This document shows positions 1 to 64,000 of a stretch of 64,000 nt of DNA, in pieces. The notes under the pieces are model-generated. The model ran no database searches. It was not told where the DNA came from and saw nothing but the letters and a program-made list of their open reading frames with translations. This DNA comes from Gammaproteobacteria bacterium (lineage in GTDB: Bacteria > Pseudomonadota > Gammaproteobacteria > Nevskiales > Nevskiaceae), in the NCBI GenBank assembly GCA_026398815.1, contig JAPLSA010000024.1:1-64000 (forward strand). Reading direction: 5' to 3'. The position numbers and the translations under genes are program-made. Numbering within the stretch: the first letter of the stretch is position 1; each line of letters starts with the position of its first letter.

Positions 1-73
1 CCTTCACGGGAACCCCGGCATCCGCCTCCTTCAAGAAACCGATGATCTGCTCTTCGCTGAACCGCTTCTTCAT
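1..73 (-). CDS. IS3-family transposase OrfA, N-terminal fragment (cut by window edge)
   Basis: The minus strand reads from an ATG at 73 into MKKRFSEEQIIGFLKEADAG, the usual N-terminus of the small helix-turn-helix OrfA protein of IS3-family elements (IS407-like group). Only 24 residues are inside the window; the rest of the element lies to the left. OrfA normally works with OrfB, which carries the DDE integrase domain and is usually made by a -1 frameshift, to move the element. The element end appears to be at 141, so 1-141 is IS sequence. Recognition rests on the N-terminal motif only. Confidence 0.8.
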   Translation of the reverse strand, partial: MKKRFSEEQIIGFLKEADAGVPVK

Positions 74-141
74 GTCCGCTCCTGCTCTCAGGGCGGACTC
101 TAGCTAACTGCCCGATGGCACTGTTTCAGGGGAGCAGGTCA
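74..141 (-). mobile_element. Terminal end of the IS3-type element
   Basis: Read on the minus strand, the element appears to start with TGACCTGCTCCCCTGAAACA at 141, a terminal inverted repeat type seen in IS407-like IS3 elements. The leader between this end and the OrfA ATG is 68 bases. The opposite end is outside the window, so the target duplication cannot be checked. Confidence 0.6.
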
Positions 142-607
142 GACCTTCCGCACGCTGGCCGATGGCCTCGGCGCGCTGGAACCGCGCGGCTTCGTCGCCT
201 TCGCGACCACTGCCTACGGCTTCGATGCGCTGGGCACCCAGCCGGACTGGACGCCGTCCTTCCTCGGCCGCCACGCGCAGGTGCTCGGCCAGCTGCTGTG
301 GCGGCATGGCGAGCCGCTGCCGGACCCGCAGGCCGGCGGCCGCTATGTGACGGCCGACCAGCTCGCCGTGTCGACCCGCCTGCGCGGCGGCACCGCGCCG
401 TGGAGCGCCAATCTGGAAGCCGCGCTGCTGCTCGACGCCTTCCGCAACGGCGACCGCGACAACTACCTGAAGCTCGCCATCGGCGGCGACCTGCATCTGG
501 GCCGTGGCACCTGGCTGAGCCTGAGCATCGGCCGCACCCTGTCGCGCGCCCGCCTGGGCGACCAGACCTCCGGCGGGCTGACGGTGAAGAAATCGTTCCT
601 GGACTAG
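142..607 (+). pseudogene. 3' remnant of a gene interrupted by the IS element; C-terminal beta-strand-rich domain
   Basis: From the IS end an open frame runs to the stop at 605-607 with host-like codon use, but has no start of its own: the reading frame continues straight into IS sequence. About 154 residues remain. The last third alternates polar and hydrophobic residues (NLEAALLLDAF, YLKLAIGGDLHLG, TWLSLSIGRTLS) and ends in KKSFLD, which fits the C-terminal strands of an outer-membrane barrel or a similar beta-rich protein. This is a guess; the family is not recognised. The 5' part should lie beyond the IS, left of the window. Confidence 0.6.
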
Positions 608-884
608 GGTCTGTCGCTTGCGCTCGGCAGCCGGCGGTGACCGCGCCTGTCGGGACGGTTCTCGACGGTTGGCGTCCGCGCCCAGTGCCCACGGCTTGCA
701 ACGGTTCCGGCTGCATCGGGCGCCGCCGTCGCTGGCCTGCGGCACCGGAATGTTCCGCGCTGTCGCGCGCCATTTGCTTTCGTCCGCCGCCGAAGCAAGC
801 AATCGACGAGCGCGGCCGTGGATAATCCGGCGCATTGCCGGAATCGGCGACCGCAAACGACCCACCGCCGCCAGGAGCCTTGCC
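608..884. other. Intergenic stretch, no gene seen
   Basis: A 277-base GC-rich gap before the secreted protein at 885. No convincing coding frame, RNA or strong hairpin was seen. It should hold the promoter of the next gene, but no clear -35/-10 pair stands out. Confidence 0.4.
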
Positions 885-1625
885 GTGAAAATCCGATTGC
901 TCGCCGCCGCTGTCCTTGCGTTCGCCGTTCCGGGCGCGTACGCCCAGCCTCCGTTGCAGGCACCTGCCGGCTTTCTCTATTTCGGCGACTGCGAGGAGCA
1001 GACGGTGCTGCTGAACTATTCGGCGTCGCAGTTCGCCGGCCTGCTGCCGCCGGGATTCGCGTTTCCCGGCAACGGGCGGCGGGCGTCGGTGCATGTCTCC
1101 GGCTCGTCATGCGCTGTTGGCAGCGAAGGGCGGCCGAGCAACGAGCTGATCGCCTTCGTCGAGGTGGTGCCACCGGTGGCGCTGCAGGCGACGGGGATCG
1201 AGGCCTACGGCATCTTTCTGGGCGCGATCACCGAAAGCCCGGCCACCGTGGCCGGCTTCACGACGCTCGGCTTCGGCGATCGGGTCGAACTGGGCATGGT
1301 GGAGGTCAGCGTCAAGACGCTGCTCGGCACCCGCAACGGCAAGACCCGGGCGATCGGTCCGCGCACTCGGCTGACCACGACGACCGTGGCAACCGGCCCG
1401 CTGCTGAAATTCCCAGCGGCGGCGGCGCGCCTGTTCCGGGTCGAGCACCAGGTGGTCACGCACGCGATCGAAGGCCGCTACACCGCGCAGACCGCCAAGG
1501 TCGGCACCGGCACCGTGCTGCAGGCTGCCGGCGGCTTCCTGCCGATGCCGTTGCCGCTCGGCGTCGGGCTGGCCAGCCACACCATCGGTTACGACCTCAG
1601 CATCGAGCCGGTCCCGCTGCCCTGA
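885..1625 (+). CDS. Exported protein of unknown function, 246 aa
   Basis: The GTG at 885 is chosen because AGGAG lies at 873-877, seven bases upstream, and because translation from it gives a clean Sec signal peptide (MKIRLLAAAVLAFAVPGAYA, cleavage probably after the last Ala). The open frame extends further upstream, but that part has no exported-protein character. The mature part has two cysteines (GDCEEQ and GSSCAV), a hydrophobic segment with LLPPGFAFPG, and no motif I can assign to an enzyme. The LLPPGF segment is faintly like acetoacetate-decarboxylase-fold proteins, but this is weak. Its neighbours are accessory DNA on both sides. Confidence 0.7.
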   Translation: MKIRLLAAAVLAFAVPGAYAQPPLQAPAGFLYFGDCEEQTVLLNYSASQFAGLLPPGFAFPGNGRRASVHVSGSSCAVGSEGRPSNELIAFVEVVPPVALQATGIEAYGIFLGAITESPATVAGFTTLGFGDRVELGMVEVSVKTLLGTRNGKTRAIGPRTRLTTTTVATGPLLKFPAAAARLFRVEHQVVTHAIEGRYTAQTAKVGTGTVLQAAGGFLPMPLPLGVGLASHTIGYDLSIEPVPLP

Positions 1626-1849
1626 CCGCACGAAGACAGGGACACGCGCCGACCGCGTCTTCGACGGCCAGGGTGCCGGTCTAGGCAATGGATACAAGGC
1701 CCCGAGCCACGCGGATGAGCGTGGTGACCCGCGATCGGGCCGGCGCCGATACCACCGACTTCAAGCCCGGTTGCGCCGTGCCCGGGAACCGACCCGGCCA
1801 GACGGTGCGGATCGGTCGACATAGGCATAGGTATTCAGCACCACCAAAC
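1626..1849. other. Non-coding stretch with a short RHS-core remnant
   Basis: No complete gene is seen. On the minus strand near 1805-1845 one frame reads LNTYAYVDRS, which matches the RHS core peptide INTYAYVGGNPV found intact in the large gene at 3192-7778, then diverges and meets a stop near 1765. It looks like a broken leftover of an earlier RHS tip. Confidence 0.4.
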
Positions 1850-2059
1850 TTAGAGTGCCTGTAACAGTAAAGCCAGCCCACTCGTCGTAGCGATAGAAAG
1901 CAGAACTAGCTGCAATCGCGTCGCATTTTGGCGCGGCTGACCAGGCCAGTAGGCGACTCGCCCTGAACGATAGACTTCGCTCACTATCAATGCCATGAGG
2001 GAAATGCCAACACTAATCCCAGAAGCAGATTCACTTTCCGCCTCCGGACTCACAACCAC
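1850..2059 (-). CDS. Small hydrophobic protein, 69 aa; possible partner of the orphan RHS tip
   Basis: This short frame starts inside the last codons of the orphan RHS tip (29-base overlap) and runs in the same direction. It has two hydrophobic stretches, GISVGISLMALIVSEV and LQLVLLSIATTSGLALLLQA, so it would be a small membrane protein. Immunity genes of RHS and polymorphic toxins sit in exactly this position, directly downstream and often overlapping. There is no family recognition and no strong ribosome site, so it may not be a gene at all. Confidence 0.3.
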   Translation of the reverse strand: MVVSPEAESESASGISVGISLMALIVSEVYRSGRVAYWPGQPRQNATRLQLVLLSIATTSGLALLLQAL

Positions 2060-2657
2060 ACGACAACGGAATTGAAAACCCCGTCCAAGACTGTCCGGCT
2101 GTGCCGCCCACGCTCATATCAACACCGGCCGAATAACCATGAGAGAGGGGCGCCGTCGCCTCTCCAAGTTGTATTGATGAGACGCCATAACCCATTCCGG
2201 CGGCGCCTCCCACCCAAGCCATAAGAAACTGCCCATTGAAGACGGTGGCATCGGGTATTGATCTTCCATCCTCAAATGTAAAGGTACTGCCACTACCCGT
2301 CAGTTGCAGTCCAAAGCCAGCCGCAGGCCCTGCCGCATAGACCTGCGCCAACTGTTGGGACCCATTCACGCATTCCGACTTCAACTGGAAAGCGCTGAAT
2401 GCTGCGCCGCCGCCAGCTATCGCCGAGAAGAAAGCCCCAGTACCTTGCCACGTCACAAGTCCGGTTGGATCAGTATTGGAGACCGGATTCGCCCCGACAT
2501 AGGCATAAAGATCACGCCCCGACGCGCGCTCGTCGTAGTGGAGCGCGATTTCCCTTGATGCGATCAGGGCTTGCGGGCGAGCGAGGAAGGCACGGACTCC
2601 GGTGGCGACGCGATTTTTCCTAGACGCGAGTTTCCGCCCACGGGGGCGTCTTCGCAA
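2031..2657 (-). pseudogene. Displaced RHS C-terminal tip (orphan RHS core fragment plus variable domain)
   Basis: The frame contains LYAYVGANPVSNTDPTGL, the hallmark RHS core motif that ends in DPxGL, followed by about 140 residues of a unique domain rich in Gly and Ala and ending in SCGCESGGGK. RHS-like sequence starts only near 2546 (ALHYDERASG); upstream residues look like random translation. The core is shorter than normal: the stretch that should lie between YD and YAYVG is missing. Displaced tips like this are known downstream of full RHS genes, where recombination in the core can swap them in. The activity of the tip is not recognisable. It lies downstream of, and in the same orientation as, the full gene at 3192-7778. 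Confidence 0.6.
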
Positions 2658-2865
2658 TGACGGGGCCGATGCCGCACCCTATGTCATCGCCCAGCTCGTC
2701 GAGCACCACGCCAGCCACCTCGTCCAGAAGCTGCCAGAGCCGGCGAGATGGGTGCGCGCGCAGAAGGCGCCCGTCGAGAGGATCGCGGGGGAATTCGAGC
2801 AGGGCGCCCGACAGCAGGATTTGGCTGAGAAGATATGCGCCGCCTCAGGGCAGAAGACTATGGGA
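2620..2865 (-). pseudogene. Unidentified coding remnant
   Basis: On the minus strand a frame without a start reads YLLSQILLSGALLEF, then RRLWQLLDEVAGVVLDEL, and ends at a stop at 2620-2622. Its amphipathic, protein-like composition differs from the shadow frames around it. It begins directly after a stop codon and has no start, so it is probably the 3' end of a decayed gene between the two RHS regions. No family is recognised. Confidence 0.3.
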
Positions 2866-2877
2866 AGGGCAGCGTGA

Positions 2878-3192
2878 TCAGCAAACCGCCGCCTCATCCC
2901 CTCGCATTAAAGCGTAATCCCCAGCGTTGACAAACCCGTGGCGTCCGTCGGGCAAACGGACTTCGTAAATCTGGTAGTGCTTCACGTCCACACACCGTTC
3001 CACCGGAACGCTTTGTCGATCCGCAAGCTGCGCTATCGCTGAAGGTGCCGGAACTGCCATCGCGGCTGATTGAGTTTCGAACACAAGAACTGTTCCACTC
3101 GCAGTAAGCGAAAGGTCCTTTCCAGGGCGCAGGAGCACAACAGCTACCAACAAACCCAGAGCAATCACACCGGCAGTCATCCTGACTTTCAT
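2878..3192 (-). CDS. Small exported or membrane-anchored protein, 104 aa; candidate immunity protein for the RHS toxin
   Basis: The ATG at 3192 shares one base with the stop of the RHS gene (TGATG), so the two are translationally coupled. The N-terminus MKVRMTAGVIALGLLVAVVLL is a signal peptide or anchor. The rest is a small domain with the segment YQIYEVRLPDGRHGFVNAGD, reminiscent of an SH3-like fold, and two cysteines. Immunity genes of polymorphic toxins typically sit exactly here, and a periplasmic location would suit a toxin acting on the cell envelope. The role is inferred from position; no family was recognised. A lipoprotein chaperone or accessory role is the alternative. Confidence 0.6.
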   Translation of the reverse strand: MKVRMTAGVIALGLLVAVVLLRPGKDLSLTASGTVLVFETQSAAMAVPAPSAIAQLADRQSVPVERCVDVKHYQIYEVRLPDGRHGFVNAGDYALMRGDEAAVC

Positions 3193-6100
3193 CAGCGCGC
3201 CCAGAATCCATCGTCCCAGAAACCACGCTCTGGTCCAGGATAAAAAGTCGAGCCCGAAAAATACGGAGAATTCAGTAAGTCGTTCCCGATGTTCACCGGG
3301 AAGAAAGAGTTAGAAAGTGGTGCGCCAAGCACTTTTTGAAGACAGTCTTGGTGCGGGTCTCCACAGTTGTTCGTCATCGCACTGTACTCACCGCCCCTCT
3401 GCGCGTAGCACGCTTCCAGGCGATTTTCTTGATCGGCTGTCAGATTCAGCAGCGCCCCGGTGCCAGACCGGAAACCTTGCTGGCGTGCCGCATAGTCTGA
3501 AGCGTTGGGATATTTCCCGTCCCAGCCACCAGGACCCCACGAGTAGTTGGTCCCGTTGATGTTCGCGGAGACGTGGCCGAACGAAGACGACGAATAGCCA
3601 ACCGGCTGCCAAATGATGATCTCGGTATACAAGCCCATGGGATCGATCCTCGAAACCGGATTCCCGCCGACATAGGCATAGGTATTGATGCCCGCTTCGA
3701 GCCCAAGCGGATCACTCTCCAGATATCGACCCAGTGCAGGATCATAGCTGCGGTGCCAGTTGTGATGCAGCCCGGATTCCGCATCGTAGTACTGGCCCGG
3801 ATATCTCGGGTTGTAGGTGAAAGTCGACGATAGGGACGACGGGTTACCGTCCGCAGCGCTGTCGCCGAACGGCGTGGGATTCCAGCGCCACACCGCCTGC
3901 CGGCTTGCGTTGTCGATCTGCCGGGGCGTATTGCGATGGTCGGAATGCACGTAGTACGCAGTATTTCCCTTGAACAGAACCAGCGGGATATTCCCGAGAT
4001 AGATCGTCTCGAGCGTCGCAACCCCGCTGGCGTTGTACTCGCCGATCAGCCGGCCACCGTCGTCGTAGGCGAATAGCGTGACAACGCCGTTGACGATTTT
4101 CCGGACACGCTGAGAGGCGTCGTCATATGAATATGTCGCTGTCCGGGTCCCATAATTGAAACCGGAAAGTCGACGCTCGGCGTCGTAGGAGTACATACGG
4201 CCGGCATGGCCGGTTCGGCTCCCGTTCGTATCGTAAGTATATGGGCCAGCCGGCACCCCGCCATCGTTCCGCTGATACCGATTGTTGTTCGGATCCATGG
4301 TGTACGCCCTCATCTCACCTTCGATGGCCTGGGACAGTCGATTGCCGCTGGCATCGTAGGTGAAGCTCCGGCTTCCGATCGCCGAACTGCCAAAGCCAAT
4401 GACACGATCCAGTGCATCGTAGCTGAACGCATGCGTATCGTTGAGCTGACTGAAGCCGCCGAGCGACCAGCCGGTGATCCTCGACGCCGCGTCGTACGAA
4501 ACCGTTTCGACGGCGTCCGATACAATACGGCCGTCAAGATCGAAGACACGGTTGATCGTTTGTCCGTTTGCAAATCGCCATGACCGGGCGTCGCCAAATG
4601 GCTGATATTGAATGTTCGACACAACGGCGAGCGTCGTCGAACCGTTGCTTCCCGCCAAGGCTGTTATCCGTCCCCGCGTCCAGGTGTAGAGCACACTCCT
4701 GCCTGACGGAGTGGTCATCGAGGCGAGTAGACCCGTGGTCGCGTTGTAGCTCCACGATGTGGTCAGCGTTTGCGAACCGACCGTCACTGACTTTCGTATC
4801 AGGCGGCCGTGAGCATCGTACTTGAAGTCCGAGGCGATGCCGGCGCTATCGCTCACGCCGGTCAGCCGGCCAATCCCATAGCCATGCGCCATGTCATGCT
4901 GATCCCAGGTGTAGATCACCGCCGAGCCGTCCGATCTGGTTTTCAGTGTCACTCGGTTCAAGGCATCGTAGGCATACGTCGTCGTCTGCCCCTTGGCGTC
5001 GATGCGCGACTTGAGGTTGCCCGCCTCGTCGAAGGTGGATGCGCTCGAACCTGAATCCGGACTGCTCAGTACCTCGACATTGCCGAAACCATTGACCGTA
5101 TAAGACGTGTCGAGTCCGCGCGGATCCTCCACGGATACGACCTGATCCAGTGCGTTCAAGGCAAGCGAGGTGACGCCTTGATTGGTATCGACGAGCTTGG
5201 ACGCGCGCCCCAGTGCGTCGTACTGCGCACTTGAAAGCCGTCCCAGAGGATCTGTCGATCCCGTGTGGTTGCCGTTGCCATCGTAGCTGTGAACCGTGAT
5301 TTCCTCGGAGTAGGCACCGATCTCCTTCCACAGGCGATTCAACGAATCATAGGTTCGCTGTCGGATTTGCACGAGCGTGCCGGCCGGATCGTAGACCCTG
5401 GTGGCCGTGCGGTTCCCCATGCCATCGACCTGATACTCGATTCTGTTGCCGTCCGGGTCGACGACACCGATCAGATGATGAGCCGCGTTGTAGCTGTACG
5501 TGTATGACTGGCCTGAAGGCAGCGATATCTTCTTGAGCAGGCCGGTTGGCCAGTAATCAAAAGTCCGGATCTCGGAAGCGACCTGGATGCTCGCCACCTT
5601 CCCGCGTGCGGTGTATGCAAAGATACTCACAACGCCATTCGGATCGGTCATCCGCAACGCATGGCCATCAGCATCATACAAGTCGTACGTCGTCACATGA
5701 CCAAGCGCATTCGTGACCTGATGGATTCGGCCTGATCGGGAGTCTCCCTCGGTCACGGGGTAATAGCTGATCGTGGTGGTATCGGCGACATCCGTACGCG
5801 GCCCGTCGACAGACGAAATGCCATTCGAGGATGTATAGGTGTATGCCGTCTTCATGACGCGGCTGGAAGCAGCATCCTTGATCGATTTCTGCAGCAGCTT
5901 GCCGCCGTCGTCGTAGACGTTTTGCGTCGTCCGACCGCTCTGCTTGATCTTGGTCGGCAGACGGGAACGGGCGTCCCATTCTATTTCCGTCGTTCGCTCG
6001 ACCAGTGTCCCGACCGCCTCGGTTGTCTTCGCTCGGAGCGTGCTGTCACCATCGTACGCGTGCCTGGTGACGCGACCGAGGAAGTCTGCAGTTTCAACGA

Positions 6101-7778
6101 CCCGCCCACGTGTATCCAGAATCTTGCTGGCCGAGTTTCCGCAGCTTTCGCACGGCATACTCGTACTGACAAGAACGGGCTGGTTGGGTGCCTGCGTCTG
6201 GTAAGTGAAATTCCGGACCGTGCCCAAAGGGTCGGTTACGACGACATGCTGATCATCCACATAATCGAGCAGATAGCTGCCGATCCCTCCCGCATAGGAC
6301 TGCGCAGTGACGCGCCCTCGGTCATCGTAGGACCAGCTCCGATACAGCTGACCACTCTCATCAGTTTCGGATGCAAGCTGCCAGTACGTGGACTGCCCGG
6401 CAGTATTGAACTTTGACGCCGGCTTGTTGACGTAACTGTATTGCTTGACGCCTCCGTCCGGGTACGTTACACGCTCCAGATTGTAATTGCTGTCAAATTG
6501 GTAACGATACTCAAGCCCCGACTGAGTGACGAATCCAGCAATGAACCCGGGTACTTCAAGATCAAAAAGGTACGATATCGATCGCCCGGCGTCATCGTAC
6601 ATGCGCATAATACCTGTCGTGCTGCTACCCTCATCAAAGGTGCCTGAGAATCTGTAGGTCGGCCGCCCTCTCGGCGTATAAGTCAGCGTTGCCCAGTCTC
6701 TGTCCCAAGTCGTTACCGATCCATCGGCTGACAAGAGCATCCAGGCCGTTTCATTTGACCCGGCATTAGGCATATGGCTTAGTACATCAGATGAGTTAAT
6801 CGAGCTATTCCAGCTTGACCCACTATCTAAGCTCCAGAAATCCTGTCCCTCTCCGCCGGGATACATGATTTGTATCCGTTGCGCATAGGATGGATCACCA
6901 GCCATTTGTAACGTTGTGCGTGACTTCATAAAAGGCATCGGCGGCCCAACCGCCCAACCTTGCGAGCTGGAGTAGCGTCGCACGGCTGATGGATTATCTG
7001 AATCTTGGTAATCCTGAAAACTGAAGAAAAGACTGCCATCCCCGGGAAACGTCGTGCCTGCTACCAAACCATCTTCGTTGTGGCAGCAGACGGGATTTGC
7101 CCAACTCAACGAAAAATCCGCATTTACTGTTCCAATTACATCAGGTTGTCCGAATGTAGTTTGCGTGTAAGGAATGCGAACTTCAAATGAACCGTCATTC
7201 GTCGTCACCCTGGTATCGATCGTTACTGAGAACTCTGTCTCTTTTCCAGCAGCCCCGCAATTCGCGGGCAGAACTAACGGATTGGGGGAAACTGATAGGG
7301 AAGCGCCATCTGGCAGCACGACGCTGCCAACATCAAATGAAACCGTACTTTCAGAGCTCGAACAATCTGCAGAGTATTTTCTTTTGATGGTATCTCCGGG
7401 AAAGTAGTAACAGAAGCTGTCTCCGCCCGATGCTGTCGGTTCTGAGCAGTTCGGATATTGTTCTAAGCCGCTGCTGGAAGCCACTATCTGCGTGGTGTTG
7501 CCCGATTTGATCAGCTGTCCGTCAAACCTCCGCATCACTTCTTTTATACTATTTTGAACACCCTTGGACTCCTGATTGGTTAACTTGGTTTTCTTTTCTT
7601 GGTTGCGAAGATTCCCATAGTAAAGATTCCATGGGCTATCATGTCTTTTCTCTTCCTTCGACACCATCAACGATGCCGAAACCATTGCATCGTTGCTCGG
7701 AACCCCACCGGAGTTACAGGCTGCCAGCAGAAAGCTGGTCACCGCAGTGAACACCGCTATTAATTTTCTTTTTTCCAC
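3192..7778 (-). CDS. RHS-repeat lipoprotein with C-terminal toxin-like domain, 1528 aa
   Basis: The start is a GTG at 7778 with AAGGA seven bases upstream. Residues 1-21 form a lipoprotein signal peptide with the lipobox LAAC (Cys21). An N-terminal region of about 350 residues is followed by many RHS/YD repeats (YDxxGRL, YTYDTNGSR) that build a beta cocoon, and the core junction GINTYAYVGGNPV...DPMGL near residue 1383. The last 145 residues are the variable tip. It has FGHVSANINGTNYSWGP (His1402) and MTNNCGDPHQDC (Cys1472). A His followed later by an NC motif resembles permuted papain-like/NlpC-P60 or LRAT-type hydrolases, so a peptidase, amidase or acyltransferase toxin is possible. The 5' part is clearly AT-richer than the host genes, a sign of transfer. 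Being a lipoprotein it may act at the surface by contact. Confidence 0.9.
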   Translation of the reverse strand: MEKRKLIAVFTAVTSFLLAACNSGGVPSNDAMVSASLMVSKEEKRHDSPWNLYYGNLRNQEKKTKLTNQESKGVQNSIKEVMRRFDGQLIKSGNTTQIVASSSGLEQYPNCSEPTASGGDSFCYYFPGDTIKRKYSADCSSSESTVSFDVGSVVLPDGASLSVSPNPLVLPANCGAAGKETEFSVTIDTRVTTNDGSFEVRIPYTQTTFGQPDVIGTVNADFSLSWANPVCCHNEDGLVAGTTFPGDGSLFFSFQDYQDSDNPSAVRRYSSSQGWAVGPPMPFMKSRTTLQMAGDPSYAQRIQIMYPGGEGQDFWSLDSGSSWNSSINSSDVLSHMPNAGSNETAWMLLSADGSVTTWDRDWATLTYTPRGRPTYRFSGTFDEGSSTTGIMRMYDDAGRSISYLFDLEVPGFIAGFVTQSGLEYRYQFDSNYNLERVTYPDGGVKQYSYVNKPASKFNTAGQSTYWQLASETDESGQLYRSWSYDDRGRVTAQSYAGGIGSYLLDYVDDQHVVVTDPLGTVRNFTYQTQAPNQPVLVSTSMPCESCGNSASKILDTRGRVVETADFLGRVTRHAYDGDSTLRAKTTEAVGTLVERTTEIEWDARSRLPTKIKQSGRTTQNVYDDGGKLLQKSIKDAASSRVMKTAYTYTSSNGISSVDGPRTDVADTTTISYYPVTEGDSRSGRIHQVTNALGHVTTYDLYDADGHALRMTDPNGVVSIFAYTARGKVASIQVASEIRTFDYWPTGLLKKISLPSGQSYTYSYNAAHHLIGVVDPDGNRIEYQVDGMGNRTATRVYDPAGTLVQIRQRTYDSLNRLWKEIGAYSEEITVHSYDGNGNHTGSTDPLGRLSSAQYDALGRASKLVDTNQGVTSLALNALDQVVSVEDPRGLDTSYTVNGFGNVEVLSSPDSGSSASTFDEAGNLKSRIDAKGQTTTYAYDALNRVTLKTRSDGSAVIYTWDQHDMAHGYGIGRLTGVSDSAGIASDFKYDAHGRLIRKSVTVGSQTLTTSWSYNATTGLLASMTTPSGRSVLYTWTRGRITALAGSNGSTTLAVVSNIQYQPFGDARSWRFANGQTINRVFDLDGRIVSDAVETVSYDAASRITGWSLGGFSQLNDTHAFSYDALDRVIGFGSSAIGSRSFTYDASGNRLSQAIEGEMRAYTMDPNNNRYQRNDGGVPAGPYTYDTNGSRTGHAGRMYSYDAERRLSGFNYGTRTATYSYDDASQRVRKIVNGVVTLFAYDDGGRLIGEYNASGVATLETIYLGNIPLVLFKGNTAYYVHSDHRNTPRQIDNASRQAVWRWNPTPFGDSAADGNPSSLSSTFTYNPRYPGQYYDAESGLHHNWHRSYDPALGRYLESDPLGLEAGINTYAYVGGNPVSRIDPMGLYTEIIIWQPVGYSSSSFGHVSANINGTNYSWGPGGWDGKYPNASDYAARQQGFRSGTGALLNLTADQENRLEACYAQRGGEYSAMTNNCGDPHQDCLQKVLGAPLSNSFFPVNIGNDLLNSPYFSGSTFYPGPERGFWDDGFWAR

Positions 7779-7818
7779 GAAATCATCCTTGAATAATTAG
7801 CCCTTCGTCCTGCCGACG

Positions 7819-7841
7819 ATCTGATGGTTTTGTCATCAGAT
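7819..7841 (-). promoter_or_regulatory. Inverted repeat in the leader of the RHS gene
   Basis: ATCTGATG (7819-7826) and CATCAGAT (7834-7841) are perfect 8-base inverted repeats around a 7-base spacer, 41 bases upstream of the RHS GTG and on its 5' side. It could be an operator or a small hairpin in the 5' leader. No promoter elements were identified with confidence. Confidence 0.4.
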
Positions 7842-8501
7842 GATGGCATCCAGTGCCGTAGTCATTGCGTCGGATGCTCGTATCTTTCGGGCTCGGTCGA
7901 CGTGTTTTTATATTGCATTGATCAGAAGATAGCGCGCATATTGTCTGACACACGCGATTTGGTGACCGACCAACGGCGGGCGCTGTGGATTGAGTCAACG
8001 CCGGAATTTTCTTAGTTAAGTGATTTTCTGGAGTGACGATATTCGGCAGATTGATATGCTGTTCTGAGAGCCGCTAGAGATCGCTTGGGGGAGCGAGCAT
8101 TCTCAAAAAAAATGGATCTCATTAGCTGAAACCGTATTCATTTCATTGCACTTGTAGCGAATTACGGCGTCACAAGTGAGGTTAATTCGCCTCTACTGTG
8201 CGCCGCCTCCGAGTCATTGGACGCGGGCGCTGATCGCAATTCCTTCGGCAAGCTTTCGTTGGCGACTGCCGCTGCGGGGAATCAGGCTGGATCATGCAGC
8301 GCTGCCAATCGACTGTTCTACGGCTAGGAACTGAGCCAGTTCATACCGAAAGCTACCCCGCCGGAACAATGCCGACGCCAGTCGCGCAAAGCGATCCGGG
8401 ACCGTCAAGCAAGCCAAGGTGGGGGACCAGTCCAACGCACCCGTCTGAGCAATTGTCACGGCCGCCTCGGCCAGTTTGCTCACGCACGCCGGAGTGCCGT
8501 C
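7842..8501. other. AT-richer intergenic region, no gene recognised
   Basis: About 660 bases between the divergently transcribed RHS gene and the amidase. Base composition is far lower in GC than the amidase gene that follows. The short open frames here have no plausible start sites or protein-like composition. It should hold the promoters of both genes and probably marks the boundary of the accessory segment. Confidence 0.4.
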
Positions 8502-10835
8502 TTGAACAGGTCTCGCGCCAACATCCTCTCGGCCCCAGGCCGCCAGCTCATCGGCATCGGCATTGCAAAAGCGCTTCTGATCGCAATCAGCGCCGCCAGC
8601 GCACCAGCCCAAGCCGGCGCGTTCGACGTCGTCGAAGCCAGCATCGCCGACACCCAGGCCGCGATCGCCAGCGGCAAGGCGAGCTGCCGCGACATTGTGC
8701 AGGCCTATCTCGATCGCGCCCGCGCCTACAACGGCGTCTGCACGGCGCTGGTGACGCCGGATGGCCGCAAGATCGCCGCCGCCAGCGGCTATGTCCGCGC
8801 CGGCAAGGCGCTGGCGTTCCCGACCGCGACGGTCAAGGCCTCGTCGATCTTTCCGGACCTCGGCCGTTACCAGGGCCTGCCGCTCGAATACGGGCAGATG
8901 GCGCACACGGTGTCGGACCCGGCGGCGATGACGCAGACCGGCATGCGCGTCGGCCTGCCCGACGCCGGCCAGCTCAATGCGCTGGAAACGCTGAACCTGC
9001 GCGGCGAGCGCTCGGTGACCTGCAAGGGCGACTTCGATCGCCATCCGTCGAAAGGCCCGCTGCCGAAGGACGCACCGGCGGTCTGCGAGGCGTTCCGCCA
9101 GCAGCCGGACGCGCTGGAGCGGGCCGCCGAACTCGATGCGCAGTACGGCCGCCAGCCGGATCTGGCGCAGCTGCCGATGTACTGCATCACGGTCGCCGTG
9201 AAGGATGTCTACGACACCCGCGACATGCGCACCACGGCCAACAACGACGTGCGCTTCGCGATGGACGCACCGCCGGCCGACGCGACCATCGTCGCCCGGC
9301 TGCGGGCACGCGGCGCGATCATCTACGCGAAATCGGTGGCCCATGAATTCAACGGCGGCCCGGGCGATCCGGGCGGCCCGAACAAGGCCACGAAGAACCT
9401 GGTCGCCGGCGGCCAGACGATGGGCAGCTGGGGCGGCCAGAGCTGCAATCCCTATGACACCGAGCGCGTTTCGCGCGGCTCCAGCGGAGGCTCCGGCGTC
9501 GCGGTGGCGGCGAATCTCGTCGCGATCGGCATCTGCGAGCAGTCGGGTGCGTCCTGCCAGGGGCCGGCGTCGCGCAACGGCATCGCCAGCCTGCTGACCA
9601 CCAAGGGCCTGCTGCCGGACAACGGCGGCGTCGGCTACCAGTGGTTCAACGATCGCGCCGGCATCCACGCGCGGACACTGGTCGATGCCGTGAAAGTGTT
9701 CGATGCGCTGCGCGATCCGGTCGATGGCTACTACGACCGCCGCGACGCCTTCACCGCCGTGCCGAAGGCGCTGGTGCCGGCGCAGCCGTATGCCGCCTCC
9801 ATCGTCAACGCCGTGGCCGCGACGCCGGCGACCGCGCCGCTGCGCGGGCTGCGCATCGCCATCGTCCGCGAGCACATGGTCAAGAAGACCGCCAACCACG
9901 TGGCGATCGCCGACCAGATCGACGGCGAGATCAAGCGCGTGCTGCGCGACCAGCTCGGCGCCGAGCTGGTCGAGCTGCGCGCCAGCGGCTATCCGGATGA
10001 TCCGGCGGTGCCGGATGTCGCCTACAGCTTCGGCGACGCGCTGTCGGAACTGCTGCCCTGGGCGATGCCGGAGATCTTCCAGCGGCGCGGCAAGGACGGC
10101 CAGCTGCTGTTCGCGGTGCCCGGCCACGACGTGACCTCCTACGACTACCTGCTGAAGCTGGCCCGCCGCGCGGCACCGCTGACCGATGCGGTGAACATCG
10201 CCAACTTCGCGAGCTTCGGCGCGCTGCCCTGCCAGCCGGCGCTGTGCGCGGACTTCGCGTTCGACATCGACCGCTACCTGCAGCAGCGCGGCGATGCGCG
10301 GATCAGGACCTGGGCCGACTGGGTCGAGCAGGCGATGTTCCGCGAGGACAAGTCGCTGGCCGGCGCCCGCAACTGGGCGCAGTGGCAGGGCCACCAGCAG
10401 GCCGGCAAGGCCGATGCACTGGCGCGCAGCCACATCGCGCGGCTGGCCCTGCTGCGGGTCATGTACGAGAACAGGATCGATGTCTTCGTGCACCCGGAGA
10501 ACATCGTGCCGACGCCGAAGATCCAGGGCCCGAACGTCGGCGCGATCAGCCTCGATGGCATCACGCCGTTCTTCCAGATCCCGCGCGTGGTGGTGCCGGC
10601 CGGCGTCACCCGCACGATCGTCGAGCCGGTCTACGCGCTGAACGAGGAGCGGACCGACTACCTCCCGGTGTTGCCGCCGAACGCCAAGCCGAAGCCGCTG
10701 AAGCATCCGCTACCGGTGTCGATCACCTTCTTCGCCGGCCAGGGCGAGGAACCGGTGCTGATCCGCGTCGCCACCGCCTACGAATCGGCGACCCGGCATC
10801 GCACGCCGCCGCCGGCCTTCGGCCCGCTGCGCTGA
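8502..10835 (+). CDS. Exported amidase-signature family protein, divergent and enlarged, 777 aa
   Basis: The TTG at 8502 is favoured by GGAG at 8491-8494 with seven bases of spacing and gives an N-terminal hydrophobic export signal (LIGIGIAKALLIAISAASAP). The amidase-signature triad is visible: Lys234 (ITVAVKDVYD), cis-Ser327 (RGSSGGSG) and Ser351, with the usual 24-residue distance between the serines. The normally strong GTDTGGSIR block is replaced by CEQSGASCQ, so the Asp and Arg next to the nucleophile are Gln. The protein is about 230 residues longer than the other amidases here, mainly by an insertion at residues 110-225 before the catalytic Lys. It probably hydrolyses an amide or ester in the periplasm; the substrate is unknown. 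It faces the minus-strand amidase cluster rather than joining it. Confidence 0.85.
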   Translation: MNRSRANILSAPGRQLIGIGIAKALLIAISAASAPAQAGAFDVVEASIADTQAAIASGKASCRDIVQAYLDRARAYNGVCTALVTPDGRKIAAASGYVRAGKALAFPTATVKASSIFPDLGRYQGLPLEYGQMAHTVSDPAAMTQTGMRVGLPDAGQLNALETLNLRGERSVTCKGDFDRHPSKGPLPKDAPAVCEAFRQQPDALERAAELDAQYGRQPDLAQLPMYCITVAVKDVYDTRDMRTTANNDVRFAMDAPPADATIVARLRARGAIIYAKSVAHEFNGGPGDPGGPNKATKNLVAGGQTMGSWGGQSCNPYDTERVSRGSSGGSGVAVAANLVAIGICEQSGASCQGPASRNGIASLLTTKGLLPDNGGVGYQWFNDRAGIHARTLVDAVKVFDALRDPVDGYYDRRDAFTAVPKALVPAQPYAASIVNAVAATPATAPLRGLRIAIVREHMVKKTANHVAIADQIDGEIKRVLRDQLGAELVELRASGYPDDPAVPDVAYSFGDALSELLPWAMPEIFQRRGKDGQLLFAVPGHDVTSYDYLLKLARRAAPLTDAVNIANFASFGALPCQPALCADFAFDIDRYLQQRGDARIRTWADWVEQAMFREDKSLAGARNWAQWQGHQQAGKADALARSHIARLALLRVMYENRIDVFVHPENIVPTPKIQGPNVGAISLDGITPFFQIPRVVVPAGVTRTIVEPVYALNEERTDYLPVLPPNAKPKPLKHPLPVSITFFAGQGEEPVLIRVATAYESATRHRTPPPAFGPLR

Positions 10836-10951
10836 GCCGCCGCCCCCGCGTTCGCCCCTGTGGTGAAAACCGAGGGCGCTGTCGCCGTAAAGTTAAACTC
10901 CTGTCAATGTTTGGTCGCGGCACCGAACCAACCCCGATCAAGGAGAACACC

Positions 10952-11452
10952 ATGCGAAGCATTCGCTACATCCTGCTGGCCGCGCTGTGCGTGGCGGCAA
11001 CGGCTGACGCCGCCGGCGGCAAGGGCATGACCTGGACCAAGCGCTCGCACGACAGCACGCTCGGCATCGACTCGGTGAACTGCAACGGCGGCGCCCCGGA
11101 CGGCTGCAACCCGTACCAGGGCGACATGAGCTGCAAGGCGATCCTGCCGGTGCTGTGCGTGAAGAACGACGGCTCGCCGCGCCCGCCATACACGGCCACG
11201 CCGGGGGAGTTCTATGACGGCTGGCTGGGCGGCCATCTGTCGGCCACCTTGCCGATCTATGGCGATGCGCTGCGCTCCCGCAGCACCGGCGACCAGCTGT
11301 GCAGCACCTCGTTCGGCAGCGGCTGGCGGATGGCCGAATTCCACGACAACCCGTCGGGCGGCTGGGGCTTCCGGGGCTACGGCAACCTGCGCAGCAGCCA
11401 GCATTTCTGGGTCGCGATCGACGACCAGCCGGGCAACTGCTGGAACCGCTGA
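10952..11452 (+). CDS. Small secreted cysteine-rich protein, 166 aa, function unknown
   Basis: The ATG at 10952 has AAGGAG seven bases upstream. The first 20 residues (MRSIRYILLAALCVAATADA) are a signal peptide. The mature chain has six cysteines (NCNGG, DGCNP, MSCKA, LCVKN, LCSTS, NCWNR), enough for three disulfides, and many aromatic residues near the end (GWGFRGYGN, HFWVAIDDQPGNCW). This fits a periplasmic or extracellular binding domain, but I do not recognise the family. It follows the amidase by 116 bases and is closed by the hairpin at 11486-11514. Confidence 0.75.
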   Translation: MRSIRYILLAALCVAATADAAGGKGMTWTKRSHDSTLGIDSVNCNGGAPDGCNPYQGDMSCKAILPVLCVKNDGSPRPPYTATPGEFYDGWLGGHLSATLPIYGDALRSRSTGDQLCSTSFGSGWRMAEFHDNPSGGWGFRGYGNLRSSQHFWVAIDDQPGNCWNR

Positions 11453-11485
11453 GCGCGCCGCCGCACGTCATCCAGCCGCATCCGC

Positions 11486-11514
11486 CACGAGGGCCGCAGC
11501 ATGCGGCCCTCGTG
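11486..11514. terminator. Bidirectional hairpin between convergent genes
   Basis: CACGAGGGCCGCA and TGCGGCCCTCGTG pair perfectly over 13 bases around the three-base loop GCA. It lies 33 bases after the + strand gene and 13 bases after the end of the minus-strand beta-lactamase gene, the right place for a shared terminator. There is no long T run. Confidence 0.7.
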
Positions 11515-11527
11515 CGTTGCGGCCCGC

Positions 11528-12388
11528 TCAGTCGCCGGCCGGCAGCGCGCCCAGCGCGACCAGGCAGCTCCGGGCCAGCGCCCAGCGCTGCGGCAGCTGC
11601 TCCTCACCGGCGATATCCATGTTCAGCGCGAACGGCTGGCGCTGATCGCCGCGCCGCAGCCAGCCGACCACCCAGCCGATCTGCGGCCGGGTCGCCGTCG
11701 ACCAGCCGGTCTTGTAGTGCAGCGCGTACCCGGCGCTTTCCGCCTGCAGCGTGATCGCTTCCAGCGCCTCGACATGCGCCGGGCGCAGCGGCAGCGTCTG
11801 CCGCAGCAGGCGATCCAGGAACTGCACCTGCTCGACCGCCGAGATCGCCAGCGGCCCCTGCAGCCAGAAGCGGTCGACGACGGTGCCGATCTCGCCGTTG
11901 CCGTAGTCGAGCCGCCGGAGCATCGCCGCCATCCGCGCCAGGCCGATGCGGCGCGCCAGTTCCTGGTAGATCGGCACCGCCGAAACCCGGATCGCCTCGC
12001 GCAGCGGCATGTCGTGCTGCCATTCGGGTCGCGGCTGCGGCTGGCCGCCATAGGGCAGCACCTGGTCGACGCTGTCGACCGCGCCGGTTTCCAGGCCGAT
12101 CAGCGTGTTGACGAGCTTGAAGGTCGAGGCCGGGCTGTAGCGGCGGTCGGCACGCGCGCCACCGTCAACCTGCAGGCGACCGTGCTGGGGATCGAGCAGC
12201 ACGAAGGTGGCCGCCGCACCCGGCGGCAGGCAGGTCACCGCCACGCGCGGTGCGGCGGCAGCCGAAGCAGCGCCGCCGGCCAGCAGCAGCACGGTGGTCA
12301 GCAGCGACAGCAGCGTTCGCCATCGCCATGCCGATCGCAGTTGCAGAGCACAGCGGAACAGCCGGCGGCGGCAAGGGGGTGCGGACAT
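11528..12388 (-). CDS. Class D (OXA-type) beta-lactamase, 286 aa
   Basis: Serine beta-lactamase that would open beta-lactam rings in the periplasm. All class D landmarks are visible: S88-T-F-K91 with the nucleophilic Ser and the Lys that is normally carboxylated, S136-A-V, Y162-G-N, W175-LQGPLAIS, and K226-T-G. A membrane-like signal segment ends near ASAAAAP (residue 47). The ATG at 12388 is chosen because the longer frame to 12457 adds only Arg/Ser/Pro-rich residues; no strong ribosome site supports either. The size is normal for the family. It follows the yitT-like gene by 85 bases. Nothing mobile is seen next to it, so it looks like an intrinsic chromosomal enzyme. Confidence 0.88.
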   Translation of the reverse strand: MSAPPCRRRLFRCALQLRSAWRWRTLLSLLTTVLLLAGGAASAAAAPRVAVTCLPPGAAATFVLLDPQHGRLQVDGGARADRRYSPASTFKLVNTLIGLETGAVDSVDQVLPYGGQPQPRPEWQHDMPLREAIRVSAVPIYQELARRIGLARMAAMLRRLDYGNGEIGTVVDRFWLQGPLAISAVEQVQFLDRLLRQTLPLRPAHVEALEAITLQAESAGYALHYKTGWSTATRPQIGWVVGWLRRGDQRQPFALNMDIAGEEQLPQRWALARSCLVALGALPAGD

Positions 12389-12473
12389 GGCGGGCGACTC
12401 GGGAGGTGACGGGCCTGATCTGCAAGACGCGGCTGCCGACCGATCCCCCCGGTGCATCGCGCATGCGGGTCGC

Positions 12474-13088
12474 TCAGACGCCGAGATAGCGCCCCGGCCG
12501 GTGGTTCAGCGCCAGGATCGCGCCGATCGCCAGCGCGCCGACCACCGACTGCAGCACCCGCTCCGGCGGCACCACCCGCAGCGCGGCCAGCACCACCAGC
12601 ACGTCGACCGTCATCTGCACCTTGCCGGCGCTGTAGCCGCGCGACTGCTGCAGCCACTGGGCGACGATGTTGACGCCGCCGACGCTGGCGCCGTGGCGCA
12701 GCAGCGCCAGCAGGCCGAAGCCGATCAGGAAGCCGCCGAGCACCGAGGCCAGCCAGGGGTCGAGGAATTCGAAGCGCACCACTTTCGGCGCCAGCGCCGT
12801 GCAGACCGCCACCAGCGCCACGGCGACGAAGCTCTTGACCGTGAACAGCGGCCCGAGCCGGTACCAGGCCAGGCCGAAGAACGGCAGGTTCAGCACGAAG
12901 AAGAACAGCGCCACGCTGCCGCCGCTGGCATAGCTGATCAGGAAGGCGATGCCGGCGACGCCGCCGGTCAGCAGCCCGGCGTGGGCGAACATGGTCATGC
13001 CCAGCGCCACGAACAGCGCGCCGGTGACCAGCGCCTGGGCATCGTCAAGCCAGTTGTGGGCGATCGTGTCGGCGGCAGGCCTGTTCAT
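12474..13088 (-). CDS. YitT/DUF161-family membrane protein, 204 aa
   Basis: A small integral membrane protein with five to six hydrophobic segments. LLTGGVAGIAFLISYASG, ASVGGVNIVAQWLQQ and the repeated Gly-rich turns are characteristic of the YitT family, whose transported substrate is not established. The length of about 200 residues is short compared with Bacillus YitT (about 280), because the C-terminal cytoplasmic DUF2179 domain is absent, as in many proteobacterial members. It lies between the shikimate dehydrogenase-like gene and the beta-lactamase on the same strand. Confidence 0.85.
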   Translation of the reverse strand: MNRPAADTIAHNWLDDAQALVTGALFVALGMTMFAHAGLLTGGVAGIAFLISYASGGSVALFFFVLNLPFFGLAWYRLGPLFTVKSFVAVALVAVCTALAPKVVRFEFLDPWLASVLGGFLIGFGLLALLRHGASVGGVNIVAQWLQQSRGYSAGKVQMTVDVLVVLAALRVVPPERVLQSVVGALAIGAILALNHRPGRYLGV

Positions 13089-13157
13089 GAGCGCCAGTCA
13101 AGCACGGCCCGTGCCGGCCGGCCAGCGACGTACAGATCAGCGCGCCGCTACTCCCGC

Positions 13158-13988
13158 TCAGACCGCGCGGGCAAAGGCGGCGGCTTCTGCCACCTGGGCG
13201 GCCGAAGGCTGCACGCCGGTATACAGCACGAACTGCGCAAGCGCCTGCAGCACCGCGACCTCGGCACCGGAGATGCAGCGCCGGCCGTGGCGCTGCGCGG
13301 CCTGCATCAGCGGCGTGTCGACCGGCAGCGCCACCACGTCGAACACGGTGTCGGCGGCGGCGATCAGGGCATCCGGAAAGGCCAGCTGCGTGGCGTCGGC
13401 GCTGCCGGCCATGCCCAGCGGCGTGGCGTTGATCAGCAGCGGCGCCGTCGCCTGGTCGAAGTCCGGCACCCAGCGATAGCCGCAGCTGTAGGCCAGCGGC
13501 CGGCCGCGCGCCGCGTTGCGGGCGACGATGGTGCCGTGGCGGTGGCCGCGATCGCGCAGCGCCGCCGCCACCGCCTTGGCCATGCCGCCGGCGCCGTGCA
13601 GCAGGAACGGCGTGTCCGGCGTGATGCCGGCTTGCGCCAGCAGGCTGACGATCGCCGTGTAGTCGGTGTTGTGGCCGGTCAGGCGGCCGTCGTCGTTGAC
13701 GATGGTGTTGACGCTGTCGATCGCCGCCGCCGAGCTGTCGAGGCCGTCGAGCAGCGGGATCACCGCTTCCTTGAACGGCATCGAGACCGCGCAGCCACGG
13801 ATGCCCAGCGCCCGCACGCCGCCGATCGCCGCCGGCAGGTCGGTGGTGGTGAAGGCCTTGTAGACGTAGTCCAGGCCGAGCAGTTCGTAGAGCCGGTTGT
13901 GGAAGCGCGTGCCGAAGCGGCCGGGCCGCGCCGCCAGCGACATGCACAGGCGGGTGGCGGGACCGAGCGGCGGTTTGATGGACGACAT
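13158..13988 (-). CDS. Shikimate 5-dehydrogenase-like protein (SdhL/HI0607 type), 276 aa
   Basis: NAD(P)-dependent oxidoreductase of the shikimate dehydrogenase family. The N-terminal substrate motif is SLAARPGRFGTRFHN (residues 17-31) instead of the AroE S-x-S motif, which marks the SdhL (HI0607-like) branch with poor activity on shikimate. The catalytic Lys73 (MPFK) and Asp109 (HNTDY) are kept, and GAGGMAKAV is the dinucleotide-binding loop. Length is normal. Because it is the divergent type, it is probably not the enzyme of the main aromatic pathway. It shares its strand with the formamidase-like gene 130 bases upstream. Confidence 0.87.
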   Translation of the reverse strand: MSSIKPPLGPATRLCMSLAARPGRFGTRFHNRLYELLGLDYVYKAFTTTDLPAAIGGVRALGIRGCAVSMPFKEAVIPLLDGLDSSAAAIDSVNTIVNDDGRLTGHNTDYTAIVSLLAQAGITPDTPFLLHGAGGMAKAVAAALRDRGHRHGTIVARNAARGRPLAYSCGYRWVPDFDQATAPLLINATPLGMAGSADATQLAFPDALIAAADTVFDVVALPVDTPLMQAAQRHGRRCISGAEVAVLQALAQFVLYTGVQPSAAQVAEAAAFARAV

Positions 13989-14117
13989 CGGCAGGCACCG
14001 GGCGAACGAGTGGAATGCCGATTATCGACAGCCGGCGGCCGCAGCGGGAAACCGCAGCGCCGTCATCGGCCGCCCCAGATCACCGCTGCGGGTGCGGTGC
14101 CGGACGGGCATCCAGCA

Positions 14118-15128
14118 TCAGTGCTTGACCAGCAGCGACTTGCGCATCTTGGCCACCGCCGTGAACGAGGGATCGACGACGTTGGCGATCTCCAGCTCGG
14201 CCGCCTGCCCCATCAGCAGCTGGGCGCCGCGCTCGGTATAGCCGTAGTCGGCCATCAGCCAGCGTTGCAGTTCGCTGTTGGCGTGCTGCAGCGCTTCGCC
14301 CAGCGGCCGGGCGCTGCCCAGCACCATGATGTAGTCGGCGTTCTCCAGGCGCGGCCAGGCAATCGGCTTCTGCTTGACCAGCTCGACCGAGAACTGCACG
14401 TCCATCGAGGTTTCCAGACCGCTGCCGACCAGCTCGCCGTGGCCCTGCCGGGCGTGGCCATCGCCGATGTAGAGCAGCGCGCCCGGCTCGAATACCGGCA
14501 GCATCACGGTGGCACCGGCCACGATCCCTGCGTAGTCCATGTTGCCGCCGAAGTTGCCGGGGGTGCTGGTGGCGATCGCCTGCTTGCGCTCGGGGGCGAC
14601 GCCGACGCAGCCGAGCATCGGATTCAGCGGCAGCTCGAGATTGCCCGGCTGGATCGCGGCGTCCTCGAGCCGTGCCCGCCCCTTGGCCTTGTCGATCAGC
14701 CAGATCACCCGCTTCGGCTCGCGGTCTGTGCGCTCGGCGATCGCCGCCGGATCGACCGTGTACGGCGCCAGCAGCGAGCCGGAGAACGCGGTGCCACGGT
14801 TCGGCTCGATCTTCTCCAGGCGCACCACCAGCATGTCGCCCGGCTCTGCGCCCTCGATGAAGAACGGCCCGGTTTCCGGGTTGCCGCGACCGGCCACGGT
14901 GACGCCATTCCAGTCGGCGCCGCCGGCATCGATGGTCTTGGTGATCACCCGGTCGCCCGGCTTGATCCTCAGCGCCACCGGATGGGCGCCGGAAAAGGTC
15001 GTGTAGTAATCCTTGGCAACGTAGGTGTGGGTCGCCGCCTGGGCGACGCCGGTGACCAGCAACAGCAGGCCGGCGGCGACCGGACGGCGGAGTTGGCGTG
15101 TGAGGTGACGTGTCATCTGGCCGGTCAT
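14118..15128 (-). CDS. Exported acetamidase/formamidase-family protein, 336 aa
   Basis: FmdA/AmdA family, whose cytoplasmic members hydrolyse formamide or acetamide to the acid and ammonia. Family features seen are HPVALRIKPGDRV, the acidic turn VLVVRLEKIEPN-like segment, NFGGNMDYAGIVAGATVMLPVFEPGA split across residues 180-220, and GDGHARQGHGE, which carries the metal or substrate-binding acids and histidines. The ATG at 15128 has GAGG six bases upstream and gives a signal peptide ending LLLVTGVAQA, so this copy is exported, unlike classical formamidase. It is separated from the amidase genes upstream by a terminator with a T run at 15187-15244. Confidence 0.85.
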   Translation of the reverse strand: MTGQMTRHLTRQLRRPVAAGLLLLVTGVAQAATHTYVAKDYYTTFSGAHPVALRIKPGDRVITKTIDAGGADWNGVTVAGRGNPETGPFFIEGAEPGDMLVVRLEKIEPNRGTAFSGSLLAPYTVDPAAIAERTDREPKRVIWLIDKAKGRARLEDAAIQPGNLELPLNPMLGCVGVAPERKQAIATSTPGNFGGNMDYAGIVAGATVMLPVFEPGALLYIGDGHARQGHGELVGSGLETSMDVQFSVELVKQKPIAWPRLENADYIMVLGSARPLGEALQHANSELQRWLMADYGYTERGAQLLMGQAAELEIANVVDPSFTAVAKMRKSLLVKH

Positions 15129-15186
15129 GGCGAGCCTCATATCGGCGTCATCCACGCGATGGCCGGCGTGCACGACGATCGGCAAC

Positions 15187-15244
15187 AAAAAGCCGGCATC
15201 CGATCCGGGCGGGGCCATTTCCCGCCGTGATGACCGGATGCCGG
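15187..15244 (-). terminator. Rho-independent terminator of the amidase cluster
   Basis: On the minus strand CCGGCATCCG (15244-15235) pairs with CGGATGCCGG (15202-15193), with a second inner hairpin GGCGGG/CCCGCC between them, followed by C and five T residues (15191-15187). It starts 11 bases after the stop of the last tandem amidase gene. Confidence 0.75.
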
Positions 15245-15254
15245 GATCTCAACC

Positions 15255-16862
15255 TCAGTACTCGAAACGCTCGCCGGGCAGCGGCGGCGTGGTGGCCGGC
15301 GCCACCCGATGCCGGGTCGCCTGCTCGTAGCTGTAGGCGTAGGCGAGCAGCTTCGGCTCGCTCCAGGCCGGGCCGAAGAACGAGATCGTCACCGGCATCT
15401 TGTCGCGGGTAACGCCGGCCGGAACGATCACATCCGGGAACTGCGTGACATTGGCGATGCTGGTCAGCGACGGCGTCGGCGGCCGGTCGACGATGTAGGG
15501 CGTCAGCGGGTCGATGATTTCCGGCTGCCGCGAACGGGTCGGATAGACCAGCACGTCGACCTTCTTCTCCTCCATCAGGCCGAGCACCGCACCGCGCACC
15601 GCCGGCATCGCGTACTGCTTGGCCGAGGTGTAGCTCAGCGCGGTCAGCGGCGGCCGTTCGCCCAGCGCCTTGAAGCGCGTGTAGACGCTGGGATGCGGCT
15701 GGAACTCGCCCTGCGGCGCGGTCAGCTTGATGCCCTTCTCGGCCAGTTCGGTGACGGTCTTCGGAAAGCCCGGCCGCAAGGTGGCCAGATAGTCGACGTA
15801 GTTGTCCTTCACCTCGGCGCGCATCGGCTCCATGACCACGGCGCGGTTCTGCATGACGATCGCCGGGTAGTGGACGTCCTCGACCAGCACCGCGCCGAGC
15901 TTTTCCAGCTCGGCGAGGCTTTCGTCGAACACCCGGTCGACTTCCGGATCGGTGCCCGCCAGATCGCGGATCACGCCAACCCGCACGCCCTTCAGCGCGT
16001 CCTTCTTCAGGAACGTCGTGTAGTCCTTGTAGCCGAGCCCGGCGCTGCCGCTGGTCAGCGGGTCCTTCGGATCGACGCCGGTCATGAAGCCCAGCGTCAC
16101 CGCCGCGTCGTAGACCGTGCGCGCCATCGGCCCGCCGGTATCGAAGCTCAGCACGCAGGGCATGATGCCGGTGCGCGAAATCAGGCCATTGGTCGGCTTG
16201 ATGCCCACCACGCCGTTGGCCGACGACGGGCCGCGGATCGAGCCGCCGGTATCGGAACCCAGGCCCACCGGCGCGAACCAGGCGGCCAGGCCGGCCCCGG
16301 TGCCGCCGCTGGAGCCGGCCGGATGGCGACGCGGATCATGCGGATTGCGGGTCTGGCCGAGGCGCGAGCTGTAGCCGATGCCGCCGTGCGCGAACTCATC
16401 CATGTTGACCTTGGCGAGGATGATCGCGCCGGCCTCGCGCAGCTGCTTGATGCTCGGCGCGTCCTGATACGGCACCGACTTGGCCAGCAGGAACACGCCG
16501 CCGCTGGTCGGCATGTCGGCGGTGTCGTAGTTGTCCTTCGCCAGCACCGGAATGCCGTGCAGCGGCGAGCGCCGGCCCTTCTTCTTGTACTCGGCGTCGA
16601 GCGCCTTCGCGGTCTCGATGGCCTTGGCATTCAGGGTGATCACCGTGTTCAGCGACGGCCCCTTCTTGTCGTAGGCGGCGATCCGCGCCAGGTACAGGCG
16701 GGTCAGCTTTTCATAGCTCAGCGCGCCGGCATCGACGGCGGCCTGGATGTCTTCGATGCCGGCGTTCTGCAACTCAAAAGTCTTGGCCTCGGCGACACCC
16801 GACAGGCCGAAGGCGAGCGCGATGCCGCAGAGCAGCGCGCGGTGCGCGGGAATGGGATTCAT
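15255..16862 (-). CDS. Exported amidase-signature hydrolase, 535 aa (tandem copy 4)
   Basis: A periplasmic serine amidohydrolase. The signal peptide MNPIPAHRALLCGIALAFGL ends near VAEA (residue 26). The Ser-cisSer-Lys triad is complete: Lys109 (VLAKDNYD), cis-Ser184 (AGSSGGTGAG) and Ser208 (GSDTGGSIRGP). The layout and length match exported peptide amidases of the Stenotrophomonas Pam type, which remove C-terminal amides from peptides, but the closest substrate cannot be fixed from sequence. It is the last of four tandem paralogues on this strand and lies 15 bases after the next copy, so it is probably cotranscribed with it. Confidence 0.92.
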   Translation of the reverse strand: MNPIPAHRALLCGIALAFGLSGVAEAKTFELQNAGIEDIQAAVDAGALSYEKLTRLYLARIAAYDKKGPSLNTVITLNAKAIETAKALDAEYKKKGRRSPLHGIPVLAKDNYDTADMPTSGGVFLLAKSVPYQDAPSIKQLREAGAIILAKVNMDEFAHGGIGYSSRLGQTRNPHDPRRHPAGSSGGTGAGLAAWFAPVGLGSDTGGSIRGPSSANGVVGIKPTNGLISRTGIMPCVLSFDTGGPMARTVYDAAVTLGFMTGVDPKDPLTSGSAGLGYKDYTTFLKKDALKGVRVGVIRDLAGTDPEVDRVFDESLAELEKLGAVLVEDVHYPAIVMQNRAVVMEPMRAEVKDNYVDYLATLRPGFPKTVTELAEKGIKLTAPQGEFQPHPSVYTRFKALGERPPLTALSYTSAKQYAMPAVRGAVLGLMEEKKVDVLVYPTRSRQPEIIDPLTPYIVDRPPTPSLTSIANVTQFPDVIVPAGVTRDKMPVTISFFGPAWSEPKLLAYAYSYEQATRHRVAPATTPPLPGERFEY

Positions 16863-16877
16863 GGCAGGGCTTCCGGA

Positions 16878-18521
16878 TCAGTAGGTCAGGACATCACCGG
16901 GCAGCGCCGGCGTGTGCTTCGGTTCCACCAGCGCGTGGGTGGCCTGCTCGAAGTCGTAGCCGTAGCCGAGCAGCTTCGGCTCGCTCCAGGCCGGGCCGAA
17001 GAACGAGATCGCCACCGGCAGACCTTCCGGCGTCATGCCGGCCGGCACGATCAGATCCGGATAGCCGGTCTCGTTGGCGAAGCTGGTGGCGCTGTCGGTG
17101 CCGGCGCTGGGCTGCGGCGGCTTGTCCGGCACGATCAGCGTCGCCGGCTTCGGCGAGGTCGGATAGACGATGGCGTCGACCTTGTACTTGCTGAAGACCG
17201 CATCGATGCCCGACTTCACCGCCGCCAGCTGCTCGTTCTTCACCGCGAGATAGGCCGGATCGTCGAGCGTCTGGGCGATCGACGCCGTGTACTTCAGCGC
17301 GTAGGCCTTGCCGGGTGACTGGAACTTGGTCTTCGGATCGTTGGACAGCGCCACCACCTCGTCGAAGCTCTTCGGATAGCCGGCCTTGGTGGTCTTCAGG
17401 TACTGGGTGACCTGGGCCTTGAACTCGGTCGACACCAGCTGGTTGTAGATCGGCTGCTTGGCGGCGATCAGGTAGTCCGGGTACTTGACGTCGACCACCG
17501 TCGCGCCCAGCGCCTTGAGCTTGGCGACGGCGGCAGTCATCACCGCATCGGTGCCTGCATCCTTGCCGGTGAAGTCGCGGGCAAAACCAATCCGCGCGCC
17601 CTTCAGCGAGCCGGTCTTCAGGAACTTCGTGTAGTCGGGCTCGATGTGGCCGGCGCTCTTGGCGGTGGCCGGATCGGCGGGATCGACGCCGGTCATCACG
17701 GTCAGCGAGGCAGCGATGTCGTAGACGCTGCGCGCCATCGGGCCGCCGGTGTCAAAGGACAGCGCCAGCGGCACGATGCCGTCGCGGCTCATCAGGCCGT
17801 GGGTCGGCTTCAGGCCGACGATGCCGTTGGCGGTCGACGGGCCGCGCACCGAGCCGCCGGTATCGGAACCCAGGCCGAACTGGCCGAACACCGCCGCGAT
17901 CGCCGCACCGGTGCCGCCGCTGGAACCGGCCGGGCCGCGCGTCAGGTCATGCGGGTTGCGGGTCTGGCCGCCCATCGAGCTGCTGCCGTTGGGCACCGCA
18001 CCGGCCTTCAGCACCGCCGGATCGGTGGCGCCGCTGACGCTGCCGCCGCTGCCGGCCCATTCGGAAAGATTGACCTTGGCGACGATGATCGCGCCGGCGT
18101 CCCGGAGCTTCTTGACCACGTAGGCATCGTCCGGCGGGATCGAGCCCTTCAGCAGCTGCGAGCCGGCCGTGGTCGGCAAGTCGAAGGTGTCGAAATTGTC
18201 CTTCAGCACGATCGGCACGCCGTGCAGCGGGCCGCGAACCTTGCCGGCCTTGCGCTCGGCGTCGAGCGCCTTGGCGACGTCGAGCGCCTTCGGGTTCAGG
18301 GTGATCACGCTGTTGATCACCGGGCCTTTCTGGTCATAGGCCTCGATGCGCGCCAGATACGCCTGGGTGACCTGCACGGCGCTGAGCTTGCCGCTGCCAT
18401 AGGCGGCCTGCAGGTCGGCGATGGTGGCGGTGGCGAGATTCAGGCTGGCGGCCTGGACGGGGTTGGTGAGGCTGCCGATCGCGAAGGCGAACGCGAGGGC
18501 GGACTGCTTGAGCGGCGTCAT
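16878..18521 (-). CDS. Exported amidase-signature hydrolase, 547 aa (tandem copy 3)
   Basis: The signal peptide covers about the first 25 residues (FAFAIGSLTNPVQAA). Triad: Lys107 (IVLKDNFD), cis-Ser200 (AGSSGGTGA), Ser224 (GSDTGGSVRGP). Compared with copy 4 it has an extra 15-20-residue loop around SGATDPAVLKAGAVPNGSSS, which it shares closely with copy 1 at 20185-21834; these two are the most alike of the set. Role: hydrolysis of an amide bond in the periplasm, substrate unknown. Spacing is 15 bases to the downstream copy and 43 bases from the upstream copy, consistent with one operon. Confidence 0.92.
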   Translation of the reverse strand: MTPLKQSALAFAFAIGSLTNPVQAASLNLATATIADLQAAYGSGKLSAVQVTQAYLARIEAYDQKGPVINSVITLNPKALDVAKALDAERKAGKVRGPLHGVPIVLKDNFDTFDLPTTAGSQLLKGSIPPDDAYVVKKLRDAGAIIVAKVNLSEWAGSGGSVSGATDPAVLKAGAVPNGSSSMGGQTRNPHDLTRGPAGSSGGTGAAIAAVFGQFGLGSDTGGSVRGPSTANGIVGLKPTHGLMSRDGIVPLALSFDTGGPMARSVYDIAASLTVMTGVDPADPATAKSAGHIEPDYTKFLKTGSLKGARIGFARDFTGKDAGTDAVMTAAVAKLKALGATVVDVKYPDYLIAAKQPIYNQLVSTEFKAQVTQYLKTTKAGYPKSFDEVVALSNDPKTKFQSPGKAYALKYTASIAQTLDDPAYLAVKNEQLAAVKSGIDAVFSKYKVDAIVYPTSPKPATLIVPDKPPQPSAGTDSATSFANETGYPDLIVPAGMTPEGLPVAISFFGPAWSEPKLLGYGYDFEQATHALVEPKHTPALPGDVLTY

Positions 18522-18564
18522 GGGAAGCGGTTCCTCGAAGGGGAGCGGCGGTGGATGCAGGCGA

Positions 18565-20169
18565 TCAGGGCAGCAGCGTTTCGCCGGCCAGTGGCGGCGT
18601 CGCGGCGGGTGCCCGGCGGTGATGGGTGGCGGCCTCGTAGCCGCTGGCGAGCTTGATCAGCGTCGGCTCGGTGAACGGCTTGCCGAGGAACTGCACGGCG
18701 AACGGCATGCCGTCGGACGGGAAGAAGCCGCCCGGCACGACGATGGTCGGCAGGCCGGTGTACGAGGCGATGGCGTTGCGGTTCTCGCTGCGCGCGCCCG
18801 GTGCGGCCGGCGGGTTCGGCGTGGCCTTGAAGTCGTCGGCGAGCGCGGTGCGGTACGGCAGGATCAGGCCGTCGAGCTGGTACTTGTCGATCAGTCCGGT
18901 CAGCGCCTCGCGCATCACCGTCTGGTGCTTCATCGCGGCCAGCAGTTCCGGGCTGTGGTCGATCGACCCGTACTGGTAGGACTCGACGATGCGCGGCTTC
19001 ACCAGCGCCCCGCCCTTGGCGATCATCTCGGCGACGCTGCGGATCGGCGCGCTGGCCGGCAGCCGGGCCAGATAGGCGTCGATCGCGGTGGCGACCTCGT
19101 AGCGCGGCGCATCGGCCAGCGTCTGGCTGTCGGCCAGCCCGAGGCCGGTGTCGACCGGATCGACGATCACCGCGCCGGCCGCCTTGAAGTCGGCGATCGC
19201 CCGCTCGAACAGCGCCCTGCCTTCCTCGTGCACCGGGCCGCTGCGCACCATCTCGCGCAGCACGCCGAGGCGTGCGCCCTTCAGGCCGGTCTTCGACACG
19301 AAGCTGGCGTACGGCCGCTCGGGCAGCTTGCCGATGCCGGCCTGGGTGGCGAGATCGGCGGCGTCGTAGCCGGCGATGACATCGAGCACGGCGGCGCAGT
19401 CGGCGACGCTGCGGCACATCGGCCCGCCGCTTTCCTGCGATGGACTGCTCCACATCATGCCGGTGCGGCTGACGAGGCCGTGGGTCGCCGAGATGCCGAC
19501 CAGGTTGGCCAGCGTGCTGGGGATGACGATCGAGCCGGTGGTGTCGCTGCCGAGGCCGACGGTGCCGAACCAGGCGGCGATCGCCGAGCCGGTGCCGCTG
19601 CTCGAACCACCGGTCGATTTCTTCGCGTTGTACGGGCTCAGCACCGGCCCTTTCAGCGAGCTGCCACCGGGCGCAGCGACGCCGTACCAGTCCGACTGGT
19701 TGAGCTTGGCGAGGATCACCACGCCGGCCTTGCGCAGGCGGTCGATGACGAAGGCGTCGCGATCCGGCTGCGAGGTGGCCATCGGCTTGAAGCCGCCGGA
19801 GGTCGGCAGATCCTTGGTGTCGAAGACATCCTTGGCCAGCAGCACGATGCCGTGCAGCGGCGAGCGCAGGCCCTTTTCGCGGCGCTCCTTGTCGAGCGCC
19901 TTCGCTTCCTCGAGCGCGCGCTTGTTCAGGGTGATGACGCTGTTCAGCGCCGGCCCCTTGGCGTCATAGGCCTCGATGCGGGCGAGATGAAGCCGGACCA
20001 GCTGCTCGGAACTCAGGCTGCCGCCGGTCATCAGCGCCTGCAGCTCGGCGATGCTGGCGGTGGCCAGGTCGAGCGCGGCCTGTGCCGGACTGGCGAAGGC
20101 CAGCGCTGCGGCGACCGCCAGCGCAGCCAGCGGGCGGCGCGGCAGACAGATCATCGGAATGCGGGTCAT
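18565..20169 (-). CDS. Exported amidase-signature hydrolase, 534 aa (tandem copy 2)
   Basis: Signal peptide of about 31 residues (ALAVAAALAFASPAQA). Triad: Lys113 (VLLAKDVFD), cis-Ser189 (GGSSSGTGS), Ser213 (GSDTTGSIVIP). The nucleophile block differs from its neighbours: TTGSIV instead of TGGSIR/VR, so the Arg after the nucleophile is absent. This is closer to the TDGSIV form of the Stenotrophomonas peptide amidase. It is thus the most divergent of the four tandem copies and may have its own substrate. It lies 15 bases downstream of copy 1. Confidence 0.92.
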   Translation of the reverse strand: MTRIPMICLPRRPLAALAVAAALAFASPAQAALDLATASIAELQALMTGGSLSSEQLVRLHLARIEAYDAKGPALNSVITLNKRALEEAKALDKERREKGLRSPLHGIVLLAKDVFDTKDLPTSGGFKPMATSQPDRDAFVIDRLRKAGVVILAKLNQSDWYGVAAPGGSSLKGPVLSPYNAKKSTGGSSSGTGSAIAAWFGTVGLGSDTTGSIVIPSTLANLVGISATHGLVSRTGMMWSSPSQESGGPMCRSVADCAAVLDVIAGYDAADLATQAGIGKLPERPYASFVSKTGLKGARLGVLREMVRSGPVHEEGRALFERAIADFKAAGAVIVDPVDTGLGLADSQTLADAPRYEVATAIDAYLARLPASAPIRSVAEMIAKGGALVKPRIVESYQYGSIDHSPELLAAMKHQTVMREALTGLIDKYQLDGLILPYRTALADDFKATPNPPAAPGARSENRNAIASYTGLPTIVVPGGFFPSDGMPFAVQFLGKPFTEPTLIKLASGYEAATHHRRAPAATPPLAGETLLP

Positions 20170-20184
20170 CGGCCGGCCCCCGCG

Positions 20185-21834
20185 TCAGTTGCGCATCGCC
20201 AGGCTGTCGCCCGGCAATGGTGGCGTGGTCTTCGGCAGCACCCGGGCCTTGGTGGCCTGCTCGAAGTCGTAGCCGTAGCCGAGCAGCTTCGGTTCGCTCC
20301 AGGCCGGGCCGAAGAACGAGATCGTCACCGGCAGGCCGTTCGGGGTGATGCCGGCCGGCACGATCAGATCCGGATAGCCGGTCTCGTTGGCGAAGCTGGT
20401 TGCCGACAGGCCGCCGGCCGACGGTTCGCCGATCAGGGTCGCCGGCTTCGGCGAGGTCGGATAGACGATGGCGTCGAGCTTGTCGGCCGCGAACAGCGCA
20501 TCGATGCCGGCCTTGATCGCCGGCAGGCCCTGGTTCCTGGCAGCGAGGTAGCGCGGGTCATCGAGCGACAGCGCCTGCGTCGCCGTGTACTTCAGCGCAT
20601 AGGCCTTTTGCGGCGCGCGGTAGCCGGTCTTCGGATCGTTGGACAGCGCCACCACCTGCTCGAAGGTCTTCGGATAGGCCGGGCCAGTGGTCTTCAGATA
20701 GTCGGTGACCTGGGCCTTGAATTCCGACGACATCATCAGCGTCAGCAGCGGCTGCTTGGCGGCCAGCAGGTAGTCCGGATACTTGATGTCGACGACCGTC
20801 GCGCCCTTCAGCCGCAGCATCTCGATGGCGCGCGCCATCACCAGATCAGTGCCGGCGTCCTTGCCCATGAAGTCCCGCGCGATGCCGATCCGCGCGCCCT
20901 TGAGCGCGCCGCGCTTCAGGTACTTCAGGTAGTCCTGCTCGGCGTGGCCGGCGCTCTTCGCGGTGGCCGGATCGGCCGGATCGACGCCGGTCATCACGCC
21001 CAGCGCCAGCGCCAGATCCTCGACGCTGCGGGCCATCGGCCCGCCAGTGTCGAAGGAGAGCGCCAGCGGGATGATGCCGTCGCGGCTCATCAGGCCGAGC
21101 GTCGGCTTCAGGCCGACGATGCCGTTGGCCGACGACGGCCCGCGCACCGAGCCGCCGGTGTCGGTGCCGAGGCCGAACTGCGCGAAGGCAGCCGCGATTG
21201 CCGCGCCGGTGCCGCCGCTGGAGCCGGACGGGCCGCGCGCCAGATCGTGCGGATTGCGGGTCTGGCCGCCCATCGAGCTGCTGCCGTTCGGCACCGTGCC
21301 GGCCTTGATCACCTCCGGATCGGTGGCGCCGCTGACGCTGCCGCCGCCACCGGCCCATTCCGACAGATTGACCTTGGCCAGCACGATGGCGCCGGCCGCG
21401 CGCAGCTTCTTGACGACAAAGGCATCGTCCGGCGGGATCGAGCCCTTCAGCAGCTGGCTGCCGCCGGTGGTGGGCAGGTCGAAGGTGTCGAAGTTGTCCT
21501 TCAGCACGATCGGAATGCCGTGCAGCGGGCCGCGCAGCTTGCCGGCCTTGCGCTCGGCATCCAGCGTCCGCGCCAGCTCCAGCGCCTTCGGGTTGAGCGT
21601 GATCACGGTGTTCAGCACCGGACCTTTCTGGTCGTAGGCCTCGATGCGGGCGAGATAGAGGCCGGCGAGCTTTTCGGCGCTGAGCGCGCCGGATGCCATG
21701 GCCGCCTGCAGGTCGGCGATGGTCGCCGACTCCAGTTCCAGCGCCGCCGCCGGTGCGGCTGTCCATCCGGCTGCCAGGGCAGCGCAGGTCGCCAAGGCCA
21801 GCGACAGGGGTTTGAGCTTGGATGCGGCTTTCAT
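20185..21834 (-). CDS. Exported amidase-signature hydrolase, 549 aa (tandem copy 1)
   Basis: The ATG at 21834 has GGAG eight bases upstream and starts a signal peptide (MKAASKLKPLSLALATCAAL, ending near APAAA); the longer frame to 21918 adds a Pro/Gly-rich stretch without export character. Triad: Lys112, cis-Ser205 (SGSSGGTGA), Ser229 (GTDTGGSVRGP). It shares the loop SGATDP...GTVPNGSSSMGG with copy 3. It is the first gene of the amidase group, 160 bases downstream of the TPR gene of the TonB module. A hairpin at 21948-21975 in that gap suggests a separate transcript. Confidence 0.92.
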   Translation of the reverse strand: MKAASKLKPLSLALATCAALAAGWTAAPAAALELESATIADLQAAMASGALSAEKLAGLYLARIEAYDQKGPVLNTVITLNPKALELARTLDAERKAGKLRGPLHGIPIVLKDNFDTFDLPTTGGSQLLKGSIPPDDAFVVKKLRAAGAIVLAKVNLSEWAGGGGSVSGATDPEVIKAGTVPNGSSSMGGQTRNPHDLARGPSGSSGGTGAAIAAAFAQFGLGTDTGGSVRGPSSANGIVGLKPTLGLMSRDGIIPLALSFDTGGPMARSVEDLALALGVMTGVDPADPATAKSAGHAEQDYLKYLKRGALKGARIGIARDFMGKDAGTDLVMARAIEMLRLKGATVVDIKYPDYLLAAKQPLLTLMMSSEFKAQVTDYLKTTGPAYPKTFEQVVALSNDPKTGYRAPQKAYALKYTATQALSLDDPRYLAARNQGLPAIKAGIDALFAADKLDAIVYPTSPKPATLIGEPSAGGLSATSFANETGYPDLIVPAGITPNGLPVTISFFGPAWSEPKLLGYGYDFEQATKARVLPKTTPPLPGDSLAMRN

Positions 21835-21947
21835 CGCGACGGCTCCAGTGAGGCTTGCAGCGGCGGGTGGCCCGGGCACAGCCGGGCCCTGCGGCACGCC
21901 ATGGGGCGCGCCGGTCAAGGGGATTCAAGCGGGGTGGCCGGCCGGGC

Positions 21948-21975
21948 TGCCGTCAGCCGTGGCGGGCTGACGGCA
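21948..21975 (-). terminator. Hairpin between the TonB module and the amidase genes
   Basis: TGCCGTCAGCC (21948-21958) and GGCTGACGGCA (21965-21975) form an 11-base perfect stem with a six-base loop, 20 bases after the stop of the TPR gene. There is no T run, so it could be a weak or Rho-assisted terminator or an RNA-stabilising hairpin. Confidence 0.55.
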
Positions 21976-21994
21976 ACCGCTGCGGCCGAAAACC

Positions 21995-23422
21995 TCAGTC
22001 GGCGCGACTGGCCACGGTGGCCGCCGCCGCGTCGCGCGCTGCCGAGGCATCCGGCGCCGCGCCCGGCGCTGGCTGGGTCGACAGCGAACGCAGCCATTCG
22101 CTGGCCTGCGCCCGGGTGTCGTCATAGGCGACCGATTTCTGCAGCGCGGCGATCGCGCCCTTCAGGTCGTTGGCGCCGTAGTGGGCAACGGCGATGCGGA
22201 ACCAGGCTTCGCCGGGCTTCTTCAGGCCGCCTTTTTCCAGCGCCCGTTCCAGCATTTCGCGGGAATCCTTCCAGCGCTCCTGATCGCCGTACATCGCGCC
22301 GAGGCGGAAGTAGTACTCGCCGCGCTCGGCCATCGCCGCCAGCTGCTTCAGCGTGGCTTCGGCCTTGGCGGTCTCGCGGGCGTTGATCCAGGCGTTCGAC
22401 ACCGATTCCAGGTTCTTCTCGTCGAGCGGCAGCTTGTTGTCGGCGATCGCCTGATCCATCAGCTGCGCGGCCTTCTGCGGCTCGCCGATGATCATGTAGG
22501 TGTTGTACAGGTTGCGGATGTCGTCGGCGCTGGCCAGCATCCCCTGCCGCTCGGCCAGCGCCAGCACCGCCGCCGCCTGGGTGCTGTCTTCCATCTGCAG
22601 CAGCACGCCGGCCAGCTGCTTCCAGTAGTCGGCCTTGCCGGTGTTGACGGCGATCAGCTGCAACAGCGTTTCCGCCGAACCCTTGTAGTCCTTGGCCTCG
22701 TAAAGCAGACCGAGCTTGAACTGCACCCAGGACTCCTTGACGACCTTGCTGGCAGCCAGCGCGATGTCGACTTCGGCCAGGGCTTCCGGGTAGCGCTTGC
22801 GCTCGGCCAGCGCGCTGGCCAGGAACACATGGGCATCCGGCGACACCGGATTGCAGGCCTTGGCCATGTAGTCGCGCAGCGCTTCGATGCCGGCATCGAA
22901 CTGGCCGCTGGCGACATACAGCTGGCCGAGGTTGAAGCGCAGCTGCTCGCTCTGCTGCAGCGACAGCGCGTTGTACGACAGCGCCTTGGCGAAGTACGAC
23001 GCCGACGCGGCGAGGTCGTTCTTCTCGGAGTAGCCGATGCCGAGGTTGTAGTGGACCACGGCCTTGTCGTAGTCCTCGCCCTTGGTCACCAGCTTCTTGA
23101 GCTTGTCGATCGCCAGATCGGTCTTCTTCTCGCCGAGCAGCACCGAGGCTTCCCGCATGTCCTCGACGAGATCCTCGCTGAGGTTGGCGGTTGCCTTCTG
23201 CTTCGACGGCAGGCATTCGGCGCGCACGCCGGCCGCGATCATCGCCGCTTCCTTGGCGGCGGCGATCTGGGCCGGTGTCTGCCGGACCGGTTGAGGATTC
23301 GGGCTCTGTGCCAGGGCCGGGCCGCTGGTGGCCAGACCGACGGCGGCAAGGGCCGCCAGCCGGTGCCAGCCCCGAACCCGAGCGGAAACGGCGACAGCAG
23401 TGGCTGGATGCTGGTAGCTCAT
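21995..23422 (-). CDS. Exported TPR protein of the TonB2-type module, 475 aa
   Basis: Signal peptide ending near SGPALAQ, then roughly ten tetratricopeptide-like helical pairs (KAVVHYNLGIGYSEKNDL, HVFLASALAERKRYPEAL, YYFRLGAMYGDQERW). In Vibrio the tonB2-exbB2-exbD2-ttpC locus also ends with a TPR gene of this kind, thought to assist the TonB2 complex in the periplasm. The ATG at 23422 has GGAG eight bases upstream, and another in-frame ATG at 23428 overlaps the tonB stop; either start keeps the genes coupled. A low-complexity Ala/Ser tail ends the protein. Confidence 0.88.
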   Translation of the reverse strand: MSYQHPATAVAVSARVRGWHRLAALAAVGLATSGPALAQSPNPQPVRQTPAQIAAAKEAAMIAAGVRAECLPSKQKATANLSEDLVEDMREASVLLGEKKTDLAIDKLKKLVTKGEDYDKAVVHYNLGIGYSEKNDLAASASYFAKALSYNALSLQQSEQLRFNLGQLYVASGQFDAGIEALRDYMAKACNPVSPDAHVFLASALAERKRYPEALAEVDIALAASKVVKESWVQFKLGLLYEAKDYKGSAETLLQLIAVNTGKADYWKQLAGVLLQMEDSTQAAAVLALAERQGMLASADDIRNLYNTYMIIGEPQKAAQLMDQAIADNKLPLDEKNLESVSNAWINARETAKAEATLKQLAAMAERGEYYFRLGAMYGDQERWKDSREMLERALEKGGLKKPGEAWFRIAVAHYGANDLKGAIAALQKSVAYDDTRAQASEWLRSLSTQPAPGAAPDASAARDAAAATVASRAD

Positions 23423-23427
23423 GGTCA

Positions 23428-24114
23428 TCACTCCGCGGCGCTCAGGTTGAACTCGATGCGCTGCACGCCGTGGAACTCGACGGCCTTGCCGTCGACGGTC
23501 TTCGGCTTGAAGCGCCATTTCTGCACGGCGGTCACGGCGGCCGCCTCGAACAGGCCCTTCGGCTTGGCCTCGACGACTCTCGCCTTGCGGACGCTGCCGT
23601 CCGGGTTGACGGTGACGTCGATCAGCACATAGCCATTGATGCCGCCGCGCCGCGCATCTGCCGGATAGGTCGGCGGAATGCGCTGCAACGGCACCAGATC
23701 GCTGTCCATCGCGCCGGCCAGGCTGCCGGTGCCACCGCCGGTGCCAGCGGACATGCTGCTCGGCAGGCCGAGGTTGGTCGGAATGCCGATGCCGGCGGAT
23801 GGCGCCGCGACATCGACATCGATCTTCATCTTCGACGGCGGCGCTGGCGATTTCGCCGGCGGCGGCGGTGGCGGCTTGCGCCGCTCGGTCTGCTCCGGCG
23901 CGCTGTCGCGCTTCAGGCGCACGAAGTCGATGGTCGGCAGGTTCTCCACCTTGTTGACGCCGTGACCACTGACGTGGATCACCGCGTACATCAGCCAGAA
24001 GAACATCAGCGAGGTGAGGATCGACATGCATAGTGCCGTCGTCCACCGGGTGCCGAAGCTGGCCTTCGGCAGGTTCAGCTCGAACTCGGTCGCAGTCGTG
24101 GTTGCGGGTGCCAT
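23428..24114 (-). CDS. tonB: TonB-family energy transducer, 228 aa
   Basis: Links the inner-membrane ExbB/ExbD motor to outer-membrane receptors. One membrane segment (residues about 25-47, TTALCMSILTSLMFFWLMYA), a periplasmic proline-rich spacer (RRKPPPPPPAKSPAPPSK), a Gly-rich linker, and a C-terminal TonB domain with RIPPTYPADARRGG, GYVLIDVTVNPDGS and AVQKWRFKPKTV. The short spacer and lack of long EP/KP repeats resemble TonB2 rather than enteric TonB. It lies 11 bases after the second exbD and overlaps the start of the TPR gene. Confidence 0.92.
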   Translation of the reverse strand: MAPATTTATEFELNLPKASFGTRWTTALCMSILTSLMFFWLMYAVIHVSGHGVNKVENLPTIDFVRLKRDSAPEQTERRKPPPPPPAKSPAPPSKMKIDVDVAAPSAGIGIPTNLGLPSSMSAGTGGGTGSLAGAMDSDLVPLQRIPPTYPADARRGGINGYVLIDVTVNPDGSVRKARVVEAKPKGLFEAAAVTAVQKWRFKPKTVDGKAVEFHGVQRIEFNLSAAE

Positions 24115-24125
24115 GGCGTTCTCCT

Positions 24126-24533
24126 TCAGGCCGGGGGAGCGGCGGCAATGGAGACATCGCCGATGCCGCCGAGCTTCACCTGGTCCATCACCTTGGTCAG
24201 CACGCCGGTCTGCGATTCCTTGTCGGCGATGATCACCACGGTGTCGTCCGGGCGCTCGATGTGGAGGCGTTCGATGGCACCGCGAATCTCGCCGATGCCC
24301 ATGCGGCGCTTGTCCATCCAGATGTCGCCGTTGGGGCGGATGGCGATCAGGATGTTGCCGCTGTCCTTGTGTTCGGCGGTCAGCGCCTGCGGGCGCGTGA
24401 CCTGGATGCCGGACTCCTTCACGAAGGACGTGGTGATGATGAAAAAGATCAGCAGGTTGAGCACGAAGTCGAGCATCGGCGCGAGATCGATGCCGGTCTC
24501 CTCGGATTCTTCGGCGTGGCGTCTGGACATCAT
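24126..24533 (-). CDS. exbD: ExbD-family protein, second copy, 135 aa
   Basis: Inner-membrane proton-channel partner of ExbB. A short cytoplasmic N-terminus leads into one membrane helix with the essential Asp (IDLAPMLDFVLNLLIFFIIT), then a periplasmic domain with VVIIADKESQTGVLTKVMDQ. It is clearly paralogous to the exbD just upstream but has its own periplasmic sequence (NGDIWMDKRRM). Two exbD genes in a row suggest a heteromeric ExbD pair in one motor. There is 48 bases between the two. Confidence 0.92.
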   Translation of the reverse strand: MMSRRHAEESEETGIDLAPMLDFVLNLLIFFIITTSFVKESGIQVTRPQALTAEHKDSGNILIAIRPNGDIWMDKRRMGIGEIRGAIERLHIERPDDTVVIIADKESQTGVLTKVMDQVKLGGIGDVSIAAAPPA

Positions 24534-24581
24534 GGCGACGGAACTCCCGGTAACGCGTGGTGGAGGAAGCGCGGTGCTGCG

Positions 24582-24995
24582 TCAGCTCTTGGTGGGCGCG
24601 ATCGACACCGACTGCACGCCGCCCTGGCGGACCTGGTCGATGACGTCGACGAGGATGCCGGTGGCGGCACCCGGATCGGCGGCGACCACCACCGGGTCAT
24701 CCGGCTTCTGGGCATGCAGGCTTTCGATCTTGGCGCGCACCGAACGCTGGTCGACGACCTTGCGATCGACCGTGATCTCGCCATTGGCGGCGATCAGGAT
24801 GACGATGCTGCTGCTCTCGCTCTTCTCGGCCGAACTGGAGGAATTCGGCCGGCTCACGGTGATGCCGACTTCCTTCAGGAACACGGCCGTGATGATGAAA
24901 AAGATCAGCAGGTTGAGGACGAAGTCGAGCATCGGCGCGAGATCGATGCCGGTGCTTTCCTCCATGTGGACGATGCCGCGCTTGCGCTGGCGCAT
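24582..24995 (-). CDS. exbD: ExbD-family protein, first copy, 137 aa
   Basis: Same layout as its neighbour: basic N-terminus MRQRKRGIVHMEESTGIDLA, membrane helix with the conserved Asp (MLDFVLNLLIFFIITAVF), Ser-rich linker (NSSSSAEKSESSS), and periplasmic domain with VVVAADPGAATGILVDVIDQ. It follows exbB by 31 bases. The identical PMLDFVLNLLIFFIIT helix in both ExbDs shows a tandem duplication, or strong constraint on the ExbB-facing side. Confidence 0.92.
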   Translation of the reverse strand: MRQRKRGIVHMEESTGIDLAPMLDFVLNLLIFFIITAVFLKEVGITVSRPNSSSSAEKSESSSIVILIAANGEITVDRKVVDQRSVRAKIESLHAQKPDDPVVVAADPGAATGILVDVIDQVRQGGVQSVSIAPTKS

Positions 24996-25026
24996 GAGCT
25001 GGTTCCCCGCTTTCGGTCAGTGGATT

Positions 25027-25551
25027 TCAGAACTGGAACTGGTCCGACAGCCGCTCGGTCTCCATCGCCACGCGGCGACGGAAGTAGAAGCTCGGATACA
25101 GGCCGGTGATGCTCACGGCGAGGCCGGTCAGCGTGCAGATCATGGCTTCGGAGACGCCGTTGGCCATCGAGCGGGCGTCGGCCGAGCCGCGGGCCGCCAT
25201 CACGTCGAACACCGCGAGCATGCCGGTCACCGTGCCGAGCAGGCCGAGCAGCGGACACAGCGGCACCAGCACCCGGAGCAGCAGCAGGTTGGTCGACATC
25301 CCGGCGTTGAGCCGGGAGATCATCGCCTTGCGGATCTGGTGGGCCCGCCAGCTGGAACGCTCGCTGCGCGCATTCCAGCTGGCCAGCAGGCTCTTCGACT
25401 GCTTCGGCAGCACGCCGAAGAAGTACCACCAGCGTTCGATCACGATCGACCACATCACTACACAGGCCGCGAAGATCAGGGCGACGACTTCGCCGCCCAG
25501 ACTCATCATCTCGGTGAAAGCGGAAATCGGCGCCAGGATCAGTTCAAGCAC
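25027..25551 (-). CDS. exbB: MotA/TolQ/ExbB proton channel protein, 174 aa (ExbB2 type)
   Basis: Inner-membrane channel of the TonB motor. Short form with three membrane segments: an N-terminal helix (VVALIFAACVVMWSIVIERW), and two C-terminal ones around LGLLGTVTGMLAVFDVMAARG and AMICTLTGLAVSITGL, the Gly/Thr-rich signature of the family. Its start overlaps the end of the TtpC-like gene by eight bases. The 174-residue size fits ExbB2 of Vibrio TonB2 systems rather than enteric ExbB (about 240). Confidence 0.92.
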   Translation of the reverse strand: MLELILAPISAFTEMMSLGGEVVALIFAACVVMWSIVIERWWYFFGVLPKQSKSLLASWNARSERSSWRAHQIRKAMISRLNAGMSTNLLLLRVLVPLCPLLGLLGTVTGMLAVFDVMAARGSADARSMANGVSEAMICTLTGLAVSITGLYPSFYFRRRVAMETERLSDQFQF

Positions 25552-26944
25552 GGCGGGCTTCCTCCTTCTCGAGGATGCCGGCCAGCAGGCCGGTGCTCTG
25601 CTCGTCGAGCACCTGCAGGATGGCCTTGGACATCGAGGTCAGCCAGGCGTTGGCGAACAGCAGCGGGATGGCGATGCCGAGGCCGAGCACGGTGGCGATC
25701 ATCGCCTGCGAGATACCGGCGGCCATCAGCTTGGGATCGCTGGAGCCGGATTCGGTGATCGACTGGAAGGTGATGATCATGCCGACCACGGTGCCGATCA
25801 GGCCGAGCAGCGGGCCGGCAGCCACTGCCAGCCGCAGGAAGGCCTGGAAGCGTTCCAGCTTCGGCACTTCCTTGAGCACTGCTTCGGAAATGCGCAGCTC
25901 GACGATCTCGGCATCTTCCTCGAGCTTCTTGGCGCTGCTGCCGGTGAACGAGGCCAGCACCCGGCCCAGCGGGTTGTCGAGCTTCGGCAGCTGCACGTTC
26001 TTCAGCTGCGCCAGCACCTTGCCGCGCACCTTCAGCAGGTAGCCGAACTGGAAGATCGCCAGGGCGGCGCCGATGAAGCCGACCAGCAGGATCACGTAGC
26101 CGATCGATTCGCCCTTCTCGATGCGCTCCATCAGGTCAGGCCGCAGCGAGTAGATGGTCAGCAGCACGCCGCGCGTCGGATCGACCACCGTCTTGGCGTA
26201 GCCGCTGGTGCTGTCCTGCAGCGCCTTGGCAGCATCCTGGAACTTGTCGTCCGGCTGCCGGGCCATGACCGCCAGCGACTTCTCGGACGGCAGATAGGCG
26301 AGGAACTTGCCATTGGCCATCGCGTTGAACGGCCCGACACGTACCACCGTGGCGTCCTTCGGCGCGCCACCCGGCGTGACCACCTGGGTGTTGAAGCGCA
26401 CCACCTTGCCGCTTTCGGTCATCTCCCGCTGCAGCTCGAACCAGAAGCGCTCCAGCGTTGCGATCGACGGCACTGCCTTGGTCGCTGCCAGCTCGTTCAT
26501 GAACGCTTCGCGCTCCGGGAACTGCGCGGAGATCATCGAGCTGCGCACCACCGAGGAGAAATCGTTCGACACCTGGCGAACCACGCCGAACAGTTCGCCG
26601 AGGTTGCCGCTGCGCGCTTCCAGCTGCGCCTGCAGTTCGCCGATCTTTTTCTCGTTGGCATCGAAGGCGGCGGCCAGATCGGTGCCGCGCTTGCGCTGCT
26701 TGCCGAGCTCCGCCTGCGCTTCCGACATCAGCGCCGACTGCTTGTCGACCTCGGCCTTGAACTTGGCTTCGCGTTCGGCGTTCAGCTGCTCTTCGCGCTG
26801 GCGCACGGTCTTGGTCTGCTCGAGCAGTTCATCGAGCGTGGCCGGCGCCGCCTGGGCGTTCAGCGACATCAGCGCGCCCAGACCCAGCGCGGCAGTGACC
26901 AGCGCGGTCGCGAGGGCACGACCATTGACGTTCTTGCGGGACAT
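25544..26944 (-). CDS. TtpC-like MotA/TolQ/ExbB protein with long periplasmic coiled coil, 466 aa
   Basis: Signal peptide (ALVTAALGLGALMSLNAQA), then about 80 charged residues of coiled coil (EQTKTVRQREEQLNAEREAK; DANEKKIGELQAQLEARSG), a periplasmic domain, a membrane helix near residue 290 (GYVILLVGFIGAALAIFQFG), and a C-terminal ExbB-type channel domain (AAGPLLGLIGTVVGMIITFQ). This is the architecture of TtpC, the additional protein that Vibrio TonB2 needs for iron-siderophore transport. Its ATG overlaps the stop of the DUF3450 gene by one base, so the two are coupled. Confidence 0.88.
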   Translation of the reverse strand: MSRKNVNGRALATALVTAALGLGALMSLNAQAAPATLDELLEQTKTVRQREEQLNAEREAKFKAEVDKQSALMSEAQAELGKQRKRGTDLAAAFDANEKKIGELQAQLEARSGNLGELFGVVRQVSNDFSSVVRSSMISAQFPEREAFMNELAATKAVPSIATLERFWFELQREMTESGKVVRFNTQVVTPGGAPKDATVVRVGPFNAMANGKFLAYLPSEKSLAVMARQPDDKFQDAAKALQDSTSGYAKTVVDPTRGVLLTIYSLRPDLMERIEKGESIGYVILLVGFIGAALAIFQFGYLLKVRGKVLAQLKNVQLPKLDNPLGRVLASFTGSSAKKLEEDAEIVELRISEAVLKEVPKLERFQAFLRLAVAAGPLLGLIGTVVGMIITFQSITESGSSDPKLMAAGISQAMIATVLGLGIAIPLLFANAWLTSMSKAILQVLDEQSTGLLAGILEKEEARRA

Positions 26945-27717
26945 TACTTGGCCTCCACGGGGGCGTGCACGGGAACAACGAGGAAGTCGGGCGCCGACTG
27001 CTTCTTGGCGATCTTCAGCCCGCTCTTGGCATCCAGTTCGTAGCGGTTGTCGACCACCCAGGACTTGGCATCAGCGTCCCAGTAACCGGTCTCCTTGCCG
27101 TCGAGCGTCTGGTACAGCAGCGCCACGCGGCCGGCGCGCACGAAGTCGACGGTCTTGTCGCCGACCTTGCCCTGGTAGGCCTCCAGGGTGCGGCCGTACT
27201 CCATCTCGATCTGATAGCCCTCGACGATGCGGCGGTACTTTTCGGATACCGAGATATCCGCGCGCGCCATCATTTCCTTCAGGCCCTTGATGCGCTTGCT
27301 GCGCTCGTCGGGCAGGAACGGCGTGTCGAGCTTCACGAAGCTGTCCAGCGTGGCCAGCATGTTCGACATCAGCGGCGTCACTTCGCGGGCGGTCTTGTCG
27401 ATCTCCGACAGCTGCTGGTTCAGCGCGGCGATCTCCTGGTCCTGCGACGCGGTCTGCACCGCGAGCTGGTCGTTGTAGTCCTTCAGGCTGCTGGTTTCGG
27501 TCAGCGCCTGCCGGTAGCTGGCGACGATGCCGACCACCGCATCGTCCATTTCGTCGATCCGCTTCTGCGAGCTGCGGCCGGATTCCTCCGTCTTCGCCTG
27601 CTCGCCGATCGCGGCCTTGACCGGCGTGTCGGCCGCGTGGACGACATCGCCGAAGTGGAGGCCGCACAGCAAGGCGGCTGCGGTCGCGCCGCTCAGTGTC
27701 TTCAACTTGAGAGTCAT
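26944..27717 (-). CDS. Exported DUF3450 protein of the TonB2 module, 257 aa
   Basis: Signal peptide ending near DVVHAAD, then a long coiled coil (residues about 50-115, with QDQEIAALNQQLSEIDKTAR) and a compact C-terminal domain (RAGRVALLYQTLDGKETGYW). DUF3450 genes regularly head ttpC-exbB2-exbD2-tonB2-TPR clusters, as in Vibrio; the protein presumably contacts TtpC in the periplasm, but its role is not known. It starts 102 bases after the receptor gene, with a perfect palindrome in the gap. Confidence 0.9.
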   Translation of the reverse strand: MTLKLKTLSGATAAALLCGLHFGDVVHAADTPVKAAIGEQAKTEESGRSSQKRIDEMDDAVVGIVASYRQALTETSSLKDYNDQLAVQTASQDQEIAALNQQLSEIDKTAREVTPLMSNMLATLDSFVKLDTPFLPDERSKRIKGLKEMMARADISVSEKYRRIVEGYQIEMEYGRTLEAYQGKVGDKTVDFVRAGRVALLYQTLDGKETGYWDADAKSWVVDNRYELDAKSGLKIAKKQSAPDFLVVPVHAPVEAK

Positions 27718-27782
27718 GGTTTCACCTGCCTGTCGTGTCCTGGGCCTGCAGCGCAGCCGCTGCAGGCGGGGTTTCGATGGGA

Positions 27783-27812
27783 CCGGTGTCCCGCCGGCCG
27801 GCGGGACACCGG
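27783..27812. terminator. Perfect 30-base palindrome between receptor and TonB-module genes
   Basis: Positions 27783-27797 (CCGGTGTCCCGCCGG) are exactly the reverse complement of 27798-27812. As RNA it would fold into a very strong hairpin eight bases after the receptor stop, before the DUF3450 gene. No T run follows on the minus strand, so partial termination or 3' end stabilisation of the receptor message is likely, giving more receptor than motor. Confidence 0.65.
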
Positions 27813-27819
27813 CTTGCGT

Positions 27820-30693
27820 TCAGTAGTCGAGCTTGGCCTGGAGCTGTACCGCCGTCCCCGGCATCACCGAGACCAGGTTGACGTTGGTATCGCCGGTACC
27901 GGCACGGAAGTAGCGCTGATCCAGCACGTTGAAGCCGCTGAGCTTCAGGTGCAGCCGGTTGCGGTCGAAAGTGATGCCGGTGTTCATCGTGAACGACTGC
28001 GGCAGCTTCACCAGCTTGGTGCGATCGAGATAGAACGACGAGAAGCGCTGGCCGTCGATATGGAAGGCGAAGCCGTAGCCGAGCTTGTAGTCCATGTTGA
28101 CGCCGGTCTGGTAACGCGGCTCACCGACCCGGTCCAGATACAGGGCACCGATTTCCGCCGGCATCACCAGCTGCACGCGACCGCCGTACAGGAAGGCTTC
28201 AGCCGGATACAGCACCGAGCCGTCAGCGTTGAGGATGTCCTGGAAGCCGAGCTGGCGGCCGTTCAGCTGCAGCTGCGAGTTGGTGTTGAACACGTACTTC
28301 TGGTGCTGGCCGACGAAATACATGCCGATGTGGAACTTGCGCGTCGGATTGCCATCGATCTGCAGTTCCAGGCCGCGGGTCTTGGTCGCCGAGGAATCGG
28401 CGCCAGCGGTCGGATCGGAGGGATTGGAGACGTCGCTGCGCAGCTGCCGGTACATCGCCGCCGAGGCGAACAGCTTGCCGCCAAACCAGTTGCCCTTGAT
28501 GCCGCCTTCCGACAGCTTGGAGCGACCGATGTGACCGCCCGGCGCGGTGACGATGGCGTTGGAGACGATGTTGTTGGAGGCATCGAGGATCACCGACGCG
28601 TCAGCGATGGTGAAGTACGGACGGAAGCCGTACGGCAGCTGCTGCGACAGGCTGATGCTCCAGGTCTTGCCGTCGTCCCAGGCCGGGCCGTAATCGCAGC
28701 GGCCGGAGGTCAGCACCAGCAGCTGCTGCTCCGATGCGGCGATCTGCGCGGAGGTAGGTGCAGCCAGCGCATTGCCCGGCAGGTTGCAGGAGTTGCCGAG
28801 CGACGGCTTCTGCTGGTTGTTGTGGGCGTACTCGATGTCGCGCGCCGTGGAGCCGTCCCAACGACCGCCGAAGGTCAGGCTGGTGTTCTTGAACAGGGTG
28901 ACGTCGAACATCAGGCCGGCGCCGAACTCGTCGTAGACGCTGCGCCGCTCGCCTTCCGCCGGTGCGCCGGTCAGCCACGACGGATCGTTGAGCTGGTTGG
29001 CGAACTTGGTGTTCGGATAGTGCTGGCCATCGCCGTACTGCGGATCGCCGCGCAGCACGTCCTGGCGATAGTCGTAGTCGCCATTGGAGTTGCGGATGTA
29101 GCCGGCGGTGCGCCGGTAGCTGATCGAGGTCAGCGTGTTGACGTCGACCCAGCTCGGCATCCACTTCTCCGGCAGACGCTTGGTGACCGTGAACTTTTCC
29201 TCGAAGCGGTGGATGCCCTGCTTCTCGCCGTAAGGCAGGTAGGAATCCTTGAAGGTGTCAAGGTTGTCGGTGAAGGTCTGGATCTTCATCGTGAAGTTCG
29301 GATCGGTGTCGTACACCAGATCGAACCAGGCGAGCCCGACATTGGCGTTCTGCAGGCGCTCGTAGGAGCCGTTGCGGCGATAGTCGACGTTGGCGAAGCC
29401 GGTGGTGGTCGGATCGAGGAAGAAGCCGACCGGCAGCGTGCCGGACACCGGCGTCACGCCTGCGCCCAGCGAGCGTGCGGCACGCACCTGCCCGGTCGGG
29501 TCCTTGTTCGGATTGGCTTCCAGATAGGTATAGAGCGAATCCGGAATGCCGGGCGCCGCCGGGAAATGACCGGGCAGGCAGAAGCCGCCAGGGCCGGCGA
29601 ACTGGGCGTTTTCGCCGGTGCACTTCGGCCAGGCGAAGCGCTGGTCGAGCGGCCGGTTGGCGGCCGACACGGTGCCGGTCACCGGCGAGTTCGCGTGCAG
29701 TTCGCGCTGGCCGATGAAGCCATCGCCGAGGCCGTCGAGATTGGCGCCGGCACCGGCGTCGAGATTCACCAGCGGGCTGCCGCGCACGTACTGGCCGTTG
29801 TCGAGCAGGCTCTGGGTGACGCGGTTCATGTAGCCGCCGGAGGTCTGCGAGTTCTGCGCCTGGAAGCCGCTTTCGACGCGGAACATGCCGATGTTGTTCA
29901 GGCTCAGCGCCGACTGCAGCAGGCGCTGCCGCACATTGACCTGGCGCACCCAGGAGCCGGAGTTCTCCACCAGGCCGTAGGTGTAGAAGCCGCCCTGCTT
30001 GCCGGCGACATCGACCGGACCACCGACGCCGGTGGTCGCTTCCAGCTTGTCCCAGGAGCCGACCACGCCCTGGACGAAGCCGGCGAGATCGGTGAGGTAG
30101 GAACCGGTCTGCGCCTTGCCGCCGGAACGCGGCTGCTGGTTGACATAGCCACCGATGCGGCCAAGGCCGAAGATCGGCGGTGCCGCGCCCTTGACGATTT
30201 CCATCGACGACAGCGACGACAGATCGGTGCGGTAATGGCCCTGCGCGGTGATGCGCTTCATGCCGCGCCAGTAGACGTCGGCCGGAATGCCGCGCACGTT
30301 GATGCCGCCCTGCAGGCCGTAGCGCGTGGTCGTGTAGGTGCCGGGCACGGCGCGGACGATGTCCTCGATCGCGTTGATGCCGAGCAGGTTCAGCGTGTCC
30401 TCGTTGATCAGCGACACCGCGCGCGGCGTTTCCAGCAGTGGCTTGGCGAAGCCGGCACCGCCGACCGCCTCACTGGCGATCGACGGAATGGCGCTGGCGT
30501 TGACCACCATGTCGCTGAGCACCGAGGCCTCGCCGGGCGGTGCGGCTTCCTGCGTCACCGGTGCTTCCGGTGGCGTGGTGGACTGGGCGTAGGCCATGCC
30601 GGCCGGGACCAGGATGGCAAGAGCGGCGGTCAGGTCCTTCGTGGCGGCACGAAGGGTGTGGCCGGATTTCCGTAGCTTTCTGCGGCTGCGCAT
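27820..30693 (-). CDS. TonB-dependent outer-membrane receptor without signalling domain, 957 aa
   Basis: The ATG at 30693 has GGGGA about five bases upstream and yields a signal peptide (AALAILVPAGMAYAQ). A plug domain starts near KPLLETPRAVSLINEDTLN and carries IRGIPADVYWRGMKR-like and IEIVKGAAPPIFGLGRIGGY-like motifs; a 22-strand barrel follows, ending in the aromatic/hydrophobic strand AVQLQAKLDY. Siderophore-receptor-like by the ETPRAVS plug signature. It lacks the STN signalling domain found in its paralogue at 30817-33822, so it probably imports without signalling. The ligand is unknown. It lies 123 bases after that paralogue and just before the TonB module. Confidence 0.92.
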   Translation of the reverse strand: MRSRRKLRKSGHTLRAATKDLTAALAILVPAGMAYAQSTTPPEAPVTQEAAPPGEASVLSDMVVNASAIPSIASEAVGGAGFAKPLLETPRAVSLINEDTLNLLGINAIEDIVRAVPGTYTTTRYGLQGGINVRGIPADVYWRGMKRITAQGHYRTDLSSLSSMEIVKGAAPPIFGLGRIGGYVNQQPRSGGKAQTGSYLTDLAGFVQGVVGSWDKLEATTGVGGPVDVAGKQGGFYTYGLVENSGSWVRQVNVRQRLLQSALSLNNIGMFRVESGFQAQNSQTSGGYMNRVTQSLLDNGQYVRGSPLVNLDAGAGANLDGLGDGFIGQRELHANSPVTGTVSAANRPLDQRFAWPKCTGENAQFAGPGGFCLPGHFPAAPGIPDSLYTYLEANPNKDPTGQVRAARSLGAGVTPVSGTLPVGFFLDPTTTGFANVDYRRNGSYERLQNANVGLAWFDLVYDTDPNFTMKIQTFTDNLDTFKDSYLPYGEKQGIHRFEEKFTVTKRLPEKWMPSWVDVNTLTSISYRRTAGYIRNSNGDYDYRQDVLRGDPQYGDGQHYPNTKFANQLNDPSWLTGAPAEGERRSVYDEFGAGLMFDVTLFKNTSLTFGGRWDGSTARDIEYAHNNQQKPSLGNSCNLPGNALAAPTSAQIAASEQQLLVLTSGRCDYGPAWDDGKTWSISLSQQLPYGFRPYFTIADASVILDASNNIVSNAIVTAPGGHIGRSKLSEGGIKGNWFGGKLFASAAMYRQLRSDVSNPSDPTAGADSSATKTRGLELQIDGNPTRKFHIGMYFVGQHQKYVFNTNSQLQLNGRQLGFQDILNADGSVLYPAEAFLYGGRVQLVMPAEIGALYLDRVGEPRYQTGVNMDYKLGYGFAFHIDGQRFSSFYLDRTKLVKLPQSFTMNTGITFDRNRLHLKLSGFNVLDQRYFRAGTGDTNVNLVSVMPGTAVQLQAKLDY

Positions 30694-30816
30694 GGCGTTC
30701 CCCGTGGATGTCTGGCGGGCGCCGCACACGTGTGGTTCGTGTGTGGCGTCCCTGCTCATCTGACGGGAACGCGGCGGGCCACCCTACCCCGCATGTGCTC
30801 GGATGGCGGCGCGAAA

Positions 30817-33800
30817 CTACAGCTCGCGGCGAACGGTGAACTGGAATCGTCGGCCTGGCAGCGCCGACACCGGCACGTCGGCCAGGGTGTCGCCATTGCG
30901 GGCGCGGAAGTAGCGTTGATGGGTGAGATTGAAGACGTCGGCCTTCAGTCTCCACTTGCGCCATTCGGCAAACAGCCCGGCATTGAAGACGCGCGCTTCC
31001 GGCAGCTCGGTCAGTTGCAGGCGGCCGGCCGAAACACTGGACAGGTAGTTGCCGCTCAGCGTGATGCCGAGCCCTGGCCGCAGCAGCAGCTGGCTGGTGA
31101 AGCCCAGCTGGGTGTTCGGATTGCCCTGCTTCTCGCGATAGGCATCGAGCCCCGGCGGCAGCGCCACGAACGCGCGGCCGCCGTACAGAAAGGCCTCGGC
31201 CGGATAGATGACCTCGCCGGTCGCCGGGTCGACGACATCCTGGAAGCCGAGCGCCCGCGCATCGACCTGGATGTTGCCGCCGCGGTTCGGCGTGTAATAG
31301 GTCTTCTGGTTCAGCGCGTACAGCGTCATCAGGAAGTTGCGCGTCGGCACCCACTTCAGCTCGCTTTCCCAGCCGCGCGTGCGGGTGCCGGCGACCTCGG
31401 TATTGGCAAGGCTGGGATCGCCGACGCTGTTGACGCTGACGCGGCGCTGCTCGTACGCGGCCGAGCTGATGAACAGCCGGTCGTCGAACAGGCTGGTCTT
31501 GACGCCGAACTCGATGAACCGCGAAGCGCCGATGTGGCCCAGCTCGATTTGGGTATTGCTGACGCGGTTGATGTTGTTGTCGAGCATCAGGCTCGATCGC
31601 GCATAGGTGGCGTACGGCACCACCGGCCCCGGCAGGTGCTGCGACAGGCTGATGCTCCACGAGGTGCCGTCGTCCCAGCCCTTGGCCGTCATGTCGCGGC
31701 TGGCGAAGACACCGGGATTGGCCGAGGTGCCGGCCGTGGTGTTGAGCGTGCCGGCGTACTCCACATTGCGCGCAGTGGAGCCATCGATGCGGTAGCCGGC
31801 CAGCAGATGGGTGTCGCTGGCGAAGTCGATGTCGAACAAGACCGCCGCGCCCGTTTCGGAGATCTTCGACTTGCCGTGCACGGTGTACGGCAGGCCGTCG
31901 TCCTGCAGGTCGGCATTGGCGGTGCAGACCGAGAACGTCGTGTTCGGCGTCATGCCGGCGTTGTTGTTGCGCCAGTCGGAGGCCGTGGCATCGCTGCGAT
32001 TGTTGCTGTAGTCGCCAAAGCACTGGGAAATCGGCGCATAGGTGCTGCGGTAGTTCAGCGAGCCCAGCACGTTGATGCCGAGCCAGGACGGCAGCGCCTT
32101 CAGGCGGCGGGTAACGGTCAGCTTGTCTTCCCAGATGCGCGGATTCTGGTCGGTGCCAAACGGCTGTTCGGACTCCTTGAACTGGTTCATCGAATCGAAG
32201 AACAGCTGGTTCTTGATTGTGAAGTCGGGATCGGCGTCGTCGATGAGATCGACATAAGCAGTGGCCAGATCGGCTTCCAGGCGCCGCTCGTAGGCTGCGA
32301 AGCGGCGGATGTCCAGCTTGCCGTAGCCGGTGGTGCGCGGATCGAGCGCCATGCCGATCGGCACCGAGCCGGAGATCGGCCTCGGCCCGCCCACGCCTTG
32401 CGCGCGCAGCAGGCCGCCGGGATCGGCTTCCGGATGGGCGACCAGATAGTCATACAGCGTCTGCGGAATGCCGGAGACCCTGGCGAACTGGTCCAGCCGC
32501 AGCGGCTGGCTGTTGCCGTCGTACTGCCACGGGAAGATCTGCACCAGCGGCTGGTTGGCGACGCTGACCGCGCCGGCGACCGGCGAGCCGCGATGCATTT
32601 CCAGAAAGCCGATGTGGCCATTGCCGTTGGCATCGAGATTCACCAGCGGCGAGCCCTGCACGTAGCGGCCGCTGTCGGCCACCGCCTGCGTGAAGCGGCC
32701 GATCAGCGCGCCGGCCGTCATCGAGCGCTGCAGCGCCAGACCGGATTCGACGCGGAAGCGGCCGGCGACGCGATCGAGGCTCGACGACAGCTGCAGCAGC
32801 TGGGCATCGTTCGGCACGCCGCGCGCATAGGCGTTGGCGGTCGACAGCGCGCCGTAGACCGAATAGCCGCCGGCGCGCTGGCCGATCTTGAACGGGCCGT
32901 CGATGCCGAAGCTGACTTCGCGCAGATCGTAGCTGCCGGCCACCAGCTGCACGAAGCCCTGATCGTCGGTGACCAGCCGGCCATCGCTGGCACGCGCCGT
33001 GCGCGGCACCACGTTGGTGTAGCCACCGACCTTGCCCATACCGTAGATCGGCGATGGCGGGCCGCGCACCACCTCGATGGAGTCATTCGCCGACAGCACG
33101 CTGTTGACGTGGCCCTGCAGGTAGACGCGCTTCATGCCGCGAAAAAAGGTGTCGGCCGGCACCGAGCGGACGTCGATGCCGCCCTGGATGCCGAAGCGCG
33201 ACGGCGTGAATGCGCCCGGCACCACGCGCACCAGATCCTCGACCGAGGCGAGGCCGAACAGCTCGATGGTTTCCTTGCTGATGAACGACACCGAGCGCGG
33301 CGTCTCCAGCAGCGGCTTGTCGAAGCCGAACGCCGAGCGGCTGGCCTCCTGCGGCAGCGTCCGGCGCACGTCGCGGACATGCACGGTGCCGAGCTGTACG
33401 GTCTGCACGCGGCGGCTGCCATCGTCGTCGCTGCCGGCAGCCGTGGCGGCATCGGCGGCAGCGGCCGTCAGGATCACCACGGTCTGCGGGTTGGCGAACA
33501 GCATCCGCAGGCCGCTGCCGGCCAGCAGCCGGCCCAGCGCCTCGGCGGCGCTGTAGCGGCCACTCAGCGCGGCGCTGTCATGGCCGTCGGTGATGCCGTC
33601 GGGGTAGACCACCTGCAGGCCGCTCTGCTCGCCGAAGCGGTCCAGCGCCTCGGCCAGCGAAGTCGCACCGATGTCGTAGGTGCGCGTCTCCGCCCGCGCC
33701 GATGCGATCGGCGCGATGTCGTCCACCGCCAGCGTGGTGCCCGAACAGACCAGCAGCGATGCGGTCAGCGACGCGCGAAACACCAAACGCCAGTCCTCCC

Positions 33801-33822
33801 GTCGACCCGTCCTGCTGCACAT
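30817..33822 (-). CDS. FecA-type TonB-dependent receptor with N-terminal signalling (STN) domain, 1001 aa
   Basis: Signal peptide, then an STN domain at about residues 45-115 (TSLAEALDRFGEQSGLQVVY, GRYSAAEALGRLLAGSGLRM) that would touch FecR in the periplasm when ligand binds. The plug begins near FDKPLLETPRSVSFISKETI and has SIEVVRGPPSPIYGMGKVGG; the barrel ends in ALPGRRFQFTVRREL. It is paralogous to the next receptor over plug and barrel. Together with the fecR and sigma genes upstream it makes a classical cell-surface-signalling trio. Ligand unknown; iron chelates are the usual case. Confidence 0.93.
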   Translation of the reverse strand: MCSRTGRREDWRLVFRASLTASLLVCSGTTLAVDDIAPIASARAETRTYDIGATSLAEALDRFGEQSGLQVVYPDGITDGHDSAALSGRYSAAEALGRLLAGSGLRMLFANPQTVVILTAAAADAATAAGSDDDGSRRVQTVQLGTVHVRDVRRTLPQEASRSAFGFDKPLLETPRSVSFISKETIELFGLASVEDLVRVVPGAFTPSRFGIQGGIDVRSVPADTFFRGMKRVYLQGHVNSVLSANDSIEVVRGPPSPIYGMGKVGGYTNVVPRTARASDGRLVTDDQGFVQLVAGSYDLREVSFGIDGPFKIGQRAGGYSVYGALSTANAYARGVPNDAQLLQLSSSLDRVAGRFRVESGLALQRSMTAGALIGRFTQAVADSGRYVQGSPLVNLDANGNGHIGFLEMHRGSPVAGAVSVANQPLVQIFPWQYDGNSQPLRLDQFARVSGIPQTLYDYLVAHPEADPGGLLRAQGVGGPRPISGSVPIGMALDPRTTGYGKLDIRRFAAYERRLEADLATAYVDLIDDADPDFTIKNQLFFDSMNQFKESEQPFGTDQNPRIWEDKLTVTRRLKALPSWLGINVLGSLNYRSTYAPISQCFGDYSNNRSDATASDWRNNNAGMTPNTTFSVCTANADLQDDGLPYTVHGKSKISETGAAVLFDIDFASDTHLLAGYRIDGSTARNVEYAGTLNTTAGTSANPGVFASRDMTAKGWDDGTSWSISLSQHLPGPVVPYATYARSSLMLDNNINRVSNTQIELGHIGASRFIEFGVKTSLFDDRLFISSAAYEQRRVSVNSVGDPSLANTEVAGTRTRGWESELKWVPTRNFLMTLYALNQKTYYTPNRGGNIQVDARALGFQDVVDPATGEVIYPAEAFLYGGRAFVALPPGLDAYREKQGNPNTQLGFTSQLLLRPGLGITLSGNYLSSVSAGRLQLTELPEARVFNAGLFAEWRKWRLKADVFNLTHQRYFRARNGDTLADVPVSALPGRRFQFTVRREL

Positions 33823-34098
33823 GCGCTACGCCCGGTGTCCGAATCCTTCGTCGATCAACTCTGGACGGATGCGCGTCGCCTTACCCTGTACCGACTTGCA
33901 CGCGGGATCAGCGTTGCGCCATCCCTGGATTCGCGCCGGTCAGGCGCGATGTCACGCCCGCCGCCACGGCGCCGCTGCCGGCAGGCAGCCGCAGCGGTGG
34001 CGCGTGGTGACGATGCAACGACGTGGCGGGGTGAACAAACGCACACTTCATGCCATGCGTGGCATGGCGGCCGGGCTTGCGTTGCGCAGCGCGGCGGA

Positions 34099-35097
34099 TC
34101 AGTCGGGACGGCGGCTCAGCACGATCTCGCGGCCTTGTTCTTCGGCGCTGATCGGCAAGGTCTGCACCAGCGCGGACGCCACCAGATGGCTGTCGCCCGC
34201 GATGAAGTTGCCGCTGACCGGCAGGCCGGCCAGCAGCGGATCGTCGATGCGCAGCGGCTGATCGACATAACGGTTCACTTCGGCCAGCACTTCGGCCAGC
34301 GGCGCACCGTGGAACACCAGCCGCCCGCGTTCCCAGCCAGTGGCGGCCTGAAGGTCGACGCTGCGCTTGGTCCAGGCCTGCGGGCTGCTGCCGTAGCGCA
34401 GTTCCTCGCCCGGCTGCAGCTGCTCGGTCCGCCCTTCGAGATCGCCGGTGCCGGTTACCGACACCGCGCCTTCGGCCAGCGTCACCGCCACGGCATCGCC
34501 GCGCAGATCGACCTGGAAGCGGGTGCCGAGCGCCACCGTGCGGCCTTCGCCCGCCGCGACCGAGAACGGCCGGCTGCTGTCATGCGCCACCTGGAACAGC
34601 GCGCGCCCGCGCAGCAGCGCGACGCGACGCGCATCGCTGCGCAGTTCGACTTCGATGGCGCTGCCGACGTCGAGCTCGACCTTCGAACCATCGGCCAGCA
34701 CCAGGCTCTGCCGCCCGTCGACGGTATTCGCGCTTTCGTACGTCGCCGTGTCGTCGGTACCGTGGCGGCCGACCAGCAGCGTGGTCAGGAACACGCCGGC
34801 AGCGGCCACGCCGGCGGCCAGCGCCACCGCCTTCCAGCGCGGCCGGCCGGCGCGCGAGGCGGCGCTGTCGAGCAGAGCGGCATCGGCCATCGCCAGCAGA
34901 TCGGCATGATCGCCTGCCAGCTGCGACAGGCCGTCCTCGACCCGTGCTGCCAGCGTCCAGGCCTCGGCGTGCGCGGGGCTGCGGGCACGCCACAACTCCG
35001 CCGCGCGACGTTCCTCGGCCGTGCAGGCGGGGGACGCCAAACGCGCTGCCCACTGGGCGGCTTCGTCGCGCAACTGCGTGGAGGTCGGGCTGTTCAT
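34099..35097 (-). CDS. FecR-family anti-sigma/signal transducer, 332 aa
   Basis: Inner-membrane regulator that holds and activates the ECF sigma factor. An N-terminal cytoplasmic domain (residues 8-60, with DEAAQWAARLASPACTAEER) is the sigma-binding DUF4880 region; one membrane helix spans about 89-109; the periplasmic FecR domain has RQSLVLADGSKVELDVGSA and VALLRGRALFQVAHD; the C-terminal segment (PLAEVLAEVNRYVDQPLRID) is STN-like. The ATG at 35097 is chosen because the extra N-terminal residues upstream do not belong to the family. It lies between the sigma gene and the receptor, 277 bases before the latter. Confidence 0.9.
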   Translation of the reverse strand: MNSPTSTQLRDEAAQWAARLASPACTAEERRAAELWRARSPAHAEAWTLAARVEDGLSQLAGDHADLLAMADAALLDSAASRAGRPRWKAVALAAGVAAAGVFLTTLLVGRHGTDDTATYESANTVDGRQSLVLADGSKVELDVGSAIEVELRSDARRVALLRGRALFQVAHDSSRPFSVAAGEGRTVALGTRFQVDLRGDAVAVTLAEGAVSVTGTGDLEGRTEQLQPGEELRYGSSPQAWTKRSVDLQAATGWERGRLVFHGAPLAEVLAEVNRYVDQPLRIDDPLLAGLPVSGNFIAGDSHLVASALVQTLPISAEEQGREIVLSRRPD

Positions 35098-35310
35098 CTT
35101 CCAATTCTGCCATCGCCTGCGGACAACGGCGATGCAGGCCAGCATTACGCGCGCCGTCCATGGCGCATTCCCGGCAAGGCACGGGGCCTGGCGCAGGGCC
35201 TGTAGCCACAGGCCGACGAGGCGTGGCGGTGATGCAGGCAGGCTGCATCGGCCGCCGCGATGACTGCCGGGGCGGGAAACCGGGCCGCCGGCATCAACAG
35301 CGCGTTCGGG

Positions 35311-35898
35311 CTACTTCCTGAAAGACGGGTGACGGTCGTTGTCACCTACCTTTTTCATGCACACCGCCAGCGCGTGGCTGATGTGCTTCTCCACCATCTT
35401 GACGCTAATGCCGCAGTGCCGGGCGATTTCCGGATAGGTCATGTGCTTGACGCGGCTCAGCAGGAACACCTGCTGGCACTTCTGCGGCAGCTGGCGGATC
35501 GCCGACAGCAAGGTGGCCAGATCCTCGGCGCCGGCGATGTGCTGCTCGGCCGAGGGCTCGCGCGAGGCCAGCTCGTGGTCGTCGATGTTGCACTGGTCCT
35601 GAACCCGCCGGGACTGATCGGCGCGCGCGAAGTCGTTGGCGACATTGGTCGCGATCCGGAACAGCAGCGACGACGGCGAATGGATGTTGCGGGCGCCCTC
35701 GTACTGCATCATCCGCACATAGGCTTCCTGCGCCACGTCGTGGGCATCTTCCGGCGTCCGCATGCGGCGACGCAGGAAATTCAGCAGGGCGCCGTGGTTT
35801 TCGCGGATCACCGTGTCGACCGACAGCGGTGGACGCGTCGCCTCAAGTTCTTCCGGCGCAAACGCCGTCGACGACGCCAGCAGCGTAAAAGTACCCAT
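35311..35898 (-). CDS. FecI-like ECF RNA polymerase sigma factor, 195 aa
   Basis: Region 2 (residues about 33-65, ALLNFLRRRMRTPEDAHDVA and AYVRMMQYE) binds core polymerase and the -10 element; region 4 (about 136-182, LPQKCQQVFLLSRVKHMTYP and EIARHCGISVKMVEKHISHA) is the helix-turn-helix for the -35 element. The pattern is that of iron-starvation FecI-type sigma factors. It should be released by FecR and drive the receptor genes. The gap of 213 bases to fecR is large for this type of pair and may hold a second promoter. Confidence 0.92.
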   Translation of the reverse strand: MGTFTLLASSTAFAPEELEATRPPLSVDTVIRENHGALLNFLRRRMRTPEDAHDVAQEAYVRMMQYEGARNIHSPSSLLFRIATNVANDFARADQSRRVQDQCNIDDHELASREPSAEQHIAGAEDLATLLSAIRQLPQKCQQVFLLSRVKHMTYPEIARHCGISVKMVEKHISHALAVCMKKVGDNDRHPSFRK

Positions 35899-36276
35899 GT
35901 CAGTTCGCCCCGTTCACGGCCTGCAAATCCATCCAACCCGAACCACTGGCCGTCTCGTCGCGGCTTGATGGGGAGAGGTGTAGCAAACGATATGCCAGCC
36001 GCTCAGGACGCTGGAATCGGCCGTGTCAGATCCCCGGCGATGCCTTTGCAATCCCGTCTTTTCCCTGCTGGTTCAATCGCTTGAAGAATTCGCGATGACG
36101 AACGATGCACCGTTGTCAGCGTGCCTCGCCCGCGCCACCGGACGCAGGATGGCCGCCGGCCGGCCGCAGCGCACGCCAGCGCGGCAAACGATCACTGTCT
36201 TGGTGCAGTGCGATGAAAACAGTCGCCGGGCGCGGCGTCCGCTGAGGCGGACGCTGCCGCTGCTGCTGACGGGCGC
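35899..36276. other. Intergenic region upstream of the sigma gene, no gene seen
   Basis: 378 bases between the GH5 gene end and the sigma gene start. No convincing gene. It should contain the promoter of the sigma gene; a Fur box (GATAATGATAATCATTATC-like) was looked for by eye and not found. Confidence 0.35.
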
Positions 36277-37830
36277 CTAGAAGCTGGCGTGACCGTCGAG
36301 GCGCTCGGTGACCCGGATCGTCACCTGCGTTGCCGCCTCGTCGGCGATCACCCGCAGCTGGCGCGCATTGGCCGCCGACACCACCCGGCCACCCTGCACC
36401 TGCACCGTGTAGCCGTCGGGGTAGTGCAGCGCCGGCACGTGGATCAGCGTGACGGCATCGCGCGGCGCCTTGCGGCCGGAGGCCAGGGTCGTCGAATAGC
36501 GCAGCGTGAAGCGGCGGCTGGCGGCATCGAAACCGTAGTCCAGCGGCACGCCGGCGATCGCCTGCGGAAACGGCCGTTCCAGCGCCATCAGCTTGGCGCG
36601 CTTCACCGAAGCCAGATCGGTGTCGCGCTGGAACATGCTCTGCGCGCCGGTGCCCTGCCCCTGCGTGGTCGGATCGCCCCAGTCCTTGTACGACCAGTAC
36701 ATCCAGCCGACCCGATGCTCGTCTGCCCGGCCTGCCACCCGGGCGATGTCCGGGGCGTCGTCGCTGGCGCCGAATTCGCTCAGTACCGAAGCCGAGCCGA
36801 GCCGCCGGGCCACGGTGTCGGCATTGCGATAGACGCGCCGCGACAGCTTGCTGCAGGTCTGCGATTCGGCGGCGCCGGTCGCCTTCACCAGCGGCGCGGC
36901 AATACAGTAGTTGTGCCAGGACAGGCCCAGTTGGGCATCGGCGATCGGCCGGCTGCCGAGATGCGAATCGGCACCGAATTCGAACAGCACCTGCGGCTCC
37001 AGCCAGACGATGTTGTCGGGATCGACCGCGCGGATGCCGGCCAGCACCTGCTCGTAGAGCGGCTGCAGCTTGTCCAGCTCGAAGCGCGCGCAGCCGCCGG
37101 GCCGCGCGCAGACCGGCCAGTGGCTGCCGCCCCAGGGCTCGTTGATCAGGTCGTAGCCCATCAGGTAGTCGGCGTCGCGCCAGCGCTTGGCGACCGCCAC
37201 CCAGGCCTGCGCATACGCCGCCTGCAGGCCCTGCGGATCGTTCCAGAAGCCATCGAAGGCGCGGCTGACGCGCGGCGTCACATAGCCGAGCGGGAAGCCC
37301 GCCCGCAGCAGGCCATCGGTGCGCGCCGGCTGCGCCCAGGTCGGGAAGCCTTCGCCGGAATAGCTTTCGCCGAACAGGTCCTGATGGAAATCGATCATCA
37401 CGTAGATCTGCCGCGCCGCCAGCAGCTTCACGACCCGATCCATACGGTCGAGGTAGTCGTGATCGATCACGCCGCGCTGCGGCATCACGCCGGCGAACAG
37501 GACCCCGAGCCGGACGGCGTTGAAGCCGTGCTCGGCCAGCCAGTCGGCATCGGCGGCCGTGAAGCCGTCGACCGAATCCGGCGGCGCATACGGCGCCCGT
37601 TTCCAGACCGCATTGACGCCGTGCAGGATCACCACCCGCCCGTCGCGGTCGACCATCCAGCCGCCCTGATGACGCAGCTGCTGATGGGCCGGCACCGCGA
37701 CCGGCGCGGCCACTGGCGACGCAGCCGGCGCCGGCTGTTCGATGGCCGGCGCGGCCGGCGGTTTCGGCGTCGCCGCCACCACGGCGCCAACGGCCAGGGT
37801 CATGGCCAGAGCGGCCCAAGTCAGTTTCAA
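36277..37830 (-). CDS. Glycoside hydrolase family 5, endoglycosylceramidase-like, exported, 517 aa
   Basis: The TTG at 37830 has AGGA seven bases upstream and gives a proper signal peptide (MKLTWAALAMTLAVGAVVAA); the next start is ATG 37803. A Pro/Ala linker leads into the GH5 barrel: LHGVNAVWKRAPY, MIDFHQDLFGE, acid/base Glu231 (LINEPWGG) and nucleophile Glu352 (LSEFGASDD). A C-terminal beta-sandwich (VQVQGGRVVSAANARQ) matches the Glyco_hydro_5_C domain found in endoglycosylceramidases and bacterial glucocerebrosidase-like enzymes. The likely substrate is a glycolipid or beta-glucoside. It runs in the same direction as the sigma gene 378 bases away; no link is evident. Confidence 0.88.
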   Translation of the reverse strand: MKLTWAALAMTLAVGAVVAATPKPPAAPAIEQPAPAASPVAAPVAVPAHQQLRHQGGWMVDRDGRVVILHGVNAVWKRAPYAPPDSVDGFTAADADWLAEHGFNAVRLGVLFAGVMPQRGVIDHDYLDRMDRVVKLLAARQIYVMIDFHQDLFGESYSGEGFPTWAQPARTDGLLRAGFPLGYVTPRVSRAFDGFWNDPQGLQAAYAQAWVAVAKRWRDADYLMGYDLINEPWGGSHWPVCARPGGCARFELDKLQPLYEQVLAGIRAVDPDNIVWLEPQVLFEFGADSHLGSRPIADAQLGLSWHNYCIAAPLVKATGAAESQTCSKLSRRVYRNADTVARRLGSASVLSEFGASDDAPDIARVAGRADEHRVGWMYWSYKDWGDPTTQGQGTGAQSMFQRDTDLASVKRAKLMALERPFPQAIAGVPLDYGFDAASRRFTLRYSTTLASGRKAPRDAVTLIHVPALHYPDGYTVQVQGGRVVSAANARQLRVIADEAATQVTIRVTERLDGHASF

Positions 37831-38048
37831 CGGAAGGTCCTGGCGCGCAGCGCCTGTCAGAAAAGCGTTGCACTCTAATGACAGCGCGCCGGACTTCGCT
37901 ACCTCGCCCAGCCGCGGATCGATCAATGCGCGAAATCGCCGGACGAAGGCGGTGACAGCAGACGCCCGGCGGCCACCCACGCGCCACCGGCGTCCGGCGC
38001 ATCCGAAAACCGGTGGACGGACTCGGCTAAACTTTCTGCCTGCAACGT

Positions 38049-38124
38049 GCCGGCATAGCTCAGTTGGTAGAGCAGTGCATTTGTAATGCGAAGGTCGCGG
38101 GTTCGAGCCCTGCTGCCGGCACCA
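38049..38124 (+). tRNA. tRNA-Thr (anticodon TGT)
   Basis: A complete 76-base cloverleaf: acceptor arm GCCGGCA pairing with TGCCGGC, D arm GCTCAGTTGGTAGAGC, anticodon loop TTTGTAA with anticodon TGT, variable loop AGGTC, T arm GCGGG-TTCGAGC-CCTGC, and an encoded ACCA end. The anticodon stem has one weak outer pair. No attachment-site duplication was seen nearby. Confidence 0.95.
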
Positions 38125-38304
38125 TTCCCTCCCCCGCTCAGCCGCTCCGGCATCGCGTCCGGAATGCCATTTGTGCGTCGCCTTGACGCGAGGGCCGGCG
38201 ACCCGAACACCCCTCCCTTTCGGGTGGGGGAATTGTCGACGCGGCTCGGCTATTGTCTCGCGCCAGTCGCGCCGACTGCCCCGCCCTGTCCGGAAAACCT
38301 GTCC

Positions 38305-40473
38305 ATGAAACCGACGCTTGCCCTGCCCCTGCTGATCCTGTCCGGCCTTGCGGCGCTGACCGCTGGCTGCAAGCGGGAAGCCGCCGCGCCCGCCGCCGAG
38401 GCAACGGCCGCCAGCGCCACGGCGGCCGGCAAGACGGTCGACAGCGCGCGCATCGCCGCTGCTGATGGCGAGCCCGGCAACTGGCTGAGCACCGGCCGCG
38501 GCTACAACGAGCAGCGCTACAGCCCGCTCGACCAGATCAACGCCGGCAACGTCGGCGGGCTCGGGCTGGCCTGGACCTACAAGGTCGATGTCGACCGGGG
38601 CGCCGAAGCCACGCCGGTGGTCGCCGATGGCGTGATGTACACCACCGGTGCCTACAGCATCGTCTACGCGATCAACGCCAAGACCGGCGCGCTGCTGTGG
38701 AAGTACGACCCGCAGGTCAACCGCGCGAAGTCCGGCAATGCCTGCTGCGATGTGGTCAACCGTGGCGTCGCCATCGGCCACGGCAAGGTATTCGTCGCTG
38801 CCTTCGATGGCCGCATCGTCGCGATCAACGCCGCCGACGGCAGCAAGGCCTGGGAATCCGACGCCAGCGACGGCTCCGGCCGCACCTTCGCGCTGACCGG
38901 CTCGCCGCTGCTGATCGGCAAGCGGGTGCTGGTCGGCAGCGGCGGCGCCGAATTCAATGCCCGCGGCTATGTGTCGGCCTTCGATGTCGACACCGGCAAG
39001 CTGGCCTGGCGCTTCTACACCGTGCCCGGCGATCCGAAGAAGCCGGACGAGAACGCCGCGATGACGATGGCGCGCAAGACCTGGACCGGCGACCAGTACT
39101 GGCAGCAGGGCGGCGGCGGCACGGTCTGGAACGGCATGGCCTACGACCCGGAAACCGACCTGCTGTACTTCGGTACCGGCAACGGCGTCAGCTGGAACAA
39201 GCTGGAACGCGGCGAGCCGAACGGCGACAACCTGTTCATCTCCTCAATCGTCGCGGTCAAGGCCGCCACCGGCGAATACGCCTGGCACTACCAGGAAACC
39301 CCGAACGACAACTGGGATTACGACGCCTGCGCCAACATCGTGCTCGCCGATGTCGAGTTCCAGGGCCAGCCGCGCAAGGTGCTGCTGCATGCGCCGAAGA
39401 ACGGTTTCTTCTACGTCATCGACCGGACCAGCGGCCAGCTGCTGTCGGCGGAGAAATTCGCGCCGACCACCTGGGCCACCCATGTCGATCTGAAGACCGG
39501 CCGGCCGGTGGTCGACCAGAAGGTCGCCGACTGGAGCAAGGAAGCCAAGATCGTCGCGCCGGGGCCGTTCGGCGCCCACAACTGGCAGCCGATGTCGTTC
39601 AGCCCGAAGACCGGGCTGGTCTACATCCCGGTGCAGGATGTCGCCTCGCTGATGGCGCCGCACAAAGCACCCGGCTTCGACAACCGCGAAGGCGTCTGGA
39701 ACATCGGCGGCGACCTGCCGTTGCCGGATGACGACAAGGTGGTCGCCCAGATCGCCGGCTCGCTGAAAGGCCGGCTGGTGGCCTGGGACCCGATCGCCCA
39801 GAAGCAGGTCTGGAGCCAGACCCACGCCAACATCTGGAACGGCGGCACCTTGGCCACGGCCGGCAACCTGGTGTTCCAGGGCACGGCCGACGGCCGGGTC
39901 GTCGCCTGGTCGGCCGACAAGGGCGAAAAGCTCTGGGAATCGCCAGCCAACTCCGGCGTCATGGCCGGGCCGGTCAGCTACGAAATCGACGGCGAGCAGT
40001 ACATCAGCGTGATGGCCGGCTGGGGCGGCGTGTTCCCGCTGATCGGCGGCGCGCTTGCCAACTACGCCAAGGTGCGGCCGGAAGCGCGGGTGCTGAGCTT
40101 CAAGCTCGGCGGCAAGGCCAGCCTGCCGGCGGCGAAGAACGACGTGGTGCCGCTGCCGGAACTGCAGGAAGTCAAGGCCGATGCCAAGACGCTGGCCCAT
40201 GGCGCCGAACTGTTCCTCGGCGCCTGCGCGCCCTGCCACGGCCTGAACGCGGTCGGCGGCGGCGTGATCCCGGACCTGCGCTACCTGACGCCCGAGAAGC
40301 ACGCGATCTTCGCCGGCATCGTTGCCGGCGCGAAGGCCGATCGCGGCATGCCGTCATTCGCGGGTCGCTTCTCGCTGGACGAGGTCGAGGCGATCCGCCA
40401 GTACCTGATCAAGCGCTCGCACGATCTGAAGACGGCGCTCGACGCCCAGGCCGCGCCGGTCGCCGCGAAGTAA
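38305..40473 (+). CDS. PQQ-dependent quinohemoprotein alcohol dehydrogenase, lipoprotein, 722 aa
   Basis: Oxidises alcohols in the periplasm and passes electrons through its own heme to the respiratory chain. The N-terminus is a lipoprotein signal with lipobox LTAGC (Cys22), so the enzyme is membrane-anchored. An eight-bladed quinoprotein propeller follows, with the vicinal disulfide pair NACCD, tryptophan-docking repeats, and the catalytic Asp in NDNWDYDACANIV. A cytochrome c domain at the C-terminus has C641-A-P-C-H645 and a Met ligand in RGMPSF. This is the type II quinohemoprotein layout. The ATG at 38305 is fixed by the lipobox. It needs PQQ, whose synthesis genes are not in the window. 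Confidence 0.93.
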   Translation: MKPTLALPLLILSGLAALTAGCKREAAAPAAEATAASATAAGKTVDSARIAAADGEPGNWLSTGRGYNEQRYSPLDQINAGNVGGLGLAWTYKVDVDRGAEATPVVADGVMYTTGAYSIVYAINAKTGALLWKYDPQVNRAKSGNACCDVVNRGVAIGHGKVFVAAFDGRIVAINAADGSKAWESDASDGSGRTFALTGSPLLIGKRVLVGSGGAEFNARGYVSAFDVDTGKLAWRFYTVPGDPKKPDENAAMTMARKTWTGDQYWQQGGGGTVWNGMAYDPETDLLYFGTGNGVSWNKLERGEPNGDNLFISSIVAVKAATGEYAWHYQETPNDNWDYDACANIVLADVEFQGQPRKVLLHAPKNGFFYVIDRTSGQLLSAEKFAPTTWATHVDLKTGRPVVDQKVADWSKEAKIVAPGPFGAHNWQPMSFSPKTGLVYIPVQDVASLMAPHKAPGFDNREGVWNIGGDLPLPDDDKVVAQIAGSLKGRLVAWDPIAQKQVWSQTHANIWNGGTLATAGNLVFQGTADGRVVAWSADKGEKLWESPANSGVMAGPVSYEIDGEQYISVMAGWGGVFPLIGGALANYAKVRPEARVLSFKLGGKASLPAAKNDVVPLPELQEVKADAKTLAHGAELFLGACAPCHGLNAVGGGVIPDLRYLTPEKHAIFAGIVAGAKADRGMPSFAGRFSLDEVEAIRQYLIKRSHDLKTALDAQAAPVAAK

Positions 40474-40501
40474 AACCGCGCCGCTGGCCTTGCCGCGCAG
40501 C

Positions 40502-41398
40502 TCAGAGCAGCGCGGCGGCCAGCGGCAGGGTCGCCAGCGACAGCAGGGTGCCGACGCCGACCACCAGATTGGCCAGCAGCGGATCGAGCTTGTACTGCTC
40601 GGCGAGGATGCCGGCGGTGACCATCGGCGGCATCGCGCACTGCAGGATGCCGGCGACCGGAATCGGGCCTTGCAGGCCAAGCGCCCAGGCCGCGCCGAAG
40701 ACCAGCGCCGGGGCGATCGCCATCTTCCAGCCGAGCCCGCCGAGCAGCGTCTTCCACTGGGCGCCGATGCCGCTGAACTTGAGCTGCAGGCCAACCGAGA
40801 ACAGCGCCAGCGGCGTCAGCGTCTGGCCGATGCGGGTCAGCACCGTCTGCAGCACTTCCGGCAAGCCGCCGAGCGGCCAGATCGCCAGCGCCACCGTCAG
40901 CGCCAGGAACGGCGTGAAGCCGAGCATGCGACGGGCGATGTCGCCGACCGACGGCGGCGCGCCGGAGTAGATCGCCGCGACGATCACGCCGCCGATCGAC
41001 AGCGCCGCGAACGAGCCGAACTGGTCGGCGATCACCGCCGGGCCGACGTAGGCCGCGCCCTTCAGCGCTTCGACCATCGCCAGCCCCATGTAGGCGGTAT
41101 TGCCGAGGCCGCAGGTCAGCACCATCGCGCCGATGGTGCCGCGGCTCCAGCCGCGCCGGCGGCCGACGATCGGAAAGATCAGCACCGCGCCGAGAAACAC
41201 CAGCCACGGCGCGATGGCCGGAAACAGCAGCTCGCTGGAGAAATGCAGCTTCGGAATCTCGACCAGGATCAGCGCCGGCAGCGCGATGTTGACGATCCAG
41301 AAGTTCAGCGCTTGCGGGGCACCGGGCGGCAGGCGTTCGTGGCGCGCCATGGCCAGGCCAATGCCCAGGCACAGCGCGAGCAGCAGGATGGCGCTCAT
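40502..41398 (-). CDS. AEC (auxin efflux carrier) family transporter, 298 aa
   Basis: Inner-membrane carrier with about ten hydrophobic segments in two inverted halves. Typical family features are the N-terminal half helix NFWIVNIALPALILVEIP, GLGNTAYMGLAMVEAL and the C-terminal PMVTAGILAEQYKLDPLLAN. Relatives export or import organic acids such as malate or malonate. It runs in the same direction as the FAD-linked oxidase gene, 88 bases downstream of it, so transport of a hydroxy acid used by that oxidase is a reasonable but untested idea. It converges on the PQQ dehydrogenase gene with 28 bases between. Confidence 0.88.
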   Translation of the reverse strand: MSAILLLALCLGIGLAMARHERLPPGAPQALNFWIVNIALPALILVEIPKLHFSSELLFPAIAPWLVFLGAVLIFPIVGRRRGWSRGTIGAMVLTCGLGNTAYMGLAMVEALKGAAYVGPAVIADQFGSFAALSIGGVIVAAIYSGAPPSVGDIARRMLGFTPFLALTVALAIWPLGGLPEVLQTVLTRIGQTLTPLALFSVGLQLKFSGIGAQWKTLLGGLGWKMAIAPALVFGAAWALGLQGPIPVAGILQCAMPPMVTAGILAEQYKLDPLLANLVVGVGTLLSLATLPLAAALL

Positions 41399-41486
41399 GG
41401 AATCAGGTGTTTGCTCGATCGAAAGGCAGGCATGGCCGCCGTTCCCGTATCGACGGACACGGCACCGGCGGACAGCCGCGCGGGCT

Positions 41487-43025
41487 TCAGGCTTGCAAGA
41501 GCCGGTCCAGCGCGAAGTTGCGCGGGCTCAGGGTCAGCTTCGGGTCGTGGCGGCGCTTGGCGGCGACCAGCGCCTCCTGCACCGCCTTCGGCGCGCGGGC
41601 GATGAACTCGCTGCCCCACTTCGAGCCGACGCCGTGCTCTGCGCTGAAGGTGCCGCCGAAATCCTGGGTGACGTCGAACAGGATGCGAGTCAGCGCCTTG
41701 GCATGGACCGCCGCCGGCGATTCCGGCGAACCGAGCACGTGCAGGTGGGCGCCGCCGACGCCGGCATGGCCGAAGGCGATCAGCGCGACTTGCGGGAATT
41801 CGGCGCGCAGCTCCTGTTCGAGCACCTTCAGGTAGTCGCCGAACACGGCCACCGGCGTGGCGGTGTCGAAGCTCAGCCGGCCGCCGCCGAGCTTGCGCAT
41901 CCGCGCATTGCTGGCCTCGGTGATCGAATGACGGATTTCCTTCAGCGCCTTCAGCGGCGCGTAGCCGATGTCGTCCTCGGCCAGGCCGACATCGTCAGCC
42001 AGGAACTCGTAGAGCATGCCGGCCAGGTCGACGTGGGCCTTGTGCGACTTCACCTGCAGCAGCAGGTAGTACGGCGCATCGTGACGGGCCAGCGGCGAGC
42101 GGAACGCCTCGCCCTTCAGCTCGCGCACCAGTTCCAGCGCCGGCTTGCCGATGAACTCGAATTCCTCGACGTCGTCACCGAACAGCGCCCGTGCCGCCGC
42201 CAGGATGCGCATCGCCGCCGGCATGTCGGCGACCGGGATCAGCGCCGCCTCGCGCTGCACCGGGATCGCGTAGGCGCGAAGCGTGGCGCGGGTGATCACG
42301 CCGAGCACGCCCTGGGTGCCGATCAGCCCCCATTCCGGGCGCGGCTGCGCCGAGTTGATCGCCAGCACATCGGCCGGCACCGGCTTCCAGGCCGGCGCAT
42401 CGCTGATCACCTCGCGGCCGTCGCCGCTGTAGCCGAAGGCCTGGATCGCCAGATGCGCCGCCGTGCCGTAGCAGACCGCGTTGGCGCCGGCCGAGGCGTT
42501 GGCGATGCAGCCGCCGACACTGGCCGCGCTCGACGAACCCATCTCCATCGGCCACATCAGGCCGAGCGGCGCGAGGATCAGGTTGACGGTGTCGACCGCC
42601 ATGCCGGCCTGTACTTCGAGCACGCCGTCGTGGCAGGGCGGCTGGCCGAGACCGCGCCACCAGGCGCCGAGCGCATCGGCGGCGGCTTCCGGCGATGCGG
42701 CTTCATCGAAGCGGAAGCGCTCGCCGTCCGGCGTGGTGAACGACAGCGGCCGGTTGAGCTTTTCCAGGCTCAGCACGCATTCGCCATCCGGCCGCTGCGC
42801 TTCCACCAGGCCGGTGCGGCCGGCGCTGATGACCAGCCGGATGCCGTGGGCGCTGCAGGTCGCCAGCAGCTGCCCGACCTCGGCCTCGGACTGCGGCACG
42901 ACCAGGCCGCTGGCCTTGCCCGGCTCGCCGCGCTCGGGAATCTCGTAGCGCTTCAGGCGATCGGGGTCGACCGTGCAATGGGCACCGAGCAGGCGGGGCA
43001 GCGAGGCGGAATCGACGGCAGTCAT
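41487..43025 (-). CDS. FAD-linked 2-hydroxy acid oxidase/dehydrogenase (GlcD/D2HGDH family), 512 aa
   Basis: FAD enzyme of the PCMH/vanillyl-alcohol-oxidase superfamily. FAD-binding motifs: VVPQSEAEVGQLLATC, ISAGRTGLVEAQ and GGCIANASAGANAVCYGTAA near residue 180-200. The C-terminal domain has AFGHAGVGGAHLHV and FSAEHGVGSKW, the His-rich metal and substrate site of D-lactate/D-2-hydroxyglutarate dehydrogenases. The canonical GGT.G.V..P at the FAD loop is varied. The ATG at 43025 is preferred; upstream residues in the open frame belong to the repeat at 43091-43311. It probably oxidises a D-2-hydroxy acid to the keto acid. Confidence 0.88.
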   Translation of the reverse strand: MTAVDSASLPRLLGAHCTVDPDRLKRYEIPERGEPGKASGLVVPQSEAEVGQLLATCSAHGIRLVISAGRTGLVEAQRPDGECVLSLEKLNRPLSFTTPDGERFRFDEAASPEAAADALGAWWRGLGQPPCHDGVLEVQAGMAVDTVNLILAPLGLMWPMEMGSSSAASVGGCIANASAGANAVCYGTAAHLAIQAFGYSGDGREVISDAPAWKPVPADVLAINSAQPRPEWGLIGTQGVLGVITRATLRAYAIPVQREAALIPVADMPAAMRILAAARALFGDDVEEFEFIGKPALELVRELKGEAFRSPLARHDAPYYLLLQVKSHKAHVDLAGMLYEFLADDVGLAEDDIGYAPLKALKEIRHSITEASNARMRKLGGGRLSFDTATPVAVFGDYLKVLEQELRAEFPQVALIAFGHAGVGGAHLHVLGSPESPAAVHAKALTRILFDVTQDFGGTFSAEHGVGSKWGSEFIARAPKAVQEALVAAKRRHDPKLTLSPRNFALDRLLQA

Positions 43026-43090
43026 GGCAGCTTCAACGGCAATGCGGGGCGCGCATTGTAGAAGAGCCGCCCGGACCGGGTCCCGAAGCG

Positions 43091-43311
43091 CCCCGGCGGG
43101 TGGTGTCTCAGTTTGAAAAACTCTAATCAAAAAGCCCGGAGCACAAAGGCACGAAGGTGAAAGGCAAGGACACAAAGAATGCTTTTCTTCGTGTCCTTGC
43201 GGCGGCTGTCCTTTGTGCCTTTGTGCCCCGGAGCTTTTGATGATCGCTCGGGGCATGGGGTCAGACCGGCTGAGCGTTCAGAATTTCAAACTGAGGCACT
43301 ACCCCGGCGGG
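43091..43311. repeat. Long palindromic repeat, MITE-like
   Basis: Two nested inverted repeats. The outer arms are 43091-43119 and 43284-43311, both ending in CTCAGTTTGAAA (reverse complement on the right), with three or four mismatches. The inner arms, about 43128-43178 and 43187-43237, contain GCACAAAGGCAC and GCAAGGACAC and their complements. The transcript or single strand would fold into a long hairpin centred near 43182. The sequence is AT-richer than its flanks and non-coding. Similar GGACACAAAG-type palindromes are common intergenic elements in proteobacteria. Confidence 0.75.
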
Positions 43312-43340
43312 GGGCGCGGCGAATGAGGGTCAGATCCGCA

Positions 43341-44243
43341 TCACGAGTGGTGCAGCGGCCGCCCTTCGTAGGAGCGCGGGTCTTCCGACGGCTCCAGGTG
43401 GGTGCTGACGATCAGCCGCTCGAACTGCTCCGCCAGCGCCGCCTCGATCTGCTCGATCAGGTCGTGGCCGCGCTGCACGGTCCAGCTGCCGGGCACCAGC
43501 ACGTGGAAATCGGCGAAGTGCAGCGCGGCGGCGCGGCGGGTGCGGATGGCGTGGAAATCCACTTCGCCGTCGACCCGGAAGCGGTCGAGCACCGCCAGCA
43601 GCCGCGCCTGCTCGTCGGCCGGCCAGGCGCTGTCCATCAGCCCCTGCGCGGCTTCGGCGATCAGCTTGAAGCCTTCGAACAGCACATGGGCGGCGACCAG
43701 CAGCGCGATCGCCGCATCCATCCACAACCAGCCGCTGAGCACCACGATGGCAAGGCCGACCAGCACGCCGACGGTGGTCCAGACGTCGGTCATCAGATGG
43801 CGGCCATCGGCAACCAAGGTCACCGAGTGCAGGCGGCGACCGGCGCGCAGCAGCATCTGGGCGACGACCAGATTGATCAGGCTGGCCAGCACCGCGATGC
43901 CAAGGCCGAGCCCCGGCGCTTCGATCGGCTGCGGATCGGTCAGCCGGGGAATCGCCTCGACGGCGATCAGCGCCGCCGCCACGAAGATCAGCACGCCCTC
44001 GAAGCCGGAGGAGAAGTATTCGGCCTTGCCGTGGCCGTAGGCATGGGCGGCGTCCGGCGGCTGCAGCGCGATGCGCAGCATGGTGAACGCCATCAGCGCG
44101 CCGCCGACATTGGTCAGGGTTTCCAGCGCATCCGACAGCAGGCCGACCGAACCGCTGACCTTCCAGGCCGCAAGCTTCAGCCCCAGCACGACGACGGCGG
44201 TGGCGATCGACAGGCTGGCGTAACGCAGCGGCGAGGCACTCAT
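43341..44243 (-). CDS. Cation diffusion facilitator (CDF) metal transporter, 300 aa
   Basis: Six-helix inner-membrane antiporter exporting divalent metals such as Zn, Fe, Co or Mn. SVGLLSDALETLTNVGGAL in helix II is the DALE-type metal site, and HLMTDVWTT in helix V gives the H-x-x-x-D half. AYGHGKAEYFSSG is the conserved loop between helices II and III. The cytoplasmic C-terminal domain has HFADFHVLVPGSWTVQRGHD with the usual His ligands. Its ATG overlaps the stop of the molybdopterin/pentapeptide gene (ATGA), so the two are translationally coupled. Confidence 0.92.
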   Translation of the reverse strand: MSASPLRYASLSIATAVVVLGLKLAAWKVSGSVGLLSDALETLTNVGGALMAFTMLRIALQPPDAAHAYGHGKAEYFSSGFEGVLIFVAAALIAVEAIPRLTDPQPIEAPGLGLGIAVLASLINLVVAQMLLRAGRRLHSVTLVADGRHLMTDVWTTVGVLVGLAIVVLSGWLWMDAAIALLVAAHVLFEGFKLIAEAAQGLMDSAWPADEQARLLAVLDRFRVDGEVDFHAIRTRRAAALHFADFHVLVPGSWTVQRGHDLIEQIEAALAEQFERLIVSTHLEPSEDPRSYEGRPLHHS

Positions 44244-45283
44244 GCCGGCACCCCGGCCACGCCGGCTTCGCGCAGGAAGGCCGCCTGCACTTCCAGCAGC
44301 CCCTGCGGCCGCAGCAGGCGCAGACCTTCGACCCGCGCCGCCAGCCGCTGGCCGTTGGCGAAATCGCGGAAGAAGCGGGTCGCCGACAGCGCCACGTCGG
44401 TCATCACGGCATCGCGCAGGTCGGCCCCGGCGAAGCTCGCGCCTTCGAGGTCGGCGCCAGTGAAATCGGCGCCGCGCAGGTCCGCGCCTTCGCAGTTGCT
44501 GAGGCTCAGATTGGCCCCGTGCAGCGTGACGCCGGCCAGCCGGGCATTGCGCAGCGAACAGGCCTTGGCCTGGATGCCGGACAGGTCGGCGGTCTTCGGC
44601 TGCCAGCCGCCGAGCCGGGCCTTGAGCAGCACGCGACCGCGCCAGGCGGCGAAATCGGTGGCCGCTCGGAATGCCGCCACATCGTCCGCACGGCTCACGC
44701 GGCTGGCGTCGAAACGCGCTTCCATCCGGTAGTCCGCTCCGTTGTCATAGCCGCTTTCGCGTTCCCAGTAACCCGGCTGATCGTGCTGCAGCAACTCGAT
44801 CTTCGCCAGCCATTTCAGGCTCTTGTAGAAATACCGGCCGGGCGTGACGGTGCGCAGCGGGCCGCCGTGCTCGACGCTCAGCGGCCGGCCGTCGATCTCG
44901 GAGACCAGCCAGGTGTCGGCCAGCGCCAGCGCCAGCGGCAGCGAGGTGTCGTGCCGGCGCGGGCTGTGGGCGACGAAGCGCACGAACGCCGCCTCGGGCT
45001 GCACGCCGGCCGGAGCCAGGATCAAGGCCAGCGGCCAGCCGCGCATGGTGATCGTGCGCCGCGACCAGCCGGTCACGCAGTGGATGGCGGCGTGGCGCTC
45101 GGCCTGCGGCTGCCGCCGCAGCTCGGCCAGCGTGAGCCGCAGTGGCCGGTCGACGCAGCCGCCGATCTCGATCGGAAAGTCGTCACCGCCATAGCCGGGC
45201 GCCGGCAGCGACTCGCCGACCACCGGAAAACGGTCGGTCAGCGTCTGGCCGGGCGGCAGCAGGAAATCGGCAGGGGACGACAT
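44240..45283 (-). CDS. Molybdopterin-dependent oxidoreductase domain fused to pentapeptide repeats, 347 aa
   Basis: Residues about 20-190 form a sulfite-oxidase-type molybdopterin domain: IHCVTGW with Cys69 as the molybdenum ligand, VRFVAHSPRRHDTSLPL, and EHGGPLRTVTPGRYFYKSLK. Residues about 230-300 are pentapeptide repeats (GADLRGADFTGADLEGASFA) forming a beta helix. There is no signal peptide or Tat motif, so unlike MsrP/YedY this protein seems cytoplasmic. The reaction is unknown. It overlaps the CDF transporter gene by four bases and is divergent from gshB with an 85-base gap. Confidence 0.85.
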   Translation of the reverse strand: MSSPADFLLPPGQTLTDRFPVVGESLPAPGYGGDDFPIEIGGCVDRPLRLTLAELRRQPQAERHAAIHCVTGWSRRTITMRGWPLALILAPAGVQPEAAFVRFVAHSPRRHDTSLPLALALADTWLVSEIDGRPLSVEHGGPLRTVTPGRYFYKSLKWLAKIELLQHDQPGYWERESGYDNGADYRMEARFDASRVSRADDVAAFRAATDFAAWRGRVLLKARLGGWQPKTADLSGIQAKACSLRNARLAGVTLHGANLSLSNCEGADLRGADFTGADLEGASFAGADLRDAVMTDVALSATRFFRDFANGQRLAARVEGLRLLRPQGLLEVQAAFLREAGVAGVPA

Positions 45284-45368
45284 GGGTGCGCAGTATCGCC
45301 GGCCGACGCCACGGCTGTCCCGAAGCCATCCGGTACCATGCGGCCGCCATCCCTTCCCGCGCGCCCCG

Positions 45369-46322
45369 ATGAAAACCCTCGGCATCGTCATGGACCCGAT
45401 CGGGTCGATCAAACCGTACAAGGACACCAGCCTGGCGCTGATGCTGGCGGCGCAGAAGCGCGGCTGGGCGCTGCGCTATCTCGAACAGGGTGATCTGTGG
45501 CTGCGCGACGGCATTGCCTACGGCCGCACCCGGCCGGTCACGGTGTTCGACGACCGCAAGCACTGGTACGACTTCGGCGGCGAGCCGGAGATCGTCAAGC
45601 TCGGCAGCCTCGACGCGATCCTGATGCGCAAGGACCCGCCGTTCGACATGGAATTCGTCGCCTCCACCTACATGCTGGAACGCGCCGAGGCGCAGGGCGC
45701 GCTGGTGGTGAACCGGCCGGCCAGCCTGCGCGACTGCAACGAGAAGGCATTCACCGCCTGGTTCCCGGAACTGTGCCCGCCGACGCTGTTCGCGCGCGAC
45801 GAACGCACGCTGCGTGCGTTCCACGCCGAACATCGCGATGTCATCTACAAGCCGCTCGACGGCATGGGCGGCAGCGGCATCTTCCGGGTCGGCGCCGATG
45901 GCCTGAACCTCGGCAGCGTCATCGAGCAGCTGTCGGACAACGGCCGCCGCACCATCGTCGCCCAGCGCTACCTGCCGGCGATCGTCGATGGCGACACCCG
46001 CGTGCTGGTCGTCGATGGCGTGCCGGTGCCGTACGGGCTGGCGCGCATTCCGCAGGGCGGCGAAACGCGCGGCAACCTGGCGGCCGGCGGGCGTGGCGAG
46101 CCGCGGCCGCTGACGGCGGCGCAGCGTCGGATCGCCGAAGCGGTCGGCCCGGAACTGGTGCGTCGCGGCCTGCTGTTCGTCGGGCTGGACGTGATCGGCG
46201 AGAGCCTCACCGAAATCAATGTCACCAGCCCGACCTGCGCACGCGAGATCGACGCTGCCTTCGGCACCGACATCGGCGGCCTGCTGGTGGACGCGATCGA
46301 GCGGCGCCTCGCCAACCGCTGA
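45369..46322 (+). CDS. gshB: Glutathione synthetase, 317 aa
   Basis: ATP-grasp enzyme joining gamma-glutamylcysteine and glycine. MDPIGSIKPYKDTSLALMLA at the N-terminus, LMRKDPPFDMEFV, YKPLDGMGGSGIF (ATP-binding loop), and GLLFVGLDVIGESLTEINVT near the end are diagnostic. Length matches the family. It heads the co-directional run gshB-yqgE-ruvX-pyrB-pyrC', the same order as in Pseudomonas except that tonB3 and pyrR are missing here. Confidence 0.96.
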   Translation: MKTLGIVMDPIGSIKPYKDTSLALMLAAQKRGWALRYLEQGDLWLRDGIAYGRTRPVTVFDDRKHWYDFGGEPEIVKLGSLDAILMRKDPPFDMEFVASTYMLERAEAQGALVVNRPASLRDCNEKAFTAWFPELCPPTLFARDERTLRAFHAEHRDVIYKPLDGMGGSGIFRVGADGLNLGSVIEQLSDNGRRTIVAQRYLPAIVDGDTRVLVVDGVPVPYGLARIPQGGETRGNLAAGGRGEPRPLTAAQRRIAEAVGPELVRRGLLFVGLDVIGESLTEINVTSPTCAREIDAAFGTDIGGLLVDAIERRLANR

Positions 46323-46379
46323 CCGCACCCTGCCACTGAACGCCTTGTCAGTCAGCTAACCTGCCAAGATACTGCCGCC

Positions 46380-46940
46380 ATGGGCGACGACAGCTACCTC
46401 AGCAACCAGTTTCTCGTGGCCATGCCAGGCCTTGAGGACGACAACTTCCGGCAGTCGGTGACCCTGCTCTGCGAGCACTCCGAAAAAGGCGCGCTGGGTC
46501 TGGTGGTCAACCGGCCGACCGATCTGCGGCTGTCCGACATGCTCGACCAGATCGGCGTCGATCATGAAGCGATGCCGAGCGATCCGATCGTGTTCTGGGG
46601 CGGGCCGGTGCAGCCGGAGCGCGGCTTCGTCGTGCACACCGCGCCGGGCGGCTGGGATTCGACGCTGCGGGTCGACGACAACCTCTACATCACCACCTCG
46701 CGCGACGTGCTGGGCGCCATCGGCCGCGGCGAAGGCCCGAGCGCCTACATGGTGCTGCTCGGCTACGCCGGTTGGGGTGAAGGCCAGCTGGAAAGCGAAA
46801 TCCTCAACAACGCCTGGCTGAACGCGCCGGTCGAACAGCGGGTGCTGTTCGACACGCCAGCCGCCGAACGCTGGATCGCCGCGACGCGGCTGATCGGCGT
46901 CGATATCTCCCACCTTGCGAGCCGCGCCGGACATGCCTGA
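46380..46940 (+). CDS. yqgE: YqgE/AlgH family protein, 186 aa
   Basis: Small conserved protein of unclear biochemical role; AlgH influences alginate and other virulence traits in Pseudomonas. SNQFLVAMPGLEDDNFRQSV, GALGLVVNRPTDL, FWGGPVQPERGFVVH and LGYAGWGEGQLESEI are family signatures. Its end overlaps the start of ruvX by eight bases. Confidence 0.95.
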   Translation: MGDDSYLSNQFLVAMPGLEDDNFRQSVTLLCEHSEKGALGLVVNRPTDLRLSDMLDQIGVDHEAMPSDPIVFWGGPVQPERGFVVHTAPGGWDSTLRVDDNLYITTSRDVLGAIGRGEGPSAYMVLLGYAGWGEGQLESEILNNAWLNAPVEQRVLFDTPAAERWIAATRLIGVDISHLASRAGHA

Positions 46941-47454
46941 AGCCGTAGCCGATTCCAGCCCCGATCCCGTGGTCGAACCGGCCCGGCCTGCCACCCGCCG
47001 CACCGATGTCTACCTCGCCTTCGACTACGGCCTGAAGCGCATCGGCATGGCGGTCGGCGACGACCTGACCAAGCTGGCGCGGCCGCTGCCGGCGATCGCC
47101 AACGGCCGCGAGCCGGACTGGACCGCACTTGGCCGCGGCATCACCGACTGGCGGCCGGCGGCGCTGATCGTCGGCCTGCCGATCACCCTCGATGGCGAGG
47201 AGCAGCGCATCACCGCGCCGGCCCGCGCCTTCGCCGCCGAGCTGTGCCGCCGCTACCGCACGCCGGTCTATCTGGTCGACGAGCGCTTGAGTTCGCGCGC
47301 CGCCGACGACGAGATCCGCCAGGCGCGCGCCGACGGCCGCAAGGCCAAGAAGGTGCAGAAGGGCGAGCGCGACGGCGTGGCCGCGCGCCTGATCCTCGAA
47401 CAGTTCCTCGGCGGCGATCGCAGCCGCTTTTTCGCCCTGCCCGATCCCACATGA
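46933..47454 (+). CDS. ruvX: RuvX/YqgF Holliday junction resolvase-like protein, 173 aa
   Basis: RNase H-fold nuclease linked to rRNA processing and Holliday junction resolution. [15 protein letters not shown] carries the first catalytic Asp, [12 protein letters not shown] follows, and the [14 protein letters not shown] and [13 protein letters not shown] segments hold the remaining acids. The ATG at 46933 is chosen; the frame is open further upstream inside yqgE. A longer N-terminal Pro/Asp tail (about 24 residues) precedes the conserved domain. It overlaps pyrB by four bases. Confidence 0.94.
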
Positions 47455-48476
47455 GTGACACGCTGCAACTGACCGCAGACGGCCGTCTGCGCCACCTGCT
47501 GAGCATCGAAGGACTGTCGAAGCCGCTGCTGACCGACATCCTCGACACCGCCGAACAGTTCGCCAACAGCCGCAACAGCCGTGGCCGCAAGTTTCCGCTG
47601 CTGCACGGCAAGACCGTGGTCAACCTGTTCTTCGAAGCCTCGACGCGCACCCGCATGACCTTCGAGCTGGCCGCGAAACGGCTGTCGGCCGACGTGCTGA
47701 ACCTGCAGATCGCCGCCAGTTCGACGTCGAAGGGCGAAACCCTGCTCGACACGCTGAAGACCATGGAAGCGATGCAGGTCGACATGTTCGTGATCCGCCA
47801 CGAGGCCAGCGGCGCGGCGCATTTCTTCGCCCAGCACGCCGCCCCCGAGGTGGCGATCCTGAACGCCGGCGACGGCCGCCACGCGCATCCCACGCAGGCG
47901 CTGCTCGACATGTTCACGATCCGCCGCCACCGGCCCGATTTCTCGCGGCTGACGGTGGCGATCGTCGGCGACATCCTGCATTCGCGCGTCGCCCGCTCCG
48001 ACATCCATGCGCTGCGCATCCTCGGTGCGAAGGAAATCCGCGTGGTCGGCCCGCGCACGCTGATTCCGGCCGGTATCGAGGACATGGGCGTGACCGTGTT
48101 CAACGATCTCGATTCGGGGCTGAAAGGTGCCGACGTGATCATGCTGCTGCGGCTGCAGAAGGAGCGCATGGTCGGCGCCTTCCTGCCGTCGACCGGCGAG
48201 TTCCACCGCGACTTCGGCCTGACCCGCGCGCGGCTGGCCAAGCTGCCGCCAGAGGTGCTGGTGATGCATCCGGGGCCGATCAATCGCGGTGTCGAAATCG
48301 AAGGCGATGTCGCCTACGGCGAGCGCTCGCTGATCCTCGAACAGGTGGAGCACGGCATCGCCGTGCGGATGGCGGTGATGGCGATGATCTTGGGTGAGGA
48401 AACGCGCTTTGCGAGCACTGCTCGCAGCGATTCCGAACGCTCGGCCATGGATGACCGAGCCGGGGCCAGCCAGTGA
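47451..48476 (+). CDS. pyrB: Aspartate carbamoyltransferase catalytic subunit, 341 aa
   Basis: Makes carbamoyl-aspartate in pyrimidine synthesis. [19 protein letters not shown] is the carbamoyl phosphate site, with [30 protein letters not shown] and [12 protein letters not shown] following. A C-terminal tail of about 20 polar residues ([17 protein letters not shown]) exceeds most homologues. It overlaps ruvX and pyrC' by four and four bases. In pseudomonads PyrB of this class works only in complex with an inactive dihydroorotase, and the next gene fits that. Confidence 0.96.
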
Positions 48477-49762
48477 GCGCCTCCGTCGCGCCAGGGATGG
48501 CGGGGAACTCCCAACCGATGAAAAGCGTCCTGATCCGCAATGTCCGCCGCCTCGATCCGCAGGCCGGCACCGATGCCAGCGGCGATCTCGCGTTCCGCGA
48601 CGGCGTCATCGTCGATGCCGCCAGCGGCCCGTTCGACGAGGTCATCGACGGCAGCGGCCTGTGGCTGATGCCCGGCATCGTCGACCTCTGCGCCCGCACC
48701 CGCGATCCGGGTGCCACGCAGAAAGGCACGATGCGCTCGGAATCCAACGCCGCGTTCGCCGCCGGCATCACCGCGCTGTGCCTGCCGCCGGACACCAAAC
48801 CGGTGATCGACAACACGGCGGTGGTGATCCGCGTCAACCGCATCGCCAAGGCCGCCGGCGGCGCCTACGTCTACATGCTGGGCGCACTGACCAAGGGCCT
48901 GGAAGGCGATGCGCTGGCCGAGATCAGCGCGCTGAAATCGGCCGGCTGCGTCGGCGTCACCAACGGGCTGGCGCCGGTCGCCAACGCGCTGGTCGCGCGC
49001 CGTGCGCTGGAGTACGCCGCCAGCCTCGGCATGACCGTGCACGTGGTGCCGCTCGATGCCGCGCTGGCCAACAACGGCTGCGCGCACGAAGGCGCGGTCG
49101 CCACCCGGCTCGGCCTGGCGTCGATCCCGGTGGCCGCCGAAGCGGTGGCGATGCGCCAGTGGATTTCGCTGGTCGAGGACACCGGCGCGCGGGTCCACTT
49201 CGGCCGGCTGTCGAGCGCCCGGGGCGTCGAACTGCTGGCCGCCGCCAAGGCGCGCGGCCTGCCGATCAGCGCCGATGTCGCGGCCCATCAGCTGTTCCTG
49301 ACCGACGCCGCGCTGGAAGGCTTCAACGCGATGGCGCACGTGCTGCCGCCGCTGCGTTCGGCGGCCGATCGCGAGGCACTGCGCGACGCCGTCGGCAGCG
49401 GTCTGATCGAGGCGATCTGCTCCGATCACCAGCCGCACGAGCGCGACGCCAAGACCAACCCGCTGCCGCTGACCGAGCCGGGCATCTCGGCGCTGGAAAC
49501 GCTGCTGCCGCTCGGCCTGCAGCTGGTCGAGCAGGGCCTGCTGAGCCCGCTGACCCTGGCCAGCCGGCTGGTGCGCGGGCCGGCACAGGTGCTGGGCCTG
49601 CCGGCGCGCGGTCTGGCGGTCGGCGCGCCCGCCGATCTGTGCCTGATCGATCCGTCGCAGGAATGGCGCCTGCAAGCCGCGCAGATGAACAGCGTCGGAC
49701 GCAACACACCTTTCATCGGCACGCGCTTCCCCGGCCGTGCAACGCGAGTGTGGCGCGGGTAA
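48473..49762 (+). CDS. pyrC': Non-catalytic dihydroorotase-like subunit, 429 aa
   Basis: Class I dihydroorotase fold that has lost its metal site: the D-x-H-x-H motif near residue 71 is DLCAR, with Cys73 and Arg75 in place of the two histidines. The later [16 protein letters not shown] segment keeps the Asp. In Pseudomonas such PyrC' proteins are structural partners required for PyrB activity, so this is probably a scaffold rather than an enzyme; an active pyrC must lie elsewhere. The GTG at 48473 overlaps the pyrB stop; an in-frame ATG at 48518 is the alternative start and gives the more usual N-terminus MKSVLIRN. Confidence 0.92.
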
Positions 49763-49811
49763 AACGCTGCCGAAGCCCTGCGCTGCGGGGCATGCGGATG
49801 GGCAGACGGCG

Positions 49812-50195
49812 ATGGCACGCGTGCTGGTGGTCGATGACTCTCCGACCGATCAGGCCTGGATGACGCAGGCGCTGCAGGCGGTCGGCCATACGGTGCTGGC
49901 GGCAACCTGCGGCGACGAGGCGCTGCGCCTGGTGCGCAGCCACCGGCCGGACTGCGTGGTGATGGACCTGGTGATGCCGGGCATCAACGGTTTCGAGGCG
50001 ACCCGCCAGCTCAGCCGCGATCCGCTGACGGCGATGATTCCGGTGCTCGTGGTATCGAGCAAGGACCAGGCCTCCGACCGCCACTGGGCGCTGCGCCAGG
50101 GCGCGCGCGGCTACCTCAGCAAGCCGCTGCGGCCGGCCGACCTGCTGGTGCAGGTGCACCTGCTGCTCGGCCTGCCCGGCGAGCCGGTCTACTGA
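49812..50195 (+). CDS. Single-domain response regulator, PilH-like, 127 aa
   Basis: Only a receiver domain: acidic pocket Asp8-Asp9 (VVDDS), phospho-acceptor Asp52 ([12 protein letters not shown]), Ser82/83 and Lys104 (LSKPLRP). It resembles PilG/PilH, which relay signals in type IV pilus (Chp) chemosensory systems. Its stop overlaps the start of the chemoreceptor gene (TGATG). Other pil/chp genes are not in the window. Confidence 0.9.
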
Positions 50196-51406
50196 TGAAC
50201 CGCCGCGACCGCCAGATGCTGGGGCTGGTGATGTTCGGCCTGCTGATCGCCTGCGCCGCGCTGCTGGGCGTGCTGACGCCGGTCGATGGACTTGTCTCCG
50301 GGGTCGGCATCGCCGGCGTGCTGCTGAGCCTGGCGGCGCTCGGCCTGTTCCTGCGCAGCCGGCTGGCCGGCGAGCGCGAGCGCGCCCGGGCCGCCGCCGA
50401 ACTGGAGACCCGCCAGCAGCAGGCGATCATGCGGCTGCTCGACGAGATCACCGGTCTTGCCAACGGCGACCTGCGCATCGACGTGACGGTGACCGAGCAG
50501 TTCACCGGCGCGATCGCCGATTCGATCAACGCCACGGTGCAGACCCTGCGCCGGCTGGTCGGCACCATCGAACGCACGGCGGTCGACCTGACGGCGGCAG
50601 CGGCCGGCACCCGCGCGATCGCCGCTCGGGTGCAGGCAGCGTCCGGACAGCAGTCGGCGGAAATCACTGCCGCCGCCACTGCCATCACCGCCACCAGCGC
50701 CTCGTTGCGCACGGTGGCCGGCCGCGCCGAAACGATCGCGCTGGACGCCGATGCCAGCGTCCGTACTGCCCGCAGCGGCGCCGGCACCGTCGGCCAGACG
50801 ATCCACCACATGGCGACCTTGCGCGAGCAGATCCAGGACACCGCCAAGCGGATCAAGCGGCTCGGCGAGTCGTCGCAGGAGATCGGCACCATCGTCGAAG
50901 CGATCAACGACATCGCCGAGCAGACCAACACGCTGGCGCTCAATGCCTCGATCGAGGCCGCTCGGGCAGGCGACGCCGGACGCGGCTTCCAGCAGGTGGC
51001 GGTGGAAATCCAGCAGCTGGCCGAGCACGCCTCGCAGTCGACCCGGCAGATCGAGACGCGGGTCAAGACCATCCAGGCCGACACCAACGAGGCGGTGACC
51101 TCGATGGAGCGCTCGACCGCCCATGTGATCGCCGGCGCCCAGTCGGCCGAGGAAGCCGGCCAGGCGCTGACCCGTATCGAGGCCGCGTCGCTGGAACTGG
51201 CGCGTTCGATCGAGGGCGTCGCCGCCGCCGCCCGCAGCGAATCGGCCGCCGCCACCCGGATCGCCGACACCATGCTGTCGATCCAGCAGCTGGCGCTGCA
51301 GACCTCGGATTCGGCGACCGAGGCCTCCGAAGCGGTCGGTGCGCTGAACACGCTGTCCGGCAAGCTGCGCGAATCGGTGGCCGGATTCACGCTGCCGGGA
51401 CGCTGA
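50195..51406 (+). CDS. PilJ-like methyl-accepting chemoreceptor lacking a periplasmic domain, 403 aa
   Basis: Two membrane helices close to the start (residues about 9-28 and 33-53) with almost no loop between, a HAMP-like segment, then the cytoplasmic signalling coiled coil. The hairpin tip [20 protein letters not shown] is PilJ-like rather than enteric Tar-like. Without a periplasmic ligand domain it would sense from inside the cell or through the membrane. It is translationally coupled with the response regulator upstream. Confidence 0.88.
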
Positions 51407-51425
51407 AGGCGCGAAAAGCGCCGCT

Positions 51426-51452
51426 AAATTTGTGCATTCGCACAAAATTTTT
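51426..51452 (+). terminator. Hairpin with T run after the chemoreceptor gene
   Basis: TTTGTGC and GCACAAA (51429-51435 and 51440-51446) form a seven-base stem around ATTC, with A/T pairs extending it, followed by five T residues. It lies 20 bases after the stop. It could also act as an operator for pckA downstream. Confidence 0.6.
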
Positions 51453-51558
51453 GCCCTCTCGACCCCCAGACAGCCGAGTTTCCGTAAAATGCCGGCACTC
51501 GCTGGCACCCGTGGCGGTGCCGCTACCCCTCCCCTCGCGAATGGTGGTAACGAAATCC

Positions 51559-53235
51559 ATGGTTGATCACACAAGCGCTGCGCCGAGCTTTCAGGCCGAT
51601 CTGGAAAAGCTGTTCGGTCTGAAAACCGTCACTTACAAGTACGAGCTCAGCAAGGAGCAGCTCTTCCACGAAGCCATCGCCAACGATCGCGGCCGTGTTT
51701 CGCGGGACGGCCCGTCCAACGCCCAGAAGGCGTTCGCGACCAAGCTGGGCGTCAACGGCCCGCTGGTCTACTACACCGATCCGGACTGCACCGGCCGGCG
51801 CACCAAGGACACCTTCGCGGTGAAGTGGCCGGAAGTGGCCGACGAGATCTGGTTCAAGGCCGATCTGACGCCCTACGACCCGGCCAAGTACGAAGGCCTG
51901 CTGAAGCGCGTCGTCGCCCATCTGAACGAGAAGAAGGCGACGCTGTACGTGAAGGACCTGTTCATGGGTTCGGACGCCGATTTCGCAGTGCCGTACCGCT
52001 TCGTCGGCGAGTACGCCACCCACGCGTTCTTCTGCGACAACATGTTCCCGAAGAACCTGCCGGGCGTGAAGGACATTGACGCCCGCCGCTGGACCATGCT
52101 CAACGTGCCGAGCTTCGTCTGCGAACCGGAGCGTGACGGCAGCCGCGCCGAAGCGGCGGTGATCATCGACACCCGCAACCAGATCTGCATCGTCGCCGGC
52201 CGCGCCGACTACTGCGGCGTCAACAAGAAGACCATCTTCACGGTCGGCAACTACCTGCTGCCGAAGCAGGGCCGCCTGAGCATGCATTGCTCGGCGAACG
52301 TCGGCGCCAAGGACGACGGCGCAATCCTGTTTGGTCTCTCGGGCACCGGCAAGACCACGCTGTCGGCCGACGCCAGCCGCCGCCTGATCGGCGACGACGA
52401 GACGATCTGGTCCGACAACGGCCTGTGCAACCTCGAAGGCGGCTGCTACGCCAAACTCATTAACCTCGACAAGGCCGCCGAGCCGGTGATCGCCGAAGCG
52501 CTGTCGAAGCCGGGCACGATCATCGAGAACGTGCCGCCGCTGCCGGGCAAGACGATGGCCGAGTGCCATCCGGACGAGCTGGACCTGAACGACGGCTCGA
52601 TCGCCGAGAACACCCGCTTCAGCTATCCGCTGAGCGTGGTGCCGAACACCATGCCGAACGGCCAGGGCCCGCATCCGGAAACCATCGTGCTGCTGACCGC
52701 CGATGCCTTCGGCGTGCTGCCGCCGATCTCGATCCTGGAACCGGAAGACGTGATGTACCACTTCGTCTCCGGCTTCACGGCCCGCGTGGCCGGCACCGAA
52801 GTCGGCGTGACCGAGCCGCAGCCGACCTTCTCGGCCTGCTTCGGCGGCCCGTTCATGGCCCACAAGCCGAACGTCTACGCCAAGCTGCTGGCCGACAAGA
52901 TGAAGAAGCACAAGTCGCGCTGCATCCTGCTCAACACCGGCTGGAGCGGCGGCCCGTACGGCACCGGCAAGCGGATGAGCCTGAAGGTCACCCGTGCGCT
53001 GCTGAACGCCGCGCTGAACGGCGAGCTGGATGGCGTTGAAACCGAGGTGCAGCCGATCCTGAACCTGAAGATGCCGAAGTCCTGCCCGGGCGTGGATGCC
53101 GCCATCCTCAACCCGCGCAACACCTGGCCGAACCCGGCCGACTACGACGCCACGGCGACCAAGCTGCGCGACATGTTCCGCAAGAACTTCGAGACCAAGG
53201 GCTTCGCCGCCTTCGGCATCGAGGCGCGCATCTGA
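51559..53235 (+). CDS. pckA: Phosphoenolpyruvate carboxykinase (ATP), 558 aa
   Basis: Converts oxaloacetate and ATP to phosphoenolpyruvate, the first step of gluconeogenesis. The P-loop GLSGTGKTT (residues 259-267), RRLIGDDETIWSDNG (second metal-binding motif), NYLLPKQGRLSMHCSANVG and NTGWSGGPYGTGKRM are those of the ATP-dependent class, not the GTP class. Length is in the normal range. The ATG at 51559 is preferred over that at 51541; neither has a strong ribosome site. The gene stands alone, with terminators on both sides. Confidence 0.93.
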   Translation: MVDHTSAAPSFQADLEKLFGLKTVTYKYELSKEQLFHEAIANDRGRVSRDGPSNAQKAFATKLGVNGPLVYYTDPDCTGRRTKDTFAVKWPEVADEIWFKADLTPYDPAKYEGLLKRVVAHLNEKKATLYVKDLFMGSDADFAVPYRFVGEYATHAFFCDNMFPKNLPGVKDIDARRWTMLNVPSFVCEPERDGSRAEAAVIIDTRNQICIVAGRADYCGVNKKTIFTVGNYLLPKQGRLSMHCSANVGAKDDGAILFGLSGTGKTTLSADASRRLIGDDETIWSDNGLCNLEGGCYAKLINLDKAAEPVIAEALSKPGTIIENVPPLPGKTMAECHPDELDLNDGSIAENTRFSYPLSVVPNTMPNGQGPHPETIVLLTADAFGVLPPISILEPEDVMYHFVSGFTARVAGTEVGVTEPQPTFSACFGGPFMAHKPNVYAKLLADKMKKHKSRCILLNTGWSGGPYGTGKRMSLKVTRALLNAALNGELDGVETEVQPILNLKMPKSCPGVDAAILNPRNTWPNPADYDATATKLRDMFRKNFETKGFAAFGIEARI

Positions 53236-53285
53236 GGCAACTGCCGGCCGCCTGCCTGCAGGCGGTTCCGGCACCGGCAGCACCG

Positions 53286-53312
53286 CGAAACCCGGCCCCG
53301 CGCCGGGTTTCG
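53286..53312 (+). terminator. Terminator of pckA
   Basis: CGAAACCCGGC (53286-53296) and GCCGGGTTTCG (53302-53312) form an 11-base perfect stem with loop CCCGC, 50 bases after the pckA stop. The T run is poor (TCGTTAT). Confidence 0.65.
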
Positions 53313-53444
53313 TCGTTATGGCCTGCCGTTCGGCGGCCGGCCGACGAAGTCGCCGGCAGCGATGACCGTTTTTGTCGCGGAATTTCGTCTTGATGAGAAG
53401 GCCCGGTGCATTCCGGACGACTTCCAGCAAGAGCGCAGCCGCGC

Positions 53445-53807
53445 ATGTCGATTTCCCGAATCCTCGAATACCCGAACCCGCCGTCGCCCGAACGGCTGCC
53501 CGCCCACCCCGGACTGGAATGGCGGGAGTTCAGCAACTTTCCGGACCTCGCCGCCTGGTGCCGGCCGCGAGTGCCGGAAGCGGATCGCCACCGTTTCACG
53601 ATGGGCCACGGCGCGGCCTTCGTGGCGCTGGTCAGCTTCATGCGCGCCCATCCCGGCGCCGACCTGACCCTGCTCGCCTTCAGCGAATCGGCCGCCGACG
53701 ATGGCACGCCGCAACTGGCCTCGGCCTACGCCTGCGTTCGCGGCAGCGGCGCCATGCTGCCGACTTCGCCCGGCCACGCGCTGCTGCTGTACCAGCGGCG
53801 GCGCTGA
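53445..53807 (+). CDS. Hypothetical protein, 120 aa
   Basis: Starts at ATG 53445 and runs to 53807 with host-like codon use. The sequence (MSISRILEYPNPPSPERLPA; EWREFSNFPDLAAWCRPRVP; FVALVSFMRAHPGADLTLLA) looks like a small globular cytoplasmic protein, no signal peptide or membrane helix. I do not recognise a family. It lies 61 bases before the EEP-family gene and could share its transcript. Confidence 0.55.
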   Translation: MSISRILEYPNPPSPERLPAHPGLEWREFSNFPDLAAWCRPRVPEADRHRFTMGHGAAFVALVSFMRAHPGADLTLLAFSESAADDGTPQLASAYACVRGSGAMLPTSPGHALLLYQRRR

Positions 53808-53868
53808 GCAGCGGCCCGCAGCAGCGGCGAATTCGCATAAGGTGTCGGCACCGCCACCCGCGCTGCCG

Positions 53869-54651
53869 ATGACCACGCCGCCGACCTCGCTCCCGCCTGC
53901 GCCGCCGCGCCTGAAGCTGCTCAGCTTCAACATCCAGGTCGGCCTGCACACGGCGCAGTACCGCCATTACCTGACTCGCGCCTGGCGCCATGCGCTGCCC
54001 GGCCGCGATCCGCACGGCGCGCTCGACGACATCGCCGCGCTGATCCGCGACCACGACTTCGTCGCCATCCAGGAAGCCGATGCCGGCTCCCTGCGCACCG
54101 GCTTCGTCGACCAGATGGCCTACCTCGCCGCCGCCGCCGGCTTTCCGCGGCACGGCCTGGCGATCACCCGCAACCTGAAACCGTTCGCCCGCCATGCGCT
54201 TGGCTACCTGAGCCGCTGGCCGGTGCAGGTGATCGCCGAGCACGCGCTGCCCGGCCCGATCCGCGGCCGTGGCGCGTTGCAGCTGGCCCTTGAGCTGCCG
54301 GGCGGCCTCAGGCCGCTGGAAATCTTCGTCACCCACCTGTCGCTCGGCCGGCAGACGCAGCGGCGGCAGCTCGACTATCTGGTGGCGCAGACCAGCCGCG
54401 ACCGGCCGTCAGTGATCGTCGGCGATCTCAATGCCGAGCCAGCGCTGCTGCGCGCCCATCCGGCGCTGCAGGCGGCCGGCTTCTGGCTGCCGGAACGCAC
54501 GCCAGCCACCTTTCCGAGCTGGGCGCCGACGCGCAGCATCGACCACATCCTGCTGTCGCCGCAGATCGAGCTGCACCGGCTCGACACGCTGGCCCAGGCC
54601 CGCTCCGACCATCTGCCGCTGGCGGCGGAAATCTCCATCCGCCCGACATGA
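53869..54651 (+). CDS. Endonuclease/exonuclease/phosphatase (EEP) family hydrolase, 260 aa
   Basis: Metal-dependent phosphodiesterase fold. LKLLSFNIQVGLHT gives the first Asn, DHDFVAIQEAD the metal Glu, FVTHLSLG the His/Asp region, VIVGDLNAEP the Asp-Asn pair, and RSIDHILLSP and ARSDHLPLAAEI the final Asp-His. No signal peptide. Substrates in this family range from DNA to phospholipids; coupling to the cardiolipin synthase-like gene downstream (four-base overlap ATGA) favours a lipid-related role, as in E. coli where ybhP and clsB are neighbours. Confidence 0.88.
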   Translation: MTTPPTSLPPAPPRLKLLSFNIQVGLHTAQYRHYLTRAWRHALPGRDPHGALDDIAALIRDHDFVAIQEADAGSLRTGFVDQMAYLAAAAGFPRHGLAITRNLKPFARHALGYLSRWPVQVIAEHALPGPIRGRGALQLALELPGGLRPLEIFVTHLSLGRQTQRRQLDYLVAQTSRDRPSVIVGDLNAEPALLRAHPALQAAGFWLPERTPATFPSWAPTRSIDHILLSPQIELHRLDTLAQARSDHLPLAAEISIRPT

Positions 54652-56066
54652 ACCTGCCGGTCGACAAGCTCGCCTGGGCGCTGGCCCTGCTGCATTCGAC
54701 GCTCGGCCTGCTGACCACCCGGCATGCGCTGCTCAATGTTCGCGATCCGCGCGCCGCCTGGGGCTGGATCGCTGCCTGCCTGCTGGCGCCGATCGCCGGC
54801 CCGCTGCTGTACCTGCTGCTCGGCACCAACCGGGTCAATCCGAAGGCCCAGCCAGTCCACGGCGCCGGCGACGACACCGTGCCGCCCGGCCTCAGTGCGC
54901 TGCTGCCGGGCGTGATCGCCGAGGAACTGCGCGAGCTGGTGCGCATCGGCGGCGCGATGACCGGCCGCCCGCTGACCGCCGGCAACGGCATCGACCTGCT
55001 GCACAACGGCGACCGGGCCTATCCGGCGATGCTGGCGGCGATCGCCGGCGCGCGCCGCCGCGTCTGGCTGGCCAGCTACATCTTTTCCGGGCGCGGCGTC
55101 GGCACGCAGTTCGTCGCCGCCCTGGTGGCGGCGCAGCAGCGGGGCGTCGAGGTGCGGGTGCTGATCGACGCCGTCGGCGACCTGTACTACTTCCCGCGCG
55201 CCTCGGCGCTGCTGCTGCAGGCCGGCGTCCCGACCCGGCGCTTCCAGCTGGCGCGGCGCTTCCTGCCGCTGCCGCATGTCAACCTGCGCAACCACCGCAA
55301 GCTGCTGATCGTCGACGACGGCCTCGCCTTCACCGGCGGCATGAACATCAGCGACCACACCGTGCTCGGCAAGCCGAAGCAGGGCCTGATCGACCTGCAC
55401 TTCCGGCTGCGCGGGCCAGTCGCCGCCCAGCTGGCGCAGGCGTTCGACGATGACTGGCATGGCCGCCGCGACGCCGCCGCGCTGACCAGCTCGGGGCCGC
55501 CGATCGAGGCTGCCGGTCGCAGCCATTGCCGGGTCATCACCGCCGGGCCCAACGAAGGAGTCGAGCGGCTGGAACTGGTGCTGCTGGCGGCGCTCGCCAA
55601 CGCCCACCGGCGGGTCTGCATCATGACCCCGTACTTCATCCCGATGCCGGAGCTGGCCCGAGGGCTGGAAGCGGCGGCGCTGCGCGGCGTGGCGGTGGAA
55701 CTGATCCTGCCGGCGCGCAGCAACCTGCGCTGGGTCGACTGGGCCAGCCGCCGCTGGCAGCGCGAGCTGCTGGCGCACGGCGTGCGCATCCACCTGCGAC
55801 CGGCACCGTTCGCGCACACCAAGCTGGTGGTGGTCGACGACTACTACGCCCACATCGGCTCGGCCAACCTCGATCCGCGCAGCCTACGCCTGAACTTCGA
55901 GCTGGTGGTGGAAACCTATTGCCAGCAGCTGGCCGGCGACCTGCTGCATCACTTCGATGCCGTGCGCGACCAGTGCCGGCCGCGCAACCTCGCCGAACTG
56001 GACCGGGCATCCGGCCTGGCGCGCAGCCGCGACGCGATCTGCTGGCTGTTCTCGCCGTACCTGTAA
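54648..56066 (+). CDS. cls: Phospholipase D-family cardiolipin synthase, 472 aa
   Basis: Two HKD motifs are intact: H216-R-K218-LLIV-D223 and H390-T-K392-LVVV-D397. Two N-terminal hydrophobic stretches (about residues 8-28 and 39-58, with WIAACLLAPIAGPLLYLLLG) match the membrane anchors of bacterial cardiolipin synthases. It would join two phosphatidylglycerols, or phosphatidylglycerol and another lipid. It overlaps the EEP gene by four bases and converges on the TPR-like gene with a 20-base gap. Confidence 0.9.
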   Translation: MNLPVDKLAWALALLHSTLGLLTTRHALLNVRDPRAAWGWIAACLLAPIAGPLLYLLLGTNRVNPKAQPVHGAGDDTVPPGLSALLPGVIAEELRELVRIGGAMTGRPLTAGNGIDLLHNGDRAYPAMLAAIAGARRRVWLASYIFSGRGVGTQFVAALVAAQQRGVEVRVLIDAVGDLYYFPRASALLLQAGVPTRRFQLARRFLPLPHVNLRNHRKLLIVDDGLAFTGGMNISDHTVLGKPKQGLIDLHFRLRGPVAAQLAQAFDDDWHGRRDAAALTSSGPPIEAAGRSHCRVITAGPNEGVERLELVLLAALANAHRRVCIMTPYFIPMPELARGLEAAALRGVAVELILPARSNLRWVDWASRRWQRELLAHGVRIHLRPAPFAHTKLVVVDDYYAHIGSANLDPRSLRLNFELVVETYCQQLAGDLLHHFDAVRDQCRPRNLAELDRASGLARSRDAICWLFSPYL

Positions 56067-56086
56067 GCCGGGACCGACGCGCGGTC

Positions 56087-57880
56087 TCAGCGCGGCGCGG
56101 CAGCCGGCGACGGCAGCACGAAGCTCGGATCAGACAGCGTCGCCAGGCCGGCACGCACCGAGGCCAGCCAGCGGCTCAGCTGCCGCTGCTCGGCGTCCAG
56201 CGATTCGGCAACGGTGCGCGCCAGCGCCTGCTGCTGCGCGTCCTGCCATGCGGCCAGCGCCGGATCATCGCCGGACATCGCCTGCAGGCCGCGCGCTTCC
56301 AGCAGTTCGGCAAGCAGGGGCTGACGCTGCGGCGACGGCGACGGCGGCGCGGCGTCGACACCCAGCGCCGCCTCGAAGCCGATCAGCGCCGCCACCGGCA
56401 ACGGCGCGCCGGGCGCCAGCCCGGCCGTCATCGTGCCGTCGGCCGACAGCGCCGCCCAGCCGGCCGCCAGACCTTCGGCCGCGAAGCGGCTGGCGGCGGC
56501 GCGGTTGTCGGCCAGCGCCGCTTCGAGGCGCTCGGCGGCCGCTTCGTAGCCGGCGATCGCGGCTGCGCGCAGACCGGCACGGGCCGCAGCATGGCCAAGT
56601 GCGCCCCAGGCTTCGCGCACCGCCGGATCACGCGGCTCGCGGGCGCTCAGCTCCTGCCAGACCGCGATCGCTTCCTCGGCCAGCGATTCGGCGCGCTCCG
56701 GCACCTGCGCGCGTTCGAAGCGCGGCTGGCGCTGGCATAGCTCGGTCGGCGCCAGCGCCCGCCGGTTGTAGTTCTCGCAATCGATCAGCCGCCGCCGCTG
56801 CATCACCCGCAGCACGAACTTCGGCGTCGCCCGGGTGCCGTCGCCGTCGAGATTCAGCCCGCCCGACTGCGGATCGCCCTGTGGCCCCAGCGATGCCCAG
56901 CCCATACCGAGCAGCGCCCGGTTCGAGTACGGCCCTTCCAGCGATACCCGCTCGAACAGCGCGCGCGCCGTGGCGCCCTGGCCGCCGGCAAGGAATTCCG
57001 CCGCCAGCCCGAGATTGGCGCGATCGCGCAAGGCCTGCGCCGGCGGCTCGTCGCCGATGCTGTCGCTGCGGCCCAGCCGCTCCAGCAGCGCATGGCCGCG
57101 GGCGGCGGCACCGCTGCGGATCAGGGCGATGCCAAGGTCGTACTGCAGCACCGCCGCTTCCAGGCGGTCGTCGAGCGGCGCGCCGACCAGCCGCAAAGGA
57201 TCGAACTCGGCCGCCTGCAGGGCCTGCGCGGCGTCGAGCGGCCGGTCGCGGGCGAAATGGGCGCGCGCCTTGAGCAGCGCCAGACGATGGCGTTGCCGGC
57301 GTTCCAGCCGCACCGGCAGTGCGCGCAGCGTTGCCAGCGCGGCATCCGGCTCGCCGTCGGCGAGCCGCCGTTCGGCCACCGACAGCACCGCCTCTGCCAG
57401 CGCCAGGCGCTCGGCACCGGCGGCACGCGCCAGCGCCGACACCGCGATGCCGGTGAGGCCGCAGCGGGCGGCGGCGGTCGCCAGCACGGTGGCGACCTCA
57501 GGCCGCTCGCCGAGATCAGCTTCCAGCCGCGCTGCCTGCAGCGCCGCCAGCCACGGCTGGCCCGCTGCAAGCTGCCGACGGATATCGGCCAGCGCCGCTT
57601 CGACCCGTTCGGCCGGTTCTGCCGAAGCCGGCAAGGCCGACCACAGCTGGTGGAAGCGGCGTTCTCGCAGCACGACCAGCGTGACCGGCTCGGCCGGCTG
57701 CGGCGCGACGGGATCAGCCGACGATGGCAGCACCGGTTCGGCCGGCAGCGAGGTTGCCGGCTCGGTCGTCTGCCGGAGCGATTCCGGCTCCGGCAGCGGC
57801 TGGCTGGAGGCCAGCAGCGGCAATGCCATCAGCCAGGCGGCAAGGACCGCAGCGGCTGCCGGCAGGCGGGCTGCGTTCAC
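56087..57880 (-). CDS. Exported TPR-like helical-repeat protein, 597 aa
   Basis: A GTG at 57880 gives a signal peptide (AAAAVLAAWLMALPLLASSQ); the frame stays open further upstream, into the end of the YCF48-like gene, without further support. After a Pro/Glu-rich linker the protein is almost wholly helical with TPR-like pairs (RLALAEAVLSVAERRLADGE, ARALFERVSLEGPYSNRALL, GMGWASLGP). I recognise no enzyme motif. Its place at the end of the RND/DUF1329/DUF1302/YCF48 cluster, 56 bases after the YCF48 gene, suggests a periplasmic scaffold for that system. Confidence 0.75.
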   Translation of the reverse strand: MNAARLPAAAAVLAAWLMALPLLASSQPLPEPESLRQTTEPATSLPAEPVLPSSADPVAPQPAEPVTLVVLRERRFHQLWSALPASAEPAERVEAALADIRRQLAAGQPWLAALQAARLEADLGERPEVATVLATAAARCGLTGIAVSALARAAGAERLALAEAVLSVAERRLADGEPDAALATLRALPVRLERRQRHRLALLKARAHFARDRPLDAAQALQAAEFDPLRLVGAPLDDRLEAAVLQYDLGIALIRSGAAARGHALLERLGRSDSIGDEPPAQALRDRANLGLAAEFLAGGQGATARALFERVSLEGPYSNRALLGMGWASLGPQGDPQSGGLNLDGDGTRATPKFVLRVMQRRRLIDCENYNRRALAPTELCQRQPRFERAQVPERAESLAEEAIAVWQELSAREPRDPAVREAWGALGHAAARAGLRAAAIAGYEAAAERLEAALADNRAAASRFAAEGLAAGWAALSADGTMTAGLAPGAPLPVAALIGFEAALGVDAAPPSPSPQRQPLLAELLEARGLQAMSGDDPALAAWQDAQQQALARTVAESLDAEQRQLSRWLASVRAGLATLSDPSFVLPSPAAAPR

Positions 57881-57936
57881 GGCGCGCCGCTCACCCGAGG
57901 CGAGCGCGATCCGTCGCAGGCGCGCGCGGACGACGG

Positions 57937-59004
57937 TCAGAACTTCGCCGCGTCCAGGCGCTGGACGCCGGCATCGCCGACCAGCAGCACCGATCCGTCG
58001 CGCGTCGGCAGCAGCCACGACAGTGTGTCGGTCTGCTTGTTGCCGCTGCGGTCGCTGATCGGCACCTGCCGGGTCTTGCCGGCGGCGTCGAAGATCAGCA
58101 GCGTGGCGTTGAGGCCGACCATCGCGATCCGATCGCCCGGCAGCGCGGCGATGCCGAACAGCGACTGGTCGGTGCCGGTGTCGATCTTCTTCCAGTGGCC
58201 GCCCTCGACATCGGCGGTGAAGAACGAGTTGCCGCGCAGACCGCCGATCAGCGCGCCCTTGTTGCCGGCGGCGATGACGCAGAACAGCGAGCTTTCGTAC
58301 GGGCCGGCGACCTTGGTCCAGGTTTCGCCGCGATCCCGGCTGACCCCGATCAGGCCGGCTTCGCCGACCACCATCAGGCTGCCGTCGCCGAGGCGCGCCA
58401 TGGCGTTGATGTGGCGCTCTTCGCCGGTCACGGCATTGGCGGCCACCTGGGCCCAGCTGGCGCCGCCGTCGTGAGTCGCTAGCATCAGCCCGTAGGCGCC
58501 GACCGCGAGGCCGTTCTGCGGGTCGAAGAACAGCACGTCGAACAGCGGCTTGCCGAGGTCGGGCTGGAAGTTCTGCAAGGTCCAGGTGCTGCCGCCATCG
58601 GTGGTGGCGAGGATGCTGGCGTCATGGCCGACCGCCCAGCCGTGTTCGGCATCGGCGAAGGTGACGCTGGTCAGCAGCGCATCGACCGGCGCGGCCACCT
58701 GCTTCCAGTCCTTGGCATCGGCCGACACCAGGATGTGGCCGCGCGCGCCGACGGCCACGAAGCGTTTGCCGGTGCTGACCACCTTGAGCAGCGGATTGTT
58801 CACCGCCCGCACCGCCATCTCCGAGGCCCGGGGCGTGACGGCCGGTGCAGCGGCCTCGGGGCTGGCGGCCGCCTCGCCTTCTGCCACCGCTTCCGCCGCC
58901 GCAGGTTCGGCAGCGGGCTCGTCCTGGGCCCGGACCAGCAGGGACAGCGGCGCCAGGGCGCAGGCAAGGAGCAGGGCGGAAAGCGAAGCGTTCGGAAGGC
59001 GCAT
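57937..59004 (-). CDS. Exported YCF48/BNR-type beta-propeller protein, 355 aa
   Basis: Signal peptide (SALLLACALAPLSLLVRAQ), an Ala/Glu-rich linker, then a seven-bladed propeller with repeated BNR/Asp-box motifs (ATTDGGSTWTLQNF, ATHDGGASWAQV, SRDRGETWTKVAG) and the YCF48 GHILVSADAKDW and AVGAYGLMLAT turns. YCF48 is a photosystem II assembly factor in phototrophs; in heterotrophic proteobacteria relatives regularly accompany DUF1302, DUF1329 and RND genes. The role is not known. It lies 14 bases after the DUF1302 gene. Confidence 0.9.
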   Translation of the reverse strand: MRLPNASLSALLLACALAPLSLLVRAQDEPAAEPAAAEAVAEGEAAASPEAAAPAVTPRASEMAVRAVNNPLLKVVSTGKRFVAVGARGHILVSADAKDWKQVAAPVDALLTSVTFADAEHGWAVGHDASILATTDGGSTWTLQNFQPDLGKPLFDVLFFDPQNGLAVGAYGLMLATHDGGASWAQVAANAVTGEERHINAMARLGDGSLMVVGEAGLIGVSRDRGETWTKVAGPYESSLFCVIAAGNKGALIGGLRGNSFFTADVEGGHWKKIDTGTDQSLFGIAALPGDRIAMVGLNATLLIFDAAGKTRQVPISDRSGNKQTDTLSWLLPTRDGSVLLVGDAGVQRLDAAKF

Positions 59005-59018
59005 GGCGGGAAGCTCGG

Positions 59019-61517
59019 TCAGAACTGGTACTTCAGGAAAAAGCCGATGTTGTCGCGGTCGCGGTACAGGTTGTTGCCGCCACCGCGGGTGTACATGTTG
59101 TAGGCGATCGAGAACGAGGCCGACTTCTCGTAGCGGATCTCGACGACCGAATTCAGCTGGATGCGGCCTTCGACATAGTTCGCACCCGGGCCCGGCGAGT
59201 TGTTGTAGACGTCGTGCTGGAAGATGAACAGCGGCTGCACGCTGATGCCCGGCAGCACCGATTCATAGCTGATGCGGCCGACCACGCGGTAGCCGCCCGC
59301 GAAGGAATGAGCGAACTGGTTGCGCTTGGCCTGGAACGGGTTGAAGCGCAGGCCGTCCGGGCCGACGGTGCAGCTCGGGTTGGTCGAGCAGGCCAGACGC
59401 GAGCCATCGGCGCCCGAGCCGTCGGCACCGGCCGAGGCATGCGTGTAGGCCGCACCCGGCCCTTCGATCTGCAACTGGTCGAACTTCGGCAGGTTCAGCA
59501 CCTGGGTGGCGCCGACCTCGTAGAGCAGGATGATCTGGTCGGCGCCGATCCAGTTCTCGGTGCCCGACAACACGCGGGTGGCACCGAACACATAGTTCAG
59601 CACCTTGCCGGGAATCCAGCCGCGGATGTACGAGTTCGGCGTGTTCTCGCCGATGGTGCCGCCGCGATACGGGGTGATGAAGTTCGGGAAGCTGCGCGCC
59701 GAGCCGGGGGCGGCACCGACCACCAGATTGATGTTGTCGCCGTACGGCTGGTTGCCGTTGGCGTCGACGAAGTTCGAGCTGTCGTACTGGGTGTAGGTGT
59801 TGCCGCCGTTCTCGGTGAAGCCGAGCGTCGCCGTGGTGCCGGCGCAGCCGATCGCCTGGTCGTGGCAGCGGGTCAGCGTCGGGCCGAACGAGGCGAACAC
59901 CAGATCGACGACTGCGACCTGCAGCGGCACGTTCGGGCGATACGAGACTTCACCCTGGTAGCTGTAGTCGCCGTAGGTGGTGTTGAAGCTGAAGCCGATC
60001 AGGTGGCGGTTTTCCGGGTACTCGAACTGGAAGCGCGCGGTATCGAACGGCACGGCGTCGGACTGCTGCAGGCCGGGGCGCGGCAGCAGCAGGTTGGCGA
60101 AGCCGGCCAGCGAGTTGAGATCGGCAACGCCGAGATCGCGCAGCACGCCGGGGCTCTGCAGCGCCAGATTCAAGGTGTCGATGCCGAGCTGGCTCGACGC
60201 GGTCAGCGCGGTCAGCGGCAAGTTCGGGCAGGACTGCAGGAACTCGGCGGTGTTGCGGGCATCGATGCCGACTGCTGAGCCTTCGCGGCGCGCGCAGCTG
60301 GCGTTGGTCGCGTAGGTGCTGAAGTACGGCAGCTGCGAGTGGTAGTTCAGGAAGTAGGCGCTGAACTCGGTGCCGTTGTTCAGCTCTTCGGCAAAGTAGG
60401 TCAGCTTGAAGCCGAACTGGCCCTGGTCGCTGGCGCGGCGATCGGCAGCGCGACCGATGCGCAGGCAGGTCGGCGTGATCAGGGTCAGCGGATTGTCGAG
60501 ACGGCCGCCGGCCAGGCATTCCGGATCATCGGCCGCGCCGCCGAACGCTGCGTTGACCGAATCGCGCTGATTCGGCGTGCCGAGGTCGACGAACGAGTTC
60601 AAGGTGCCCGGAACCGGCACTTCGACCGAGCGCCACTCGAACTGGTAATAGCCCTCGACCGTGAAGCCGTCGGTGATGTTGGTCGACAGCCGCAGCATGT
60701 TGACCGGGATGTACAGGTCTTCGAGCAGGCCGTTGCCGTAGCGGTAGAAGTTGTTGGCGCTGATCGGCTGCGCCTGGTTGATCGAGTTCAGGATCGCCAC
60801 CGTCGACTCGCCCCACTGGACGGTCTGGCGGCCGATGCGGAACTGCAGGTCACGCTCGCCCGGCAGCGGGATCGAGCCGAAGAAGTTGGTGTCGAGGAAC
60901 TGGTAGCGCAGGCCGATCTGCTGGGCTTCGGCCTCGTTCAGCGGGCCGCCGGCCTGGGCGCCCGGGCCGAAGGTCTGCGTGAAGTAACGGTTCGACGGGC
61001 TGCCCGGATTGCGGGTGCCGACGGACGCGACGTTGTCCGAGGTGATGACGTTCGGACGGTTGGTGTTCAGGTGATACAGGGCCGGGTCATAGACCGCGCG
61101 GCCGCGATAGAAGAATCCGAAGTCTCCGGACTCGATCTTCAGATCGTGGGTCCAGACGATCGGCGACTGGGTGACGTCGCCGCGGTCGAAATTGAGGTTG
61201 CCGTCGTCGAAGTTGATCGACGCCGCACCGGGTGCACGACGCAGCTGCTGCGCCGGATAGATCTGCTGGCGATGCAGGCCCTGGCAGGTCTGATAGACGC
61301 CGGAGCAGACGTTCGGGTTGATGTTGGCCTTGCCGACCAGGCGCGAATCGCGCTCCTCGATGCGGAAGCCGACACCGGCGGTGACGGTCTGGTTCAGGAC
61401 CGCATCGAAATCCTGGTCGAGAAAGTTCGTGCTGAATTCGAGCGCCTGCGCGCCGTTTGCCATCGCCGCGAGTGCCGCCACCACTACACCCGCCATCTGC
61501 CTGCCGCTGAAACGCAT
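59019..61517 (-). CDS. DUF1302 outer-membrane-type protein, 832 aa
   Basis: The ATG at 61517 has GGGAG six bases upstream. After a signal peptide (ALAAMANGAQALE) the mature protein starts FSTNFLDQDFDAVLNQTVTA and carries the DUF1302 marks RIGRQTVQWGESTVAILNSI and SANNFYRYGNGLLEDLY; the C-terminus ends in the barrel-like strand DRDNIGFFLKYQF. It is probably an outer-membrane channel or receptor partner. At 832 residues it is much longer than common DUF1302 proteins (about 550-650). The extra length seems to lie in the loop-rich middle (about 330-560), which includes cysteine-bearing segments. Confidence 0.9.
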   Translation of the reverse strand: MRFSGRQMAGVVVAALAAMANGAQALEFSTNFLDQDFDAVLNQTVTAGVGFRIEERDSRLVGKANINPNVCSGVYQTCQGLHRQQIYPAQQLRRAPGAASINFDDGNLNFDRGDVTQSPIVWTHDLKIESGDFGFFYRGRAVYDPALYHLNTNRPNVITSDNVASVGTRNPGSPSNRYFTQTFGPGAQAGGPLNEAEAQQIGLRYQFLDTNFFGSIPLPGERDLQFRIGRQTVQWGESTVAILNSINQAQPISANNFYRYGNGLLEDLYIPVNMLRLSTNITDGFTVEGYYQFEWRSVEVPVPGTLNSFVDLGTPNQRDSVNAAFGGAADDPECLAGGRLDNPLTLITPTCLRIGRAADRRASDQGQFGFKLTYFAEELNNGTEFSAYFLNYHSQLPYFSTYATNASCARREGSAVGIDARNTAEFLQSCPNLPLTALTASSQLGIDTLNLALQSPGVLRDLGVADLNSLAGFANLLLPRPGLQQSDAVPFDTARFQFEYPENRHLIGFSFNTTYGDYSYQGEVSYRPNVPLQVAVVDLVFASFGPTLTRCHDQAIGCAGTTATLGFTENGGNTYTQYDSSNFVDANGNQPYGDNINLVVGAAPGSARSFPNFITPYRGGTIGENTPNSYIRGWIPGKVLNYVFGATRVLSGTENWIGADQIILLYEVGATQVLNLPKFDQLQIEGPGAAYTHASAGADGSGADGSRLACSTNPSCTVGPDGLRFNPFQAKRNQFAHSFAGGYRVVGRISYESVLPGISVQPLFIFQHDVYNNSPGPGANYVEGRIQLNSVVEIRYEKSASFSIAYNMYTRGGGNNLYRDRDNIGFFLKYQF

Positions 61518-61707
61518 CCGATTCTCCCAACTGCTCGTCGTTTTTGATGGTTGGCGTCTCCTTGGACGCCGTCGCCGTCGCACCCCCATGCGCCGGCCTG
61601 ACTCGTTTCGTGCCCGAAACTGCTCCCGGCCTCCCCGTCAGCCCTGCGAGCAGGACTGACGGTGGGGCGGGAGTCGATCGTGATGCCGCGTGCCCGAGGC
61701 GGGCGGC

Positions 61708-63069
61708 TTACTTCGAGGTGCGCTTCTGCACGGTGTCGGCTTCGAAGTCCGAATCCTTCAGCGTCACCGAGTTGTCGTACGGCTTGTCTTCGTTGCCCAT
61801 CGCGGTGACGAAGTAGCGGCCGGAGTCGAAGTGATAGATCACTTCCGGCTGCGTGGTCACTGCCAGCACGTCGCGGTACTGGATCGGGTGGCCTTCCTGG
61901 AACTGCAGCAGCTTGCCCTGCTGGTCGTAGTCGTCGACGGCGATGATGTTCCAGCTGTCCTCATCGAAGTACAGCACGCGCTTCTTGAAGGTGTGGCGCT
62001 GGTCCGGCTTGTTGTCGGCTTCCACCACCCAGACGCGGTGCAGCTCGTAGCGCGGCAGGTCGACGTTGATGTGGTTCGGCTTGGCGATGTCCGCGTACTT
62101 GGTCTTCGGGCCGGCGATCTTGTAGGAGTTGTACGGGATGTACATTTCCTTCTTGCCGACCAGCTTCCAGGTGAAGCGCTCCAGCACGCCGTTGTACATG
62201 TCCACCTGGTCGTAGAACTGGTGACCGTCGGTGCCTTCGTACGGGTTGTCGCAGCAGACCGCCGGGGCGCGGCGGATGCGCTTCAGCGCCGGTGCGTACA
62301 GCCAGGCCGAACGGCCTTCCGGGCCGAAGCCGGCCTTTTCATGCACCAGGATGAAAGTGCCGGCCACGCGCGGCGGCGACACCGTTTCCGACAGGTAGCG
62401 AAGGAAGTCGGCGCCTGGCTTCAGCTCGATCGGCTTCTGATTGTCGAGGCTCGCGTAATAGAACTTCACGTCCTCGACGATCTTGGTCAGCGTGAACTTG
62501 CCGTTCTGCTGCACGATCATCTGGTTGTTGTAGCGACGCACCGTGGTGCCGCGGAACTTCACGCGGTGGTTCCAGATCGGCTCGGCACCGCTCTTCGGAA
62601 TCGGGAACGGGAAGCCGACGAACGCACCCTTCGGATTGTCGACACCTTCCAGTTCGGCGCGCGTCGCGTTCTTCATCGTCTCTTCCATGTACTTCTCGGG
62701 GAAGTTGAAGTTGCGATGCGACGGATAGACGACCAGCTTGTAGGTGTTCGGGTAACGCTTGAACAGTTCCTTGTGACCCTCGGTCAGCTGCGCGGCGTAC
62801 TTGCCGACATCGGCTGCGGTGATCGTGAACAGCGGCTTCTCCGCTTCCAGCGCGGCATCGCTCGGGTACTCGCCCTTCTTGTAGGCGATCTGGCTCTGCG
62901 GGGTCCAGGCCGGGATCGTACCGGCCTTGTTGCCCGCCTTCTCGGCACCGACCGGCGTCAGTTCCTTGCCGAGCTTGGCGGCTTCCTCGGCGCTGACCTT
63001 GGCATGGGCCGGCACCGCAAAGGCGATGGCCGCCGCCACCAGCGGCGACATCCACAATTGCTTCTTCAT
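61708..63069 (-). CDS. DUF1329 exported protein, 453 aa
   Basis: The ATG at 63069 has GAGAGG eight bases upstream and a clear signal peptide (MKKQLWMSPLVAAAIAFAVP, ending AHA). The DUF1329 core includes EKYMEETMKNATRAELEG, GFPFPIPKSG, YLSETVSPPRVAGTFILV, RRAPAVCCDNPYEGTDG and YELHRVWVVEA. The fold is related to LolA/LolB-like lipid-binding proteins, so it may carry a hydrophobic ligand or lipoprotein across the periplasm. It is usually encoded beside DUF1302, as here (190-base gap). Confidence 0.92.
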   Translation of the reverse strand: MKKQLWMSPLVAAAIAFAVPAHAKVSAEEAAKLGKELTPVGAEKAGNKAGTIPAWTPQSQIAYKKGEYPSDAALEAEKPLFTITAADVGKYAAQLTEGHKELFKRYPNTYKLVVYPSHRNFNFPEKYMEETMKNATRAELEGVDNPKGAFVGFPFPIPKSGAEPIWNHRVKFRGTTVRRYNNQMIVQQNGKFTLTKIVEDVKFYYASLDNQKPIELKPGADFLRYLSETVSPPRVAGTFILVHEKAGFGPEGRSAWLYAPALKRIRRAPAVCCDNPYEGTDGHQFYDQVDMYNGVLERFTWKLVGKKEMYIPYNSYKIAGPKTKYADIAKPNHINVDLPRYELHRVWVVEADNKPDQRHTFKKRVLYFDEDSWNIIAVDDYDQQGKLLQFQEGHPIQYRDVLAVTTQPEVIYHFDSGRYFVTAMGNEDKPYDNSVTLKDSDFEADTVQKRTSK

Positions 63070-63263
63070 TTTTCGCACCTCTCTTGCTCGTTGAACATTT
63101 ATGGGTTTCGCGTGCAACCCGCTGCCTCCGGTCTTGCCGGCGCTCGCGCACCGGACGCTGCAACCTGACCGTTCCTCACGATACGGATCACCGAACGGCC
63201 GGGGCGCGTCGCCGGCACCAGGGCGCCGGCCAACACTGCCCGACCCGTTCGGTTCCCGAAGTC

Positions 63264-64000
63264 TTACTTGCCCGCCGCCGCTTCGGCGGCTTCTTTTGCG
63301 GCGTCCTTGGCGGCCTGCGCCACCATCTTTGCCGGGTTCATCAGGAAGTAGGCGAACGCCGGCAGCAGCAGCACGGCCGCGATCGCATTGGCGACAAACA
63401 TGATGGTCAGCAGGATGCCCATGTCGACCTGGAACTGAAGCCCCGAGAACAGCCAGGTGCAGACCGAGCCGGCCAAGGCAAGGGAGGTGAACACCACCGC
63501 CTTGCCGGTCTGGTGCAGGGTCTGCTTGTAGGCGTCGCGCAGGCTCATGCCGTTCTTCACGCACTCCTCGAGCACGGAATAGATGTAGATGCCGTAGTCG
63601 ACGCCGATGCCGGCGGCGAACGCGGCGACCGGCAGGGTCGACACCTTGATGCCGATTTCCAGCCAGACCATCACCGCGTAGGACATCACCGACACCAGCG
63701 CCAGCGGGAACAGCACGCAGATCACGCTCGGAATGGTCCGGAACGAGATGTACACGCACAGCGCGATGCCGAGGTAGACCCAGAACAGCACGGTCGGCTC
63801 GGTTTCCTCGACGACATCATTGACCGCCGCCATGACGCCGACATTGCCGGTAGCGAGCTTGAAGGTCACCGGCGCATCGGCCGGCTGCTCCTTGATGAAG
63901 GTGTCGACGGCGGCAACGATGCCATCGATCGTCTCGGCCTTGTGGTCGGCGGTGAAGATGAACACCGGGATCGCGCTGCAATCCTCGTTGAGCAGGCCGG
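63264..64000 (-). CDS. RND/MMPL-family transporter, C-terminal part (cut by window edge)
   Basis: The last 245 or so residues are inside the window. They contain a periplasmic segment and the C-terminal bundle of membrane helices: EPTVLFWVYLGIALCVYISF, a second span around VICVLFPLALVSVMSYAVMV, VAAFAAGIGVDYGIYIYSVL with the Asp of the proton relay, GKAVVFTSLALAGSVCTWLF and LLTIMFVANAIAAVLLLPAF, then an Ala/Lys-rich tail. This is the hydrophobe/amphiphile exporter-3 or MMPL type, often paired with DUF1329 and DUF1302. It lies 194 bases upstream of the DUF1329 gene. Confidence 0.93.
   Translation of the reverse strand, partial: GLLNEDCSAIPVFIFTADHKAETIDGIVAAVDTFIKEQPADAPVTFKLATGNVGVMAAVNDVVEETEPTVLFWVYLGIALCVYISFRTIPSVICVLFPLALVSVMSYAVMVWLEIGIKVSTLPVAAFAAGIGVDYGIYIYSVLEECVKNGMSLRDAYKQTLHQTGKAVVFTSLALAGSVCTWLFSGLQFQVDMGILLTIMFVANAIAAVLLLPAFAYFLMNPAKMVAQAAKDAAKEAAEAAAGK

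Follow-up and report, generated by a model that had tools for sequence, protein, structure and literature searches.

What is a FecI/FecR-type signaling system doing at the head of a gene run that continues through two TonB-dependent receptors and a private TonB motor into a series of predicted exported amidases? The window analyzed here, the whole stretch of 64,000 nucleotides, comes from a water bacterium of the Nevskiaceae with a 4.3 Mb genome in 32 contigs; among named bacteria, Nevskia, Solimonas and Hydrocarboniphaga are near relatives. An earlier note on this DNA had proposed that the locus may sense, import and hydrolyze an amide-bearing ligand such as a peptide amide, siderophore or natural product. 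The analysis presented below indicates that this is probably an amide-utilization locus, combining sensed, TonB-driven import of an amide-rich compound with its hydrolysis in the periplasm. Pfam and NCBIfam scans confirmed the identity of every gene named in that note, all of them on the minus strand, and yielded the following features.

35311..35898, minus strand: ECF sigma factor, FecI-like (Pfam Sigma70_r2/r4_2; NCBIfam FecI-type matches below the equivalog cut-offs)
34099..35145, minus strand: FecR-type anti-sigma regulator, DUF4880 and FecR (Pfam)
34031..34054, minus strand: 24-bp block GGCATGAAGTGTGCGTTTGTTCAC, 5' of receptor 1; candidate sigma-dependent promoter or operator
30817..33822, minus strand: TonB-dependent receptor 1, STN and Plug (Pfam); EF-hand-like loop at residues 397-408
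27820..30759, minus strand: TonB-dependent receptor 2, Plug, without STN (Pfam); homolog of receptor 1
26944..27717, minus strand: DUF3450 protein (Pfam), TtpB-like; putative TtpB equivalent by size and position
25544..26944, minus strand: long MotA_ExbB protein, TtpC-like (Pfam)
25027..25551, minus strand: ExbB (Pfam)
24582..24995, minus strand: first ExbD (Pfam)
24126..24533, minus strand: second ExbD (Pfam)
23428..24114, minus strand: TonB (PF03544)
21995..23428, minus strand: TPR protein, TtpD-like, with signal peptide (Pfam)
20185..21918, minus strand: amidase A4, PF01425, with signal peptide and Ser-cisSer-Lys triad; true start probably 21834
18565..20169, minus strand: amidase A3, PF01425, with signal peptide (Pfam)
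16878..18521, minus strand: amidase A2, PF01425, with signal peptide, 76% identical to A4 (Pfam)
15255..16862, minus strand: amidase A1, PF01425, with signal peptide (Pfam)
14118..15218, minus strand: acetamidase/formamidase-family protein, FmdA_AmdA (PF03069); the family recurs in the islands described below
13158..13988, minus strand: shikimate-dehydrogenase-like protein; same gene in the G002 and G013 loci
12474..13088, minus strand: YitT-family membrane protein; same gene in the G002 and G013 loci
11528..12457, minus strand: class D (OXA-type) beta-lactamase gene; membership of the unit uncertain, not seen in other loci
8502..10835, plus strand: large amidase sharing 28-33% identity with A1-A4 and belonging to a different class; members of that class also sit beside the receptor in loci L152 and L167

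From the start of receptor 1 (33822) to the end of amidase A1 (15255), intergenic gaps range from -8 to 102 bp, while gaps of 165 bp and 276 bp separate the sigma gene from FecR and FecR from receptor 1, respectively. The locus had been taken to end at A1; its listed genes stand, but the unit runs on into the FmdA_AmdA gene, located 36 bp beyond A1 and followed by the shikimate-dehydrogenase-like, YitT-like and OXA-type genes. Likewise, the count of four co-directional amidases was correct but overlooked the fifth, larger amidase on the plus strand. The first part of the 720-aa ORF 21995-24157 is a frame artefact; the TPR protein begins at about 23428, and TonB occupies 23428-24114. The OXA-type gene scores 243 bits against a cut-off of 250 and lies 16 bp past the YitT-like gene.

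The ECF sigma factor, FecR-type regulator and STN-bearing receptor are adjacent in the window, as in FecI/FecR/FecA signaling. The block GGCAYGAAGTGTGCGTNNGNTCAC, between FecR and receptor 1, is conserved in four Nevskia genomes. A search of the window's genome tolerating as many as three mismatches returned one copy, and a reversed control gave no match. This conserved 24-bp block may be the sigma promoter, and together with the co-directional, tight spacing of the genes it lends indirect support to sigma control of the operon amidases. The amidase clusters outside the window operon lack the block, and control by the sigma factor may therefore be confined to this operon, leaving most amidases of the genome perhaps outside its regulon. 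The block was not recognized outside Nevskia, and motif discovery on receptor intergenic regions gave a moderate gain over shuffles that was convincing only for the Nevskia block. Motifs derived from all receptor upstream regions were dropped, as the search was misled by FecR coding sequence; in Cellvibrio-type loci there is little space between FecR and receptor. Using a single 19-bp consensus for Fur-like boxes, the regions before the sigma gene and the receptor matched at 9 and 8 of 19 positions, against mostly 8-11 in random windows, and no clear match was found at the other loci.

Receptors 1 and 2 are homologous to each other and to a set of receptors spanning two phyla, most of which carry a conserved EF-hand-type loop approximating DxNGxGxIGxxE. 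Two residues of this loop, the first Asp (D397) and a Gly (G402), do not vary in any of 38 receptor sequences. The AlphaFold2 model of receptor 1 (mean pLDDT 83, pTM 0.76) places this loop and the short helix that follows it inside a confidently modeled loop some 130 residues long, which runs between strands ending at 374 and starting at 509 and by its topology would be extracellular. The EF-hand-type loop may bind calcium, and BtuB provides a precedent for calcium in receptor loops. A literature search on the EF-hand motif, covering titles and abstracts, returned lanthanide papers, none of which was recognized at that level as matching this receptor family. FhuA, FoxA and FpvA ranked first in a structure search with receptor 1, but they share with it only the general TonB-dependent receptor fold, and hence the comparison names no ligand.

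These observations bear on the best-surviving alternative, siderophore or metallophore piracy, according to which a foreign amide- or hydroxamate-containing chelate would be imported and its ligand broken by the amidases in the periplasm, freeing the metal. The FecI/FecR/STN architecture is classical for iron, Vibrio TonB2 systems serve iron uptake and the nearest receptor folds are those of the siderophore receptors FhuA, FoxA and FpvA, although this fold is common to most TonB-dependent receptors. However, no Fur-like match (one consensus) stands out above background before the sigma gene or the receptor, genes for an iron reductase, an ABC importer or a periplasmic iron-binding protein were not recognized, and one siderophore hardly explains the number of amidases. 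The partner genes encode asparaginases and acetamidases rather than iron functions. The siderophore option of the earlier note is thereby weakened, and we consider piracy unlikely.

In the amide-utilization reading, the receptors would be energized by the linked motor. Vibrio TonB2 has a six-gene TtpB-TtpC-ExbB-ExbD-TonB-TtpD layout, with a first gene of about 255 aa and a TPR protein last, and Vibrio TonB3 also opens with a receptor gene (PMC6957404). The window's motor matches the order TtpB, TtpC, ExbB, ExbD, TonB and TPR protein TtpD, with a second ExbD added. In many genomes the locus includes a TtpC module. In Solimonas soli and S. flava, by contrast, the amidases directly follow the receptor and no motor genes are found there, showing that TonB2/TtpC is not an obligatory neighbor. 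Elsewhere in the window's genome, another DUF3450-TtpC-ExbB-ExbD-TPR module (G000:C23:111943-119608, L104) has no amidases alongside.

The window amidases present both a PF01425 profile match and the Ser-cisSer-Lys triad. Every one of 186 aligned amidase rows, among which is the Pam control, keeps the catalytic Lys and the nucleophile Ser; at the cis-Ser position, 183 rows have Ser and 3 have Thr. The cis-Ser column was identified by its spacing to the nucleophile, and the triad was scored on the alignment, a regular-expression search being too narrow. Retention of these residues led us to discard a reading of the amidases as inactive relics. A signal-peptide-like N-terminus, assessed with a simple hydrophobicity test, is present in 169 of 185 amidases (~91%), which are thus predicted to be exported; island asparaginases and FmdA proteins also begin with signal-peptide-like stretches. 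Clustering at 58% identity produced 21 classes plus singletons, with classes 0 (twice), 5, 6 and 8 represented in the window. The closest solved structure to A4 is that of the peptide amidase Pam (PDB 1m21/1m22), and A1-A4 score 338-488 bits against NCBIfam amidase NF006006 (PRK08137), under its curated cut-off of 534 bits. The paralogs could serve many unrelated small amides instead of one imported compound. The window's genome has 23 PF01425 match rows, a few of which are pieces of one gene, including the window cluster and a cluster on contig 18. The latter (G000:C18:81938-99007; L101, L102) is accompanied by RND pump genes and adjoined by genes that we take to be aromatic-ring dioxygenase-like.

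Within the order Nevskiales, receptor homologs (E < 1e-100) were detected in 13 of 85 genomes and 4 of 21 genera, with a patchy distribution within genera. Using A4 as the query, these 13 genomes hold from 5 to at least 13 amidase matches, compared to a median of 2 (range 0 to 11) for the 72 remaining genomes (one-sided p ~2e-9, a value that ignores shared ancestry). Similarly, type II asparaginases encoded as a tandem pair occur in 12 of the 13 receptor-positive genomes and in 1 of the 72 receptor-negative ones (p ~1e-12, again ignoring shared ancestry). The trend reappears when Nevskia (p 0.002) or one other genus (p 0.003) is considered alone, indicating that the association of receptor and amidases does not reflect lineage alone. 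The receptor-negative genome with 11 amidases (G005) is also the sole receptor-negative carrier of the asparaginase pair; its assembly is fragmented, and one contig reads TPR-amidase-amidase-amidase. FmdA-family genes occur in nearly all receptor-positive genomes, but elsewhere too.

In seven related genomes (G002, G038, G052, G047, G024, G053 and G031), the receptors are surrounded by islands of up to ~80 kb that contain a varying mix of amidases, asparaginases, FmdA, AcrB/HlyD (RND) pump genes, a His-rich membrane protein and a JmjC protein; the island pieces examined contain 134 clustered amidases. The His-rich integral membrane protein (L109:10956-12686, L103:8160-9890, L149:17991-19721) adjoins the asparaginase pair in most islands. 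Sequence searches of Pfam, NCBIfam and PDB gave no match for this protein, and its invariant His/Asp pattern suggests a metal enzyme. The JmjC/cupin protein is encoded in L119 (16663-17853) and four other islands, sometimes beside RND pump genes. In G002, a PF00144 gene lies near the place matching the window's OXA-type gene.

The make-up of the islands could instead point to detoxification, with amidases, beta-lactamases and the RND pump protecting the cell from amide-type antibiotics or peptides of cyanobacteria that come in via the receptors. The islands do contain an RND pump and outer-membrane factor, RND genes are also near receptors in the Verrucomicrobiota loci L156, L162 and L163, and the OXA-type gene of the window and the PF00144 gene of G002 would fit. 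Yet a ligand-sensing pair of uptake receptors with a private motor would hardly be kept for a poison, and conservation across loci does not extend to the beta-lactamase genes, making this explanation improbable and slightly less credible than piracy.

The adjacency of amidases and receptors in related genomes, on which the earlier note had staked its reading, extends well beyond the order. The receptor alignment was scanned against 84,980 species genomes, without using the amidases in the search, and returned 34 loci, including Steroidobacter, Cellvibrio and other Cellvibrionaceae, unclassified Gammaproteobacteria and Opitutae/Verrucomicrobia. In 19 of the 22 loci outside Nevskiales an amidase lies at most 5.2 kb from the receptor, mostly within 300 bp, with identities reaching 80%, and adjacency is kept in Solimonas, Hydrocarboniphaga, Nevskia, Steroidobacter, Cellvibrionaceae and Opitutae (Verrucomicrobiota). 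This recurrence across genera and in two phyla argues that the arrangement is not due to chance, and gives strong support to the sense-import-hydrolyze proposal insofar as it posits one conserved gene set. For one amidase class, the Opitutae members share 77-79% identity with those of Solimonas or Hydrocarboniphaga, a closeness that suggests transfer from one phylum to the other. Among the loci seen, sigma and FecR genes lie beside the receptor only in Gammaproteobacteria, and several Opitutae/Verrucomicrobia loci have TtpC/ExbB/ExbD/TonB genes near the receptor. The Opitutae receptor loci L162 and L163 have other genes instead of amidases. In L162 and L153, a molybdopterin oxidoreductase gene adjoins the receptor operon; this Tat-type protein (L153:2305-4767, L162:7044-9383), presumably IorB-like, occurs in loci with few or no amidases.

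Least credible is a loose genomic hot spot where amidases were tandem-duplicated beside a receptor operon without any functional tie and scavenge small, porin-passing amides, as the tandem related copies (A2 and A4 are 76% identical) and the many further amidases elsewhere in the genome might suggest, but receptor-amidase adjacency persists with conserved amidase classes across families and two phyla, and co-occurs with the asparaginase pair.

The amide-utilization reading suggests the following course of events. The STN domain of receptor 1, signaling via FecR to the ECF sigma factor, would report an extracellular amide-rich compound and switch on the operon, and both receptors, energized by the linked TonB2-type motor, would carry the compound into the periplasm. 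There, exported amidases from several classes, aided by type II asparaginases and by acetamidase/formamidase-like enzymes whose genes lie in the window locus or in sister clusters, would cut its amide bonds step by step, releasing ammonia and acids, and the RND pump of the same islands would clear toxic substrate or product. The ligand could be an oligomer or peptide-like. No dedicated inner-membrane importer was recognized, which counts against this reading. It is quite possible, though we stop short of calling it probable, that these are horizontally spread TonB-dependent amide-utilization loci of Gammaproteobacteria and Verrucomicrobiota, whose receptors with calcium-type loops import an unrecognized amide-linked natural oligomer for degradation by a periplasmic amidase battery.

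Each of the component families is already known. The locus resembles FecI/FecR/FecA in the order of its ECF sigma factor, FecR with DUF4880 and STN-bearing receptor, but no Fur box was found (one consensus), and a second receptor, TonB2 motor and amide hydrolases lie downstream in place of the iron-citrate ABC importer of Fec. With Vibrio TonB2/TonB3 it shares gene order, a first gene of ~255 aa, a TPR protein last and, in the case of TonB3, an opening receptor, differing in its two ExbD genes and the amidases that follow. A4 has the same Ser-cisSer-Lys triad as Pam, to which the amidases are likened by homology only, but the window locus holds 4-5 paralogs and the islands ~21 classes. A TonB-dependent receptor with its own regulator and exported hydrolase battery also recalls SusC/SusD-type polysaccharide-utilization loci, except that here amidases replace glycoside hydrolases, SusD is lacking and regulation is by cell-surface signaling; neither a SusD-type surface lipoprotein nor carbohydrate-active enzymes were detected among the Pfam-scanned operon genes. 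What appears to be new is the conserved association of receptor and amidases, with asparaginase, FmdA and pump genes, for which no describing paper was found in the open-access literature searched. The recurrence of the same receptor-plus-amidase kit in two phyla makes it look like a real, apparently undescribed nutrient-use system. Glycan utilization loci are known; a conserved, sensed and TonB-driven amide counterpart, if true, would point to an unrecognized pool of organic nitrogen, and such loci would supply many predicted exported amidases for specificity studies. The receptor-amidase link makes the system testable in cultured strains: Solimonas soli, S. flava, S. aquatica, Hydrocarboniphaga effusa and H. 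daqingensis.

Two further observations concern the flanks of the locus. An RHS-repeat protein of 1528 aa (3192-7778, minus strand), just outside the island, has a third-position GC below that of its neighbors. On the other side, a tRNA-Thr gene (38049-38124, plus strand) overlaps the first ATG of a PQQ-dehydrogenase/cytochrome ORF (38086-40473, plus strand), and the true start of the latter is therefore probably further downstream.

Follow-up and report, generated by a model that had tools for sequence, protein, structure and literature searches.

The window, the whole 64,000-nucleotide stretch of DNA that we analysed, carries four co-directional genes of the amidase-signature (AS) family:

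20185-21834, minus strand: AS amidase copy 1 (A), 549 aa, Sec-type signal, loop-bearing; PF01425 match
18565-20169, minus strand: AS amidase copy 2 (B), 534 aa, SDTTGSIVIPS motif; PF01425 match
16878-18521, minus strand: AS amidase copy 3 (C), 547 aa, loop-bearing; PF01425 match
15255-16862, minus strand: AS amidase copy 4 (D), 535 aa, without the loop; PF01425 match

They are transcribed in the order 1-2-3-4, with intergenic gaps of 15, 43 and 15 bases. All four belong to the AS family (245-342 bits to the PF01425 profile, cut-off 27), and by eye each N-terminus shows a hydrophobic stretch followed by an A-X-A site. The Lys/cis-Ser/Ser triad was found at residues 112/205/229 in copy 1, 113/189/213 in copy 2, 107/200/224 in copy 3 and 109/184/208 in copy 4. 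This agrees with a sequence-only reading of the same DNA, which had described four tandem exported amidases with complete triads and serines 24 residues apart. The 24-residue spacing was also counted on the sequence of the structurally solved peptide amidase Pam, so it is nothing special to this locus. In an AS alignment of 150 rows, the Lys column was K and the nucleophile column S in 148, with the Lys absent in two fragments; the third column scored was the Ser adjoining the cis-Ser, not the cis-Ser itself. Against the NCBIfam equivalog PRK08137 amidase (NF006006), the copies scored 338-488 bits, below the curated cut-off of 534.

The copies differ around the active site in the way that had been read from the sequence. 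Between Lys and cis-Ser, copies 1 and 3 count 93 residues, copy 2 76 and copy 4 75; the excess is a loop that copies 1 and 3 have in common and copy 4 lacks. At the nucleophile, copy 2 has SDTTGSIVIPS (TTGSIV in place of a TGGSIR-type motif) while the other three have [ST]DTGGS[IV]RGPS. We compared the active-site pockets by loop length and motif. Judged from these features, substrate diversification is plausible, since the copies are diverged exported paralogues with unlike loops.

AlphaFold models of copies 2 and 3 (pLDDT 89 and 87) both had the AS fold, and their nearest solved structure was Pam of Stenotrophomonas maltophilia (PDB 1m21, 1m22), with Z scores of 52.6 and 53.9. The fold and the triad are common to Pam and the copies; the Pam structures and the two models aligned over 472-486 residues with Z 51.9-53.9 and 36-42% identity. 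Ahead of its cis-Ser, copy 3 has about 13 residues inserted relative to Pam, and Pam reads DGSIV where copies 1, 3 and 4 read GGS[IV]R. In the tree, Pam grouped with a protein from G031 (C40) and with C28b, the Pam-like gene of the window's own genome (G000), with a support of 1.0; copies 1-4 fell outside this clade.

The sequence-only reading had explained the array by repeated local duplication followed by active-site change, that is, one exported amidase copied here several times and then altered. The tandem gene order is in line with this, as is the identity of 76% between copies 1 and 3, and lineage-specific extras exist elsewhere: L053, for example, has another gene of the copy-4 type, at 70%. 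However, the AU test rejected all four copies as one clade (p-AU 2e-140), and with it a recent tandem duplication of the whole set, as well as copies 1, 3 and 4 as one clade (p-AU 2e-5). Only copies 1 and 3 as sisters were not rejected (p 0.53), so this part of the claim stood and these two may be a lineage-specific pair. Every copy has an orthologue at 86-90% identity in G002, a genome of the same genus (for copy 1 it is g45, 87%). The copy-2 clade reads [TGSE]GSI[VT] in the alignment and spans several phyla in the tree, and Pam itself reads TDGSIV. The motif of copy 2 is therefore a character of an old clade and not a fresh active-site change in this lineage. Placement of the copies with independent lineages, which had been named beforehand as the outcome that would speak against duplication, is largely what we found for copies 2 and 4, whose counterparts in Verrucomicrobiota also exceed GatA in identity. 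Local duplication with neofunctionalisation is thus a very improbable origin for the array as a whole.

The array lies inside a far larger locus of amide hydrolases and TonB-related genes, so it cannot be read alone. The other features of the window that we considered are:

8502-10835, plus strand: fifth AS protein, 777 aa, very diverged, motif EQSGASCQGPA; 80% to its orthologue G002 g54
12474-13088, minus strand: YitT-family membrane protein; adjoins the array also in G002 and L053
13158-13988, minus strand: shikimate dehydrogenase-like protein; adjoins the array also in G002 and L053
14118-15128, minus strand: acetamidase/formamidase-like protein (PF03069), scanned with the upstream start at 15218
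21995-23242, minus strand: TPR protein of the TonB system (profile scan)
23428-24114, minus strand: TonB (PF03544)
24126-24533, minus strand: ExbD (PF02472)
24582-24995, minus strand: second ExbD (PF02472)
25027-25551, minus strand: ExbB (PF01618)
25544-26944, minus strand: MotA/TolQ/ExbB-family protein (PF01618)
26944-27717, minus strand: DUF3450 protein adjoining the TonB system (PF11932)
27820-30759, minus strand: TonB-dependent receptor (Plug; profile scan)
30817-33783, minus strand: TonB-dependent receptor with STN signalling domain, scanned with the upstream start at 33822
34099-35145, minus strand: FecR-type anti-sigma factor (profile scan)
35311-35898, minus strand: ECF sigma factor, FecI-like (profile scan)
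35982-35997, minus strand: sigma-54-like -24/-12 element TGGCATATCGTTTGCT, 83 bases before the ECF start
36277-37656: GH5-type gene, upstream of the ECF gene

The fifth AS gene was absent from the sequence-only account. The best solved matches of the receptors were siderophore receptors, mainly via the STN and plug domains.

In G002 the corresponding locus covers about 79 kb of a single 1.36-Mb contig. It holds 17 AS genes, two TonB-dependent receptors and a TonB system (the last two assigned by similarity to the window's genes), together with two asparaginases (PF00710), a third, distant asparaginase-like protein, a formamidase-like gene, a nitrilase-family gene, an RND adaptor found by profile scan and its pump, recognised by eye. 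The asparaginase g62 (324 aa) resembles type II L-asparaginase, matching the solved L-asparaginase 2 with 294 bits; unlike a lone type II enzyme, it is placed inside an amidase array with a second PF00710 protein, g63. The distant asparaginase-like protein, present in some loci, scored 27-30 bits to PF00710, and that of the G002 island had no match in the window's own genome.

Similar arrays were found in Verrucomicrobiota, Cellvibrionaceae and Thalassocella, and seven of nine such genomes had 22-36 AS matches; gene calls in the relatives came from a simple caller retrained per genome. In the verrucomicrobial V65, 11 AS genes form one run with a receptor, the RND genes, a formamidase-like gene and three asparaginase genes, two ordinary and the distant one; a DUF3450/Exb operon is divergent from this run. 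The gene set of V67 is nearly the same, and G061, G062, G064 and G066 have partial versions of it. Receptors and TonB/Exb operons adjoin the arrays in G000, G002, G024, V65, V61a, V67 and T66. Within the window's family, a strong asparaginase match (E<1e-40, a cut-off set after the list was seen) was present in 9 of the 10 genomes with at least 13 AS matches, these counts being lower bounds, and in none of the 27 others (Fisher p 8e-8). G015, with at least 13 AS matches, is the one without, and G060, from another family, has a strong asparaginase and 9 AS matches. In a class-wide first look at 143 genomes, the window's genome had the most AS candidates (28; next 18).

A copy-2 orthologue was found alone in L054, without the rest of the set and downstream of a peptide-type binding protein, the only locus where such a protein was near it. 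N-termini in G024 and G008 had suggested an oligopeptide ABC transporter as a cluster member, but by their Pfam matches these proteins are a P-type ATPase and members of the SPFH/Band-7 group. Among 72,556 plasmid records, 12 matched copy 2 at E<=1e-60 with a best identity of 39%, so there is no close relative of copy 2 among them.

Next to the identities of GatA (51-55%) and of the receptors (about 30%), those of the amidases between the phyla are high: the verrucomicrobial orthologues of copies 1-4 reach up to 65-77%. The G002 orthologue of copy 2 was 67-72% identical in all four Verrucomicrobiota genomes compared, and that of copy 4 was 76-77% identical in two of these and 49-51% in the other two. 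The RND pump was 70-76% identical in G062 and G065. The island enzymes were not uniformly above GatA, AS_57 reaching 53-65%.

We searched upstream of the ECF gene for a TGGCAC-N5-TTGCT-like -24/-12 element with up to two mismatches, the sigma-54 consensus as given in PMC12316311. It was found in 9/9 related loci (ECF protein 62-100% identical, about five independent lineages) and in 1/5 control loci; the neighbours were examined at all of the nine but L100 and L102. Across the 4.3-Mb genome there are 10 strict sites, one of them at the ECF gene, and 0 for the reversed control. Others lie ahead of a FliL-like gene and a type IV pilin (named by eye), which are known sigma-54 clients. We infer a predicted sigma-54-dependent promoter before the ECF gene from this conserved element. 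Since such sites also precede genes unrelated to nitrogen, the element is no proof of nitrogen control. Across eight stretches from Verrucomicrobiota, Cellvibrionaceae and Thalassocella, the element precedes 6/9 receptor/TonB operon heads, named after the promoter scan had been seen, and is missing at the other three, compared to 6/184 other genes. An NtrC-like TGCACC-N5-GTG, with three mismatches to the NtrC palindrome, lies at -187 to -210 only in the five close Nevskia loci. L099 and L102 have other three-mismatch matches and L098 and L100 have none, while the 64-kb window contains 51.

The four amidase genes are probably part of a horizontally spread amide-utilisation locus, an amide counterpart of a polysaccharide utilisation locus, and the same degree of confidence covers the view that the amidase set was copied between phyla and the receptors were recruited locally, as the identities suggest. 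In the proposed mechanism, sigma-54 RNA polymerase would start transcription of the ECF sigma/FecR pair from the conserved element. The STN-bearing receptor would sense a large amide-rich compound that porins could not admit, most likely one of peptide-like nature, and import it with the second receptor, powered by the locus-encoded ExbB/ExbD/TonB/TPR motor. Once in the periplasm, the compound would meet a set of AS amidases exported by Sec and Tat, along with enzymes of the asparaginase and formamidase types. These would cleave its differing amide bonds and set free acids together with ammonia or amino compounds. The copies vary in the loop preceding the cis-Ser and in the residues near the nucleophile, which could suit them to different amides, and the RND pump may expel a toxic substrate or product. 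The purpose of the locus may be nitrogen acquisition.

Other functions can be considered for the same genes. The locus could be directed at a specific class of bioactive peptides, non-ribosomal or cyclic ones like the cyanopeptides of cyanobacteria, and degrade them as food or in defence, with the RND pump as protection. At least two host records have lakes in their titles (ErkenSummer, LacPavin), the pump is retained at the high identity given above, peptidase-resistant bonds would need amidases, and the nearest fold of copies 2 and 3 is that of a peptide amidase. The asparaginases and formamidase-like genes suit primary amides equally well, however, and we find this function unlikely. Slightly less likely again is a general set of enzymes acting on small nitriles and primary amides (amino-acid amides, asparagine, formamide), with the TonB part as an unrelated neighbour. 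Asparaginases, formamidase-like and nitrilase-family enzymes act on small amides or nitriles and their genes are found in the locus, but the receptors and TonB/Exb operons adjoin arrays in the seven loci named above and several of these operons carry sigma-54-like elements. A role as interbacterial effectors or cell-wall amidases is hardly credible. Tse8, a type VI effector, belongs to the AS family and was among the structural matches of the modelled copies, but Pam was nearest by a wide margin (Z 52-54 vs about 41), the copies have export signals, and the general family scans turned up no secretion-system gene among the proteins that they covered.

Going further than the amide-utilisation locus itself, we tentatively suggest, with slightly more doubt than confidence, a distinct class of sigma-54-controlled mobile catabolic loci that combine TonB import with at least 11 exported amidases and gain nitrogen from complex peptides. 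The class would account for some 20-36 AS matches per genome in unrelated, apparently mostly freshwater Nevskia, Cellvibrionaceae and Verrucomicrobiota, the habitat being suggested by record titles, some of which name a lake. Our literature search, which covered titles and abstract openings of the papers listed with most subscription journals outside it, found no such locus described. If true, bacteria of several phyla would have an undescribed route of nitrogen recovery from peptide-like dissolved organic matter. The exported amidase clades would come with an ordered genomic context useful for enzyme discovery, and there would be a basis for studying which amides found in nature, for instance cyanopeptides, peptide amides or Asn/Gln-rich peptides, lie behind the expansion.

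The gene order at 21995-27717 is that of the DUF3450-ExbB-ExbB-ExbD-TonB-TPR clusters of the TonB2/TtpC kind. The window differs from them by its two ExbD genes and by adjoining amidase arrays rather than iron uptake. Polysaccharide utilisation loci and TonB-linked carbohydrate (CUT) systems combine a receptor with clustered, locally expanded exported hydrolases and have STN receptors with FecI/FecR signalling. No SusD family member was found among the locus proteins scanned, which were part of the island genes, and the definition of a polysaccharide utilisation locus does not apply since the clustered hydrolases are amidases. The amide locus resembles these systems in its receptor, its exported hydrolase panel and its STN and FecI/FecR signalling, and differs from them by having amidases instead of glycosidases, its own ExbB/ExbD/TonB/TPR motor, an RND pump and a sigma-54-like element.

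Comparison with other genomes indicates that the four exported amidase-signature (AS, PF01425) genes probably belong to a TonB-linked locus for amide utilisation, of which the array shows only a small part. In the same-genus relative G002 this locus is an island on a 1.36-Mb contig (C5), running from a sigma-54-like element at 949674 to 1028248. Its first part contains an ECF sigma homologue, FecR, two TonB-dependent receptors, DUF3450, two ExbB-family proteins, two ExbD, TonB and TPR (receptors and DUF3450/Exb/TonB/TPR named by similarity to window genes). It is followed by 17 AS ORFs with asparaginases, formamidase-like, RND (the pump itself identified by eye), flavin monooxygenase-like, AMP-binding and nitrilase-family genes, and an NtrC-type activator and kinase adjoin the island end. 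The window is collinear with G002 over 12474-33783, save for the FmdA-like gene, at whose position G002 has a dienelactone hydrolase-like gene; the remainder of the island lies on contigs C18 and C3 of the window genome. A twin-arginine motif was found in six of the 17 G002 AS proteins, and a simple rule detected a hydrophobic stretch with A-X-A in nine of the other 11, but not in g77 and g83. The g83-type gene of the window genome is in halves (C18:98486-99007 and C3:95469-96218), each away from a contig end, as if a rearrangement had broken it.

The following genes neighbour or accompany the arrays:
Window 3192-7778, minus strand: RHS-repeat ORF, 1528 aa, between genes like G002 g56 and g54
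Window 8502-10835, plus strand: fifth AS protein, 777 aa, EQSGASCQGPA at the nucleophile (profile match)
Window 11528-12457, minus strand: class D beta-lactamase-like protein (bla_class_D_main 243.3 bits, below the cut-off of 250)
L037 2261-4039 (G002) and L078 12230-13969 (Verrucomicrobiota stretch V65), minus strand: distant asparaginase-like protein, 560-592 aa, 27-30 bits to asparaginase
L037 10974-12686 (G002), plus strand: g61, 570 aa, adjoining the asparaginase pair
L068 11925-16934 (G024) and L070 10861-12765 (G008), minus strand: SPFH/Band-7 proteins adjoining arrays in two genomes

The fifth AS protein shares its clade with proteins of G002, G024 and G031, and more distantly with proteins of Acidobacteria and Rhizobium. 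At the position of the RHS-repeat ORF, G002 carries the distant asparaginase g55, which we looked for in the window genome and did not find; among six genomes from other lineages, four retain this protein in their arrays (54-74% identity). G+C drops to 0.515-0.586 at 2001-8000 of the window. The g61 protein, which has no match in Pfam or NCBIfam, adjoins the asparaginase pair in the window genome, G002, G024 and a Cellvibrionaceae stretch (C62). In G024, a P-type ATPase lies beside the SPFH/Band-7 proteins.

We compared AS counts among the window genome and 60 relatives. The 4.3-Mb window genome has 23 PF01425 matches, or about 20 AS genes once pieces of one gene are joined. Within the genus, seven of 17 relatives have at least 13 matches (13-26; the rich-genome counts come from no more than 22 scored candidates each and may be underestimates) and ten have 2-8; two other genera of the family each contributed one rich genome, G031 (at least 27) and G024 (at least 14). 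When 143 genomes were drawn evenly from the class, the window genome ranked top with 28 first-look candidates, the next having 18; up to 10 candidates per genome were scored in this comparison. Across the 37 genomes of the family, asparaginase matches at E<1e-40, a cut-off picked once the list had been seen, occurred in nine of the ten genomes with at least 13 AS matches (G015 being the exception) and in none of the other 27. G060, from another family, combines a single asparaginase match of this strength with 9 AS matches. In G010, a genome with a reduced set (8 matches), the copy-2 orthologue is broken across two frames (C18:67825-69438), as if the AS locus were decaying.

With copy 2 as the query we obtained 18 loci, of which 12 (L044-L055) were close relatives (61-88% identity) from Nevskia, a Lysobacteraceae-labelled assembly, Cellvibrionaceae, Thalassocella, an unplaced gammaproteobacterium and Verrucomicrobiota; the distant AS relatives L056-L061 were left out of the argument on other phyla. 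Nine of their host genomes (G061-G069) were searched and have 30, 24, 29, 36, 25, 22, 13, 23 and 8 AS matches, the last being the same genome as G010. In V65 (G065:C274) a single same-strand run comprises RND genes, the distant asparaginase, 11 AS genes, an asparaginase pair, a receptor and a formamidase-like gene, and a DUF3450/Exb operon is transcribed divergently from it. In V67, AS genes occur together with a TonB operon, a receptor, RND genes, a formamidase-like gene and two asparaginases, and V61a, V61b, V64a, V64b, C62 and T66 (Thalassocella) have subsets of the set. Except for the profile-scanned proteins, genes in these stretches were named by similarity to G002. That such a gene set exists, recurs and has been transferred is well supported.

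Identity of G002 proteins to stretches of four Verrucomicrobiota genomes (a low value can mean an orthologue outside the stretch compared)
Copy 2: 67-72%
Copy 1: 66-71%
Copy 3: 65-74%
Copy 4: 76-77% in two, 49-51% in two
RND pump: 76%, one genome
Asparaginases: 61-67%
Formamidase-like: 61-63%
AS_57: 53-65%
Other AS types: 27-76%
Receptors: 29-31%

As a control for vertical descent we used GatA, which shows 51-55% identity between the window genome and the same four genomes. Because of these values, several enzymes and the pump were probably transferred across phyla, while the receptors look locally recruited.

The sequence-only reading had explained the array by repeated duplication. In a FastTree of 150 AS rows (G013 rows, duplicates of L053, and short domains dropped), the copies were spread over three clades, a large one with copies 1 and 3, another with copy 4 and another with copy 2, all three also containing Verrucomicrobiota or other Gammaproteobacteria. 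We ran IQ-TREE and AU tests on 72 of these rows, the Pam-like part of the tree; a quick tree flagged long branches, copies 1-4 not among them. Grouping the Nevskia forms of copies 1-4 in a single clade was ruled out (AU p 2e-140), as was grouping those of copies 1, 3 and 4 (2e-5). A clade of copies 1 and 3 was not rejected (0.53), so duplication stays compatible with this pair and fails for the array as a whole.

The element TGGCATATCGTTTGCT sits 83 bases upstream of the window's ECF gene. Within the window the pattern is about as frequent as expected by chance (2 sites vs 1.9), and its weight comes from conservation across ECF loci. All nine loci that encode an ECF homologue at 62-100% identity carry it with at most two mismatches; it starts 57-147 bases upstream of the mapped start of the ECF gene, and the flanks mostly differ. 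The chance per simulated upstream region of the same dinucleotide content was 0.04-0.08, and one of five control ECF/FecR loci had it. The nine loci come from five close Nevskia relatives and from G024, G008, G006 and G031, all AS-rich, which for G006 and G031 (L100, L102) refers to the genome-wide count, not the locus surroundings.

The strict pattern TGGCAYN5TTGCT plausibly picks out sigma-54 promoters, with 10 sites in the window genome (reversed control 0), 14 in G002 (2), 5 in G024 (3) and 11 in G065 (3). Receptor/ECF-type operons account for 1/10, 1/14, 0/5 and 1/11 of them, respectively; the element at the G024 operon has two mismatches to the strict pattern. Other strict sites in the window genome precede, as named by eye, type IV pilin, FliL-like, porin-like, PQQ-type dehydrogenase, patatin-like and sigma-54 activator-like genes, so the sigma-54 regulon would not be confined to nitrogen. 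We also scanned eight stretches of other lineages, from six genomes of Verrucomicrobiota, Cellvibrionaceae and Thalassocella. The element was present at 6/9 receptor/TonB operon heads vs 6/184 other genes (p 1e-6), or 5/7 vs 5/97 among operon-first genes only (p 5e-5), where the heads were designated once the scan was known and C62 gave none. The sigma-54 consensus agrees with PMC12316311. Putative sigma-54 control of the locus is moderately supported, and NtrC-like boxes were suggestive in the Nevskia group only. Our best guess for a putative role is nitrogen acquisition from peptide-like amides.

The gene-level description of the array was borne out. All four genes are on the minus strand, encode 534-549 aa and are separated by 15-43 bases; A-X-A signal sequences, read by eye, and catalytic triads with 24 residues between the serines are present throughout. 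The loop claimed for copies 1 and 3 was confirmed by a Lys-to-cis-Ser distance of 93 residues vs 75-76 in copies 2 and 4, and copy 2 has the deviant motif SDTTGSIVIPS. Pairwise identity is 76% between copies 1 and 3, 51-53% between copy 4 and these two, and 40-41% between copy 2 and the other three. In the predicted model of copy 3 (pLDDT 87; copy 2, 89) the loop region, residues 151-180, has low confidence (52-67 by blocks), which is consistent with a flexible loop. Both models matched Pam, the Stenotrophomonas maltophilia peptide amidase (Z 52.6 for copy 2, 53.9 for copy 3), with GatA lower (Z about 47). Pam shares the serine spacing of 24 with copies 1-4, and this spacing is therefore no evidence of their recent common origin.
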